From the NCBI GenBank assembly GCA_031213475.1, contig JARUPZ010000025.1:4446532-4510531 (forward strand): a DNA stretch of 64,000 nucleotides. The letters are read 5' to 3'. The notes beneath the pieces were generated by a model, which worked only from the letters and a program-made list of their open reading frames with translations, searched no databases and had not been told where the DNA came from. This DNA comes from Nereocystis luetkeana (Eukaryota > Sar > Phaeophyceae > Laminariales > Laminariaceae). Shown piece by piece: positions 1 through 64,000 of the stretch (the first letter of the stretch is position 1; every line of letters starts with the position of its first letter). The translations under genes were made by a program, and so were the position numbers.

Positions 1-3000
1 TGGACGAAAATCCGAATACAAGCAGTACCAATAGCCCGAGAAACTTCCTCGTCTCAATGTAGTCGGTGTGGGTGGCTAAGGTATGGGGAATAACAGACAA
101 ATCTGAAAAATGGGAACGAAGCCTAAAATGAGAACCAAGCCGTATCTCCAGAACCATGTGGTGTATCAGAGAACCAAAATGATCCTGCGAAACCCCTTGG
201 CCAGCCCTGTGAGAGGAGCTCGTCAGAACGGTCATGCTCCATCTCGTGCCTTCGGGTGGGCGCAAAAAGCGATATACGCTGGCTCTATTGTGATTTCTCT
301 AGATGCTGGCTACCGCGGCGATGCCGAGGACTTCCAGCCTGAGCGACAGCTCATTCGAAGGCTGCTGTACAGCCCCACAGGACTGTCAACTTTTTTTCTT
401 GGAGTTGTACACAATTGGTTTGCTTTCTAAAAAAAACCGTCCGTTCCCATTTTTTGTTTCGTTCTCATTTTTCCGTTTTGTCTGTTGAATGGGGAGTCAG
501 TCGAAGAGGCAGCTCGGAGGCAAAGAAACTCGTCAGATCGATCGGACGAAGACACTTTTATTTTATTTATTTTACGTTCGAAACGTACCTGACGTGCGTA
601 AGATGATTGGAGCGAGTGAACTGAAGAATGGTTTTCGGTAAACAAACGGTAATCATGAAAGGTCGAAATGATTGCAGAAATTACATCGCTGCTGGAGACA
701 ACAAACATATATTGCAGGTGTAAAATTGTTTTGAATTAAATTATTTTCTAAACTGCCTCACTGCTGTCGTTGTTGTTGTTGCTGTTGTGCTCATCGCACT
801 TCCGACCAGCTCGATTTATCAGCAGAGCTCTGCCTACGCATCCTAAATCCGTGAGGCAGCTCCCATTTTGTGTTGGAAGAAACAAATTAACAAAGAAAGC
901 CGTTTTTCTGCAGGTGACGAGAGAAAATCGGCTCTTGAACAGAATTCGGCCCTCAGGACACCTCTTACGTACGGCAAACCGGTTTTGGTTTTTTGAAAAC
1001 CCAGGTTTCAGCACCTTAGCAGGCGTGTTTGAGTAGGGAAACGGGCGAATCGAGCCCGCTTTTCTTCAAGTCCTACAACAGCCATTTTGCGAGAGGCATG
1101 CAACGCCGTTTGCCGTTTCTTTAGGATACGTATTATAACAGTTTTGTTTGGAAAATTAATTGTCGATACACTCCAGTTTCTCTTGTTCACTTTCGGACGC
1201 GATTTATCTTAAAATGACGTGATTTTTGAGCTGAAACGTCGATAGATACATGAAAATGCCTTGTTGATTTTTTTGTCTGAAAATGAGAACATCGTAAAAA
1301 TCTTGAACGACACCCCTGGAGAAAAGGAAAACGGGTCTGGATACCTCTCCCCAACAGATTGCATATATTCTGAAAAGAAAGGGCGAGCCTGATTCTGTCG
1401 GACACCGGGTCTAAAATGCGTTAAAGCCCGTAAAAAACACAGTTTCGGGTAAGTTTTCGGTTTTCAAAACCCTCTCATAAGAGATGACCCCAGGACGAAA
1501 ACTCTGTCCTCTTTCCTAACAACTACCCTGGTAGGCGCAAAGAAATAGCGACAGCAGTTAGAGCGTATTTTAATAACCCAGGCCTATCTACCGTAAAATC
1601 GGCCTTCTCACTCCTCGCTGCAACAGGCGCTGGGGGAGGCTCAGCCGAAGCCCAACCCAGGCCTAATCCCAACCAACCGTGTCTGTGTGCCCGAACTCTA
1701 CAACCTCGATGTCAAGCCGGACCCAAACGGTCAAAAACAGGGGATAACGAGGCTGCACCGCTTTCTCACTTTTTTTTTTTTTAAACCTGCACACAACGAT
1801 ATCGCCCCGTGATACTACGACGGAAGTGCCGGCAAATTTCCACGAAAGTTCTAGCTAAAACTCGAACGTGATAACAACATATCCCCGACCTGACTGCGAA
1901 AAATCCAGGAACCCCCTCGCTCTGACTGCGGTGCTTGCGCCTCAATCGAAGATTTTCGGAACGTGGACCACGCTCCCGAAATGCGGACGACACTACTCGC
2001 CACATTTTGTGTTGACGAACAGAAACCATCAAATCGCCAGAAAGTGACAACGTCCCGCGTCAAGCAAGACCTGAACAAGTTATCTCCTCGCGATGAAAAC
2101 GCAAGGCATTTGAAACCGCGGTTACTATGGGAGAGGAGGGGGTTATATGTCTTCGGATTTTTTGATGTACGATTATTTATAGGTCGGATAGTGAAAAAAA
2201 AGTGAAGATGATAACTAAGAAGCGACAAAACAAAAACGAAATATAATTACCGGTAATTTTGTACTATTGATGTTAATATATATTATTATCTACTACCAGG
2301 GTATTGATATTCGTTGGTGCTTGTACATACTATTAATATTGATATTAACAATACCTGGTACTATACCGAGTACCTGGTATAGGTATACTCGTGCGTATGT
2401 TTGTACGTATATATATCACGACCCCCCTCTGTGTGAAACCATGACGAATATATCGGAACACCCCAAATTTTTGTTTTGACGCGGGGATCAAAGCTGTGGA
2501 TAGCCCACCGAAAACCAAGATAAACATAGAACTCCATCTTCTACATGAACGGCTTGTAGCGTCACCTCTAACAAAAAATCCAGGATATATCTTACAGAAG
2601 AATTCCCGACTCAGACGCGATCCAACAAATTTAAGAGTGCATTTCCCACATGAACGGCATGTGCAGTCACTTGTATTATTTTTCCAGGATATATCTTATA
2701 GAAGGGTTCCCGATTCAGAAGCCATTGCCCATTAATAGTTAGGTGGTACTTACTCTCTATCTGGACGTTCAGCCCACGCTTACCATTCAATCGACTATCA
2801 TCGCTCCCCACCGCAGACACACCGATAACTCATCGCCGACTGACTGCAACGCGAGACAAGCCTTCTTCTCGTCTTCCTGTTTTTAGTACAACATCCGCGT
2901 TCAACAAGAACTCTACTTCTTTCTGTGCATCGAAAACACGGACCGACAGGTGAATGCTACGACTCCCCGCGCTTTTGATGGCCCGTTGTTGGGCAAATAT

Positions 3001-4745
3001 TTTTGAACAGCAGATTGTCATACAACATCATAATATCAGAGCAAGAGGTTTAAGTACGAGATCCAACGTATTCAGACTTATTTTTGCCCGAGTGAACACA
3101 AGCTCCTAAATCGTGATTTTACGTATAATATTATGTCACAGCCGGTATGATGAGCCGACATATGTTCACCCATCATTGCAGGCAAAAACATCATGTCACC
3201 CCTCCCTCTCACGCTCGTTGGGATTGGCGTTAGTACAGCGCTGGTAAGGTACGGTCTGTGAAGATGCAAACGATATATAAATGTTAGTACATGGGAGCTT
3301 AGACCATGCACCATACACTATCTTGCCATACGGAGTCGATGTCAGCTTCGAACACAACAAGCGAAGCGGTTGGTTGCAGGCTGATACGTTGCAAGTCGAA
3401 CCGAAGAAATAGAAGACAATTTTCACTATTATTTATGGGTCCGGTAGCGTCTCTCACTATGTACATTGTTGCAGGCTTGGAGGTACTTGCTGCTGGAGGA
3501 TGGAAACAGACAGGTAGGTGTAGACCCAACTTGGTAATGTGGCCTAATGAGTGACTCCCACCCGGACCTAAAATGAGCCAGCAAGCAGCTCCCAGAGACT
3601 GGCCGTAACGCGAGTGCACCACTTTTTGTATGCATTCCGTCATGCTCACAACGATTCCGACACTTGAGCAGAGTTCTCCATGCTGCAGATAAATTTGTTT
3701 CTGAGAATATTCTTCGTAAAATGCGGGAGCCCATAACAGACCTCTGCTTGGCTCTCCTGATCCCACCCGGACCTCCTGATCCCACCCGGATGTGATATCA
3801 TTCCTGCACCCTGCTATAAACGGCGAGGTGCAGAAATATTCGTATCCCTCCGCAAGATCCACGGGAGGCCGTGAGCGCGTAGGGCGTATGTATAAAAAAA
3901 TGGCCGGAAACCATCGAACGGTCAAAAGTCGTCGGATGCAAAAATGTAAAGGTTGCAGCCCGCGAATTTCACCCTGCATCAAAATATAACAATCTTGGTG
4001 CGGGTTACCAGAGACTGCTGTGCAATATCCCTCTCCACCCCCCCCCACGCCCCCTCCACGGTTTGTTTTAGTTTTTGTTTAGTCGCAGCACGTGTACATA
4101 CAGGCATACACGGAGCATAGGCAAATATCTATAAACATATATAAATATCTCCATCTACACCGCAGGGGTGAACCCATCTGAGACACTTACACAATTTTTC
4201 ACATCAAGAATATGTGTTGTATTTACGCTTTCCCCACTACGTCAGCACCCACGGGGTAGGCCCTGATAATTGCTCGAATAGAGATACGGATGATGTACGG
4301 ATAGAATACTGCTGTGTCACAAAGAAATCGAATTTCATGAAATCCGCGAAACAAAATGCAACTCAAAGCACAGGCTGCCATCTCTGCTACTGGACGACCT
4401 ATCCGGGCACTTTTACTCTACTCTGATCTACGGGTACAGCTAGCAGTGTCAATTATCAATAATGCCGCCTGTCGCATCTCCTGCCCCCCCCAACGAAACC
4501 AAGGCAAGCCACGGTGGATTCGGGGTTGTGGTATGTCAGGTGCCCATCGATCTAGTTGTCAACACTGTTGCCGCACGAGTTTGCACCGTTTTGTGTCCGT
4601 CTTCGTCGACAGAGGCATCAGTAGGGATAACCCCCACTCACTATCGATATAGCAGCCTACCGGAGATACATATTTTGTAGGTATGTGTCTCTGAAATTCG
4701 TTCCTGCATCCGGAGCATAGTGTCGCGCATGTATCTACAGCTCTG
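1..4745. other. No supportable gene; repeats and AT-rich stretches
   Basis: I see no reading frame with family resemblance or plausible splice chains. A 249-codon open frame on the minus strand (3299-4048) has no recognisable motif and is probably chance. There is an imperfect ~107-bp duplication at 2545-2720, a TATA/TACCTGGTA-rich patch at 2270-2430, and a T-run near 1770. Confidence 0.5.
2545..2720. repeat. Imperfect tandem duplication, ~107-bp unit
   Basis: Two blocks share 'catgaacggc', 'ccaggatatatctta' and 'ttcccgactcag/ttcccgattcag' at a spacing of about 107 bases. They have diverged and are not coding. Confidence 0.6.
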
Positions 4746-4746
4746 G

Positions 4747-4851
4747 CGGGGGACCATGGTAAATCAGACTAAGTATTGTTATAGAGTAAAAAAGTGGATT
4801 ATACATGTTTTGAGTGTACCACAGGTCCTATGTGCTATGTATGGTCCCCCG
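4747..4851. mobile_element. Tourist-like MITE (CGGGGGACCAT family), copy a
   Basis: The ends CGGGGGACCAT and ATGGTCCCCCG are inverted repeats about 105 bases apart. The same ends recur at 51733, 53449 and 61282. The internal region is AT-rich and non-coding. No clean target duplication is left here. It lies about 410 bases upstream of the haloperoxidase start codon. Confidence 0.6.
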
Positions 4852-5262
4852 TAATAGTTGATTTGGAAGAAGTGCACGATAATCCACAACAAACAGGTGT
4901 TACACGTTTGGTCTCAACGTGTTTCCCCCGCGCACATCACGGAAGCAACACTACCTTCTTCGTCCTGCAATGCACCCATGTCTAAAGAGCTCGTTTTCTG
5001 GTGCTACTCCAAGGCACTTCTATTATATTCCTGTTGCACATATATTCGTTATTTTTTGTTTGGGGGATAGGAAGTACATAAACCAAGAGTCTTCCGTGTA
5101 TTAATATTTAATTTAGCACAGCGGTGCGGTGGAAACGAACACCATTGCGAAACAATGCATACACAGGCAATATCCTGCTAACTAAACCCGGTGTCTTGTC
5201 AACGTTGCAGATCGAAAAACTCGAGGAGGACTTTCATCCACAGCACGCCACCAGTTTTCGGC

Positions 5263-8200
5263 ATGAAGGGGTCTGTCGCCACCGCCGCCTTCCTCGGCCT
5301 TGTAACGATTCCTCTTGGACTAGGACGCAGAATTACCGATGAAGCCAACGACCGATTTGACTCGGTGAGTGCTCGAGGGCTTTTGCGCACGATATGTCAA
5401 GCGTGGGGCCAGTGCAGAAGGGGGTTCGAGGGATGTCTCACAGTCTGCCGCCGATGTCATCAATTTCGGTGTTTGCGTTATTGTATGGGAGGAAAGGGGC
5501 ACTCCCTGCGACCACCTTAGTTAACAGCCGTTTTTGTTCACACCAAGCATTTGTAGGCCGATCCCGATATTCGCCGTATGGTAAAACGTTCACTATACGA
5601 TGCCATGACGTATATGTACTTGTCGTGGCTTGCCTCCAAAGAAAGGGTCGCTCCCCACTGGAGGAGCTTCTATAACTCTCGCTCAAGCTGAACTTACGAT
5701 AAAACACATGGGCTCAACCCGACGAGAATTTTCACGACCTTAGTCTAAGCCTGGTATTTGTCAAGTAAGTGCTGACGAAACAAGATAGATATACGCCGGT
5801 AGGTGCTCAGTGCAATGATAGTGGTAGGACTAGTTGCCTCGCGTTTAATCTACTTGGCCGGGGTCCCTCGACACAGGAAGTATCCACTATCGCTGGATGA
5901 AGTATCGCATCGGTTTTGTGTTTCCACTTACTTTTGTTTCGATAGGTACCCAACACAGGCGATTGAGTTGGCATTTTTGTCTCGAGGATTAGATAGAGAG
6001 CTCCCAGAGCGAGTGGCCGTAGAAAAAAACAGAGGGGGCGCCTCTACTGTAGCGTACGCTTACTACCTTGCATGGGAATTATAGCGCAACACACGCGGGG
6101 TACCCGGTAACAAAAATTGCTCTTCTTGTCGGGGAGGGAGCTCCGTCGGACGAAAATGGTCCTCCCACAAAGTGTTTTGTGCCTCGAGCGTGGCACGGGT
6201 ATGATGTCGGGCCACAATCTATTACTGCTGAGTAACTCCAGTGTTCGGGTGTAACACCCTCGAGAATATATATATTCCGACCGCAAACGTATGACATCTA
6301 CAGGAGTACCTGGTGAAGCTCCCCTGATCTAGCGTGTGCTAAAAAGTTTTCGCTTAAGTGGGACACCTTTAGCGCCCAACGCGGCTTTCCTGAGCTAGCG
6401 TATGTTTAAACGTATTCGTTGAATGAAGCAGCGTCATCTTTTGTTAGCTTTCTGTAGGCGTGTCCAAGGGTTCAGGCGTTGTTGAGTATACGTTATAGAA
6501 GCCACGCTGTGACTGCGCCACACGTTGCGATCATGTGGTATGCACGGTGCGGCGGAAACTATTAATAGCATGTCCTCTAAACTCATTTTTGTGGTTTGAA
6601 ACACGATTGGCTAGGCGTAGTTAGTTATCGAAAGTCTGCTTTCTTCAGATGTCTTGAGTGCTTGCTCTGTACCAAACTTCTCCAATAATTGTTTCAATAC
6701 CCGGCGTTGGACCCACGTGAAAATGTGACCAGACCGCTCACGCGATTCGGTAGGTTCCTTTCGTAAGCATCTCGCACCTACGCACCACCCCAAGCACGTC
6801 CTTGAATATATGAGGTCGAGTGAAACCGCGACCACCCTGGGTATTCAAAACTGGTGAATCCCTTGCCACGTTCGTTTTAAGCTCCATTTGTTGGGGTCGC
6901 GACGCGGTTTCCAGGATACAGGCATGGGAAGTGCGGCTGCTGCTGCTGCCATCAAAAGCTGTTGGGGTAATCTGTCGGGAGGGTCTTAATTTCGTCACCC
7001 GTTGTTTCTTTTCCGCGTATTCCGTTGTGTCGCACAGCCCAAACAAAGAGCATCCAACGCGCGTCGCGAACGGAATAAGTGGGGGCGAATCGAATTCAGG
7101 GCATCTAAATCTAACTACCACGTCACCAACGGAGACGGATCCTCTGCAGCTTCGTTCCACAAGACTCTTCCGCACGACGAACTGGGGCAGGTACGACCAC
7201 CACCCAAAGGCTCAGTATGTCCTTTCCTACTTCAAAACACATTTAGCTTTGAGTTCACCCTTCTCCTGGACATACATACCAGCTCTATCTTATACCGATA
7301 TTTACTCTATCACATATGTGTTGTCCCATACATAGATGAGCAGTAAATGAAATGTATTCATAATCGCGGTAAATCGCGTGCGCCCAATAGTATGCCCATG
7401 TGGCATGTGCGTTAACCAATGATTACACTGAATGCTACTGCTTGGTTGACAGCGTGCGGCTGGACTGCAAAACGCTGGAATTATAAATAGACAGCATACA
7501 TACGCAGCTTTGTTGAAAAAGGCTTCGTTTCATTTTATTCGTGTACATTCGGTAGGACGGGAGCCCTTCTCTTAACACCCTACTCGTTTGTCCCCCCTAT
7601 CGTCATGGCGGTTGCACTCCAGGTCGATGCGGATGCCTACGACGCCTTGCTTGAGTGCGTGGGTGAGGGAGATATCGATAAGTGTGAGTCTGTGCCCTCC
7701 GGAGACGATGCTGGCTTCCTGGTCCAACCGGTTGGAGGCATCGCGGTCGAAAGCACCGGACCTGCAAGGTACATCCCTATATTGATGTCTGTATCAGCAA
7801 CGTTCACACTCGTTGTTGTTCGACGAGTCTCCCGAAGAGTATCAAGGAATGGAGGCATGAAGCTCCAACCTCTGAGACGGAGTTGGTTTCACAGGGGTAG
7901 CAAAATATATATGTACTAAGAGACCCTGGTGATGTGGGCACGAAAACTAGACAAACTACACATGAGTTACCCGTGTCGTGGTCGAGGTCCCTCTTATGTC
8001 GTTCCACAATTAATTGGTGAAGTGGCGAAAATACGACGACGCGCAAGCTTGAATCCGTCCGAACCATAGACTTTTTTTGCTTACCTCTATGTGGCCTTGC
8101 CGCACAACCCACACGCAAGCTCCGTCTGTGATCTCTCTGGCCCCTCTGATGCTCTCCCGTCCCGCCTGCCGCCACCGATCCTGCTTCGTGCATTTCCCTG

Positions 8201-11200
8201 CCTTGCAAAATCCATGTGCCTGGTGTTTATGACCCACCGCTGTCTGCTGGCTCCACCTATAGCTCGGCGTTGAGAACCCCTCCGGCAGCGGCGCTCGACT
8301 CGGAAGAACTGGTGAGTAGTCATGGGGGAATGTTCGTTCAAGTACCATGATCTTTCGGAGTATAGTCAAATCTCAAGGCGTGAGTTTGAGACCCTGGTCT
8401 CTAAGCGTTTGATGAGGTTTATCGCAATGAGACAGACTTCTGTATGCGCCGCTTCTTCGCCATGCCTAGCTGTGCCCACGTGTCCCATCTCTATAATATA
8501 TGACCTCAGCCTCGCGCGCGCTGTGTCCCGACGGGGCATGCTGGTGTTGAATGTTCTGTTATAATTCGGACGTATGTATGATACGACAATCTCCTTCGAA
8601 GGTCAACTTCTCGTTTGCTTTCGACGCCTCTTGAATACTCCTAGGCTGCTAACTTGGCGGAGGCGTACTGGATGTCCTTGACGAGGGACGTGCCTTTCTC
8701 CAAGTACGGCGTAGACGAGACTACGATCGCCGCATCAGGTAGACAATGCTGTGTATATATTTCAATTGTATTTCATGTTGAACGCGTTTGCGGTTCATTG
8801 TCGAAACAAACGCAAGGGTGTCTAGAATTCAGGGGGTACGACTTCGTCGATTTACCCGTTTAAGGACGAACAGGATGCGCAACTGTAACCTGGGTGTCAG
8901 CGAAATATGTATATATATGTATATTGTCCTACAATACTCCGCATTTAACCTTCCGTTAGTTCACGAGCGTGGTGGCTGCAACCCCTCTCCGCCAATAGAA
9001 GTACCCCCAAGTGCTGATAAAGGGGTATACCTAACGTATTCATTGTGTGAGCCTAAGCTCCTGCATAGAAACAACATGTGTGTATAAACGTGTTTGGTTA
9101 ACTCGCCATCTACGTTGGGACCAGACGTTGCAAGCGCTTACCCCGATTCCCCTCTTCTCTTCTTGGAACCGAGGTTGATGAATGACCGGAAATTTTCAAC
9201 TGTGCGTTGCATTGTCACAAGTAGGAAGGTATCTCCGCGCATCCGCCACACCCCTAACGTCCTAATTCGTCGCTGCCGAGGCCATTGCCTTCAAGTATTC
9301 CCGACGAGGCCTATGTAAGCCGACCCGCTCCGTGTTACCATACTAATCAAAACCGTGGAAACCCCCCTCCTCCGTTATTCGTGCCGTCAACAACTCAACA
9401 GAGAACTTGGCCACCATGCCGGGATTCGCGGAGATGAAGGGAGTGGCGGTCGGGCCGGATGGCAAGGCCGACCCTCAGCAACAGCTGTTCCGAAACTCCG
9501 CAATCGGTGCGGAGACGGGGCCCATGATTTCCCAGGTGCAGTGCAGGACGTCTCCCGTCAGTCGCAAATACATGTTGATACCTCTCAGCTACTTTTTCAT
9601 TGTACGTTTTGATTGTGAAGCCACTGCAGACTGCTATTCATTAGCCGCCCTCCGGCGTACTCGCCGACTACGTCCCTGATCTTTTTCCGTGTCATGAATG
9701 CCCTGTTTCTGTTTTGTTCTGACGTAAGTTTGTTTGCATTTTGTGTCCAGTTTGTGAAGTTTCGATATCATGGCCGATGCAGAAAACCATGGTTCAGCTC
9801 CTGCGTACCAGGTCAATACCGGCGCTGGCGCACGTATTCGTCGTTGAGGCGCTTTCACCCCTTATTGTATAGACATAATACTTATGTGTATACAATGGTA
9901 CTAGGTATTTGTTTGTGCTATGGTCTTGGTGATGAGCCGATGTTTAATGTATGACGAGCGCACTCCATTTACCTCTTACCAACCTCCTCCTTGCCTTGAA
10001 TGTTATGCCCCTGCGTTGCTTCCGCGCGAACCGAAGTTTCTGTTGAAGGACTTTACTCTAGACTCTATCACGGTGACGCCACAGCAGACTACCTTTGCGA
10101 CCGGATTCGACTACATGACCGACTACGACGAATGGCTCAACATTCAGGTTGGTGCCGTGCAGTGCGCATGCAAGGTTTGGGGAGGAACCTCCGATTAGTC
10201 TATATTTGTTGCTTGTGTTGCTGATTAGCAAATGATATCTGCAAGCTCAATAATCGTTTTTTCAAAACTGAGTGATGGTGTTTTTCTCCTTTGCTCCTCT
10301 GTGCAGAACGGCAAGGAACCATCCGTCGAGGCGGAGGTTGACCCGGTGAAGCGGTACGTCCGCAACTCCCGCGACCTTTCCAGGCTGGTTGAGAGCGACA
10401 CCATCTTCACGTGAGAATCTAAGCCAAACAGTACCTCCGTCGCTCTAGCAGTACAGTTGAAAGCTGCCCCCTTCAACCGGGGACATCGGTGTCTTGTTGC
10501 CTCGCTTGTACGTCAAACTAGCCTATCGAGGTTTCAATGGCGATTTATCTTGCCTGTCTGTGTCCGACGCTTGATTGAAAGAGAGGTGTTCCATCTTGGG
10601 CGGCTTGTGTAGAGTACACAGCAGGGTCTCGATATGATGTTCAGCGTGTTGTAGAAGGACGCTTTGAGGAGTATGTCAAACAGGAACGATATGGGGGTTA
10701 ATATAACACCTTGTGTTCGGGGTCGTGGTTTAGTTACGTTTGTTCAATTTCACGCGTCGGGAGTACAGTATGTGTTCGGCGGTTCACATTCATTCTTGCA
10801 CATCCCATTCTGTGCCTACCGTTTAGTAGTCTGAAACGTGAACTATGACCATGGGATCACGCGTTAACGCGTTGCAGGGAAGCGTTCCGGGCCTCGCTGA
10901 TCCTTTTCCAAGAAGTGGCTATCGATAAGAGGGGTTTCAACGGACCCTACACCGACAGCACACGCCAGACGGGCTTCGTCAGCTATGGTGCGTCCCACGT
11001 CATGAGGATTCTGGGAAGTGCCGAGGTAGCGCAGAGGTCCTCGTGGTACCACAAGTGGAACGTGCACATGTACGCTCGTCCGGAGGTGAGCATTATCTGC
11101 CAGATCAGCAACATATTCAATACAGTTGCATGAAGTCGACCGTCGTCTACAAAACCGGTCATTTGCCAAACACTCGTATGTTTGTGATGGTTCATTCTTG

Positions 11201-13775
11201 TTCTAAGCGATACATAGAAACGCGTTCTGCCCATTATGGCCTAAAATAGGATATCAGCCTCTACCATTGTCCATTTATCCGGCATTAGGTTTCTACAATA
11301 CCTTACCAAGCTTACTGGATCCACCTCTTCGACTCCCGATTGAATCGACCGCCTCCCCGTTTACTCTTTTGGCTATTGGTGAAACATTCCGCCAAACAGG
11401 CAGTCGCCGGGACCCTGCACAATGTCCTACGCGGCAAGCTCGACACGGAGTTCCACTCGTCCCTTCTTGGCAACACGGAGTTGCTAGAGAGGGTCGCGAC
11501 TAGGAATGCGGAGCTCAACGCCAACAGCGAGCGCACCTATATGTTGTCTCAGGTGACTACAGCTGAACAATGTGCAGCGAGCTGCTCATTTACGTTGCGA
11601 AAGCTTGATCGTCCGGGCTGGGTGTACCAGTCTATGCTACTACTGCAGAGTTCGCCGCGTCAAACAGCGATCCTCCTATTTTGTTTTCACATATCTTGTA
11701 TGTCCCGAACGTGCCTCATCGTGTCTGATTCGACGGAGACTAAAACGTAGGCAGCTCTTATCATTGTTGCAGGACGACATATGTCATCATCCAACACGCA
11801 AACGTGCTCGACTGGTGTTTGGAAGTAATGTGCTGGGCGGGCTTCTAACGACAGTTATTGCCGTACGTTCGTTGTTTGGCCCATATCCATCTGACAGGCG
11901 TCGACTAAGGGATCGCCAGCACACCCGGCCTACCCTGCTGGCCACGCCGTCCAGAACGGCGCTTTCGCAACGGTCCTCAAGGTGATACTGCCGTTCGTTA
12001 TCACTCCCACCACTATCGCCTTGATATACGTCGGCTGGGTAAAGTGACCATACCCCGCTCTGTGTTGGGCCAAAGAGGGCTTGGGGGCCGCGGGAACGGC
12101 CCAGACGTTACCCGGGTAGGAAGAGCGGTTGTGCCCCCAGCTACGTGACGCGCAATATGTCAACAACGCGGCTTGAATTTGCCATCGCTTTGCAACACGC
12201 TTCCAAACCCTATGCCAACGGCAGTATTTAGCCTATTATTGGCAGAATTATTGCCTAATGATGTCGCTCGTTTAGAGATGTTTCCACAGGTATACCCTTT
12301 TGTCATTGGCAGCGTATCGGGATGCGTCACCTTGTCTACCCGGGGGTATACACAGTTTTTTTTTAATGTTGCATACCGCAGGCCGTACTAGCACCACGCC
12401 TATATACTCATTTGGAAATAGTGGCTTGACAACTACTTTTACCTAACAATCGCTCACTGCAGGCTCTTGTCGGACTTGAGAGGGGCTCTGGCTGCTTCAA
12501 CGACCCCGTGTTCCCCGACGACGAAGGGTTGACCCTGCTTCCCTACAAAGGCTGCCTGACGTACGAGGGAGAACTCAACAAAATGGCCGGGAACATCGCG
12601 CTCGGCAGGTAGGTTCAGAAGAAATGGGAGCTCTGGGTCTGAGCAACCGCCCTGACCTATCCTGTCTAAGGAGCACCTATCGCCTTACGCATGGTACGGT
12701 AGAGCTGTTCCCTACCTGCTAGGTTCGGTGAGCCTGCCACATGCGATTGAAAGTACGAAAATACCGTTGGGGGCCGCTGAGTTGGCACCGAGGCCCGATC
12801 GGGTTGCGGTGCTCGGTTTCACGACGACAGTATGGCAGCTAAAACCAGAACTTGTATTTTCGGCAGGCTCTCTATCCCTCTCTCGACCAGATGTTTTCGG
12901 GGAATCGCCTCCTTTAGTGTGTTGGCAATCGTCCCGTCCTTGACAAAATCTACGACTGGAAAACGAGCGCGCTCCTGTGTGAACTTGTCACTCGTCAACC
13001 GTAAATGGTGGCACACGAATATGCCCAAACCATTGAATCGAGTCATCGACATCACCGTACTACACATGGTCATACACAATATGTGGTAAAATACAGAAAT
13101 GATCTATTGGTAGCACGTCAGTTGTTCAGGGGTATGAGGGGTATGAGGTTCGAAACCGATACGCTCGAAAACGCGCATCTCATCTACCGTAGCCGAACTC
13201 CCTAGTTTCCGCGCGATAGCCTACATACACCACACAATTTACACCACGAATATCACGCAAACAAAGGTGCCTCGTGCATCGTGGCAGCGGCAACACACAC
13301 ACTCATGAGTTTATGAATATTTTCCGACTCTGACAGGGGGATGGACGGCGTCCACTGGAGGTTCGACAGCGAAGAAGGGCTGATCCTCGGAGAAACCATC
13401 GGTGTGCGCATTCTCCAGCAGGTAACCACGCCCACACGAAATACATCACAGCAATAAGCAATTCGATATGCCACGAAGATTAAAGTTTGCGGACAAAGGG
13501 GATCGGCACGACGGCTTACAGGTAGTTCGCTATTTATTCACGAACTAAGATGCACAATCGTGATCCTGGCTCACAATTTTCCGAGTTGATCCGTACGTCT
13601 TCTGTTCTTGCATTGTGTTTTGTATCTGCAGGAGGTCTCGCAACTGCCGGAGGGCGAGGCATACGAGTTCCGCCTCATGTCAGGCGAAGTCATCAGGCTC
13701 GAACAGGACGGGTCTCACTACCTGGATGACAAGAAATGCGACGGGGACTCTTACATGGGGGTCGACTACTGCTAA
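5263..13775 (+). CDS. Vanadium-dependent haloperoxidase (brown-algal type), copy 1, 14 exons
   Basis: Family role: oxidation of a halide by H2O2 to hypohalous acid on a vanadate cofactor, in the apoplast or cell wall. Exons: 5263-5364, 7038-7190, 7623-7768, 8263-8311, 8645-8738, 9402-9535, 10037-10147, 10307-10410, 10878-11085, 11400-11552, 11898-11981, 12463-12608, 13337-13421, 13632-13775. All introns are GT-AG, phases join without error, and the total is 1713 nt (570 aa plus TAA). Residues 1-20 form a signal peptide (MKGS start, hydrophobic core). Vanadate pocket: K357-x7-R365 in KWNVHMYAR, H427, PAYPAGH with G433 and H434, and R495-x5-H501. These sit a constant 15-16 residues after the equivalents in Ascophyllum bromoperoxidase. 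Ala432 replaces the usual Ser. The C-terminus (EFRL, SGEVIRL, final GVDYC) is also typical of the brown-algal enzymes. Exon 2's acceptor (7037) is the least certain boundary. Whether bromide or iodide is preferred cannot be read from sequence. Confidence 0.93.
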
Positions 13776-16700
13776 CGCTCAACGGAGGCCTGAGCTTTCA
13801 CCGCGACAGAAGGAGTTGTGATAGATGTCTGAACTCGCCAATACTCGTCTGTAGTACTACCCAAGCGCATGTCTGGTGTATATTTTCTAAGGCGAGCGTG
13901 TGTATCTGTTTTGTCAGGGAGCTTAGTAAGACCGCAAACACCCTGTACAATAGTGGATTGCAAAGCGTTTGTTGTTCGATGGTGGATCCCAAAGCGTTTG
14001 TTGTTGGAAAGGGGGGTACTGTGTACCTGGCCTCCCGTTTGTCTGTGCCGTTCAAATTGATGTCGGAACAGTGATACGTTCCTGTGCTAGGCGGGGCAGC
14101 GTGGTGTCTCGCTCTTTGTAACAGCAGTACGATGTATGTTTTACTGTAGTCTACTCATAATTCGTTTGTCTTGAACCGTTGAAGCCGGTTTCACGCGCCC
14201 CCGTGCGCAAATTCGGGATCCATAGGGGGCTATTCTCGATCGCTGATAGCTGTTGCAGGTCGCTGCTAGACAGGTGGCCGCGCGAGTTGTAGTAGCAGGA
14301 AACTTTGAGCTGTATACGACTACGATAGAACTACAGGAAACGTTTCGGTTCGCCTACGCCACCAAGACTTGTATTCGCCTACACCACAATCCCGAGACTT
14401 AGGGGCCGCCTTATTTACACGTTTTCCCAGACGACAGGAACGTGCGGATAGCTACGTAGCACGAACCTCGTTCCGAGACCTACACGCGTGGAACGATGTA
14501 GAACTGTGTGTGAGAAACGTTCCATGTAAGACCAAGATATAATCCAATACGGGCTACTGTAGATAGATATATCTGGATCGTAGAATCAATGTCCAACGCG
14601 GCCCTAACTTAAGGCTAAGTGTTTCTGAACGAAGCAGCTCTGAGAGACCGCCAGGCGTCTTCGGAAGAGGAAGGGCGGTAGCGCGTGGTCTGAGAATAAA
14701 CCGGGTTACCGATGGCCAAGGCCATATGGCCATCAATCACTTTCGGTGGTATCTTGTTCACGAGGGGGATGTTCTAAAAATGAGGTGTTGTAGTAGGTGT
14801 CGTCAACCAGCAAAAGTGGGATACTTGTTGGCTAAACGTGATGATGCAGTCGAAGTATACTGTTTACTGTGTTCTAGAAGATTTCCGGTATGTAAAGGGC
14901 TTGTACGCCCCATCTGTTGAAGAGCTTTCCAGCTGCAAAGTCCAATCCCTACCGCAGAAAGTATTTTTTTCTTTTAGGAGAAGTTTGGAAATATGAGTGA
15001 GTTTTTTGTTCTGGATTGTAGGTGTCATCCTTGTATAGTAGCTGTCTGAAGCAATCAGTCGGTGTGAAATGTAGGGGGGAACGAGGGCGACCGTGGGGGT
15101 ACTACCGAATACGTCCTTAAACTGTGGTGTCGTCCACGGCCAGTTTAATACACTCCTTGAAACAAACATACAATAGCGCAACCGGGCATCAGGTGGCAGC
15201 ATACATTGCCGGCGGTGAATAGACCACGGGGCGCCTCATCGGCGTGGTTCTCTTTGTCCGCACCGCAAGCTGTTTCTGTGCCCCTGTTCGTTGTCGTTTT
15301 TTTGTCTTGAGGCATGTCCATCGAGTCTTGAAGAAAATTGGACTCGGCATATCAAGCTCGCAATGTTTTCGTGTGAGAGGGTAACGTCCGACGTCCGAGC
15401 ACAACAGCCTCTGGCCATAGTGCAAGTTTACCCCGTCCTATGCCCGTCATTCGTACCCTATGCGCGCAATGACCGCAAAAGGTATACTATACAGACGGTA
15501 GTAAGCAGTGCCTACTATTTTACTTTTTCTGACACCCTACGAGCGTATGGGCGTTGAAGTCCATGCACAAAAATATATTTGGTGTACTGTCATTGCGTAC
15601 GCGTACGAGTATACGAATATCTTTAATTGAATTAGGACTGGCTATCATCACGCTCCCTGTCACGAAGTAGTGCAGTCTTTCAGATTTTAGTACTTCTCAT
15701 TAGGGAGTGACCCGAATAATGCGTGAATCTCGCACGCTGGGCCTCCGACATTACAGAGTTCTCCGAGCTCGCCACAATTTCCGCGCTATGCCTGGATCAC
15801 TCAACAGTACCAGCAGGAACCGTAATATTCTGGAATCGGCGGGGTGATCGCCCAGCTCCTGTCTTCTCTACCTTATAAACTAGTAATTGGCCTCAAGTAT
15901 CATCGCAACACCACGTTCATCGCCGATCTCCACCGTCCAAACCTAGGCGTACGCTGGCACGGCTTGGGCCGTAGCACTATTACACTCCTGTTTTGTGGAT
16001 CCGGCGTCGCCAGCACCATTAAAGTAAGGAGATTACCGCTTGACTCCTCAAAGCGGTGACTCTGCCTGGTTTACCATGCCCTCTGCCGACAAATAAGTAG
16101 TAAACCCCTCTAGGGTTGCTGGGGGGGTCTAGGCGGCCGACATAACTGTGCCTAGCCCATCCTCGTTCATTGACGACCGCTTTAATGTAATCAAACCATG
16201 ATTCGGGGCTGGTTCCTCGTCGAATGGCAAGTATCCTTTCCGGAGAAGAGGAGGACATGGTTGACTCAATACTAACCACACGCTGGCTCAAAGTGTGACA
16301 CCACTCCTGCGCTGAGTAGAGGTTAGGGTAAAGTACAAACGTATTTAATTATTATCTCACTTTACCGCAATCACGTCGGAGCTGCCTGCGCTAAGGTTCG
16401 CGTGTCCAGCCGAGCCGCTACACGATGCAGGACCCAAGCCAATATCCTACTCGTCCGTTGATGGACCACCGATATCCTGGTACAGGCCTACGCATCTCGT
16501 CGTCAACAATACGCTACACGTGCTCATAATTTGGGGGTCAATGGTTTCAGTGTGAGAGTTCTCTTAATTCAAGGATGTGCAGCAGTGTCTAAGGGTGGTC
16601 AAGCGCGTACGCCCAGCATATGGACACCCCGTTGGTCTCTGCTGCCATTTCATTCGTCTCCCGACACCAGTGGCGGGGTGTCTGTGTCATAAAAAGGCAC

Positions 16701-17910
16701 AGACCATCAGTCCTGGGTAAATGTGACATGCCAAGAAGTTTAAAGAGCGCTAGCAACCTCACGAATGTGTCGCCAAGTAAGTACCCGCGCGTAGGCGTTT
16801 CGGCGGGCAAGATCCGTATTTCGATGTTTAAGAGCAATGGGAGCAAGCATACAACAATCCTGAGCTCTTTTAGTCATAGCCGCGTTTCTCACGTCTTTTG
16901 GCCCAAATCGTTACTACCTACCTATCATGGGAACGCTGTTTTGTCTTATATAGGATCCTCGACGAGGACTCGAATAGGTGCATATCATCCGCCTAGATAA
17001 CAGCAATCGTATGACGAAGGCTCTCGGTGTATAGCGATTTGACCTCTATGCGCCCGCGAGATGAGCTCGCTGGTTTGATGAAGCCCTTTGGCGTTTTGGC
17101 GAGCTGTTTAAGCCACTGCACGAAAACCCCTCGTCAGTCAGTTAAGGTTGCTTAGGACTGCCTTCTGGCGCCCCCAACGCCCTTACACACCTCATCGAGG
17201 GCATTCCGCCATTTTGCGCGCGGAAGTTTCCTCCGAGGAGCTGTAGCTGTCTGCAAGTGAAATGCAAGCGTTCGGTTGGGGTTTGTTTGTTATCTCGTTT
17301 CGTGTTCGCCAATTTTCGACCAAGTTCGATCACTGCAGCATCTCTAAGCCGAGGTGTAGGCCTAGGTGGATAACTGGCTGTAGGGCAATATCGAACTAAT
17401 GTAAACGCACAAGCTGCTGTGATGAAACTTCTTCGAACCACGATGGCTCCCTGGTGAGCATGAACCAGCCGGAATTCTAAAGGCAGCGTGCTGAAATAGC
17501 GATGCTTTCTCTTTGCCGACGAGAAAGAGAGAGTTAGAATCGCTGGAAACCCTGGGGCCAGGAGACGCTTGGGTGCTATGATAGCGCGGCCTCAGTGCTG
17601 CGGCTGTTTGGTATTTCGACCCTCGTCCGCGAATAGTAACTTGTCTGGATAATTTCAACGAAAGTATCAGGTAGAGGATGTGCGGGATCGACTCCGCACC
17701 GTTTCCTAAGAGCTGCGTGTTTTGAATGCAAGAGGCTGGAAAGGGCAACAGGAGGCCGCGAAGGAAAAAAAGCTTACAACAGCAGCAGCCGAATAGGGTA
17801 CCACTACAACTGGTGTATCATTAATTGATGAGGAATAGTTGATGTGTTACCAATTCGCCCTCGTGGAAAACAGCCGTATCCTTAGGAAAACTCTTAAATG
17901 ACTGCTGGTA
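13776..17910. other. Intergenic, no gene recognised
   Basis: This is the 3' flank of haloperoxidase copy 1. Only short unrelated open frames occur (longest about 128 codons at 17362-17748, minus), without motifs or splice support. No repeats larger than short direct matches were seen. Confidence 0.5.
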
Positions 17911-18156
17911 GACGCGTTCTACGATAGAGTTAGCACATTCCCGCTATTTGTTTGGGAATGGCAGGGTTCCTTAACGCCAAATCGTCGGAAGGCCAGTCTG
18001 TTTTTCGAAACATGAAGTAGTTGTATACTTGGGCCACGGGATGTTTCATCGAGATGCAATTAGATTTTGCTGATGTCAGTTTTCGGGTGAGGTGAGGAGC
18101 TCCTCAAGTGAGAAGCCTCCGAAAATATTGGGTGAACCTCTATCGTAGAACGCCTC
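17911..18156 (+). mobile_element. MITE with 4-bp target duplication (GCGTTCTACGATAGAGGT family), copy 1
   Basis: The element begins GACGCGTTCTACGATAGAG and ends ACCTCTATCGTAGAACGCCTC. It is flanked by a perfect 4-bp duplication, ggta (17907-17910 and 18157-18160). A conserved internal block contains 'gaggagctcctcaagtgag' and 'tcagttttcgggtgaggt'. There is no coding capacity, so it depends on a transposase in trans. Confidence 0.85.
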
Positions 18157-18172
18157 GGTAGTACATGGTTCG

Positions 18173-18340
18173 GGTATGATCTACTGCTCGCTGGGGTGGC
18201 TGTCACGTCCTGCCGACGGCGCCGTGACGCTGCGCCCAGGAAGACTGTTGGTAACACATCATTCAGGTATGATCTACTGCTCACCGGGGTTGCTGTCACG
18301 TCCTACCGACGGCGCCTTGACGCTGTGCCAAGGGGGGACA
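18173..18340. repeat. Tandem duplication, 93-bp unit
   Basis: Two head-to-tail copies begin 'ggtatgatctactgctc' at 18173 and 18266 and continue through 'gctgtcacgtcct.ccgacggcgcc'. They lie directly beside the MITE at 17911-18156. Confidence 0.8.
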
Positions 18341-18807
18341 AGAGACATGCAGTTGAAGTTGGCCGCCGCGTCTTCACGAAGGTTTTTGACAGCGTGGAAG
18401 GGAAGCAGAAGGCGTGTCGATTAGTGTTTGGCCACGAATCCTGGTGCCTATTCGCATGTCCAAGTGCAGCCCGTGATAGCCACCGTTTCACGAAAACAAC
18501 ACAATTATGATCTTGGAGCCCGCATGCTCCCTAGTATAAGTGTTTACGCGCAAACAATAGCTGTTTTTTCATGACCACGAATATCGCTTGTGGTGTGTGT
18601 CTTACTTCGTCTCACTATGTCCACGTTTCTGGGTCAAATAAAAACAGGCGGGCCTTTGTTTTACTTTTGTCCAAACAAACCGTTTGTGATTTGTCATGGC
18701 CAAAACCACCGCTCGTGGCGTGATCTTTTGGCCTCGTTTTTACTTAAAACGGAAACGGATCACCCCCCCCCCCCCCCCTACTCCCACGCTTTGGCGTACC
18801 AACCAAG

Positions 18808-20168
18808 ATGCTGAGAATTATCCGTAATTTCCACGATGGTATGAGGGCCCGCGTGCGTACTGATGACGGCGAGCACTCGGAATAGTTTGATGCCACACAG
18901 GAGCTGCGGCAAGGCTGTGTACTCTCACCGTTACTGTTCAACGTGTTCTTCGCTGCTGCTTTAACACGCCGTACTAGTACGATTCAGCCAAGACGAAGCC
19001 ATCGTAAGGGATTTGGTCCAACTCAGTGATGCTAGAGTAGTTCGAACAGAGAAGCAGGAGCCATTGGCGTGTGTGCGAAGGGCTGTATGGGGCATGTTTT
19101 ACGCCGATGATGCAGGAATTGTCCCGACGTGGGCTGAGGGCTCGCGAAAATGATGACAGTCATCGTGACTGTCTTCGAAGCAGCAGGCCTCACAGTGTCG
19201 GAAAAGAAGACAGAAACAATGGTCCTACAAACACCAGACCAGACAACCCTCGCATCACCGCTCGTAATCGAAGCGGCAGGCCAGAGGTATAAGCAGGCGA
19301 CCCAGTTCTTGTACCTAGTCGGCGTTATCCACGAAAACGTTGACCTCTCGCTCGAAAACGACCGACGGATCCGCCTCAAATGGTTCGGCCCGGAGCTGTA
19401 TTATAAGACGGCCGCCCCCTTAGCCTTAAATTCCGGATGCTGAAGGCCGAGGTGATTGAGACCGTGCTGTACGGGTGTGTGACGTGGACCCTCAGGGCGG
19501 AACACTTCACCAAGCTTTGAACGGCTCACCACCAAGTCCTGTTGCGAGTCATTGGCTTCGAGCGCCGACTTCGTACTGACCATGCCACCCTCTCGTACAC
19601 GAAGGCCCTCAAGATGACACGTTGCGAGAGCATCGAAACAACCATTCATTCGTAAACGGCGTCTCTTCTTTGCGGGGGGCGTGGCATGACACAGCAAGGA
19701 GTGATCACCCAGTCGGGTAATAATGCTTGGGACGATAGCTGGTGGGGAGAACCCGAGACCAGGCGGACAGTGTGAGACTTGGTATAGATGCATAGTTGAA
19801 GACCTTAGGGTGTTCCGAGCCACCGAAGGGTCAACGGAAGCAGCCCCCTTGGTGTTTGGAGTGGAGACCGCGTTGTGGTCCACTGCAGCCAAATAGGCGG
19901 GGAAGTGGTACCGGGAGATTCTTGAAGCAGTCGAACGGTTCGTGGCAAGGTGGCACGAGGCTGAGGCTGAGATGAGTAGGCAGCGCCATGCATCCGCCGT
20001 GGATGGTGTCCAAGGGAATGGGGGTGGAGGGGGCTACAGGAGAAATGGCAGAAAACCTGACCAAGGGAATGCGGAGAGGGGGGGCAACAGGAGGAGTAAA
20101 AGGGAAACTGCGGTAGACGAAAGTAGGAAGGAGATAGCAGACAGGGTAGCAAGGCACCAGGTCGACTA
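18808..20168 (+). pseudogene. LINE reverse transcriptase relic with YADD box
   Basis: The + strand frames carry, in order, RQGCVLSPLLFNVFF (RT block B, ~18908-18955), FYADDAGIV (catalytic YADD, ~19096-19125), the segment around TVSEKKTETMV, and a C-terminal LKAEVIETVLYGCVTW block (~19440-19490) that matches the LINE copy at 35150. A basic, Gly-rich tail ends at 20168. TAG, TGA and TAA codons and frame changes interrupt it (for example TAG near 18882), so it is dead. The 5' end is missing. The family is more diverged than the LINE copies at 35 and 39 kb. Confidence 0.8.
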
Positions 20169-21807
20169 GGAAGTAGAACACGACCATACTACTAGTAGTG
20201 CCAACAAGTGGCGCAGCTGGTTCGAACGTGGTCTACACTTGTCTTCTCTTTTTTCTTTTCTTTTTCTTGCGCTGATTCTCCGTTATTTTCTTTGTATTTC
20301 TTTCTCTTCCTTTTCTGATTGATAAGCCGTACTGAAGGAGTCGTGTGGCGTGGTTGGATGACGAACGTGCTCTGCTTGTTTCGTATTGTCTGACGCCAAG
20401 GGGCTGGGCATAGTTGACGAACGCAGGGCGGAGACGGCAGTCTGGGTAGCAAGGTACCAGGCGGATTAGCAGGGGGAACCTGGCTATACTACTCGTACCA
20501 CAAGCTCCTGCCGCCACCTGGAGGGTGCTTTGGGCTTTGGTCTGCCTGTTATTATCCCTTTGTTGTTTTGCATTTGTTATTTTTTTTCCCCTTGGGTCTT
20601 TGTCTTACTCTGTTCACAAGCAATGGTGTTTTAGTTATTTTTCCTTTTTTTAGCTCGTTCTTTAACAAATGTTGGCCGCCTCGCCTGCGGGGGGGGGGGC
20701 ACGACAGATTGTTTCTTCTAGTTTGTGCATTCATTTTTTTTCTTTTTCTCTTTCGATTTGCCTAACTCGATGTTATTTTCTCTTGCATAGTTTCCTTTCG
20801 TTTCTCTATTTTATAGAATGTGTACGTCGTGCCTGCCGTACCAGGTATCTAGTATGATGACATGGCATTGCATTGCCCACTGCTGTGCTTACTGCATACC
20901 TGGTACGTGGCAACGAATCATCTCTGTGGTGTAGCTTTGTGACCACATAACTTGTATCTCTTCTAGGATGGAAGAATCGGCACGGACACTGGTTGTGCTG
21001 GATGTCGACGCGTAGAAAGAAGTATTTAATGTGAAGAACACACACAGTACTCCTCGCGTGTTCTGGGTCAATCTGCCGCAGCTACTGCTGCTGCTGCTCT
21101 TGTACTGTGTGAGTTATAAAGCCATCAACATGGTACTGCGCCAGGCGTGGTAAAATGGGCACCGTGGGTTCATGATGGGTTCATGATACCTTTCGTCGTA
21201 ATGTGCAGGGTGGCTAGCATCTCCGTCGTCGCGCTCGATCTTAGGTACAGGGTTTCCTAGCATCATTAGCTTTACTCGGAACGAACATAGTTTTTGGTGT
21301 CAATTCGGTGTCATGGCCTGCTGGCGCCTTTGGCCCTGGGTTAAGAAGAATTGAAAGGCGTGAGGTATTTCTACACCTACCTATGGTCTTTGGCGCGCAA
21401 GCAGCCTTCTTTCTTGTAGGAGCGGCAACAGTTTTTTTTTTTTTTTTTTTCGAAGTAGACGTGGACCACAGCAATGCAGTCAATCAAGTTCATGAGTAGT
21501 TATCGTAGCGAGCGGGTAAAGATGCCAAGGTGTTCCGATGCGACCGGTAAGTAGATGCACTTCTTGATGACTGAAACAGCTCAGTGAAAGCAACGAATTT
21601 TCCATCCACCTCAAGAAGAACATGGGTAGGCTATAAAAAATTCCAACAACAGGATATAAAGCGTGATCAACGCCTGGCATTCTCAAAGTTAGAAGAAGCG
21701 AAAGTGAGCAGAACTCGTCAAATAAATGCTAAGCATGGCGTAATTACCTATTGATTTTTGTAGAACCACGTGTCGAGAGGGTGGTCCATACGACACATAT
21801 ATATACT
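20169..21807. other. Low-complexity flank of the LINE relic
   Basis: T-rich and pyrimidine-rich stretches (20240-20330, 20575-20810) resemble the 3' untranslated part of the LINE copies at 36 kb. A T-run lies at 21431-21450, and a member of a small dispersed repeat at 20976-21047. No gene recognised. Confidence 0.45.
20976..21047 (+). repeat. Dispersed 75-bp repeat ('cggacactggttgt..gtcgac'), copy 1
   Basis: The core reads 'ggacactggttgtgctgga', then 'tgtcgacgcgtagaaaga', then 'tttaatgtgaagaacacaca'. Related copies occur at 40603-40678, 54030-54105 and 62580-62654. No coding potential. It may be one end of a larger element. Confidence 0.65.
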
Positions 21808-22064
21808 GACGCGTTTTACGATAGAGGTACCGCATTTATTTCCGCTAGAACGTCTTCTGAATGACGGGGCTCCTTCTTGACCCAAAATCGTTCAATGCCA
21901 ATCTTTTGTCGAAAAATGGCATTTTCGTATAGTTGGGCCTTGTGATTAATCATCGGGAAGCAATTTGATTTGTTGTGCTGAAGTCAGTTTTGGAGTGAGG
22001 TACGGAGCTCCTCAAGTGAGGAGCCTTGGAATTTTTAGGGTGACCCTCTACCGTAGAAAGCCTC
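21808..22064 (+). mobile_element. MITE (GCGTTCTACGATAGAGGT family), copy 2
   Basis: Starts GACGCGTTTTACGATAGAGGT and ends with a mutated TIR (CTCTACCGTAGAAAGCCTC). Internal blocks match copy 1. The flanks (tact/tgca) no longer show a target duplication, so this copy is probably older. Confidence 0.8.
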
Positions 22065-24706
22065 TGCAGCATTCCTTGACACAACTTATGAACGTGGGCA
22101 GAGCTCGCCAAATGCCGAGTGGGAGCTGACACTCGGAGAGATGCCGAACAAAACACTATAGGCACGAAACTAACCTGCGATCGTCATCTATCTTCAGAAA
22201 AATCTTCCTGTTCACCTCACACCGAACCGTCGGAGAGGAGGCAAAGGGGCAGACAGCTTGTGCCCAGTCCGATTTCCCCTGCTCGCGACGGCATGATCGA
22301 ATGTAACGCCCCGCCAGTTTTCTCCAAAAATGCGAGAATCAGCGTTGAAGTCTGTGTGTGTCGTACAAAAAAGCCGTCAACTCTTTCGGTGGCGGCGCGT
22401 TGAACAAAAAACTCGGCGGCTCTTTTAATCAAAGCTCGGGTGCCCATGAAAAAAATGCTCGGCTGAGCGTTTCAAACTAGGCTTGTTCGTTGTTTACCCC
22501 ACCTGGGGAGCCCATCCACGAAACCTCGCAGGAAAAGCACCCATACAAACAAACGATGCTATACTACTGGCTGCCGTACCGCTCTGCGGATTTGAGTTCT
22601 AGATTGGCCCTTTCACACCAAGACTCGCCGCGGACAAGTCTTTCAACAGGACAGGATACGTTGATACGTACAGTAGACGAAAAAAAGAAAAAAAATAGTA
22701 TATTAGGGCACGGTTAAAGAGGAGACCTGTGTTTGGGGCACAGTTGAGTTGTTCGGGCTGGCCTGTTCCGTGCGGAAGAGGGGGGGCGGGCGGTCGTGTG
22801 GCTTTCTGGTTTCTTAATCAACATACATACGTACAAATGAGTACTATTTTGGGTGCATCGTCACGAGATTAAAAGGGTAGTTCGACAATAGAGGGTCGCG
22901 TGAAGCACAACTACTTCGGTGAGACGCCAAAACACCGCCTGCTTCTTGGAAAAACAATACCTTGATGTTTTGAAAACTCGCCCATCCATTCATTGTGATC
23001 CCGAGCTTTTTTTTTGAAACACACCCCGCATTAAATTGGTACTTCGGCTATTGCCGTGTTTACCCCTGCAAATATCTACGGCTTGCTATCGTCTGTGTCG
23101 TGTGCCCACCACAGCGAATACGGGCCAGCAAGAACCTTACGATGGACCGAGCGAACCTTCATTGGTGTGATCGACAACGGACGCCAACTCCGACCTCATA
23201 GCATGAACGATCGTGGCGATCAGTTAGACCGGGAAGACGAGACCTACAAACGACGGTGTGCAGAAAACTAGTTGCAATGCCGACACGGAAAAACTCCCGG
23301 AACAAAGTTGCTGCGTGATATGTCTATTTGCAGTGATACCACCCGCAGCCACGTTGTGCTTCATAAAAACTAAAGTTAGGTACATATCTTTACTGAATCG
23401 GTGCTGATTTCACAGCTCGTGGTTTCAAAAATGGGAGCAGCGATACCAACTGCTGTTTCCTACGTATTCGTCGCAACGCAAACAAAAAGTAAGTGGAAAC
23501 GAGAACATCATCCCTGATTTCTGCTGTTCTTCAAGTGGTCGTCTTTCGTAGCTCGATGAATCCATGGCCCAGTGAAAGAACCTCTGAAAAAACTGCAAAT
23601 ATTTACACCCAGCGCTCGGCTTGAGGCCCAAATACTATTCACGCCGACATCTCACCGCACGCCACCCTTTGAAACCCACCAAGCAGAGACATCCCCGAAG
23701 CCAATTCAACCAGGAAAATAACCGTTCCAAGTCAGGGTATGCCAACAAGGATACAAACGTTCAACCTGGGGCTAACAATAAAATTCATTTATCAATTAAG
23801 TTCTCCCAAGCGGCAGGCAGGCTGGATGGCAGGCGGGCAGGCAAACCCGTCGGTCCCCACGATAGGATTTGCCGGATCAAGCCCAAAGATGTATCACCGA
23901 CGGGGCCTCCCTTTTGACTGGGAAATATCAGCATATTTGAGTCTAATGTACCTCTGGTAGATTAGATATCCTTTTTTTTTCTTTTTCCGCCCTTCATTGT
24001 TGCATATATCTCTCATCGATTTCCCTGAGCCAGCAAAATGTCCCGTATTCCCTTCTTGAAAGCTCCTCCTACCCAATGCAGCACCCTACTCGGGTGAATG
24101 TTAAAATACACCAGGCCTTTCGTGCGTGACCGCTATAATCTTGTTGGCCTCCAGCAGGCGGCACGAAAATTTTACAGTGGTACTGTTGCACACGGTTTTC
24201 CTCAGATATACACCTACAGCACTCCCGCTATTTATTCCGATTCGCAGGGTCACTATGTTGGGTAGCTATATCAAAAAGGAATGATTGGCAGCCCTATAAA
24301 CGCGGGGAAGCAGGCTAGGGGCGCGTGACGCCTACCTGTGGCGGCAGTGCTTTCTCTCCGAAGAGAGTTGATAATACAACAGTACGGTGTACATCGTACG
24401 GATACAGGAAAGAGGCCCCTCGGGGCCCCAGCTTACACGGGAAGATTTCACAGCTAGTTCAGACATTTAGATTGTGACAGCAAAGAGTTATCAAAGGTAG
24501 TTCTCCCATCACCGCCAGACACACGTCGGTGATTCAAAGCAGCGTGTGGCCACCTTTGCTGAGGACCACGACAACACCTGTCAATTCTTCGATAGAAGGA
24601 TGCACTTCTTTCATGGGTAATATCGCGTGAAAAACGAGTGGCGACCTTTGAGCGGACAGTCACACCTCCCCCCTCGGGAGGTAAACGCCCGGGCGCTGGT
24701 TCAGCC
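22065..24706. other. Intergenic, no gene recognised
   Basis: 3' side of haloperoxidase copy 2. Only short frames without motifs; A-run near 22680 and T-run near 23972. Confidence 0.5.
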
Positions 24707-25092
24707 TTAGCAATAGTCGACACCCCTGAAGGAGTCTCCGCCGCATTGTTTGTCGTCCAGGTAGTGAGAGCCGTCCTGCTCAAGCCTGATGACTTCGCCT
24801 GACATGAGGCGGAACTCGTATGCTTCGCCCTCAGGCAGTTGCGACACTTCCTGCGAACGAAAATACGTTGAAAAATATTTACCAATGGGGGTCGGATAAA
24901 ATGAGCACTGGGTATTTTCTGGCAGTGCCAGTCTCACACTAACTTGTCCCGTCGTATCTGTGAACTTGATGTGCAAACGTCGTGTATGCATAGTGGTAGC
25001 AGAGGACCCGCCGACAAGAGGCAAGCAAATGTTCGGAAGCCCTCCGATCATTCTGCAACAATGTCCTTGTTCCACCTTAAGCATAGTATCAC

Positions 25093-25125
<33 letters not shown>

Positions 25126-25171
25126 CAGCAGCAGCAGTAGTAGTAGTAGTAGTAGTAGTAGTAGCAGCAGC

Positions 25172-25223
<52 letters not shown>

Positions 25224-25253
25224 TTGTAGTAGTAGTAGTAATAGTAGTAGTAT

Positions 25254-25313
<60 letters not shown>

Positions 25314-28300
25314 CAGTAGTAGTAGCAGTAGTACCAGCAGTAGTAGTAGTGGTAGTAGCAGCAGCAGCAGTAGTAGTAGTAGTAGTAGTAGTAGGAGGAG
25401 TAGTAGGAGTAGTGGTAGTAGGAGGAGGAGCAGTTAGTAGTAGTAGTAGTAGTAGTCGTAGTAGGTATATAGAACTAGCAGTAGCAGTAGCAGAGCAGTA
25501 GCAGCAGTAATAGCTGTATCAGCAGTGTCAATCGGAGCAAGAGTAGCAGATAAAGGCATCTCACGAGCCACAATTGTATCCAAGAGTACGGTGTGCTTGT
25601 ATTCACCTGCTGCAAAATGCGCACTCCGATGGTCTCTCCTAGGATCAGCCCTTCTTCGCTGTCAAACCTCCAGTGGACGCCGTCCATTCCCCTGGCAGAG
25701 ACGGAACACGTTCGGGAGACATAGAGAGCGCGTTGCCGGGGCACATTCCGCGCCGTCTCGTGCTTGGTGGAGCATGCGTAGTGGCTGCAGCCCTCTACCA
25801 GCCGGGTTATGGTAGAGGTTGAGCGCTTGCGAGTCAGCACTTGTCTCTCGACTGGACTCCCCAACAAATTTGCTACCTGATATCGTCAAAGCCTACGTGC
25901 ACCCAACAATATTGTGCACACTAAATGTGTACCGATGATGCTGAACCCAACCTCGGGGCACACACAGGAACAGGTCTCCATCACCACGCAGGGCGTTTGG
26001 CCACGGTGGGCACTGTTGGGGGAGGGTACTCCGTCCTGGTAGGTCGGGCGGCCGGAGGTTGAGGCGACAGGCCATCCAATATATCATCCGGCCCGCTTAC
26101 TGTAGCTTACCATTCTATGAACAGACGCTTGGCCCAACACGACGCGCCTACTATTTTATGTATGTACTGACCTGCCGAGCGCGATATTCCCGGCCATCTT
26201 GTTGAGCTCTCCCTCGTACGTCAGGCACCCGTCGTAGGGCAGAAGGGCCAGCCCTTCGTCGTCGGGGAAGACGGGGTCATTGAAACAGTCGGAGCCTCGC
26301 TCCAGTCCGACAAGAGCCTGCGGGTGTGTAGTTGTTTGTGAGTTATATATTTGCGACTTAAGTAAAGGGAACGGGTGTTTATGCATAGTGCGAGTACGGT
26401 CTGCAAAACCAATCCCGAACATTAATGTTTGTGTCCCGGGGCAGATGAGGTAACCCGTCTTGCTATAATATGGCCGCCAAGTCTACCAACTCGCACACCT
26501 ACGAACGAACGCGAAGGATGTTGGCGATCGCATACGAGTCGCCCGGACACTCCTGTCGGACGTGGGGTTGGGAATATTTCTGGATCATTCGTAAGATTAG
26601 GCCACGCGTTTTACGTGCGGGGCATGGGCTACCTGTAGATGTTACATGAATGGCACGTACTCATCCGCCACCTGGGGCTACATGAAAGGCCCGTCCTTTA
26701 GCCTGCCTCCCTCTCTTGTTGCCGAACATACAGGGAACCATCTATGGTACGTGGCCGAGAGGATGTTGACAATGGTGACAACCTACGATACAAATTACTC
26801 ACCTTGAGCACCGTTGCGAAGGCCCCGTTCTGGACGGCGTGGCCAGCGGGGTAGGACGGGTGCGCTGGCGATCCGTTGGTCGATGCCTGTCACGTCGAGC
26901 ACCAAGAACAAGATGGTGGTACAGCTGTCGTAAGAAACTCGCCGGCGGCAGGATAATTATTACTGTCGTCTGCATTCTGCCTGATCTAGTTCGCGCAACT
27001 TGTATGGAACCAATAAATGTCGGAACATGTTCACGTTTCTCTCAATGTTTCGGACCTCGAAAGCTTCAATGGATTGACGCGAACCCCTGTTCTACGAGAG
27101 GACCACGACATTCTATTGTTCCACCAAAAGACCTGAAACACATATGATACAGAAGGAGCTCGCACATAGTAAGAGCGCGCCAGAGGACACGACCCCTGCC
27201 CGATACGGTGATGCATGTGCTAGCACAGAGCCAGTGTCGTTTCCGAGCACTGGAACATCACGGAAGGAGGGCGCGACAGTATCTATCCAGTATGTTCGAC
27301 ACCCACCACTACACGGAGCTACGTGTCCTGGGCAAGCGTTGGCAACGTTGAGCAGACGCGCGCTGCACACTGTGCAGCTGTACTTAAATTCACCTGGGAC
27401 AACATGTACGTGCGCTCGCCGTTTGCATTCAGCTCTGCATTTCTCGTCGCCACCCTCTCCAGCAATTCCGTGTTTTCAAGGAGGGACGAGTGGAATTCGG
27501 TGCCGAGCTTGCCGAGTAGGACATTGTGTAGGGTCCCGGCGACGGCCTGCTCCGTGGTCATTTCCACCGACACCACACGGATTTCATACGAGACGGGCTA
27601 TTCAGCCGGGAGCAAATCGTGGCTCCAATTATTATCTTGCAAACGAAAGTTGCCCAACAGAAATCCGGGCACAGAGAGAATTGTATTGACCGGTATCCTG
27701 CGTCGCACGGGACAAAATCGTCGACGTTGTGAAACGTGGAATTAACGCAAACCTCCATAGGCAGACTGGTTGATTGCCATTAACGGCTGGGGCTGACCAT
27801 CATTCAAGCGCCTACGCCCTTCGGCGTTTTCGAACCCCACCTACGCTAACTAGCGAGCCCTCACCTCCGGACGAGCGTACATGTGCACGTTCCACTTGTG
27901 GTACCACGAGGACCTCTGAGCCACCTCGGCACTTCCCAGAATCCTCATGACGTGGGACGCGCCGTAACTGACGAAGCCCTTCTGGCGGGTGCTGTCCGTG
28001 TAGGGGCCGTTAAACCCCCTTTTATCAATAGCCACCTCCTGGAAAAGGATCAAGGAGGCCCGGAACGCTTCCCTGCGAGGCGTTTCACGTGTTTGTCGTA
28101 TCTTATGACATGATCCGTGTTTTCACGTACTGTAGGCGACTAACGGGCTATAGTGAGATAGGCGCCGAACACTATGCGTCGCGCACATCCTTCCCCACGC
28201 GTGTATGTATGCGACGATCTCGGGTTGACAAATGGGGAGAAACGCATCACACGCTACGCATTGTGTAACCCCCCGTCTCGTTCCGGAGTGTGGAAAACCA

Positions 28301-31300
28301 ATTCTAGACATTGTCCCAACCTAACGTCTTACGTGAAAATTGTGTCGCTCTCTACCAGCCTGGAAAGGTCGCGGGAGTTGCGGACGTAGCGCTTCACCGG
28401 GTCCACCTCCGCTTCCACGGAAGGATTGGCACCATTCTGAGGAGAACAAAATCGGAGGCAAAGCTTTAGTCAGCTGGGAAATGGACAGAGAGTTTGCTGA
28501 TCGAATAAGGCATATTCGGCCGCACTAACATCGGCCCTTCCCATGCAGACTCCACACTACCAACTCCACCGAGTGACAAACAGCAGTCTTTCGTTCTCTT
28601 TTCATCACGACTGGTGGTTCGTTCGTTGTGCACCAACCTGAATGTTAAGCCACTCGTCGTAGTCGGTCATGTAGTCAAACCCGGTCGCGAAGGTAGTCTG
28701 CCGAGGCGTGACCGTGATAAGAGTCGAGAGTGAAGTCTTTCAAAAGAAACTGGGGTTTTGTACGTCATAAACGCCGGGGGGTCGGGGGGGGGGGGGGGGG
28801 GGGGATGGGAGGTTCATGGCGTGAGCAAAAACACAGAAAGAAACACACCGTACGCTGCCATTATGTCGCAGCTAAAGCTTCATTCCCGATCGCCAGATAG
28901 AAATGAACGGTTACGACAACGACAGAACCGATACCACCACAACCGGTGGTTTCAAGATATGCAGTATCTGAACAAACTAGCTTTCATTTCTCGCGCGTGG
29001 ATTAGAACGCCACAAACTTGAAACCCTCGCGTACTCAAGCCAACGACCGCGACACAGTCCCATGAATGACAGAGGACAGGGTCAATATCACGCCCCGCGA
29101 GGATGGTGGAGGCCGGTTACAGTGCAACTGACATATTCGGCCCCAAGCGAAGCGAATGAGAGCACAGAACACACTACTATTTGACTTGGCGGGAGGCTTT
29201 GCTGCACCTGGGAGATCAATGGCCCCGTCTCAGCACCGATGGCGATATTCCGGAAGAGCTGAGACTGTGGGTCGGCCTTGCCTTCCCCATCGACTGCCAC
29301 CCCGTTCATCGTCGCGAAACCCGGCATGGCGGCCAAGTTCTCTGTCCGTCATTGCACGTCATCACCAAGCGGGGGGTTTTGCACAATGTTGGTGAACAAG
29401 TCGGCAGGAGTGGTGGGTCGGACGATATTCCGTGAATGTTCATCGAGAGGTCGTAGTGTAGATAGTCTCGAATACACGGGTAACCCGAGGAAGAGCTGAC
29501 GTTTTCGCGGCCTGTTGTGTAGTCGGAAAGTAAGAAGCTGTTGCAACATCTGCAACATAATCCCAAACTCAACCAAGACAAGTACGCACCTGACGCGGCG
29601 ATGGTCGTCTCGTGCTCGCCGTACTTGGAGAAAGGCACGTCCCTCGTCAAGGACATCCAGTACGCCTCCGCCATGTTGGCAGCCTACGCATGCCCAAAGG
29701 GTCGGGGGGAGAACGGAGAGCGTCAATGAGCGTGTGCCGTACGAGATGGTAACAGAAGGTCTGGTCTCTGGACAAGAACGGAAGCCATCATTCAGCTCAG
29801 TCGCAAACAGGCCAGACCTCGCGTTTCGAGCACAACACACTTCAACATCGATGGACGTGCACGTCACCCTCTTCGTGACTCACCAGTTCCGTTGGGTTGA
29901 GCGCCGCCGCAGGAGGGGTGACTAGAGCCGAGCTATGGTTTGAAGCCAGCACGTTGCGGCGAGCGATGTAACACCAGGCCAAGAGAAAATCAAATGTCGA
30001 ACCGATGCACGGGTTGCAAGGAACGACAATGAACAAAGCAAGATCGGTGGGGGTGTAAGGGTTAAGGGGAGAAATTCATAGGGGGAGACGCAGCCGGGTG
30101 GAGCGTTTATGGGCTGTGTGGCAAGAATATCGATTTTTCATCGAGACGAAGTAAAGCTTGCGTACCGAATAGTTCAACACCGACGGAATGGCGGACGAGG
30201 AAACGCCAGGGGTCCTTACACATGACATGCCGGGTGTATAAGTATATACGAAAGGGTACTGCTCTGGGCATGCATGTACTTGGTACATGCACTGCTTTCC
30301 AGTTTCTGGTGCTCTATTCCAAAAAATTACAGGTACGTGCACGGTGCAGGGACAGCCTGAGCCTGGCGAATTCCCATCAGTTTTCTGTCCGAAGGCCGCC
30401 AAGGGTCGCGTCGTCCACGCTTGTTCTGTCTCCGGCAAGGCATGGCCGTACATTAGGGCGGGGGTCCCGTGGCCATATCTCTGATATAGACCTCCACCGA
30501 CCGTCTTATGAACATGAACGCACGAGTGGTAAGCATCGCCAGGGAATCATTCCGTACCTGGCGGGTCCGGTGCTTTCGACGGCAATGCCTCCAATGGGTT
30601 GAACCAAGTAACCAGCATCGTCTCCGGCGGGCACGGACTCGCATTTGTCTAAGGTACCTTCGCCGACGCACGCCAACAGGGTGGCATACGCGCTCGGGTC
30701 CACCTGGCACGAAACCGGTTCAACAACGGCGGGAACTGAAAAACATATCTGGAGGGGGGGGGGAGAAGACGAGGCCTCGCTCCTGCCCGGATGATCTTGA
30801 ATGACTAAACCGAAAGAAAGAAGTACAACTACGAATCGTATCGAGGATGAAGGCATTGAAACCGTTCGGGTTTTATTGTGATGCGTGATACACGCAAGCG
30901 CCTGCATCTGCCGCAAACCGCAAACTTCAAACGCAAGTCGTACCGACACGGGGGATATAGTCCCGTCCTGTAGGTAATAGTTTGAAGACGGGTATTACCA
31001 CCGGAGTAGTGCTATGTATTGGCGCTACGGGTACACACAGCTCAGAATCGATCGAAAGCGACACCCATGGAAGAAACATCCCGGCGCACACTCATTCCTT
31101 GTTCCTTGCCCTACAGGCGCGCATAGTCGCCGCAGTCGACAGCAACTACAAAAAAAAAACTAGCGGTGGCTAACGTCTCTCTCGCTTTGGGGTTCAAATA
31201 TTATACGATTTTAGTGTTTGTTTGAGTGAATGATATACAGACCCTAGGGTAGTTGTTGCAGTCGTGGTCATACCTATCCCAGGTCGTCGTGCGGTAGAGT

Positions 31301-31903
31301 CTTGTGGAAGGTAGCGGCAGAAGAGCTGTCTCCAGTAGTCACGTGATACATGGGTGTCGACGCCCTGAACTCGATGTTTCCTCACTCTCGCCGATGGCCA
31401 AGCACGTTGAACGCCCTTTCTTTTGCCTTTGCACCACGAGCCAACAGGTGCGAGAGCAGTCGGAACGAAAAATGCGATTTACGTGGAGCTTCGATACTAC
31501 AGCACCAGTACTAAATGTTTTCAGCGGTCGCACCCACGCCTGACCCTGTGGTACCGCGAGTCGCCAAAAGCGATCGACGAAGCTTAACCCACCGCGAGAA
31601 ACCGATATGTCTTGAACGGCGGAAAGGTGGGGCGTGACCCCGACATTTGACCCCAGGAACAACGCATGACAGGGCCGTTTCGTCATATTGACTAGCGTAT
31701 GACACGTAGAAGGCCTTGCATTGTGAAGTTTGATACAGGCGCAGACTCCGACACGTTCCCCTAGCCACCTTCTTACATACGTAGGGGGTCTTAGTACTCA
31801 CTGAGGCATAGAGGTCGTTGGCTTCGTCGGTCGGTGTGTGCCCGTGGGCGGCAGGAAGCGTTACAAGGCCCAACAGGGCGGCAGTGGCAACAGATCCTTT
31901 CAT
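24707..31903 (-). pseudogene. Vanadium-dependent haloperoxidase copy 2, disrupted
   Basis: Paralogue of the gene at 5263-13775 in opposite orientation. Exons in transcript order: 31802-31903, 31274-31426, 30558-30703, 29884-29932, 29590-29683, 29208-29341, 28638-28749, 28333-28436, 27865-28072, 27394-27546, 26803-26886, 26172-26317, 25607-25691, 24707-24850. Thirteen exons match copy 1 in length and phase; exon 7 is 112 instead of 111 nt. Lesions: in-frame TGA at 31382-31384; TAG as the last codon of exon 2 (31274-31276, CAG in copy 1); and one extra base near 28719-28720 that shifts the frame into a TGA at 28675-28677. All splice sites remain GT-AG. The pocket motifs KWNVHMYAR, PSYPAGH and R-GMDGV-H are intact, as is the signal peptide MKGSVATAALLGLVTLPAAHG. 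Most differences from copy 1 that I compared are synonymous, so the damage looks recent. Assembly error or a damaged allele is the alternative. Intron 13 holds a long AGT microsatellite. Confidence 0.88.
25090..25465. repeat. (AGT)n/(AGC)n microsatellite inside a haloperoxidase intron
   Basis: About 375 bases of AGT triplets with AGC, GTT and AGG variants, lying within intron 13 (24851-25606) of haloperoxidase copy 2. It creates artificial poly-Ser and poly-Val frames that should not be called genes. Copy 1 lacks it. Confidence 0.95.
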
Positions 31904-33010
31904 GCTGACAGTGAATACCGTGCTGGCCGGAAGCCCTTGACCTCGAAGGTTTGATCTGAAGCGTTAAACAGGCACGAACGAGGTGCACTGGTTTGATCAG
32001 CACGGTTTTTCAAGTGTGTGTGTTGTTTTTGTAGAGGAAGCGAGAAACCTCCGGCAGTAATCCACGGGATAACGCGTGGTCTCCGTATGCACAGGTACCC
32101 ACCTGAAGGAACCTACAACAGCTCTAAATGTTGGAGAACACAGTCGAAGAAGAACCGTGGCAAAATGATGTATAGGGAAAAAGAAAGGTTATCAGGAGTA
32201 CGTATGGATATATTTATATATATATATATATTAATTGCCTTATACAGCGATAGTACCACGAAGTGCACTGCTGGACTTCGATTCTCATCGATGATGGTAT
32301 GCCGAGGGGGAGGGGGGGCGGGACTCTTATCACGCACGACCGTAGTCGTATGACCACGGCTTCTCGCATCTCGGGAATGCCGACGGGACGGAGAACGTCG
32401 GATTTTCATCGTCCGGGCAAACATTGCTTGAACCAAGCGGCCGGGGGGGGGGGGGGGGGTACTCGATAGGAGAGTTGTACTCGATGCCATGAATGGCCGT
32501 AATCGCATGACCATAGAACCTCGCATCCCTACAATGCCGGGACAGATCATGCCGTGATTTACCGACCATGCAGACATTGCTTTCATCAAGCGCGCGAAGC
32601 ACCGTGAGGTGTCCGGCGACGCATGAAGGGTGAGCTGCTTCCTACAAAGAACCACTTCTGACGCGGACTTGCATGTGGATGACAGCTTTAACGAGCTAAT
32701 TTAAGTCCCGGCGAAGCCACTCCCAGAGACAGCAATGGGAGTACTATGTAACTAACTGCCTCGGGTGCCTTACCCTAAACACTACGTGATACGATCCTTC
32801 CAACTTGTGCTTAGTTAGGAAAGGTTGCTCACCTCGCACAAACGATCTAACTCGACAACCAGCGGTAACCGACCGCCAAAACGAAAAATCAAACACGGTG
32901 CCCTGGATGTCTAACTCAAGTAGTGAGGCATGTTATACGCTGTCGTTGCCAACCGACGCCGGCCCAACCTATATTTAATAGGGACAGGGGGAGATACAAA
33001 TATCACAAAA
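31904..33010. other. 5' flank of haloperoxidase copy 2
   Basis: Candidate promoter side of the minus-strand copy. No upstream motif shared with the copies starting at 5263 or 63853 was seen. Contains an (AT)n tract at 32215-32232 and G-runs (32298-32312, 32443-32459). No gene recognised. Confidence 0.4.
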
Positions 33011-33256
33011 GACGCGTTCTACGATAGAGGTAGCACATTTCCGCAAAAATCGTTCTGAATGGCGGGGATTCTCAACCCAAAATAGTCGCTGTGCTAATCC
33101 TGTTTCGATAATGACTTTTTCGTGTACTTGGGCCATGTGAGTATTCATCGGCATGCAATGTGATTTTTGCCGGAGTCAGTTTTCGAGTGAGGTTTGGAGC
33201 TTCTCAAAGGAGGAGCCTCAGATAAAACAGGGTTACCCTCTATCGTAGAAATACTC
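33011..33256 (+). mobile_element. MITE (GCGTTCTACGATAGAGGT family), copy 3
   Basis: The left end GACGCGTTCTACGATAGAGGT is perfect; the right end is CTCTATCGTAGAAATACTC. The 4-bp duplication aaaa flanks it (33007-33010 and 33257-33260). Same length (246) as copy 1. Confidence 0.85.
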
Positions 33257-34051
33257 AAAAGCGTCCAGCGTGTGTAGGCAAATAATACCAATCGGAGTCG
33301 AGGAGGGCAGCAAGCAAGCAAGCGCGACGAATTATTCATACAAAAACAACGAAGGGATGAAGGAAACAATGATGTGTCGTTTTCGGTCGATTGTGTGCCT
33401 TACGTATTTCCCGGTATCTCCAGGTAGTTCCACCACTACTATAGCTGACTACCACACGCTGCGAGCACACAGAGACGTCTTCTGCAACTCATGGCGCATC
33501 AACCCATCCCCGTCGACTGTACTGTCGTAAAAGAGGTCCCAGTTTTTTTTACTGGTGGTCTGCTACTGCGTGCCGCAGGAGTATTTACCGTGACGACAAA
33601 ATGTAACATCAGAGAGGGACCCCCAAACGGGGACGGAAAGCCCATATTTCTGGTCCATCCGTACAAAGTCTGATGAACTGAGACGAAGTGAAACAATCCC
33701 TTTCGAAAACAAGCAAACCTGGCCGATTTATCATACTTTTTGAGTGTAAAACGAAGCCGAATACTGTCTCGTAGCGTATTTTGGGTGGCCAGCCAACTAG
33801 CCGACTAAAGTCAGTTAGTTGACCGGTTTCGCAAGCCAACTAATACCTTGACCGGAACTCCGGCCAACGCACAGCCCCACCATTTTAGGTATTGAGGCTG
33901 GAGATAAGTTCCTCCCGGTCTCATGGTTGATGCCAATTGTGTATCACAGATCAACTGTCAAGATTGCGCCGAGATAAACTCTGGGTGGCCAGTAGAGCGA
34001 ATCATTCAATCGGACGGGCTTCCATACTTTTCGACAGAGCGGACAGGATGT

Positions 34052-34110
34052 TCTTAACCCCTTTAGAAGTGCTGTCTCATTTCGGGGACAAGCCACTCAA
34101 ATCAAGAGTA
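34052..34110 (+). repeat. Half copy of the palindromic CAGTCCCGTTTTGG repeat
   Basis: 'aacccctttagaag' followed by 'ctcatttcggggacaagcca' matches the left arm of the ~95-bp hairpin repeats at 42597, 58257 and 61881. The right arm is not evident. Confidence 0.45.
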
Positions 34111-34396
34111 CGGCCCTAAAAAGAAATCGTACGTACGAGTATGTATGTAGAGCAAACATCGAGCAGGGCAACGTGGTGACATTACACAGGTATTCCCTCG
34201 TTGGTTGTCATGCCCGTCAGTGGAAGAGGCACGTGGTTCTTCTCTAAGGTAGGCAGGGCCGGCACCCACACACAGGGGTTAGGGGTCAGAGTGGTGCTGC
34301 GCCTTTAGTCAGAGCCCGATAAGGATGGCATCCAGCCGGCTAACCGTTCAAGCCAGTCCAAGCCGATATATAAATAATAACATAAATTATATACAT

Positions 34397-34617
34397 ACGT
34401 GTATCACACCTGACATCAACTGGAGGTATCTGCCATGCAGACTTCAAGTTCATATACACCAGACATCAACCGGTAGTCCCTGATTGATGCCTCACTTTAA
34501 GGCTATGTGTATCACACCTGACATCAACCGGAGGTATCTGCCAATCAATGCAGACGTAAAGTTCATATACACCAGACATCAACCGGAAGTCCCTGACTAA
34601 AGTCTCACTTCAAGGCT
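34397..34617. repeat. Tandem duplication, 108-bp unit
   Basis: Copies start with 'gtgtatcacacctgacatca' at 34399 and 34507. Each also carries 'ttcatatacaccagacatca', so the motif 'cagacatcaaccgg' appears four times. Not coding. Confidence 0.8.
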
Positions 34618-35185
34618 GCCAACTTGCATGCCATCGTCTGCGTTCGAACCTATAGTAGCATCGCTTCTGACAAGAAAATGTTTGGGCTGAGTACATACAC
34701 AGGCGAGTGAGTGCGCGTGGTTCTTGTGGTTCTCGTTGTGTGGTACGAGCTTTTACGAGGGTATCCTATACCTTTAACCCATCCAAGCAGTACCTTGCGG
34801 GAGCGAAGATATTGGTGAACAGCGCCGAACTTAACGCGAGATTCCACTACGCAAACGTTTCCGGAGGGGAGGGGGGTCGTGGCGCCATCGAACGCGTGTT
34901 CGCTGCTCCTGCCATGTAATCCAACTCGATCATCCTTCCAACCTCCATCATGAGTGCACCTATCCCTGTTTGCCGCAACGATTTGAAAGTAGCGGATTTT
35001 CTGTTTAGGCTGTACAACAGGTTTCTTCCTGTCCTAGGCTTAAGGGCCAACTACTCGCCAGGTACCAACAGGTTCGGTCTACGGCAGTATCTAATACAAA
35101 GATGGTATTGTGTACGTACGTACAATGTACCACGAGAGGCGCCGGGGGTGCACATCGACTCCAGAGGGCATGGGCATGCTTCGGA

Positions 35186-35893
35186 CGGTATAAGATGGAA
35201 ATTTATGACCGCCCGGGTGTGCGCCTACGCCTGAAGGTGCGAATGCTGAGAGCCGAGGTGATCGAAACGTTGCTCTACGGTTGCGTTGCTTGGAGCCCGA
35301 GCAAGACTGATTACGGTAGGCTACGGGAGTTCCACCACAAGATGCTCCTCCGATGCATCGGGTGGCGAAAACGAAAGCGCGAAGACCACATTCTATCCTA
35401 TGCTAGCGCGCTTCTCAGGACAACATCTGAAAGCGTTGAGACGACGGTACGCAGACGTAGGCTCTTGTTTGCGGGCTTTGTGACACGAATGGGAGAGGAG
35501 CGTTTGCCGAAGAGGGTGATGTTTGGGGAGATGGTTGGGGGTAAGGGTTACTCCGGAGGACCGGAGTGGGACTGGATGAGGTACCTTGAGGAGGACCTCA
35601 AGGAGTTCGGCATCAAGCTCGAAGGGTGGCGCGAGGCAGCACAGAAAGCCGGCAGATGGTTCCGACGGGTCGAGGAAGGGGCGGAGGCCTTCATGCGGAA
35701 ATGGCATACAGATGAGAAGGAGGCATCGGCAGAACGGCATAGAATAGCTGCAACCACGACCACAGCCGTTGACGCCAACGCGAGTGTGCAGAATGGCAGG
35801 GAAGAGGGGGGGGGCGAAAGGGGGACGCGGGGGGGGGAGGGGAGGCGGTCTGCCCAACAGACTGAAGCCTGGTTATGGCCATCATCGTCATGA
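35186..35893 (+). pseudogene. LINE ORF2 C-terminal fragment
   Basis: Open for about 235 codons. It holds the region downstream of the RT palm: YGCVAWSPSKTDYGRL, RRRRLLFAGFVTRMGEERLP, and W-x-R-rich GRWFRRVEEGAEAFMRKWH. It lacks the RT catalytic core and an obvious own start, so no working protein is expected. It differs by only a few residues from the copy on the minus strand at 39677-40303. Confidence 0.8.
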
Positions 35894-36302
35894 TGCACTC
35901 CTTTCTTTGGGACCCAAGTAACTAGCATGGTGCCATCTGGGCAACTTTGCGTGTCTGTATGCTCCAGTGCCTGCCTTTGGTATTTTCTTTCCCCCCCGCC
36001 CGTGATTATCGCTTTTTTGTCCCTTCTTTTTTTTTCTTTTTTTTTCATTTTTCTTTCATTCCCGTTTGTATCTCTTTGTGTCTTTGTTAGTATGGTCCGT
36101 TTTTGCCTTTTTTTGCGTTTTGCCATCTGCGTCTGTTTTAGTTTTGATTTAGTTTTTCTTTTGCTTAGGCCAAGTATTATGGGAAATTTTTGAGACGTTA
36201 TTTCTGGCTTTTTCAGCGATCTCCGAAGCCCAAAAATCAGAACCATCTATTATGGGACAGGAAATCATCGATATTTTTGATCTCAGTTCCTGGAGGGGGC
36301 AA

Positions 36303-36357
36303 AAATCAGCAAAACCTCTCAGAACTGAGCTCAGTTCTGAGAGGTTTGGCTGATTTC
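36303..36357. repeat. Palindrome centred on GAGCTC inside the Harbinger-like element
   Basis: The arms 'aatcagcaaaacctctcag' plus 'aactgag' pair with the following 26 bases with a single mismatch, giving a 26-bp hairpin without loop. Similar 'agttctgaga' words flank it. Confidence 0.8.
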
Positions 36358-36506
36358 TGAGAACTGAGATTTTTCGTATTTTGGGTGCTACATCTCACTA
36401 CTACTGCCAGCCCACCTATCTACCTGCGCACCTGCCACCCGTCACCCACCACGCGAAAGCATCAAGCCGACGGCGGGCGGTAACTACGGCGCTTGTGTAA
36501 AGAGAT

Positions 36507-36625
36507 ATGGCTTCTCCTTCACATGGAAGCAATATTAGCGGTGGCAGCAGCAGCTGCAACAGCGGCACCAGCAGTAGCAGAAGCAGCAGCAGCACCGCCA
36601 GCAGCAGCAGCAGCAACAGCAGCAC

Positions 36626-36663
<38 letters not shown>

Positions 36664-36923
36664 GCAACAGCGATGGCGACTCGATGTCGCCGGCGCTAAT
36701 CCTCCCGTGTTTGGATGCTGAAACCACGCTCGCGGCCGCCGCTGCCTTCGCAACGTTTGAAGACGACGAGGAGGACGCTGAGACGCCTGCCGTAAAACGC
36801 TCGCGACGTGCCAAGCCACGCCCAGACTACAGAAAATCAACTTGGATGAAGATGCTACAGGCCGAAGCCAAGCTGTTGGACCCCACCTCAGACGAAGCCA
36901 CTTTTATACAAAACCACTTTTAA
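36507..36923 (+). CDS. Short protein inside the Harbinger-like element, possibly a transposase N-terminus
   Basis: 138 codons. Residues ~10-60 are Ser/Asn-rich, from AGC triplets. The rest is unique: an acidic patch (FEDDEEDAE), a basic stretch (KRSRRAKPRPDYRKS) and WMKMLQAEAKLLDPTSDEAT, then TFIQNHF and a stop. The W..ML......DP.S.EA pattern resembles the region just before the nuclease domain in Harbinger transposases. This is my inference from memory of the family. The catalytic domain is absent. Expression is unknown. Confidence 0.45.
36543..36671. repeat. (AGC)n microsatellite
   Basis: About 130 bases of AGC/AAC triplets, read as poly-Ser in the plus-strand frame at 36507-36923. Confidence 0.9.
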
Positions 36924-37370
36924 AAATCAGAACCCATAATACACGTTATATATTTTCACCCACACTTTTCTGTAGCCCGAAAACTCACAAAATAAAAAGC
37001 CAGAAATAACGTCTCAAAAATTTCCCATAATACTTGGCCTTAGCTTCATCTTCTTTTTTTAGGTTTTTGTCTGCTGCTATTAATAGTCTCCTTTTTGCTT
37101 CCCTGGTGTCCACAGTGGTGAAGTGCGTATGCTTGTTTTTTGTTTTTTGCCTCTGTTTTTACTTGAGGTATTTCTTCCACTCCAGAGTTATTGGAGCCTG
37201 TCCTGCGACCACGGACTGCATTGAATTGTGAGTTAATGTGAGAACAACAACAACAACAAACAACATCACCTGCCTGTCTGTGTGCCTCACGCGCAGAAGA
37301 GTCCTGCCGAACAGAGCTGCACCAAGTAACAACGGAGATGAGACGATGTGGACTCGTGTCGAAGAGGTAG

Positions 37371-37371
<1 letters not shown>

Positions 37372-37448
<77 letters not shown>
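37372..37448. repeat. (AGT)n microsatellite
   Basis: About 25 uninterrupted AGT triplets, roughly 100 bases after the (AAC)n tail of LINE A. Confidence 0.95.
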
Positions 37449-37971
37449 AACCCTAAGTATTAGTGGTTGTAGTAGTCGGCTATGTGCTGATTGTGTTCCA
37501 ATTTGTGAGAGAGGGGCAGGGAGTGGAATGAATGAGCGTCGGATCGTCAAAGCGCGAAGTTCAGGTAGGGTACGTACAGCTGTATGCAGTGTCTGCTACG
37601 AAAGTGTGTATCCATCCAGTGATCTATTGATAAAGGACATATCTTGGGTTTTTCTAGAGTTGCAGCTAACATGTCAGATCCTGCGAACATGCCGATACTG
37701 GGGTCTCCTCCGTGCTGAATTCCGCAGACATCAATTAGGGTTATGAAAGTGCGTGGTTTTTGCTTGAGGTTATGGGTTCGTTGTTGCTGCGCCGTTTTGG
37801 CGAGGGGGTGGGGCGCAAAGTCGGATGGATGGGACGCGTGGGCTCAATCTTCGTGTAGTGTAAAACACAAGATGTAGTATTACCAGGTATATAGCGGACG
37901 AGTAGTGTACTATTAATACTAACTACTACTCCGTACTCCATGATCAGCCGCTGTACAGCAGTAGGATACAC

Positions 37972-38934
37972 CCACAGGCCACACTACGGCACAGTCTATT
38001 GCGCCGGTAGGAGGCTGGATTCGACGACGAGGGAGGAGGGAGACTGAGCGTCGACGTGCGGGGAAGAGACGGATTGACCTCCCCCTGCGCGAGAATTTTT
38101 ATTTCCCAGATCAGAACCGCAAGTGCGAGGAGCATTTTGTTTTTCAGGATGACGGAGAAAGGGAAACGACTGGAAGGGAATGGCAACGAGTGCACGCGCA
38201 AAGGAGCGGGTGGATTGGGCCAAGGCGATGATGCGGCCATGAAGAGCGGCAGGAAGACGGTGCATGGAGACCCATGATTTGCGCGCACACTATCATCACG
38301 AGAGAAGCAGTCATAGTTTGTTTTTTCCTGGTTTTGTTTTTCACGAGGCAGAATAGTATCTACCGGTACTCGTCACTGGTTTTTGTAGTTTAACGAGTTG
38401 TATACCCTTCATGGGGAATAACCTACGCAATTATCAGGGACGTGGTATCATAACTGTGCTGCACCTTTTTGTGTCAGACAGTCCAGGAAGAGATGGCGAT
38501 CGTTGATATTCGTGTGGCAGTAAGGTTCGATTGCTCCTTTTTTCACTGCATATCCGCGAGTCTTCACTCTGACAGCACTCCAGATAGCAGGCAGGTGTGT
38601 TCCTCTTTCGTTTTCACGACTACCGTGCGTTTCGTACGGTGCAGGCAGCACTTCAGACAGCATCCGCTGTAGTCAGCAGCCACGAGTTGGTTAGTGGTGG
38701 GAACGGGGGTACTCTATGTTATAGTTGAGAGGATATACCCGCGGCCATGTTAGTTCAGTTTTGCACATTGGTTTTATCTTGTGTGCGCTTTTTCCGTCTC
38801 GTGTATTTTGAGGCAGCCGAATTTTCGTTTTTTCTTGTTTTTCGGATCTTCCTAGGGCTCCAGCACCTTTGTGTGACCACGGGCTCCTTCGTCAGAGAGT
38901 TAATGTGAGAACAACAACAACAACAACAACAACA
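37972..38934 (+). mobile_element. Non-coding retroelement with LINE-like 3' tail, copy D
   Basis: About 960 bases ending GAGAGTTAATGTGAGAACAAC(AAC)n. A nearly identical inverted copy lies at 59836-60820, and a shorter one at 42120-42515 (minus). All share the same 3' end but have different 5' limits. The last ~60 bases resemble the LINE A/B/C tail ('accacgg', 'gttaatgtgagaacaac'). No reverse transcriptase is encoded, so it is probably mobilised by the LINE. Confidence 0.7.
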
Positions 38935-39188
38935 CCTATGCTTAATAGTAAAAATATTACCGTTGCTTCTGAATATTGGTGAAAGCCGCCCGCTGCGTAC
39001 CGGCAGATTTGGGGTCTCCACAAACAGCGTTTTCGACACAACAAAGTGTTATCCTGCTTCATTCCTCGTATATTTAGGGGTTTTTGCCAAACTCGGGTAT
39101 ACCCGGCCACTTTTCGGCCAAAATCAGTAACAGTCCAAAAACAAGTACAAAACACACGCCAGGAGCCCTGCTTTTGGCCAAGCTGGAA

Positions 39189-40303
39189 TTGTTGTTGTTG
39201 TTGTTGTTCCTACATTAACTCACAATTCAATGCAGTCCGTGGTCGCAGGACAGGCTCCAATAACTCTGGAGTGGAAGAAATACCTCAAGTAAAAACAGAG
39301 GCAAAAAAACAAAAAACAAGCATACGCACTCCACCACTGCGGACACCAGGGAAGCAAAAAGGAGACTATTATTAGCAGACAAAAACCTTAAAAAAGAAGA
39401 TGAAGCTAAGCAAAAGAAAAACAAAAACAAAACTAAAACAGACGCAAATGGCAAAACGCAAAAAAAAAAAAAAAGGCAAAACGGGCCATACTAACAAAGA
39501 CACAAAGAGGTACAAACGGGAATGAAACAAAAATGAAAAAAAAGAAGGGACAAAAAAGCGATAATCACGGGCGGGGGGGAAAGAAAATACCAAAGGCAGG
39601 CACTGGAGCATACAGACACGCAAAGTTGCCCAGATGGCACCATGCTAGTTACTTGGGTCCCAAAGAAAGGAGTGCATCATGACGATGATGGCCATAACCA
39701 GGCTTCAGTCTGTTGGGCAGACCGCCTCCCCTCCCCCCCCCCCGCGTCCCCCTTTCGCCCCCCCCCCTCTTCCCTGCCATTCTGCACACTCGCGTTGGCG
39801 TCAACGGCTGTGGTCGTGGTTGCAGCTATTCTATGCCGTTCTGCCGATGCCTCCTTCTCATCTGTATGCCATTTCCGCATGAAGGCCTCCGCCCCTTCCT
39901 CGACCCGTCGGAACCATCTGCCGGCTTTCTGTGCTGCCTCGCGCCACCCTTCGAGCTTGATGCCGAACTCCTTGAGGTCCTCCTCAAGGTACCTCATCCA
40001 GTCCCACTCCTGTCCTCCGGAGTAACCCTTACCCCCAACCATCTCCCCAAACATCACCCTCTTCGGCAGACGCTCCTCTCCCATTCGTGTCACAAAGCCC
40101 GCAAACAAGAGCCTACGTCTGCGTACCGTCGTCTCAACGCTTTCAGATGTTGTCCTGAGAAGCGCGCTAGCATAGGATAGAATGTGGTCTTCGCGCTTTC
40201 GTTTTCGCCACCCGATGCATCGGAGGAGCATCTTGTGGTGGACCTCCCGTAGCCTACCGTAATCAGTCTTGCTCGGGCTCCAAGTAACGCAACCGTAGAG
40301 CAT
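39189..40303 (-). mobile_element. 5'-truncated LINE (copy B)
   Basis: Reverse-orientation relative of LINE A. It begins at 40303 within the LLYGC block and encodes about 208 codons nearly identical to copy A (A/T, F/V and P/Q changes, plus a reshuffled Gly/Arg tail). The 3' UTR is uninterrupted, including AGCTTCATCTTC, and ends in (AAC)n, seen as (GTT)n at 39190-39208. High identity to copy A implies recent transposition. Confidence 0.85.
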
Positions 40304-40602
40304 TGTAACTGATTTTGGCTCGAAAATGCCAAGTTGTACCTTTTTTATTTCCTACTCTGTCTAGCTTTCAACTGATTTTGCCAACTTTGAACCAATCGGA
40401 GAGGCCATACGTTCACTGTGTTTTCTCTGCGTTTATGTGTCTGCCCTCCCTCGGTTGAAATTCTTCAGTTGTAACGTATAAACTCGTACTCGTACGTCAT
40501 ACGTAAAAATACGTATTTACACATGCACGCATCTGTACCCTGGTTTCACTTTTTCTTCTTTGGGGTGTGTGTTTCAGATATTTAATAGTTGTGATGTGGA
40601 AT

Positions 40603-40678
40603 AGGCGCGGACACTGGTTGTACTGAATGTCGACGGGTAGAAAGGATTTTTCAATTTGAAGAACACACACACCCTGTG
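40603..40678 (+). repeat. Dispersed 75-bp repeat, copy 2
   Basis: Same core as at 20976: 'cggacactggttgtactgaa', 'tgtcgacgggtagaaagga', 'ttgaagaacacacaca'. Confidence 0.65.
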
Positions 40679-40702
40679 TGTTGTTTTCTATTTTTTTTTA
40701 TT

Positions 40703-40886
40703 TTTTTTTTCCATCCCATTCATTATCTTCGCACATCTTCTTCTCTCTCTCCTTCCAACTCGTAACTCAGATCCGGGGTCACATAGCAGGCTCTTCTCCC
40801 CCCTTCCCGCTACGGTACGTGCCTTCATTTTTATCGCGAGAAGATTTCAGCCTTTTCTTCCCTCGTCGACTCGCATCGAATTGTGC
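40703..40886 (+). repeat. Dispersed repeat G, copy 1
   Basis: Matches 55664-55856 almost base for base, from 'catccattatcttcgcacat'-like sequence through 'agatccggggtcacatagca' to 'cgactcgcatcgaattgt'. Non-coding and pyrimidine-rich. Confidence 0.8.
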
Positions 40887-40954
40887 CTACCCACGCTGCA
40901 AGGCGCTCTCCACAATTGAATCCCTTTTTTTTATTTTTGCAAATAAAGTCAAAG

Positions 40955-41032
40955 TCCGACCCTCCTAGGGCTCGAACCCAGGACTCAAACAAGTAGAATT
41001 CGAGGTTAACCACTTGAACCACCGGGGCGACC
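40955..41032 (-). other. tRNA-like sequence (tRNA relic or SINE head)
   Basis: On the minus strand an A-box-like TGGTTCAAGTGGTTAAC is followed ~40 bases later by a B-box GGGTTCGAGCC. The T arm (CTGGG/CCTAG around TTCGAGC) folds well and an anticodon-like stem is possible. The acceptor stem does not pair well and the anticodon loop is ambiguous. I therefore read it as a tRNA-derived relic, not a working tRNA. Confidence 0.4.
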
Positions 41033-41461
41033 GGCTTGGCCACAGCAGTCGATACAGCACCATGGTCTTTGTCTGCACCACCCCGCGTCGAGGTGGTCTC
41101 AGGTTTGGTAGGACAAGATACTTTCTCGCCTAGCAGGCGGTTCCGCGAGGACGGTCTAGAAGATTTAAAGCTGTGGACGGGGGGGGGGGGCATCAGATAC
41201 TCTTGGCGCCCCCGCCGTGGCTAAACGAACGAAGCCTAATAATAGTGTACACCCTAAACAAAACAAAGCAATGCAGATTTTAGAGGCCATGTGGCACGCT
41301 TTATGATTTAGGAATTCTTTCTTACCGGACTTCTTCATGGACAGAACACCGCTCGAGGCGGGGATGTTCACTTGGTTTTAGTATGTAACCGATTTTGGCA
41401 CAAACGGATCAGGTAATTATACCTGATTTTGGCATTTGTTTTGCCCTATATTTATCCTTCG

Positions 41462-41705
41462 AGTTGGTTTAGCAATCTGGGAGAAGGGATCTTGAGGGAG
41501 GCTTTTTACTTGAAAAATGAGCGGCGTGGTCTGCACTTCGGAATCGTCGTCCGCAACTGAGAAGTTTCCTGCTTCGATGCAAAACGCGGCCCAGCCACAT
41601 TTATGGCGAGTTTTGGCCCGTTTTGGCTGCGGTTTGGGGTCAGGGTTAGGGTTAGGGTTGGATTTAGGGTTAGAGTTAGGGGTTGGGTTGGGTCTTCGCC
41701 CGTAC
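41462..41705 (+). repeat. Dispersed repeat H with telomere-like GGGTTA, copy 1
   Basis: Begins 'tttagcaatctgggagaagg' and runs through 'ggtctgcacttcggaatcgt' to 'ggtcttcgcccgtacc'. It includes 'gggttagggttaggg' and variants. It matches 56201-56455. The right inverted end seen in that copy is not evident here. Confidence 0.7.
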
Positions 41706-42119
41706 CTGTTAGAGGTCCTGTAATTATCACGGGCGGGCACTGCCCAGCGGGAACTATTTCTTTGTGAACTATCGCTGCTGGATTTGCACAGAGCAACCAT
41801 GAATAGGCCACCGCCAACCTTCCGGACGTCGTGAAAAGCTCACCAAGGGGGTACTCTAGGCATTTTTTTCATGAAGAGGGGAGCATGGACAGGCGGTGGC
41901 GACCCGCCTGGTCGGGGCTCAGTATTGGAACCCTGGGCCTTGCTTAGGGTAACATCGATGACGACGAGAGGGCTAACGTGTCGTTATCGCCGATGGAGAA
42001 TGTTCATAAAACCGCGTTGGGGGGGCGCTTTACACAAGATAGAAAGACCATTAATCATTGCACTAAAAGGGCCACGATGTTTTCGCTTGAGGTACAAAAA
42101 ATTAACGGAATACGGGGTA

Positions 42120-42515
42120 TTGTTGTTGTTGTTGTTCTCACATTAACTCTCTGACGAAGGAGTCCGTGGTCACACAAAAATGCTGGAGCCCTAGGAAGAT
42201 CCGAAAAAAAAAAAAAAAAAACGAAAATTCGTCTGCCTCAAAATACACGAGACGGAAAAAGCGCACACAAGATAAAACCAATGTGCAAAACTGAACTAAC
42301 ATGGCCGCGGGTATATCCTCTCAACTATAATATAGAAGAGTACCCCCGTTCCCACCACTAACCAACTCGTGGCTGCTGACTACAGCGGATGCTGTCTGAA
42401 GTGCTGCCTGCACCGTACGAAACGCACGGTAGTCGTGAAAACGAAAGAGGAACACACCTGCCTGCTATCTGGAGTGCTGTCAGAGTGAATACTCGCGGAT
42501 ATGCAGTGAAAAAAG
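42120..42515 (-). mobile_element. Non-coding retroelement with LINE-like 3' tail, copy E (5'-truncated)
   Basis: Read on the minus strand it ends in (AAC)n at 42121 and matches the last ~400 bases of copy D (37972-38934). It stops abruptly at ~42515, as expected for incomplete reverse transcription. Confidence 0.75.
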
Positions 42516-42592
42516 GATATATTTCGTGTTAGGCATTGGAATAAATGACACGTATCACGTATGAATATATACGTACAGAATTACAGGTTGGG

Positions 42593-42694
42593 GTTAACCC
42601 TTTCAGTACCGCAGCCCCGTTTTGGCGACAAGCTACTTGAAGTTTGAGTGGTTTACCGCCAAAACGGTACTGCTGTACTTCTAAAAGAGTTGAG
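42593..42694. repeat. Palindromic ~95-bp repeat, copy a
   Basis: The left arm 'aaccctttcagtaccgcag' plus 'ccccgttttggcgacaag' and the right arm 'ttaccgccaaaacggtactg' plus 'ctaaaagagtt' form an imperfect hairpin. Related copies are at 48507, 58257 and 61881. Confidence 0.7.
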
Positions 42695-43345
42695 GCTAGG
42701 GAAACACGAGTAATTAATACCAGGAGTCGTAAATGGACGGGGTATTATTTCGTTAGCCCGAATTCGAAAAATCTACAAGAAGATCATTACCTCTATTTCG
42801 TGCGAGGTCCTCATTTCCTGTTGAGAAAACGGAAAAAGGATACCTGGTATATTTTATTCAACACTGTCAAACAGAGTTGGAAGTAACTAACGAGGCGCCG
42901 CGAGCGCGAAGCGCGCACCTGTTTTCGCCGGTTTCCCAAGGGAAACAAAACTCTTCACAACGAATCGTACGATAGTATTAGGGTGCCTACATTTTTAGAT
43001 TTTCTGTAAGTAAGTGTTACTGGTATGTGAAAAGGGCGCCAAGAAAACTCAACTCTAACAAAAATTCGATCCGGAAGCTTGCATCCATGATCCAGGAAAT
43101 TGTTGGTATTTCCAGGTGCCTCAAGGCATTAATTACCATATCACCAGAGATCCACTCTGATGAGCCTTTTCGGAAGGATAATAAAAAAGTCATGGAATCT
43201 CCGATTCCCACCGACTATTAATAGAAGAAAAGTCGAAAGATGGGGATCCTCAAAACCCCATCCTTACAGTGTCAGGCAAGACTACGAAGCCCGAATTAAA
43301 ATTGATAAGAGAAAAACGAAGGATAAGAAGAAAAAAAGGCGGTCT

Positions 43346-43592
43346 GATCCGTTCTACGATAGAGGTATCACATTTCCGTTTTTTTTTTCTGAAAAACGGG
43401 GGTCCCTTGACCCCAACTCGTCGGAATGAAAATCTCGAATTTCGGAAATAAACGTTCGGTAGACTCGGGCCATGGAATTATTCGCGCGATGCATTTGGAT
43501 TCTCGCAGAAGTCAGTTTTCGGGTGAGGTATGGAGCTCCTTCGGTGAGCAGCCTCAGAAAAATTGGAGTGAACCTCTATCGTAGAACGCCTC
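43346..43592 (+). mobile_element. MITE (GCGTTCTACGATAGAGGT family), copy 4
   Basis: Left end GATCCGTTCTACGATAGAGGT, right end ACCTCTATCGTAGAACGCCTC. Flanked by the 4-bp duplication gtct (43342-43345, 43593-43596). The central block is conserved ('gaagtcagttttcgggtgag'). Confidence 0.87.
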
Positions 43593-46500
43593 GTCTACCC
43601 GTGAGGGACTGGGAACAACGAGTCAACGAATGCCGTTATCGTAACGCCAGCAAGCAAGCGGGGTGGGGCAGGAATAGGTCGTTGGAAACACTGAAGGATG
43701 AACACCAAAAGGTATGCCGTTCTGTGCCACAGCATGAGGAGCGCTGATGCCCAGACCAGCCCCGGCTCTGTGCGGGCGGGGGTAGGCTGGACTGGAGTAA
43801 ATACGCACCCAAACCCCTCCTTGTTATTATGCAGAAACCTCCAAACGGGTTCCTAGGAAAACAAACACACCCAAACCCTTTGGGGCACGTTGGAGAAAAA
43901 GGACAAGGAAAAGAAAAAAAACAGAGAACCAGAAACGTAACGAGTGCAGCGGCGACGTTAAAACCAGCTATCCACCGCGGTGCGCCTTGAGGTGCGTCTA
44001 CGTTAGTCTGTCTTATCCGTGAAAACGCGCTATTAATAGCTAAGTGTACTTGAATACGTCAAGGACCCCATACAGCTCCCTCGGGAACCGCCTGGCGTGC
44101 CAGAGAACAGGAAAGCTTGGTCGGTTGCGGGTCATCCAAAAATCGTACAAACAATACCCCGTCTGTCGCTATACTCTCGCTGATTATCCAAAGTGGCCAC
44201 AAAACCGCCGTCCCCCCCGTACTTCATGTGAGCCCCGTGAGAAAGCACTGGCATCGACGTCAATTGGTGCGAGGTACGCCGCCATAGCCGGGTGAAGGTA
44301 AACGGCCGCCATCGCCACGTACGTGGCAGCTTCCGTTGTGCCGCATTGAATTCTGATTCGCCGGTACATGCGGTTGGTTTCGCCGGTGTTGGTTCGAGGT
44401 GCCCGCCGAGTAGCCCACACCGTCGGGTCGCGAGAGAGCTGAGGGTGATGTTTCTGTTCCTAGCATATGTCAGACGATCTGCGCCCAGTGCCTCTCGTAC
44501 ATCATCGCGATGGCCCCACCTCTGCCACTAACCGATCGGCGTCCGGTGGTCCTCTCGGCTGCTGCTCGTTTAACGGAGGTCGAAACATTGTCTTGGGCGA
44601 TGTGGTACAGGGCGAGCTCTTGAAAAAAACAGTTGAGAAAACAACTCGTTGAATTTTTGCTTGCCAAGCTGCTCGAAGGAAACACGTTTTCGCCTTGGCG
44701 TGGGCCGGTTGGGTTACAGTCGAAGACGAGAACGTAGTCTAGGTTGGACGCCACCTGTCCACTCCGTGCTGTGAACAACGTTATTGCATGTGGTTTGTGG
44801 ACCTGACCGCCCAGGGAAATAGGCAACAAACCGGGTGGTGCGTCCTATCTTGTTGAGTTTCTCGGTGTTCACGTTGATCCAAACACATTGGTCCAAACTG
44901 TCAAGAGTTTTCGGGCAGGAACACCAGTGGCCTCAAATGGGGAGGTACGACGTGTTCGATCAGGTATGGCACGACATACTCGTTAAAGGCAACGTCGACG
45001 TCCTTGACCGCACATGATGCGTTTGGTGCGGAGTAGCCGGAACGTGAATAGCGCGCTACCTTTCGCAATTGAACCATCGAAATACATCTAGCCGAACCCG
45101 CCTACAGACGCTTTGGACCTGGCGGAGAAAGTCTGCAAATTGTCAAAATACATACCCGAGCTGTCAGATGGTTGCAGGGGCCCGAGAATGTGCGACGGAA
45201 GACGTGCTCAGACGCGCAGGGACGAACCGGGCTGTTCTGGGATAAAACGCTCGAGCTGGATGAGTGAGAAAATGGCCGGAGTTATCACCGCTGCTGAAGA
45301 TGAAGCCGTCACAGCCGGGGGTTGGACGGACGTGCCGTGCGGTATCCAGCACAAGGCTCATGACCGGAGCCTGGGTGACGCTGGAAAGGACGCCGGGTCC
45401 CAATGTTCCGCTGCACTAAGTGGACGGGCCTGTCGAAAAGAGATGACAAAGTGCTCCGCGGGTTGAGGGGTGCTCGGACTGAGGCAGGATGTCAACGAGA
45501 CATTGCCCGGTGAGCGCCGAGGGGGCATTGCTGCTTACCAAGCTAGGGTGTGAGCAGCTGTGGGTCGTCTGAGAAAGTGACACCCATGGCGCCCTCGAAG
45601 CGGCGGGGCGACCCTCCATCCGAAGCGTCGGGGTCAATGGCATAAGCCGGCACGCCTGTAGGGGCTTGGTGAACTGAACTCAGCTCGCAAAAACGGGATG
45701 AGCTGACGGTCGAGGGGGCAAAGAGCAGGAAGAGCATCTGTCCGAACGCTCCCAGCTGCCGCGGCCTAGCAGCACTGCATGCTGCATCACCGAGAGCGGA
45801 GACACGCAGGCCCTTACTACCGTACGTAGGTTCGTCTTCTCGACAGCGTTTGACGTTCAGGGGATCGCACGTCGAGGTTCAGGTCGACACAGGTCGTCTG
45901 CCCGGGGATAGATGTCCCGCACAGGGCCGAAAGGGTTGTCGTCAGCCTAACGTTTTAGTGCTAGATGATAAATGTTTCTCTTTTATGGCCGGGTTCGTCA
46001 TGGAGTTGGCACGAGTGGAAGCAAGGACGGCGTCGTCCTGTATGTTATCCCCAAAAGGGGAATATGTGTTTTGCACGTCTCGACCGATAACTTTGTGCTC
46101 ACGTAGGTCTCGCCAGAACGTTATCCCCTCTGTTCCGACATCGTTCCTATAAAGGCGAGCATTTGTAGCCACCATATGCCGGGCTGCGGAGGCATACGAT
46201 GCGTCGTCGACGACGAACAATGATGAAAAGCACCGCCTCAGGTTTGAGGGTAGCTGCCATAACAGCGCTATCTGCCATATTGATGGCTCAAAAGTACAGT
46301 GTCGAACCGTCGGTGGCAGTTCCAGTGTCGGGGGGCTCAAGTGTTCGTCCCTGGCAACGGCGGGTCGAGGATGCACGATCCGACTCCAACTCACGTATAC
46401 AGACTTGGAGTCTCCATCGGCCGCAGGAAAAAAATGACCAGATGGTGCTCTTACTGCGAGGGATGGCCTCTGTGTCTGGCCAAGAGGGGCAAGGTAACTG

Positions 46501-47801
46501 AGCCCGTCCTGCTTGGTGATAAAAAACGCTTGTTCCATACCTCACGGGTATGATGTGCAATTGATCGGACCGGGGGTCGTACAGTCACCGTTGACGCGTC
46601 CGAAAATTTGGCTTGCCTTCTTAACTGACGCCAAAGGAGCGCTGCGCGCGTGTCATGTCGTGCGTGAAGACCAAATGGTGCCTACAGATCAAATAAACGA
46701 CGTCAAAAACGAGGCTCGGATGGATGTCAACAAAGTGGTCACTGGAGAGAGATTCCTCCCTGTGGCCCTGCTCATTAAGGGGGGCGAGGAGGCCAATCTA
46801 CTCGACCTTTCCTTGACAGGAACAAGGGTGAGGCACCACTGCTCTTCCTAGTAAAGGACGAGTCGAGAATCAACGCAATCTCGGAGCTTCGGGGTCGGCT
46901 ATCCCGGACCTCAAACTAACCGCCAGTGCATATCCGAGCGGAGAAAGAGAGGGGAACCCTCGCTGAATTGAGCGACGCGAAGGCTGACCCATCTTCGTAC
47001 TGCCCGGCGCGCGTATTAGGGAGAGCGGTGCTCGACGCGAATGATCTCTCGTCTAGGCCGAATGGAGCTGCGCTGGAGGCACGGGATCCTGGCAGGTCCG
47101 CGTCCCTCCCGCAAAAGCAAGCGTGGCTGTGTCACTGTGTGGACGGCACATACGAGACAGCGTGCTGGGCGTAGGGCCGGTACACGAGTCGGACGTCAGC
47201 AAAAATACCTATTTAATATACAATAAGTATGTGAACTTCACATTGTTTGCCTCGGCGATGCTGGCGGCGGATGCGATGGAAGAACCGTACCGCATTCGAT
47301 CTGTCAGTTCCCGGTGCAGAAACGTTCCTGGCTAGCCTCAGTTCTCGGATTTCCGTCAGAGTTGTGCCAGGCACGTTGCATAGGGGACACGAGTGGAGGG
47401 GGGGGCAGGAGCGGAAATATAGCGGACGAGGGTTCGCCACAACTATGGTGGCAATGCCGAGACTGCCCGTTACCGTGCTCCGCGTGTGCGTTGTAGCCGC
47501 CGTTTCGTTTATTCTGCCGACCCTGGCGTTGGTATTTCCCTCGCGAGCTTGGCCATAGCGGCGCTTGCGTTTCTCGTGGTAAATTCGGCTCCTTGGGCGC
47601 GGGTGTTTTTCGTCCTCGCGGAGCCGTCATGTCGTACGTGCTTGATTGACCACGTCAGGACGCCTCGCCGTCGTCCTTTTGTTGGGAGAAGTCATAGTGA
47701 AAACAATCGCTCGCGGTAGTGTAGACAGGCACCGTTTGAACGTCTCTGCCTTCGTGGCAGTTTACGCAGTGACCCCGACTTGTCAGAGTGCAGCAGCTTG
47801 G
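43593..47801. other. Unrecognised region with several mid-length open frames
   Basis: GC-rich stretch with overlapping open frames on both strands, e.g. 45942-46538 (minus, 198 codons) and 46513-46851 (plus, 112 codons). None shows a motif I recognise, and stops break every longer frame. It could be decayed coding DNA of an unidentified element or chance openness from base composition. I assign no gene. Confidence 0.35.
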
Positions 47802-47805
47802 GGCG

Positions 47806-48061
47806 GAGGTATCGTAGGATAGAGGTTCACCTCGTTTTTTTCGGAGGCTCCTCGCTCGAGGAGCTCCCTACACCTCGTGCGAAAACTAAACTTCAGCAAA
47901 AAATCAAATCGCATCTCGAACGGAACTCCCATGTGGCCCAAGCATACAACTACGTCCTTTTGTATAACGAGAATGAAATATTCATACGAGTTTCGGTCAA
48001 CAAGCCCGGTCATTCAGAAACCGTTTTGCGGGAATGCGCGACCTCTTTCGCAGAACACGTC
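47806..48061 (-). mobile_element. MITE (GCGTTCTACGATAGAGGT family), copy 5, inverted
   Basis: Inverse orientation relative to the other copies: it begins GAGGTATCGTAGGATAGAGGT and ends ACCTCTTTCGCAGAACACGTC. Flanked by the perfect 4-bp duplication ggcg (47802-47805, 48062-48065). Internal 'ggaggctcctcgctcgagga' corresponds to the family's central palindrome. Confidence 0.85.
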
Positions 48062-48506
48062 GGCGGTCGACGTAAGCGAATCGCTCCTGTGTAAAGGGTC
48101 GTCTAGGACGATGTTGATCAGCAGACAGCGTGAACATCGGCGGTTGGAAGACGTATCCAGTGATGGACCGGTCCAATCGGGGATGGTTACGCTGACGTTT
48201 GCGACAACCGAACTATTGCACGATCCCGTCCGCCAGGAAGGCGACAGGATAGGTGCCCGGCCTCGCCTCATTCTCTTCCGACGGACCACGGCCTCGACAG
48301 GGCGAACGACCCCGCACGTGTCGACGAATCAGGCATACACACGTGTTGCTCGCCGTTGATTACTACGGGTTAGATTTTCTCAAGTTTTTTCTGGAAAGGC
48401 TACCGCAAGGCGTTCAGCCTACCAAACAGCCTCGGTGAGGGTTTCCCGCTCATCTGGTGGGTACCAAGCTTGAGTACAGCTCACTAGCTGCCATCCGAGC
48501 CACCTT

Positions 48507-48615
48507 AACTTCCTTAAAACTCCAGTCCCGTTTTGGGGGCAAGGCATTAAAATTCGAAGTTCTTTTTCCCTCAATATCCCCAAACCGAGACTGCAGTCGT
48601 AAAAGGGCTATAAAC
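48507..48615. repeat. Palindromic repeat, copy b (diverged)
   Basis: 'ctccagtcccgttttggggg' on the left and 'gagactgcagtcgtaaaagg' on the right repeat the arms of the hairpin family. Confidence 0.5.
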
Positions 48616-48784
48616 CTAACCCAGCCCTGGGGCCATAATACGCGTAGTGTCTGTCGTTTTCAACACTAGCAAAGGAAATACTCGGCTGGAACCGCAATAA
48701 GGGTGTGCCTGGTCCCGGCGACTGCGGCGCTGAAGTCGATAGCGTGAATTCGCGCGAGGATAACGTGGACCACACGGGGACGAC

Positions 48785-48990
48785 GATGCGTTCTATGAGA
48801 GAGGTAGCGCTTTATATTTCGAGGGACAGGGCTCCTTAGCTCAACACCGTCGGAATGCAAGCTTAGTTTCGACAAAGGACAGTTCTATACACTTCACTTG
48901 GGCCATGAGATGTTTCATCAGGATGCAATTGGGTTTGCGCTGAAGTCAACTCTGTGATAAGGTTTAAATTTATTCACGTGAAAAACCTCA
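48785..48990 (+). mobile_element. MITE (GCGTTCTACGATAGAGGT family), copy 6, degenerate
   Basis: Left end GATGCGTTCTATGAGAGAGGT and the internal 'ttgggccatgagatgtttca' block are clear. The right half is diverged and no target duplication is seen. The right boundary is approximate. Confidence 0.65.
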
Positions 48991-49897
48991 CGACACGGTC
49001 TTCGAACACGGTCGGTCACCTTAGACGTCCTTCATAGAAGCCAACATCAGCCAACGACGGGACCGCTTGCCTTCTGCTGGCCACACCAGTGATATCGGGA
49101 ACGATGGCTCCCCCGCTGTTGTTCGCCGAGGAGCTGGATTTGCTGGCCCCGTAGGCGTCTCCCCGTCAGAGGTTCTGGTTCCCTTCCGCACCCGTTGCCC
49201 AGGCAGTTGATGTCGGAGGACGCGTCGTGCGCCTTTTGAAGGCGGGCCACTGAGTTCAGAATTATCTTGGTTCGTCTTTGGTCTGCTCAAGAACCCTCGG
49301 CCATTCTCTTCCACGTCCTTAGGACCGAGAATTGGGAGACCGGAACCGCGGACAGAGGGGCGAGGGCACTGGCTACCACGGCCACCGCCGAACCCTCTGC
49401 GAGCCACGTTAGGGGTTTGCCCGCCGTGCTGGTGACACTGCCATGGAGGAAGGCGCCGTTTTAAGATTTCCGGTAGCTCTCCGTGGCACCCACCTCGCCA
49501 AAGGCAGGCTGGTTGTAAAGAGGGAGCGACCCCCAACGGGCAACCAAATGTGCGGAAGGGGTCGACGTGGTGTGTTGTTTGCCGACTGAGGCGGGACCGG
49601 TCCGAGCTGCACGTAGCCCCTGCACTGGAGCGGTCGGGGCGGATGTTAGTCTGTCTGCTGGGACGGTCGAAGCGGGATCGGAGTGGATCGACATTGATCA
49701 CGCGGTCACGAGCACGGCCTCCCGAGCAGTGCGCTTGGCAGACCCAACGGAGAATCTCGCTTTGGTGAGAGTCTCTGTTCAGCTGAAGATCAACTTCTTC
49801 GAGACTGACGGTTTCGAACTTTGCGAAAAGTCCAGATCATCCGCGGCGATGTAGGTGCGACGATGAGCCGAAACATCCGTCATGATCTGTTGCAGGT

Positions 49898-50147
49898 GTC
49901 GATTTCTACGGTAGAGGTAACAATTATCCCCTAAAACGGTTTCTGATGATGGGGCTCCTTATCCACAAATCGCCACAGTGCCAATCCTGTCTGGACATAT
50001 GACGTTTTAGTGTACTCGGGGCCCAAGGATACTTCGCTGGGATGCAATTTGATTATGGCTGAAGTCAGGTTTGGGGTGAGGTATGGGGCTCCTCATGTGA
50101 GGAGCCTCAGGAACATTAGGGCGAACCTCTGTCGTAGATAACGCGTC
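49898..50147 (+). mobile_element. MITE (GCGTTCTACGATAGAGGT family), copy 7
   Basis: Left end GTCGATTTCTACGGTAGAGG, right end ACCTCTGTCGTAGATAACGCGTC. 4-bp duplication aggt at 49894-49897 and 50148-50151. Internal 'ggctcctcatgtgaggagcc' is a palindrome. Confidence 0.83.
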
Positions 50148-51732
50148 AGGTGCATTCGGACAAGTCCGTTCGGTTGGCCGAGATGGCCGCTCATAAAAGG
50201 CCGCGACGAAACGTCTCATGACCCTTGGGGGGTGCGAGAGCTGTTTTTTCTTCGGGACGAGGAGTTTGAGAACGACTGTTGTTCCGGCTGCCCCTGCCTC
50301 TGCTGGTGCTGCCCTTGGTGCTGCTAACATAGCCCAGTCTGTTCCACTGTCATCCTCTTCTTGGCCAGCGGGCGCAAAACGCCCCAAGCACCAAGGTGCA
50401 CTTTGCCGAGGGTAGGGTGTGTTTTATCGGAAACATCGGCAACGATAACGATCTAATGCCCATCTCCGGCCGCCGCTGCGTTTTCTTCTTGTCGTTTTGA
50501 ACTTGTTAAGATTTCTTCTTGTTTACCATTAACCTGAATATCCCGCTCCAGAATTACTGGGTGCTGTGCTTCCCACCCAACAATCCTAGCTACGGTTTGG
50601 GCAGCTCTCGGCACATGAGGCTTGCGGTTGAATCCGGTTTTGTTTTATAACATTATTAACGGAGATGTGGGCGCAAAGGTCGGTTTTATGAGATGATTAA
50701 TGCAGTGACGCCAACTCTCCCACTCTTGAAAGGTGGAAGATTGAACGGAGGAAATCTGTGTTTTGTGGAGAGGTATTGAATCGTTGGAAAGAGGGGGAGA
50801 ACACGAGAGTCATAGAGTTGACAACGGCTTCGGTTGGTTGGACTTGGGGGACGTGTCAGCGAACGGTTGAGATAGGAAGGAAAACCCCGAATACTCGTGG
50901 TAAGGAGCTCCGCTTGTGGGTGTGGGCGAGCAAAGCAAGAAAAAAACAATAAGTCAAACGCTTGATCTCCGCTTGATCCCGCCCATGAATAGTTACGAAC
51001 ATTCATTCGTTTCCTGAGGGGGCGATTGGATAGTATGCCTGGGTATAGGCTGAATACCCGATACCAAAAGGAGCAGTATGGGGCAGGACCGGCTGCTGTA
51101 ATGCAGGTCGGCTTAGGCGCGTGTACTCGCTCACAGAGATTGATGTCTTATCTTGACGATTCCCACTTTCCTGGCTCTCAGATAGTTCTGAGACCACGTG
51201 GAGGGGTTATATGCATTCTTTTCGTGGCGAGTTTCACCAGAAACACGCTTCCTCGACAAAAGAGGGAAACGGGATCATGTATACCATGACAGCGACGTTT
51301 CGTGAGATAGCCATGATTTTGTCTTAGACGACTGGTGTTTGGCTGTCTTTCGCCAGCATTATTAGATATATGTTTCTTTGTGTATTGCTGGATGATCATT
51401 GGTCTTAGACTTCAAGTTTTACTTACAGTGTGTCAAAGTCCCAGCATTGGTTGGTCTTGCTTCTTCAATCACCAAAAATGTCCATTATTCAATGCCTCAT
51501 TATAATTGCCGAACTATTTGTAATACTAGTTCATATTAAAAGCATGAAGCATGAAAATAAATACTGCTGCTGCTCTCCGCATTCATCATACGTCAACGAC
51601 GTCGTGGAGTTTCCATTATCGGATCCGCGCGCCGCTCTACGTCGCTCTCGGCTTTTCCATCACGAGCATACCATAGTATGAAGCTTTAGGTGCCATCGCG
51701 CACCGAGAGCCTAGCGCTCTCAGCTGTAATTC
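50148..51732. other. Intergenic, no gene recognised
   Basis: No motif-bearing frame and no repeat family beyond short matches. Confidence 0.45.
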
Positions 51733-51831
51733 CGGGGGGCCATAGTTAATGGGACCTATGGTATAAGTAAAAACCTATAAATTGAACCATTTTTACTGCC
51801 AATATTTGGTCCTGTTAACTATGGTCCCCCG
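51733..51831. mobile_element. Tourist-like MITE, copy b
   Basis: 99 bases. Ends CGGGGGGCCATAGTTAA and TTAACTATGGTCCCCCG. Interior 'gggacctatggtata' and 'tatttggtcctg' match the copy at 61282. No clean target duplication here. Confidence 0.75.
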
Positions 51832-52261
51832 TAATAGCACCCTAAACGAGTACCACAGCAGCAGTAGTATAACGAGCGAGTCGCAGCAAAAATTTCTTTT
51901 TTTTAAGAATTCAATGCTTGTTTTGTTTTGCTCAATAACCTGGAAAAAATACTGTAAGAAAAGTACACTTCCTCTGCTCAACGCCAACTAGTTTTTTGCC
52001 TTACTTTTGTTCCCGGGGGTGATCGGCTGTTTTTTCGTCTTATCGCGGGCGGCTTGTGTCTTGTATGTACAGCGTACTCTCACTCCTCTTTGTATGATAC
52101 CAGGTACCTATTAATAGCGTGAATATATTTGATGCGTACGTATGGTGATTTTGCGTACAAGTAGATTTCGAATTACACATACCAGTACGTATTAATAAAA
52201 GTATAAAAACAACCGCTGTGAGACTGAGTATTTCATCGAAACTCATATAATATACCAGGTA

Positions 52262-52491
52262 TTCAAGATCTCTGGGTAGTGGTACCCGTACTACCGATCG
52301 CGTGTAACACGGGTTTTGGGTGGCCTCTCGCAGGGTATACTAACAGTCCGTGGATGAGGAAGACAAAATCTGATATATTCAAGATCTCTGTGTGGTGGTA
52401 CCCGTACTACTACCGATCTCGTGTAACATGGGTTTGTGTGGCCTCTCGCAGGGTAACTAACAGTCCGTGGATGAGGAAGACAAAATCTGAA
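52262..52491. repeat. Tandem duplication, 116-bp unit
   Basis: Two copies begin 'ttcaagatctctg' at 52262 and 52378 and share 'ggcctctcgcagggta' and 'cagtccgtggatgaggaaga'. Confidence 0.85.
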
Positions 52492-52598
52492 GCTGCAGAG
52501 TTCAAGTAGTGGGTGTGTCTGTCTATATTTGCGATGTTAAATCGAATATAAGGGTCATTCTTAGGGTCATTCTTATCGGAGAGCTTTTTACATTCTTA

Positions 52599-53117
52599 GG
52601 CCACTTCTTATGCAGTCGGATTTGCAGTCAGTTGGAAATAAATGGTGCTATCGGCACGTTCGCACGAGCTTTTGTCCCAAAAATGTGCGAAACTAACTAC
52701 TGTTTCTTGCCTCAGAATGCCTTGGACTTTTCTCGAAGACCTAACTACTGCTGTTTTCCGCTTCTTCTCCAGGTGCCCAGTTAGTTGCAGGAAATCCCCT
52801 CCGGTACTTTTCCGATTCAACTGGATCAAATACGATTACAACCCCCGATTGGATCGGAAAAAACTTTTTCCGATCCGATCCCAGATCGTAATCGTATTTG
52901 ACTCAGTTGGATCGGAAAAGTACCGAAGGTGATTTCCTGCAACAACTGGGCGCATGGAGAAGTGGGAAACAGCTCTAGATAGGTCTTGGAGAAAAGTCCA
53001 AGTCATTACGAGGCGAGAAACAGTAGTTTCGCACAATTTCGGGGCAAAAGCTCGTGCGAACGTGCTGACCGCACCATTTCCAACTGACTGCCAATCTGAC
53101 TGCATTAAGAGGTGGCC
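52599..53117. mobile_element. Long inverted-repeat (foldback) element, PIF/Harbinger-like
   Basis: 519 bases forming one large imperfect inverted repeat with arms of about 255 bases around the centre 'aaaaaactttttccgatc' (~52863). Ends are GGCCACTTCTTA and TAAGAGGTGGCC. TTA is duplicated on both sides (52596-52598, 53118-53120). No transposase. End sequence and duplication match the Harbinger-like element at 36168-37039, although the interiors are unrelated. Confidence 0.82.
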
Positions 53118-53448
53118 TTATGGGAGAGTTTTTTTTCCAAATTTAATGCTCGCCTTTTTTTCGCGCAATTTTTCAATCTTTCATATTTTCCTGTTTTTTT
53201 TTCCAAATAAATAGTGGAATGTGACCGAACTTGATATTTTTGGTTGGAGAATTTCACGAATGGGGACAGAACGCCTCCGTATATTGATACATATCTTATC
53301 TCCAAACTTTGGAAATTAATTATGGAAAAAACGCTCTCCGATGAGAATGAACCTAAAACGGCAAGGCAAAACCCGTAGTGTGGGGGGAAGGCAGAAGAGC
53401 CTGCCTGGTGACTCCGGATGAGATAGACCACTACCAGGTATATAATAA

Positions 53449-53549
53449 CGGGGTACCATAGAAAAGGACCTACGGCACCCATGAAAAACAATACATTTAC
53501 CTATTTTTACTTACAATATTGGGTCCTATTTACTATATATAGCCCCCCG
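53449..53549. mobile_element. Tourist-like MITE, copy c
   Basis: Ends CGGGGTACCATAG and TATAGCCCCCCG. 3-bp duplication taa on both sides (53446-53448, 53550-53552). Interior 'acaatattgggtccta' matches the other copies. Confidence 0.75.
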
Positions 53550-53654
53550 TAATATTTGAATCCCAAGAAGGAGAGAGAAAAAGAGGGGTGAAGGTCATAA
53601 ACGGGAGGGGAAAAAAACTACCAGAAACAAAATACCTGGTATACTATATATATA

Positions 53655-53775
53655 TTGGGGGACCGTTATATTAAATGGGACATATATATGTATGTGCAGA
53701 TAAAAACCTATATATATACCTGGTAGTACCTACTTTTACCAACACTTTTTAGTCCAGTTTAGTATGGTTCCCCCT
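53655..53775. mobile_element. Tourist-like MITE, copy d (degenerate)
   Basis: 'ttgggggaccgttatattaa' on the left and 'tagtatggttcccc' on the right, with the AT-rich interior altered by TATA expansion. It lies ~100 bases from the copy at 53449. Confidence 0.5.
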
Positions 53776-54029
53776 GAGATTAACAGCAGCAGCAGTACTA
53801 AGATTACCAGGACGGCGGGCTGGTTTCACACATAAACTAACATACATACGAAGTAAATCGTATACCGTACGATATTTACCTCGGAGCGTCCGAAAATGTA
53901 TTTTAGATCGAGAAGACTTCAGCCCTTTTTGCCCTCCTCGACATTTATTTACAGAAAATTCAATATGGGTAGGTTCGAATGCAAATATGATTAGCGTCGA
54001 TTGGCAGTGTCTCTCCAGTATAAGGAAAC

Positions 54030-54105
54030 AGGACGGACACTGAGTGCACTACTACTACTGTTGATCAGGCTGGGTAGAAAGGACGATTTAATGTGAAGAC
54101 AACAC
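54030..54105 (+). repeat. Dispersed 75-bp repeat, copy 3 (diverged)
   Basis: 'ggacggacactgagtgcac' and 'gggtagaaaggacgatttaa' plus 'tgtgaagacaacaca' match the copies at 20976, 40603 and 62580. It runs into a (CAA)n tract. Confidence 0.5.
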
Positions 54106-54112
54106 AATATCA

Positions 54113-54240
54113 TCAACAACAACTACTACTACTCCTACTACAACAACAACAGCAACAACAGCAACAACAAAACAGCAACAAAACCAACAGCAGCATCAAC
54201 AACAAACGATAACAACAACAATAACAACAACAGCAGCAGC

Positions 54241-54273
<33 letters not shown>

Positions 54274-54274
54274 A
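54113..54274. repeat. (CAA)n/(CTA)n microsatellite
   Basis: About 160 bases of CAA triplets with CTA, CAG and ATA variants. Confidence 0.92.
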
Positions 54275-55208
54275 ATTGGTACCAGACCTCGAATCCCATA
54301 CACTAACTGCTGCTGTGTTGAGGTTTTTACGACTCTATGTACGTACCAGGTACCGGTATTGATTTGTCAAAAAAAATACTATCAAGCATTTATTTGCGAG
54401 AGCGCCTTCGTAGCGTGGGGAGACTAAATACATCAAGGAGATTTATTTGACCTCCATTTATTTGTGAGGTCGAGGATAGATTGATTGTTGATGGCAAACC
54501 TCACAACCGGCCTGCTTCTGGTATACAGATTGATATCATTAATACTCCGGAGTAGGACGTTGTGGTACTAGTAACTGCTGTTGGAGGTTGGAGAGGGACA
54601 TTCCGTGAAAACAGACAAAAAAACGCTTTGAAAGGCCGAGTCCACCAACAATGAAGAGACCCCAATATCCCCAAGTATACATGAAAAGGTATTTCGTGCT
54701 ACCTCGGCGATACACTACGAGTATCCATACGTGGTGACTCGGGCCGCACACGTTCAGCGCACAGGGCAAATACATGCCTGGGTAGTCTGACAGCGTACGT
54801 ACGTAAATTTCCAACCAGCTGCGTCAACTTTGTTAACTGCTTTAGAAAAAAATATGCTCACTCCCCTATTCGGGGCAACTTGCTCAACGTTAGATTCGAA
54901 TATATGTTGTATCCACACTATTGATTGATATTACTATTAATTAGTAGTCCGGTATGATTCAAAAAAAGGGTAGATCCGAGGTTACTTTCAGGGCTTTCCT
55001 CCCTCCTCTCCGGTTTGCTCTTTTTTTTGCTGCACGCGGTCACTTCAATCGAGTGTACGCTCCGATTCGGCAACCTCTCCTCTCTCACTCCACAGCTAGC
55101 TGCTAGCAGTGCGTGCGTTATGCAGACCTTTCTTCCAAACAAACGTATAAATGTACCTCCCTGATACGCAGAGCCGAGTACTGGCACCGAGTGTACTGGC
55201 AGGAGTAA
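54275..55208. other. No gene recognised
   Basis: AT-rich spacer with short frames only. Confidence 0.4.
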
Positions 55209-55460
55209 TTTAGTTTTGTTTTTGTTTTTCTTTTGCTTAGCTTCATCTTCTTTTTTTAGGTTTTTGTCTGCTATTAATAGTCTCCTTTTTGCTTCCCTGG
55301 TGTCCGCAGTGGTGGAATGCGTATGCTTGTTTTTTGTTTTTTTTGCCTCTGTTTTTACTTGAGGTATTTTTTCCACTCCCGAGTTGTTGGAGCCTGTCCT
55401 GCGACCACGGACTGCATTGAATTGTGAGTTAATGTGAGAACAACAACAAACAACAACAAC
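55209..55460 (+). mobile_element. LINE 3' end (copy C)
   Basis: Only the last ~250 bases of the family: 'ttgcttagcttcatcttctt', then 'gcctgtcctgcgaccacgga', then GTTAATGTGAGAACAAC and (AAC)n. It preserves the empty site of the Harbinger-like insertion in copy A. Confidence 0.82.
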
Positions 55461-55663
55461 TGGCAGTAGTAAGATCCTGATCGACCGGTCACGTTTATAT
55501 TCAGCACGTACGTACGTCGTGGGCTCGAGAACCACATCATTGTAACATACCACAGGTGGAAAATAACCCACTATTCATAAGTGCGTTTTAAGGGGAGAGG
55601 GGAAAGGGGAGACGGAGAGAGGGGAAAGGGGGCAGACGTCAGTATGCTGCTGCAATGAAGTGT

Positions 55664-55856
55664 ACTTTTTTTTCTTGTTTTTTTATCATCCCATCCATTA
55701 TCTTCGCACATCTTCTTCTCTCTCTCCTTCCGACTCGTAACTCAGATCCGGGGTCACATAGCAGGCTCTTCTCCCCCCTTCCCGCTACGGTACGTGCCTT
55801 CATCATCGCGAGAAGATTCCAGCCTTTTCTTCCCTCGCCGACTCGCATCGAATTGT
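55664..55856 (+). repeat. Dispersed repeat G, copy 2
   Basis: Near-identical to 40703-40886 with a few small indels. Confidence 0.8.
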
Positions 55857-56200
55857 ACTGGCACGTGCTGAAGACAGCATAAAAGCTACTGACATAGTTA
55901 GTCTCAGTCAGTCCTCCTCCCTACTGATACGGGGTGTGGTTCAGACCATCATGTCAAAACCTTCTTATGAACAAACGGTTGTAACGTTCATTCACTAGAC
56001 CACCCTATGCGCCTAGTTTCATCACCCGAATAGATGAAACAGCAAAGGTCGTCACTCGTGAGCCAAAAAAAACGCTGAATCTCATGAGGCTCCAAAGACG
56101 GGCTTGTCACGCCCCTCAACGGAAAGTTCTGTCAGTTTTCCCCGCGCGAAGAGTAAAACTATACTGGTGATTGTTGTTACTCGTTGTTCTCACGACAAGG

Positions 56201-56520
56201 TTTAGCAGTCTGGGAGAAGGGATCTTTGGGGATGTTTTTGACTTGAATAATGAGCAGCGTGGTCTGCACTTCGGAATCGTCGTCCGGAATTAATTGAGAA
56301 ATTTCCTGGTTCGATACAAACGCGGCGCGGCCGCGTTTATGGCGATTTTTGGCCCGTTTTGGCTGCGATTCGGGGTCGGGGTTAGGGTCAGGGTTAGGGT
56401 GAGGGTTACGGTTAGAGTCAGGGGTTGGGTTGGGTCTTCGCCCGTACCCTGATCCCAACAGGAACCAAAACATCCTGAACAGCCTACCAACCCAAAGATG
56501 CCTTCTCCCAGATTGCTAAA
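56201..56520 (+). mobile_element. TIR element H with telomere-like interior, copy 2
   Basis: Left end 'tttagcagtctgggagaagg' and right end 'ccttctcccagattgctaaa' are inverted repeats of ~30 bases with two or three mismatches. About 320 bases long and non-coding. The interior holds 'ggggttagggtcagggttag' and variants. The related copy at 41462 is incomplete on the right. Confidence 0.65.
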
Positions 56521-58256
56521 GGTCCTCGTTCACGCAGTACCTTATCGCCACAACGTTATTATTATGCAGTCCGTGGTCGCACGGACAGGGGCCAATAACT
56601 CTGGAGTGAGTGGGAGACTACCTCCGTGAAAATTAAAACAGGTGAACAATATAGTAGACGTGACAAACTGAAGCACATCTACTCCTCAGACCAAAAAAAA
56701 CGAAAGTGGGGTCCGCGCACGAAGATAGATGTGGATGCCTCGCTCTGCCCTTCCTGAAGTCGGCATACTAACAACGCCAGCCCCCCTTTGTGTCCGCCAA
56801 TTTATTTGAGGAATTTGTATCAAGGGGGGCTGCTCCAAATAGCCGTTTGTTGTCCCAGACCACCTGGGGATCGCCCAGTTTTAGTCGTCAAGTTCAAACC
56901 CCCACTCGCGTTGTTTCGCCCCAGTATTTACACTCGAATTAAGCGCAAATCTGCGCAAATTGGTGAACAACTGATTGATCAAACCAGAACACCTAATTTG
57001 AATATTCAAGTTTCTACTTTGAAAGGCCGGGTCAAAATGCTGAAGGGACCCAGGTGACGGCAGGTACGCATAAAACTTGAAATTTGAGAAATTTCCGAGA
57101 TATGTATTGTAGGCCACGGGCGTGCTCATGGTCTTTAGGCCTAGCAGGCGTCTTGAGCCCACGCTCCTCACTTCCTCATTCGTTCGACTTCCTCCAACGC
57201 AGAGCGCTACACACAAGCTACCCAACGACAACTGCGAAGCCAGACCCCTCGCCTCCCATCTCTGTCTCCTCTACACCGAGTTTATTTCCACTCTCCAGGA
57301 GAGCAGGTGAATTCTGCCCCCCGGTTTGCGGTCCCCTAGGACGATGTGCCCCGTGTTGTGGTCGTTTGATAGACAGACGCGTACTTCGGTCGGGGCGTCG
57401 CTTTTGAGACCATCATTTTCGTCGTTGACACGATGACTTCGAACGCGATGCGTATTGTACGAGATATGTCACCAATATACCTAGTCTAGCCTCATGTTGA
57501 TTAGGATGCGAAGAGTTTGTTGGTGTTGTGGGAGATACATCGCTTACTGAGAAAGAGCCTCAGACCAGTACCGGCTGACGTGCTACCTTATCGCTGCTCT
57601 CGCGTCTGGAGGAGCTATCGAAGTATGGCCAAAACAAATATCAGACGCTTGGGCGAGCAACCTCAGGCTTCACAACGATTATCCTTATCGTGCTGCAACT
57701 ACAAGCCTCCGGGGTGCATCTATTGGTACGCGCTATCATGTTCAATGCTTCTTGTCCTGCAGCGCAATTCTCCCCCGCTTTGCTGGATCTTGCTATATCT
57801 AGAGCGCTGTTCAACACAGCGGATACTGCGCTGGATGCGCGCGTTGTCGGGTGGTATAGAAGTGCGTCTCGTGGCCTCGTACACTCGAACGTACCGCTGA
57901 ATTCCTCAAGGTTTAAACTCTTCTTTTATTACGCTGAAAACGATGCCATGCTTGGGAGCGAGCGGTGGATAACGGGTTGCTCCGAAATACGTTCATATCC
58001 AGGAGACCTTCCGCTTTTGTCTGGTCGCAAGTGTAGGCTTGATATGTAAGCAAGTCGAAGGCGTAGTAACAAAGCGCGCAGGGGGGGGCTGCCAGCATTC
58101 GCTCTTATTCCCTGGTTTCCAAGCAGAAATACTAGCTCCTTCGGCCCTTCGGTACGGAATCGACGGAAAGAAAACTAAAAATAGAGTGTGCCACCTGCTC
58201 GATCGCTTGTAATGTACCAGGTACCTGGTAATAATTTCGACGGGTATAGAGGTTTA
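56521..58256. other. No gene recognised
   Basis: Includes a diverged scrap of the LINE 3' end (~56568-56635, 'cagtccgtggtcgca'). The open frames at 57517-57900 and 57690-58049 overlap in different frames and lack motifs. Confidence 0.4.
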
Positions 58257-58352
58257 ACCCTTTTAGGACCCCAGTCCCGTTTTTGGGAACATTCACTTGG
58301 AATTAGTCTGGTTTGTCCCCGAATCGGGATTGCGGTGCTAATAAAGAGGGTA
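58257..58352. repeat. Palindromic repeat, copy c
   Basis: 'aacccttttaggaccccagt' on the left and 'gggattgcggtgct' on the right, with 'gtttgtccccga' in the middle. Confidence 0.65.
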
Positions 58353-59835
58353 AAGAGTTATTTCGATACGGGTTGTTGGGACCTCACTCATGCCCGCGCG
58401 GAAATTTCACCTTTGTTTGATAGAACGAAGACTCGTCGACATGACGCAAATCTCTCCAGAAATGGTCGTAGGAACCTGAAGCACCATTATTAATAGTATA
58501 GACTTCCACATACATACGTAGATATATACACGTATGTATTCATATATATATACTCGTAGAGAAACCATGGGCGTACCTACTACTGCTGCTGCAGTGCGAG
58601 TACCTTACATACATTGCATTGCCTCGCAGAAGATCTCAGTAATCGATGATGAGGCCGTAGGGCGGATAGGTGTTTCGTCACGTTGTTGTGAGAGGGGCCG
58701 AAACAATTAATTAGCGTCGGCGGTTAGCGAAGAAGATCCACGTTTTGTTCGAAATCCCCCTCGCGAGACTTTCTTGCTAAAAAAAATCGAGAATCCGGAG
58801 ATTAATAGAGAGACAATATTTTGGGCTTTTTATTTAGGCCCGACAAATTTGCCAGCCCTTTCTTGAGCCTGAAGCGTTTCTTGCTCGTCCTACTCGGCCT
58901 GTCTGGTCTGCTTACGCGTAGAAACGAGAGGCCAGATATCTTTCGGAGAATCCCGGCATTACAGCAGTGTACGAGCCACAGAGTCCCAGACTCCGGCGCG
59001 TGATGATACACATTTAAATTTTCTCGTGGGCTTCTTTTTCAGATGGCTCGGAAATTAAATGTCGTGTTCATGTCAACACTATAGTAGTTCGTGAAGTCGT
59101 CGTGCGTGGTTTTCTGCTGCCTACGTTTTCCGCGTATGTATCCGATGCGCTTGCTCGCTCTCGTCTGCCGCATTTCTTGGGTTACCTGCTGTGATTGCTT
59201 GTGGTTTTTGGAGAGTCACACTGTGTCTGCGCCATTTGTCTTTGACGTTTACCAGTACTCAATAAATTGTCTATCTATCATGAAGCCCTTGTTTGAAGTT
59301 AAAGGAGTAAACTCACCTTAGCGTCAACTCCTCCGCCCCGTTCCCCCCGAGACCAGATCCCTGATCCCATTCCGATCCCGATTTCGTGCCTAGTTAGTGG
59401 TGTCTAAATACAACCAGCCCTCCTTCCCAAAGAAGAGCCAACTTAGGCCGCGAGCGCGAACTCACTCCGGAGGACTCAATCGTTCTACCTTCCCGTACTC
59501 TGGGGGCTCGAGAAGACTCAGTAATATCGGTTTCAGGCGCTCTGGGCACACGCGTGGACTCAGCGTCGCTTCATTCACGAAGCTTTCGGTACCCTAGCGA
59601 CTCAGTACTTCAACATGCTTCGGACTCGCGTCCCCATCACTGGTTCTGGCGCTTTTTCCAGTTTCGATTTAGAGAGCGATAGGAAATATAATCCCAAAGC
59701 GAAATACAGGGTTTTTACGCTATTGCTCGGAAATCGTGTCGGCTCAGTACTTCCAGTTTTTTTTGTGTCCGACTCTGTACTCTTAACATGAGTCCGACCC
59801 GCGAGCGAATCAGTGTATCTCATGTACTGTTTATA
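58353..59835. other. No gene recognised
   Basis: Short frames only; TA-rich patch at 58500-58560. Confidence 0.4.
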
Positions 59836-60820
59836 GTTGTTGTTGTTGTTGTTCTCACATTAACTCTCTGACGAAGGAGTCCGTGGTCACACAAAGGTGC
59901 TGGAGCCCTAGGAAGATCCGAAAAACCAAAAAAAAAGTCGAAAATTCGGCTGCCTCAAAATACACGAGACGAAAAAAGAGCACACAAGATAAAACCAATG
60001 TGCAAAACTGAACTAACATCGCCGCGGGTATATCCTCTCAACTATAACATAGAAGAGTACCCCCGTTCCCACCACTAACCAACTCGTGGCTGCTGACTAC
60101 AGCGGATGCTGTCTGCAAGTGCTGCCTGCACCGTACGAAACGCACGGTAGTCGTGAAAACGAAAGAGGAACACACCTGCCTGCTATCTGGGGTGCTGTCA
60201 GAGTGAAGACTCGCGGATATGCAGTCAAAAAAGGTGCAATCGAACCTTACTACCACACGAATATCAACGATCGCCATAATCTCTTCCTGTAATGTCTGAC
60301 ACAAAAAAGTGCAGCACAGTAGTTATGATCCCACGTCCCTGATAATTGCGTAGGTTATTCCCCATGAAGGGTATACAACTCGTTAAACTACAAAGACCAG
60401 CAGTGACGACGTTTATAACAAGTACCGGTAGATACTATTCTGCCTCGTGAAAAACAATACCAGGAAAAAACAACCTATGACTGCTTCTCTCGTGATGATA
60501 GTGTGCGCGCAGATCATGGGTCTCCATGCACCGTCTTCCTGCCGCTCTTCATGGCCGCCTCATCGCCTTGGCCCAATCCACCCGCTCCTTTGCGCGTGCA
60601 CTCGTTGCCATTCCCTTCCAGTCGTTTCCCTTCCTCCGTCATCCTGAAAAACAAAATGCTCCTCGCACTTGCGGTTCTGATCTGGAAAATAAAAATTCTC
60701 GCGCAGGGGGAGGTCAATCCGTCTCTTCCCCGCACGTCGACGCTCAGTCTCCCTCCTCCCTCGTCGTCGAATCCAGCCTCCTACCGGCGCAATAGACTGT
60801 GCCGTAGTGTGGCCTGTGGT
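59836..60820 (-). mobile_element. Non-coding retroelement with LINE-like 3' tail, copy F
   Basis: Inverted, nearly identical counterpart of copy D (37972-38934), with its (AAC)n tail at 59836 on the minus strand. Open frames in it mirror those of copy D and show no family resemblance. Confidence 0.75.
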
Positions 60821-61281
60821 GGCGCCTGCCTCCGCGCACGGACACCCCGATTGAGCATTGCTGCTGATGCTATGACGACTTTCGTACCATGATTCTACTC
60901 TCTAGTACGCAGTCACGTGGGAGACCATGCTGAGTCGTCCGGCAGACCACGATATTTCTCGGCTCATGTTTCAGTCAGGTGTCAGATTGTTTTTTTTTCC
61001 AGTTTGTCAGGTCATTCGATTCCTAGGACCCTTCGAGCTCCTGTACCCGACACCTATCGCGCTTGGGACACACCAGCTATTCTAACATCAGAGTCACCCC
61101 CGCTCGCGTCAATACGGTGCAACTTTGTCTATGTCTTCTCTGTTCTCAGGCATCTCTCACCACAAAAGCTCGAGAGCGTTTCTTCTTTGTTGTGCTGTTG
61201 TTACGTGTCTGGCGTAATTATCACCGCGTGGTAGTAGAAACTCGTCTCGCACCTCTTTTGGTCCGCGTGTTGGTGCTGTTA

Positions 61282-61378
61282 CGGGGGACCATAGTTAACA
61301 GGACCTATGGTATACATAAACACCATATGTTTAACCATTTTACTAACAATATTTGGTCCTGTTAACTATGGCCCCCCG
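61282..61378. mobile_element. Tourist-like MITE, copy e (best preserved)
   Basis: 97 bases. Ends CGGGGGACCATAGTTAACAG and CTGTTAACTATGGCCCCCCG. 3-bp duplication tta (61279-61281, 61379-61381). Confidence 0.82.
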
Positions 61379-61590
61379 TTATAGTAGGTACGGAGTCCTT
61401 TCCCCGTTCACTCATCTCTCATCCCGAGTCTTACATGCATTTACGTACAATACACCCCCCTTGATTACACACGACGTAACAAACAGCTCCCCAAGTAAGT
61501 ATCGGTGGGCTTTATCTTATCTTACGGCCTAGGCAATCACGCACTTTCCGCGTATTTGGGGTGCATCCACCACACCTGTTTCATCTGGGA

Positions 61591-61698
61591 GGCGCTGTTT
61601 ATTTGGCCCCCTTTCCTCGACGGCACTTTCAGCATCACGATATAGGCGCTGTTTATTTGGCCACCTTTCCTCGACGGCACTTTCAGCATCACGATATA
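61591..61698. repeat. Tandem duplication, 54-bp unit
   Basis: 'ggcgctgtttatttggcc' at 61591 and 61645, followed each time by 'cctttcctcgacggcacttt' and 'cagcatcacgatata'. The unit is a multiple of three, so the minus strand reads as two 18-residue repeats, but no gene surrounds it. Confidence 0.88.
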
Positions 61699-61880
61699 CG
61701 AGTACATCCATAACAACGATGATTTTATATGTTTTTAAACCGTACTCTTAATAGTACATCCTCCATAACATGGACGAATTACAGGATGGATTGGAACGGT
61801 ACAGCAGTTCCACCCCCCCCCCGACAAATGATGCAATCCCACTTGATGGTGTGATATTCCACGGCGTATTGGTAACTTGT

Positions 61881-61974
61881 TAACCCCTTTAGAACCGCAG
61901 TCCCGTTATGTGGACAAACCACTTAATATTCAAGTAGTTTGTCCCCAAAACGGGACTGCGGTTCTAAAAGGGTT
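61881..61974. repeat. Palindromic repeat, copy d (best hairpin)
   Basis: The left arm 'aacccctttagaaccgcagt' plus 'cccgttatgtggacaaacca' pairs with the right arm 'agtttgtccccaaaacggga' plus 'ctgcggttctaaaagggtt' almost perfectly around a short 'ttaatattc' loop. Confidence 0.8.
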
Positions 61975-63852
61975 GAAGGCAGTCTTACACACCAGTCATT
62001 TAGCCTCTAATAGTATGACAGGTACCTGGTATGTCTTTTGTGTTCATTTTGCAGGAACAAAATAAGGACGAAGATAGACTTCACAGCTTCAGCGCCATGT
62101 AAAAAGGATGTGCTGCAACACGTAGTCCGAATGTGTGGGATATTATATATCGATATATATATATGTCCATCCTTGGAAAAACCTGTTTTTGAACATACAT
62201 ACCTACCGAAAACTGTTTTGAAAGAATGCCACGAAAAACTGTGAGCAACATGTATGTAGAAAGACCAGGAAGCAAAATGATTTTCAACTCGTCGCCTCGT
62301 TCAAAATGCACTACTACTACCGTCCGGGGGGGTTTTGAGGGGCTTCTTATTTTTGCAATCGGCAGTAAGTACCCTCATCATCTACTCTGCTACTACTGTT
62401 GTACTGCACAACAATGTACTGCTGTAGTGTATCTGTGTCGTAGGTAGTTTCGTCGCCCCAGGGCTTGTACCTCGCTCCACACATAATAAATGAACGAGAC
62501 GAAACTCCCACACATTGTGAGATGAAATCAATGTATGTGCTAAACTATACCTGGTACTTAACATGGCCGCGGATTCAAGAATCGGCACGGACGCTGTTTG
62601 CGCCAGATGTCGACCGGTAAGAAGAACGGTTTAATAATAGATAGTGTGAATGAACTACCCAAGACAGCAGCAGTGTCGCACAAAAAGAAAGGGCTTCTTG
62701 GTACAGTTCCCCTGCGTGTCTTCCATTACTTTTAAGGTTGCCATCCGACAATTTGCAGCATGAGCTTCGACGTTGATCACTCAAAACATTCCTGAAAGAA
62801 GAAATCCCCGGAAACAAGGGACACTTACTAACTGTATGCACAATGTCTATCTACATTGTACGTCTGCTTCCCTCTGCCTTGTCTACGATTTTTTATGTGT
62901 TGCCGTTGGTCCCTTCTACCTCATCTCATTTTTAAGCCGCATCTATTAAGCCGCATCTAAGCTCCATCCCCACTCCACCGGTGTGGGTCTGTCATTCCCA
63001 CATACATGTCAAAACTCATGTCGGTCGAAAATCTTGTTTTTTTTCTATCTAAAGAACTTAGTGCTATTATTATTAGTAGTAGACCTTTAGTCAGCGTTGT
63101 GTTGTTGCGTTCTCGCCCGTACTCATCAGTCATCGCCGAAAATACCTGGTTGTCACAAGACAGGCGCCTGCCAACTCTGAAGTGGGAGAATGCAAAAGGA
63201 AATTATGAAAACGAAACCCGATGATAATAAATAAGAAGGCCCCAAGTAGTAATTCGTACCAGGTACTCATATAAATACCTATACGAGTACAGTCCAGGAA
63301 CTGGAGCGGATCGTAAACCTTCGCGAAAAAAACATAACAAGAGTAAAATCGGTCAGAAGTAGGGAGTGAAAAGAGAGAGGTAGGGAAGGACAACAGTACG
63401 TGCCAGAGATCAGCCGGATTGACTGCGCACAAACGAGTGCGGAGTCTCTCCTGACCTCAATTGCACTCCTTAGTTTGATGGTTCACCCGATGGTCAGACA
63501 TACAGGTATACACCATTCCATCATATTTCTTATATGGCCGTAAGCGAAACGGTCGCATGCGCCCCCGGTCACGCGAACAACACCATGTTCCCCAAGACTC
63601 GGCTGTTTGTACACCTTCCGTCATTCATTGCGTCAGTCAGGGTATTGTGCACGCCGATACCACGAGCTATGCGTCATTCGTCCGCTATTATGAGTGTCGA
63701 CAATGCTTCTCACGAGAAGCAAGCGCGCACACTCACATGCAAGCCTTGATGACCGAACCAGTGCGTGCACCTCGTGCGTACCTCGTCCACGTTTCTGATC
63801 GTATGATAGCATCAAACAAGGGCTTCCGGTCAGGACGACATCAATTTTCCGG
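61975..63852. other. 5' flank of haloperoxidase copy 3
   Basis: Holds a copy of the 75-bp dispersed repeat (62580-62654) and several TACCAGGT/ACCTGGTA words. No gene recognised. The sequence just upstream of the start codon at 63853 shows no obvious match to the other two copies. Confidence 0.4.
62580..62654 (+). repeat. Dispersed 75-bp repeat, copy 4
   Basis: 'atcggcacggacgctgtttg', 'gatgtcgaccggtaagaaga' and 'tagtgtgaatgaac' match the family at 20976. Confidence 0.6.
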
Positions 63853-63945
63853 ATGAAGGGGTCCATCGCCATTGCCGCCCTACTAGGCGTTTCGCCTGCG
63901 GTTTACGGTCAGCAGACGGACGAAGCTAACGATCGCTTTGACTCG
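63853..63945 (+). CDS. Vanadium-dependent haloperoxidase copy 3, first exon only
   Basis: Thirty-one codons read MKGSIAIAALLGVSPAVYG followed by QQTDEANDRFDS, then a GTGAGA donor at 63946. Start, hydrophobic signal peptide, the TDEANDRFDS block and the phase-0 donor match exon 1 of the haloperoxidase genes at 5263 and 31903; this copy is three codons shorter. The rest lies beyond the window, so whether it is intact is unknown. It is in the same orientation as copy 1. Confidence 0.82.
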
Positions 63946-64000
63946 GTGAGAGGCGAAACAGGCAGCGAGCGTTATTAGTATTTCAAGGGGGTACGAGTAG

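Follow-up and report, generated by a model that had tools for sequence, protein, structure and literature searches.

What do three vanadium haloperoxidase genes, lying close together on alternating strands of a kelp genome, represent, and are all of them still working genes? The window, that is, the whole stretch of 64,000 nucleotides analyzed here, comes from contig JARUPZ010000025.1 (C25) of Nereocystis luetkeana. We hold with considerable confidence that it carries brown-algal vanadium haloperoxidases, probably secreted and halide oxidizing, within an array undergoing turnover, and that copies 1 and 3 are functional while copy 2 is a recent pseudogene. Exon and splice-site mapping bore out the original prediction of an intact 14-exon copy, a disrupted 14-exon copy, and the first exon of a third (Table 1); reading exon 1 of each likewise recovered the MKGS and TDEAN motifs in all three. 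From its hydrophobic N terminus, the MKGS leader is a putative signal peptide, and the enzymes would probably be secreted.

Table 1. Features of the window (window positions; C25 positions are those of the contig)
Feature	Position	Strand	Details
Segment of copy 1 with its upstream flank	1915..11854	+	96.6% identity, extending through the introns, to C25:4426463-4416537 (gene G3, inverted copy); match ends where the compared DNA ends, length a lower bound
Segment	4639..12824	+	95.4% identical to C25:4429743-4437894 (gene G4)
Copy 1, vanadium haloperoxidase gene, intact	5263..13775	+	14 coding exons (first 5263-5364, last 13632-13775); 13/13 introns GT-AG; open frame of 1713 nt, 570 aa
Copy 1 exon 1	5263..5364	+	MKGS hydrophobic leader and TDEAN block, read from gene structure
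Copy 1 exon 9	10878..11085	+	Lys and Arg of the vanadate site, within HKWNVHMYARPE; aligned with K341/R349 of 1qi9
Copy 1 exon 11	11898..11981	+	HPAYPAGHA; H411, G417, H418 kept; Ser416 to Ala (1qi9 alignment)
Copy 1 exon 13	13337..13421	+	GRGMDGVHWRFD region, vanadate ligand His486 (1qi9 alignment)
Copy 2, disrupted gene	24707..31903	-	14 exons (first 31903-31802, last 24850-24707); exon and splice-site comparison with copy 1
Copy 2 exon 11	26803..26886	-	HPSYPAGHA, Ala at 416 (motif read)
Copy 2 exon 7	28638..28749	-	112 nt; frameshift from a 1-base insertion near 28719 (comparison of copies)
Copy 2 exon 2	31274..31426	-	TGA (31384-31382) and TAG (31276-31274), both in frame (comparison of copies)
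Copy 3 exon 1	63853..63945	+	93 nt; exons 2-14 past window end, C25:4511028-4520546

The haloperoxidase identity, originally proposed from the letters of the window, is supported by overall homology to solved members of the family. Over residues 25 to 570, copy 1 matched PDB 1qi9, which we take to be bromoperoxidase isoform I of Ascophyllum nodosum and which was the closest among solved structures, with a phmmer E value of 4.8e-190; the likeness is therefore not due to chance. The A. nodosum bromoperoxidase 2 (5aa6; E = 4e-120) belongs to the same family, but copy 1 is farther from it (64/145 identical positions, versus 87/148 over exons 9 to 11 with 1qi9). Ascophyllum was the sole brown-algal source of matches in the PDB search. 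We place the window proteins among the vanadium haloperoxidases of brown algae, with 1qi9 as the nearest relative. Copy 1 keeps the residues aligned to K341, R349, H411, G417, H418, R480, and H486 of that structure (positions counted from the printed alignment), presumably its vanadate-site residues, vanadate ligand His and acid-base His included; the Arg480 codon is split across the exon 12/13 junction. The exon-9 Lys and Arg were present in all 44 genes read on C25, C4, and C17 (the C22 and C11 rows stop before the Arg), and the exon 12-13 Arg and His were inspected in the window copies plus a further set of loci. Vanadate is predicted to be held through the conserved His. A search of copy 1 against Pfam-A returned no family, so the assignment rests on the PDB homologues; the PF01569 (PAP2 superfamily) profile gave a single exon-sized match in the whole genome, elsewhere, on C27, a search that is insensitive because the exons are short. 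Among ten long open reading frames of the window, the one Pfam match, to FAM27, was below the cut-off and lay in a repeat open reading frame, and was rejected.

The three copies of the predicted local cluster are real, but their number is an effect of the window's edges, since the window covers just one corner of a much larger array. The genome contains 91 exon-9 matches, 46 of them on C25 over a 1.6-Mb span (4.20 to 5.81 Mb), and 95 exon-11 matches, 47 of them on C25. Absence of downstream exons from copy 3 had been named beforehand as a result that would speak against the original prediction; 13 more exons were found, making a complete gene of 14 exons with an open frame (1,704 nt, 567 aa, ending at C25:4520546), whose exon 1 is three codons shorter than those of copies 1 and 2 and whose exon 3 has a GC donor. 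Copies 1, 2, and 3 are mutually old (dS, 0.47 to 0.63), in keeping with the view that their duplication is not very recent. Also as predicted, the exon lengths of copies 1 and 2 are equal except in exon 7 (111 versus 112 nt), and their introns differ, being unequal in length and aligning little in blastn of the two loci. Copy 1 itself has two close paralogs just upstream, with which it makes up a recent triplet (dS, about 0.06). In a tree built from copies in this genome and two A. nodosum enzymes (exons 9 to 11, 147 columns; of the 32 inner branches, 5 are starred and 13 are open), the window genes fall in a branch of 8 genes with 100/100 support. The array would grow by segmental duplication in both orientations, in segments of at least 8 to 10 kb, and would lose members by mutation. 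The proposed birth-and-death family is supported because the size of the array, its mixed ages, and its freshly disrupted copy are what such a family predicts and because clusters have been published for kelps (PMC11765636 and PMC4421812, each in part).

Pairwise dN/dS was 0.195 between copies 1 and 3 and 0.057 between copy 1 and G4 (exons 1 and 7 left out); judged by purifying selection, copies 1 and 3 are presumably functional. Gene conversion or recombination between copies may have acted alongside duplication, a possibility of real weight that we nevertheless place somewhat below even. Copy 2 appears mosaic: in exons 2 to 6, 68 of its sites agree with copy 3 alone and 32 with copy 1 alone, whereas in exons 7 to 14 the numbers are 56 and 82 (Fisher P = 4e-5 at the most favorable of 11 cuts, with the maximal statistic reached in 6 of 5,000 permutations). 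However, this was a single test on three copies that excluded exon 1, rate differences between the copies could contribute, and conversion would add to duplication rather than replace it.

Less ordinary than the array itself is the Ala that the window branch has in place of a vanadate-contacting Ser. The published vanadium haloperoxidase signature, PxYxSGHA, includes Ser416 (PMC9144378, in part); the window copies read PxYxAGHA, departing from it by one residue. Residue 416 was Ala in 17 and Ser in 35 of 52 exon-11 matches of the window-gene type (beyond C25, C17, and C4, reading covered 11 of 43 exon-11 matches). On C25, all 34 Ser matches use a TCN codon, and on C22 and C11 all 7 matches with a printed codon use AGY; for three loci (L088-L090) Ser was read from the peptide alone, and one (L091) gave no motif. 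Ala at this position is not a kelp peculiarity, as it also occurs in prokaryotic relatives, found in 5/398 and 3/392 genomes (the query's own included). Ten such genes with a readable motif had Ala (6), Gly (2), or Ser (2), a ratio biased by the single Ala-bearing query from which the set came, and those with Ala or Gly retain the remainder of the HPxYPxGH block. These ten are L095 (same place as L097), L096 with the identical L100 as one, L098, L099, L102 to L106 singly, and L107 with L108 as one; L101, which had no motif, and one G002 match are left out. Because 17/52 exon-11 matches and 8/10 prokaryotic relatives deviate from it, the signature as printed is, in our view, too narrow. The exon 9-11 tree needs at least two Ser/Ala changes at 416, with the placement of 1qi9 on its long branch unsure.

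It is conceivable, although we consider it unlikely, that Ser416 is a natural switch: Ala416 would mark an old, iodide-tuned class in which the hydrogen-bond network is weaker, and the block at 4.76 to 5.36 Mb of the array, which is large and has near-identical members, would have regained Ser by one base (GCN to TCN) and then been amplified, raising oxidizing power. If so, one codon would tell halide specificity, and both states would be adjacent in one array. A Ser402Ala mutant of a fungal enzyme was reportedly studied.

The reading frame of copy 2 is broken by two stops and one frameshift. The stop positions are TGG and CAG in copy 1, copy 3, and the neighboring gene G4, and all splice sites are canonical, with GT at every donor and AG at every acceptor. 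There is no sign of relaxed constraint on the copy 2 branch, which carries 45.5 synonymous and 10.5 nonsynonymous changes besides the 2 stops (65 codons unpolarized); its low number of nonsynonymous changes suggests that copy 2 was constrained until late and that its inactivation was recent. We infer that copy 2 makes no enzyme and is a recently formed pseudogene. The same light nonsynonymous load would fit an intact gene whose three lesions are sequencing or assembly errors, but we think this very unlikely: two of the lesions are stop-making transitions (TGG to TGA and CAG to TAG), the insertion lies outside any long homopolymer, and all 46 exon-9 matches on C25 are free of internal stops.

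Even less probable is that the Ala416 genes, about a third of the exon-11 matches counted above, have ceased to be haloperoxidases and instead encode phosphatases or other proteins that share the fold. The active site of bacterial acid phosphatases is indeed very close to that of vanadium haloperoxidases (PMC9144378, in part), but the remaining vanadate residues of copy 1 are intact, dN/dS is low in a comparison of five Ala genes (copies 1 to 3, G3, and G4), and in prokaryotes the relatives that carry Ala or Gly preserve the other positions of the HPxYPxGH block. Least credible of all is a copy 2 kept alive, as a shorter product with an open frame, by skipping of exons 2 (153 nt) and 7 (111 nt in its partners): these hold all the lesions, are in phase 0 at each end, a property of only four inner exons (2, 7, 10, and 11; 501/1,713 nt), and sit in a gene with canonical splice sites and strong constraint, but exon 7 encodes a stretch of the core that aligns with 1qi9, exon 2 bears the conserved FHK.LPHD block, an enzyme is unlikely to survive the loss of about 88 residues, and with only three lesions, chance placement in skippable exons is about 1 in 40 by length alone.

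Kelp haloperoxidase arrays have already been published, and apart from residue 416, the window genes are a known sort of cluster. In Saccharina japonica, the haloperoxidases have likewise expanded into clusters through tandem duplication: there are 88 genes, with tandem duplications of 58 on LG3, 13 on LG4, and 9 on LG21 (PMC11765636, in part), after an earlier annotation of 17 bromoperoxidases and 59 iodoperoxidases (PMC4421812, in part). Supplements aside, the main text of the former makes no mention of serine, alanine, active site, residue, motif, or pseudogene, and the latter makes none of pseudogenes. Literature searches on this residue and on haloperoxidase pseudogenes in kelp met no statement on Ala at 416 in brown algae, either in the records listed or in the portions examined of PMC11871015, PMC10427571, PMC2866472, and PMC10278073. 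One gene each on C22 and C11, unlike the window genes, resembles 5aa6 (54/83, versus 41/85 to 1qi9). The enzymes are predicted to oxidize a halide with hydrogen peroxide, most likely iodide and perhaps bromide. The vanadium iodoperoxidases of Laminaria digitata are iodide specific and paralogous to bromoperoxidases (Colin 2005, as cited in PMC4421812). In Saccharina latissima the large cluster, with members in an active fraction, is termed bromoperoxidase, and only two sequences are named iodoperoxidases (PMC13198595, in part). This conflict with the mostly iodoperoxidase naming in S. japonica makes the preference for iodide weak.

The Laminariaceae show the highest iodine accumulations known, a process in which haloperoxidases are assigned a key part, and the basis of halide choice in these enzymes has been called largely unknown (PMC13198595, in part). 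Copy 2 offers a gene copy caught soon after its loss. Ser416 is present in 1qi9 from A. nodosum, and the window branch of another brown alga has Ala; one genome offers many natural enzymes differing at this vanadate-contacting residue, and such natural Ser/Ala pairs, besides laboratory mutants, could address what sets halide choice.

Gene models confirmed the coordinates of the three vanadium haloperoxidase (vHPO) genes of the window, as placed in the original prediction, and copy 3 was found to continue past the window end into all of its downstream exons (see table), so that the refutation proposed with that prediction, an absence of these exons, does not apply; the copy 3 model contains one GC donor. 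Full models cover copies 1 to 3 and G4, and exons 1-10 were modelled for G3; G3 and G4 are relatives of copy 1 just upstream of the window on the same contig (C25), of which the window takes up bases 4446532-4510531. The cluster is real, but its three genes are only the window's share of an array longer than a megabase. This is supported by matches in the 465-Mb assembly, which number 91 for copy 1 exon 9 (46 on C25, spanning 4.20 to 5.81 Mb; 4 on contig C4; 1 on C17; and 40 weaker ones elsewhere, with 13 on C22, 12 on C11, and 15 on small contigs) and 95 for exon 11 (47 on C25, 4 on C4, 1 on C17, and 43 elsewhere), all counts being lower bounds and small-contig copies possibly alternative haplotypes. 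The exon-9 match L063 (C4:4165563-4165769) lies within a 322-aa open frame, the longest among the listed exon-9 matches, and this copy has perhaps lost one or more introns.

Coordinates of the haloperoxidase copies and of the lesions in copy 2 (window positions unless prefixed with the contig)
Feature	Position	Strand	Description
Copy 1	5263-13775	+	14 exons; 1713 coding bases; 570 residues; all introns GT..AG
Copy 2	31903-24707	-	Canonical splice sites; only exon 7 differs in length from its copy 1 counterpart (+1 base)
Copy 3	First exon 63853-63945; gene then to C25:4520546	+	14 exons, complete; open frame; 567 residues
TGA stop, copy 2 exon 2	31384-31382	-	
TAG stop, copy 2 exon 2	31276-31274	-	
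Extra base, copy 2 exon 7	near 28719	-	

A Pfam search recognized neither the copy 1 protein nor its exons. Residues 25-570 matched Ascophyllum nodosum bromoperoxidase 1qi9 with an E value of 4.8e-190, and copy 1 matched A. nodosum bromoperoxidase 2 (5aa6) at 4e-120. Across exons 9-11, copy 1 shares more residues with 1qi9 (87/148) than with 5aa6 (64/145), whereas one gene read on C22 and one on C11 resemble 5aa6 (54/83) more than 1qi9 (41/85); both types thus seem to be present in the genome, with the window belonging to the first. A tree of exons 9-11 placed the window copies in an eight-gene branch (support, 100/100) with one C17 gene and four C25 genes (4361767, 4384417, 4417309, and 4435955).

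The residues surrounding the vanadate are kept with one exception, Ser416 of 1qi9, which is Ala in all three window copies, so that they read PxYxAGHA in place of the published family signature PxYxSGHA (PMC9144378). Among the exon-11 matches on C25, C17, and C4 (52/52 read), 17 carry Ala and 35 Ser; on C25, the 13 Ala416 matches lie at 4.20, 4.36-4.62, and 5.59-5.81 Mb and the 34 Ser416 matches at 4.31-4.33 and 4.76-5.48 Mb. Elsewhere, 10 of the 11 matches examined (of 43) have Ser, and in one no motif was seen. Ten prokaryotic relatives, found by an Ala-bearing query, have Ala (6), Gly (2), or Ser (2). Given this mixture, site 416 is naturally variable, and constraint acts on all five Ala416 genes that were compared, which are therefore not simply decaying. 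Without the Ser416 hydrogen bond, the peroxovanadate might be a weaker oxidant, as would be fitting for an enzyme acting on iodide. An earlier report of this variant was not found in the literature consulted but could exist. Within the Ser416 block, copies with near-identical exons are regularly spaced by about 17 kb and 20 kb (C25:4799616-4884810 and 4906416-5007314), reflecting either tandem amplification in the very recent past or an effect of the assembly; L039 (C25:5114985-5116213), whose exon 11 leaves the expected frame after HAVQNG, is perhaps another broken copy.

Nei-Gojobori estimates, omitting exons 1 and 7, bore out the view that the duplication separating copies 1 and 2 is not recent (dS, 0.63; dN/dS, 0.12); the values were 0.57 and 0.20 for copies 1 and 3 and 0.47 and 0.18 for copies 2 and 3. 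Between copy 1 and G4, dS and dN/dS were both 0.06, and dS to G3 was 0.06 (exons 2-6 and 8-10 only). An inverted stretch bearing G3 matches window 1915-11854 at 96.6% identity, introns included, up to the end of the compared DNA, and the G4 stretch matches 4639-12824 at 95.4%; copy 1 therefore belongs to a recent triplet with G3 and G4. The exon 7 acceptor of the intact copy 1 (10034-10036) is AAG, versus CAG in G3 and G4, and is perhaps a weaker splice site.

At the two stop positions of copy 2, copy 1, copy 3, and one neighbor gene encode Trp and Gln. In a long-dead gene, nonsynonymous changes are expected to outnumber synonymous ones by about three to one, whereas the branch of copy 2 carries 45.5 synonymous and 10.5 nonsynonymous changes plus the two stops (65 codons being undecidable), so copy 2 stayed under selection until late and was inactivated recently. 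Copy 2 also has a mosaic structure: its exons 2-6 share 68 sites with copy 3 versus 32 with copy 1, and exons 7-14 share 82 with copy 1 versus 56 with copy 3; the observed maximum was reached in 6/5000 permutations, and the pattern can fairly be read as exchange among the copies. Its intron 13 contains a long trinucleotide-like array (about 24940-25520) with poly-Ser/Thr/Val/Leu open reading frames (ORFs) in several frames, and similar arrays lie near 36.6 and 37.3 kb. An inverted repeat (35271-36168 and 39406-40302; arms of about 0.9 kb, 96.4% identical, spaced 3.2 kb) resembles mobile-element copies; a 294-aa ORF there (35009-35893) has no Pfam match. A dispersed family in both orientations (37972-38927, 59836-60819, and 42120-42517) has 95-96% identity, indicating recent movement within the array, and an imperfect palindrome of about 520 bases (52598-53118) is 82.8% identical to its own reverse complement.

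Evidence on halide use conflicts between kelps: Saccharina japonica was assigned 59 iodoperoxidase (vIPO) and 17 bromoperoxidase (vBPO) genes (PMC4421812), whereas in S. latissima the large cluster was named vBPO, mass spectrometry of an active fraction detected several of its members, and two sequences were named vIPO (PMC13198595). The same 2026 study, which included other algae, describes the residues determining halide choice as largely unknown and reports substitutions of a motif-2 His in its group 2; one of its figures indicates where vanadate-binding positions are substituted. On balance, the window branch may lean, weakly, toward iodide. S. japonica has 88 haloperoxidase genes; three linkage groups carry 58, 13, and 9 tandem duplications, and transposable elements surround the genes (PMC11765636). 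The window thus represents a known sort of array (PMC11765636): expansion and clustering of kelp haloperoxidases are already published, and this array adds a further member, with an active-site variant.
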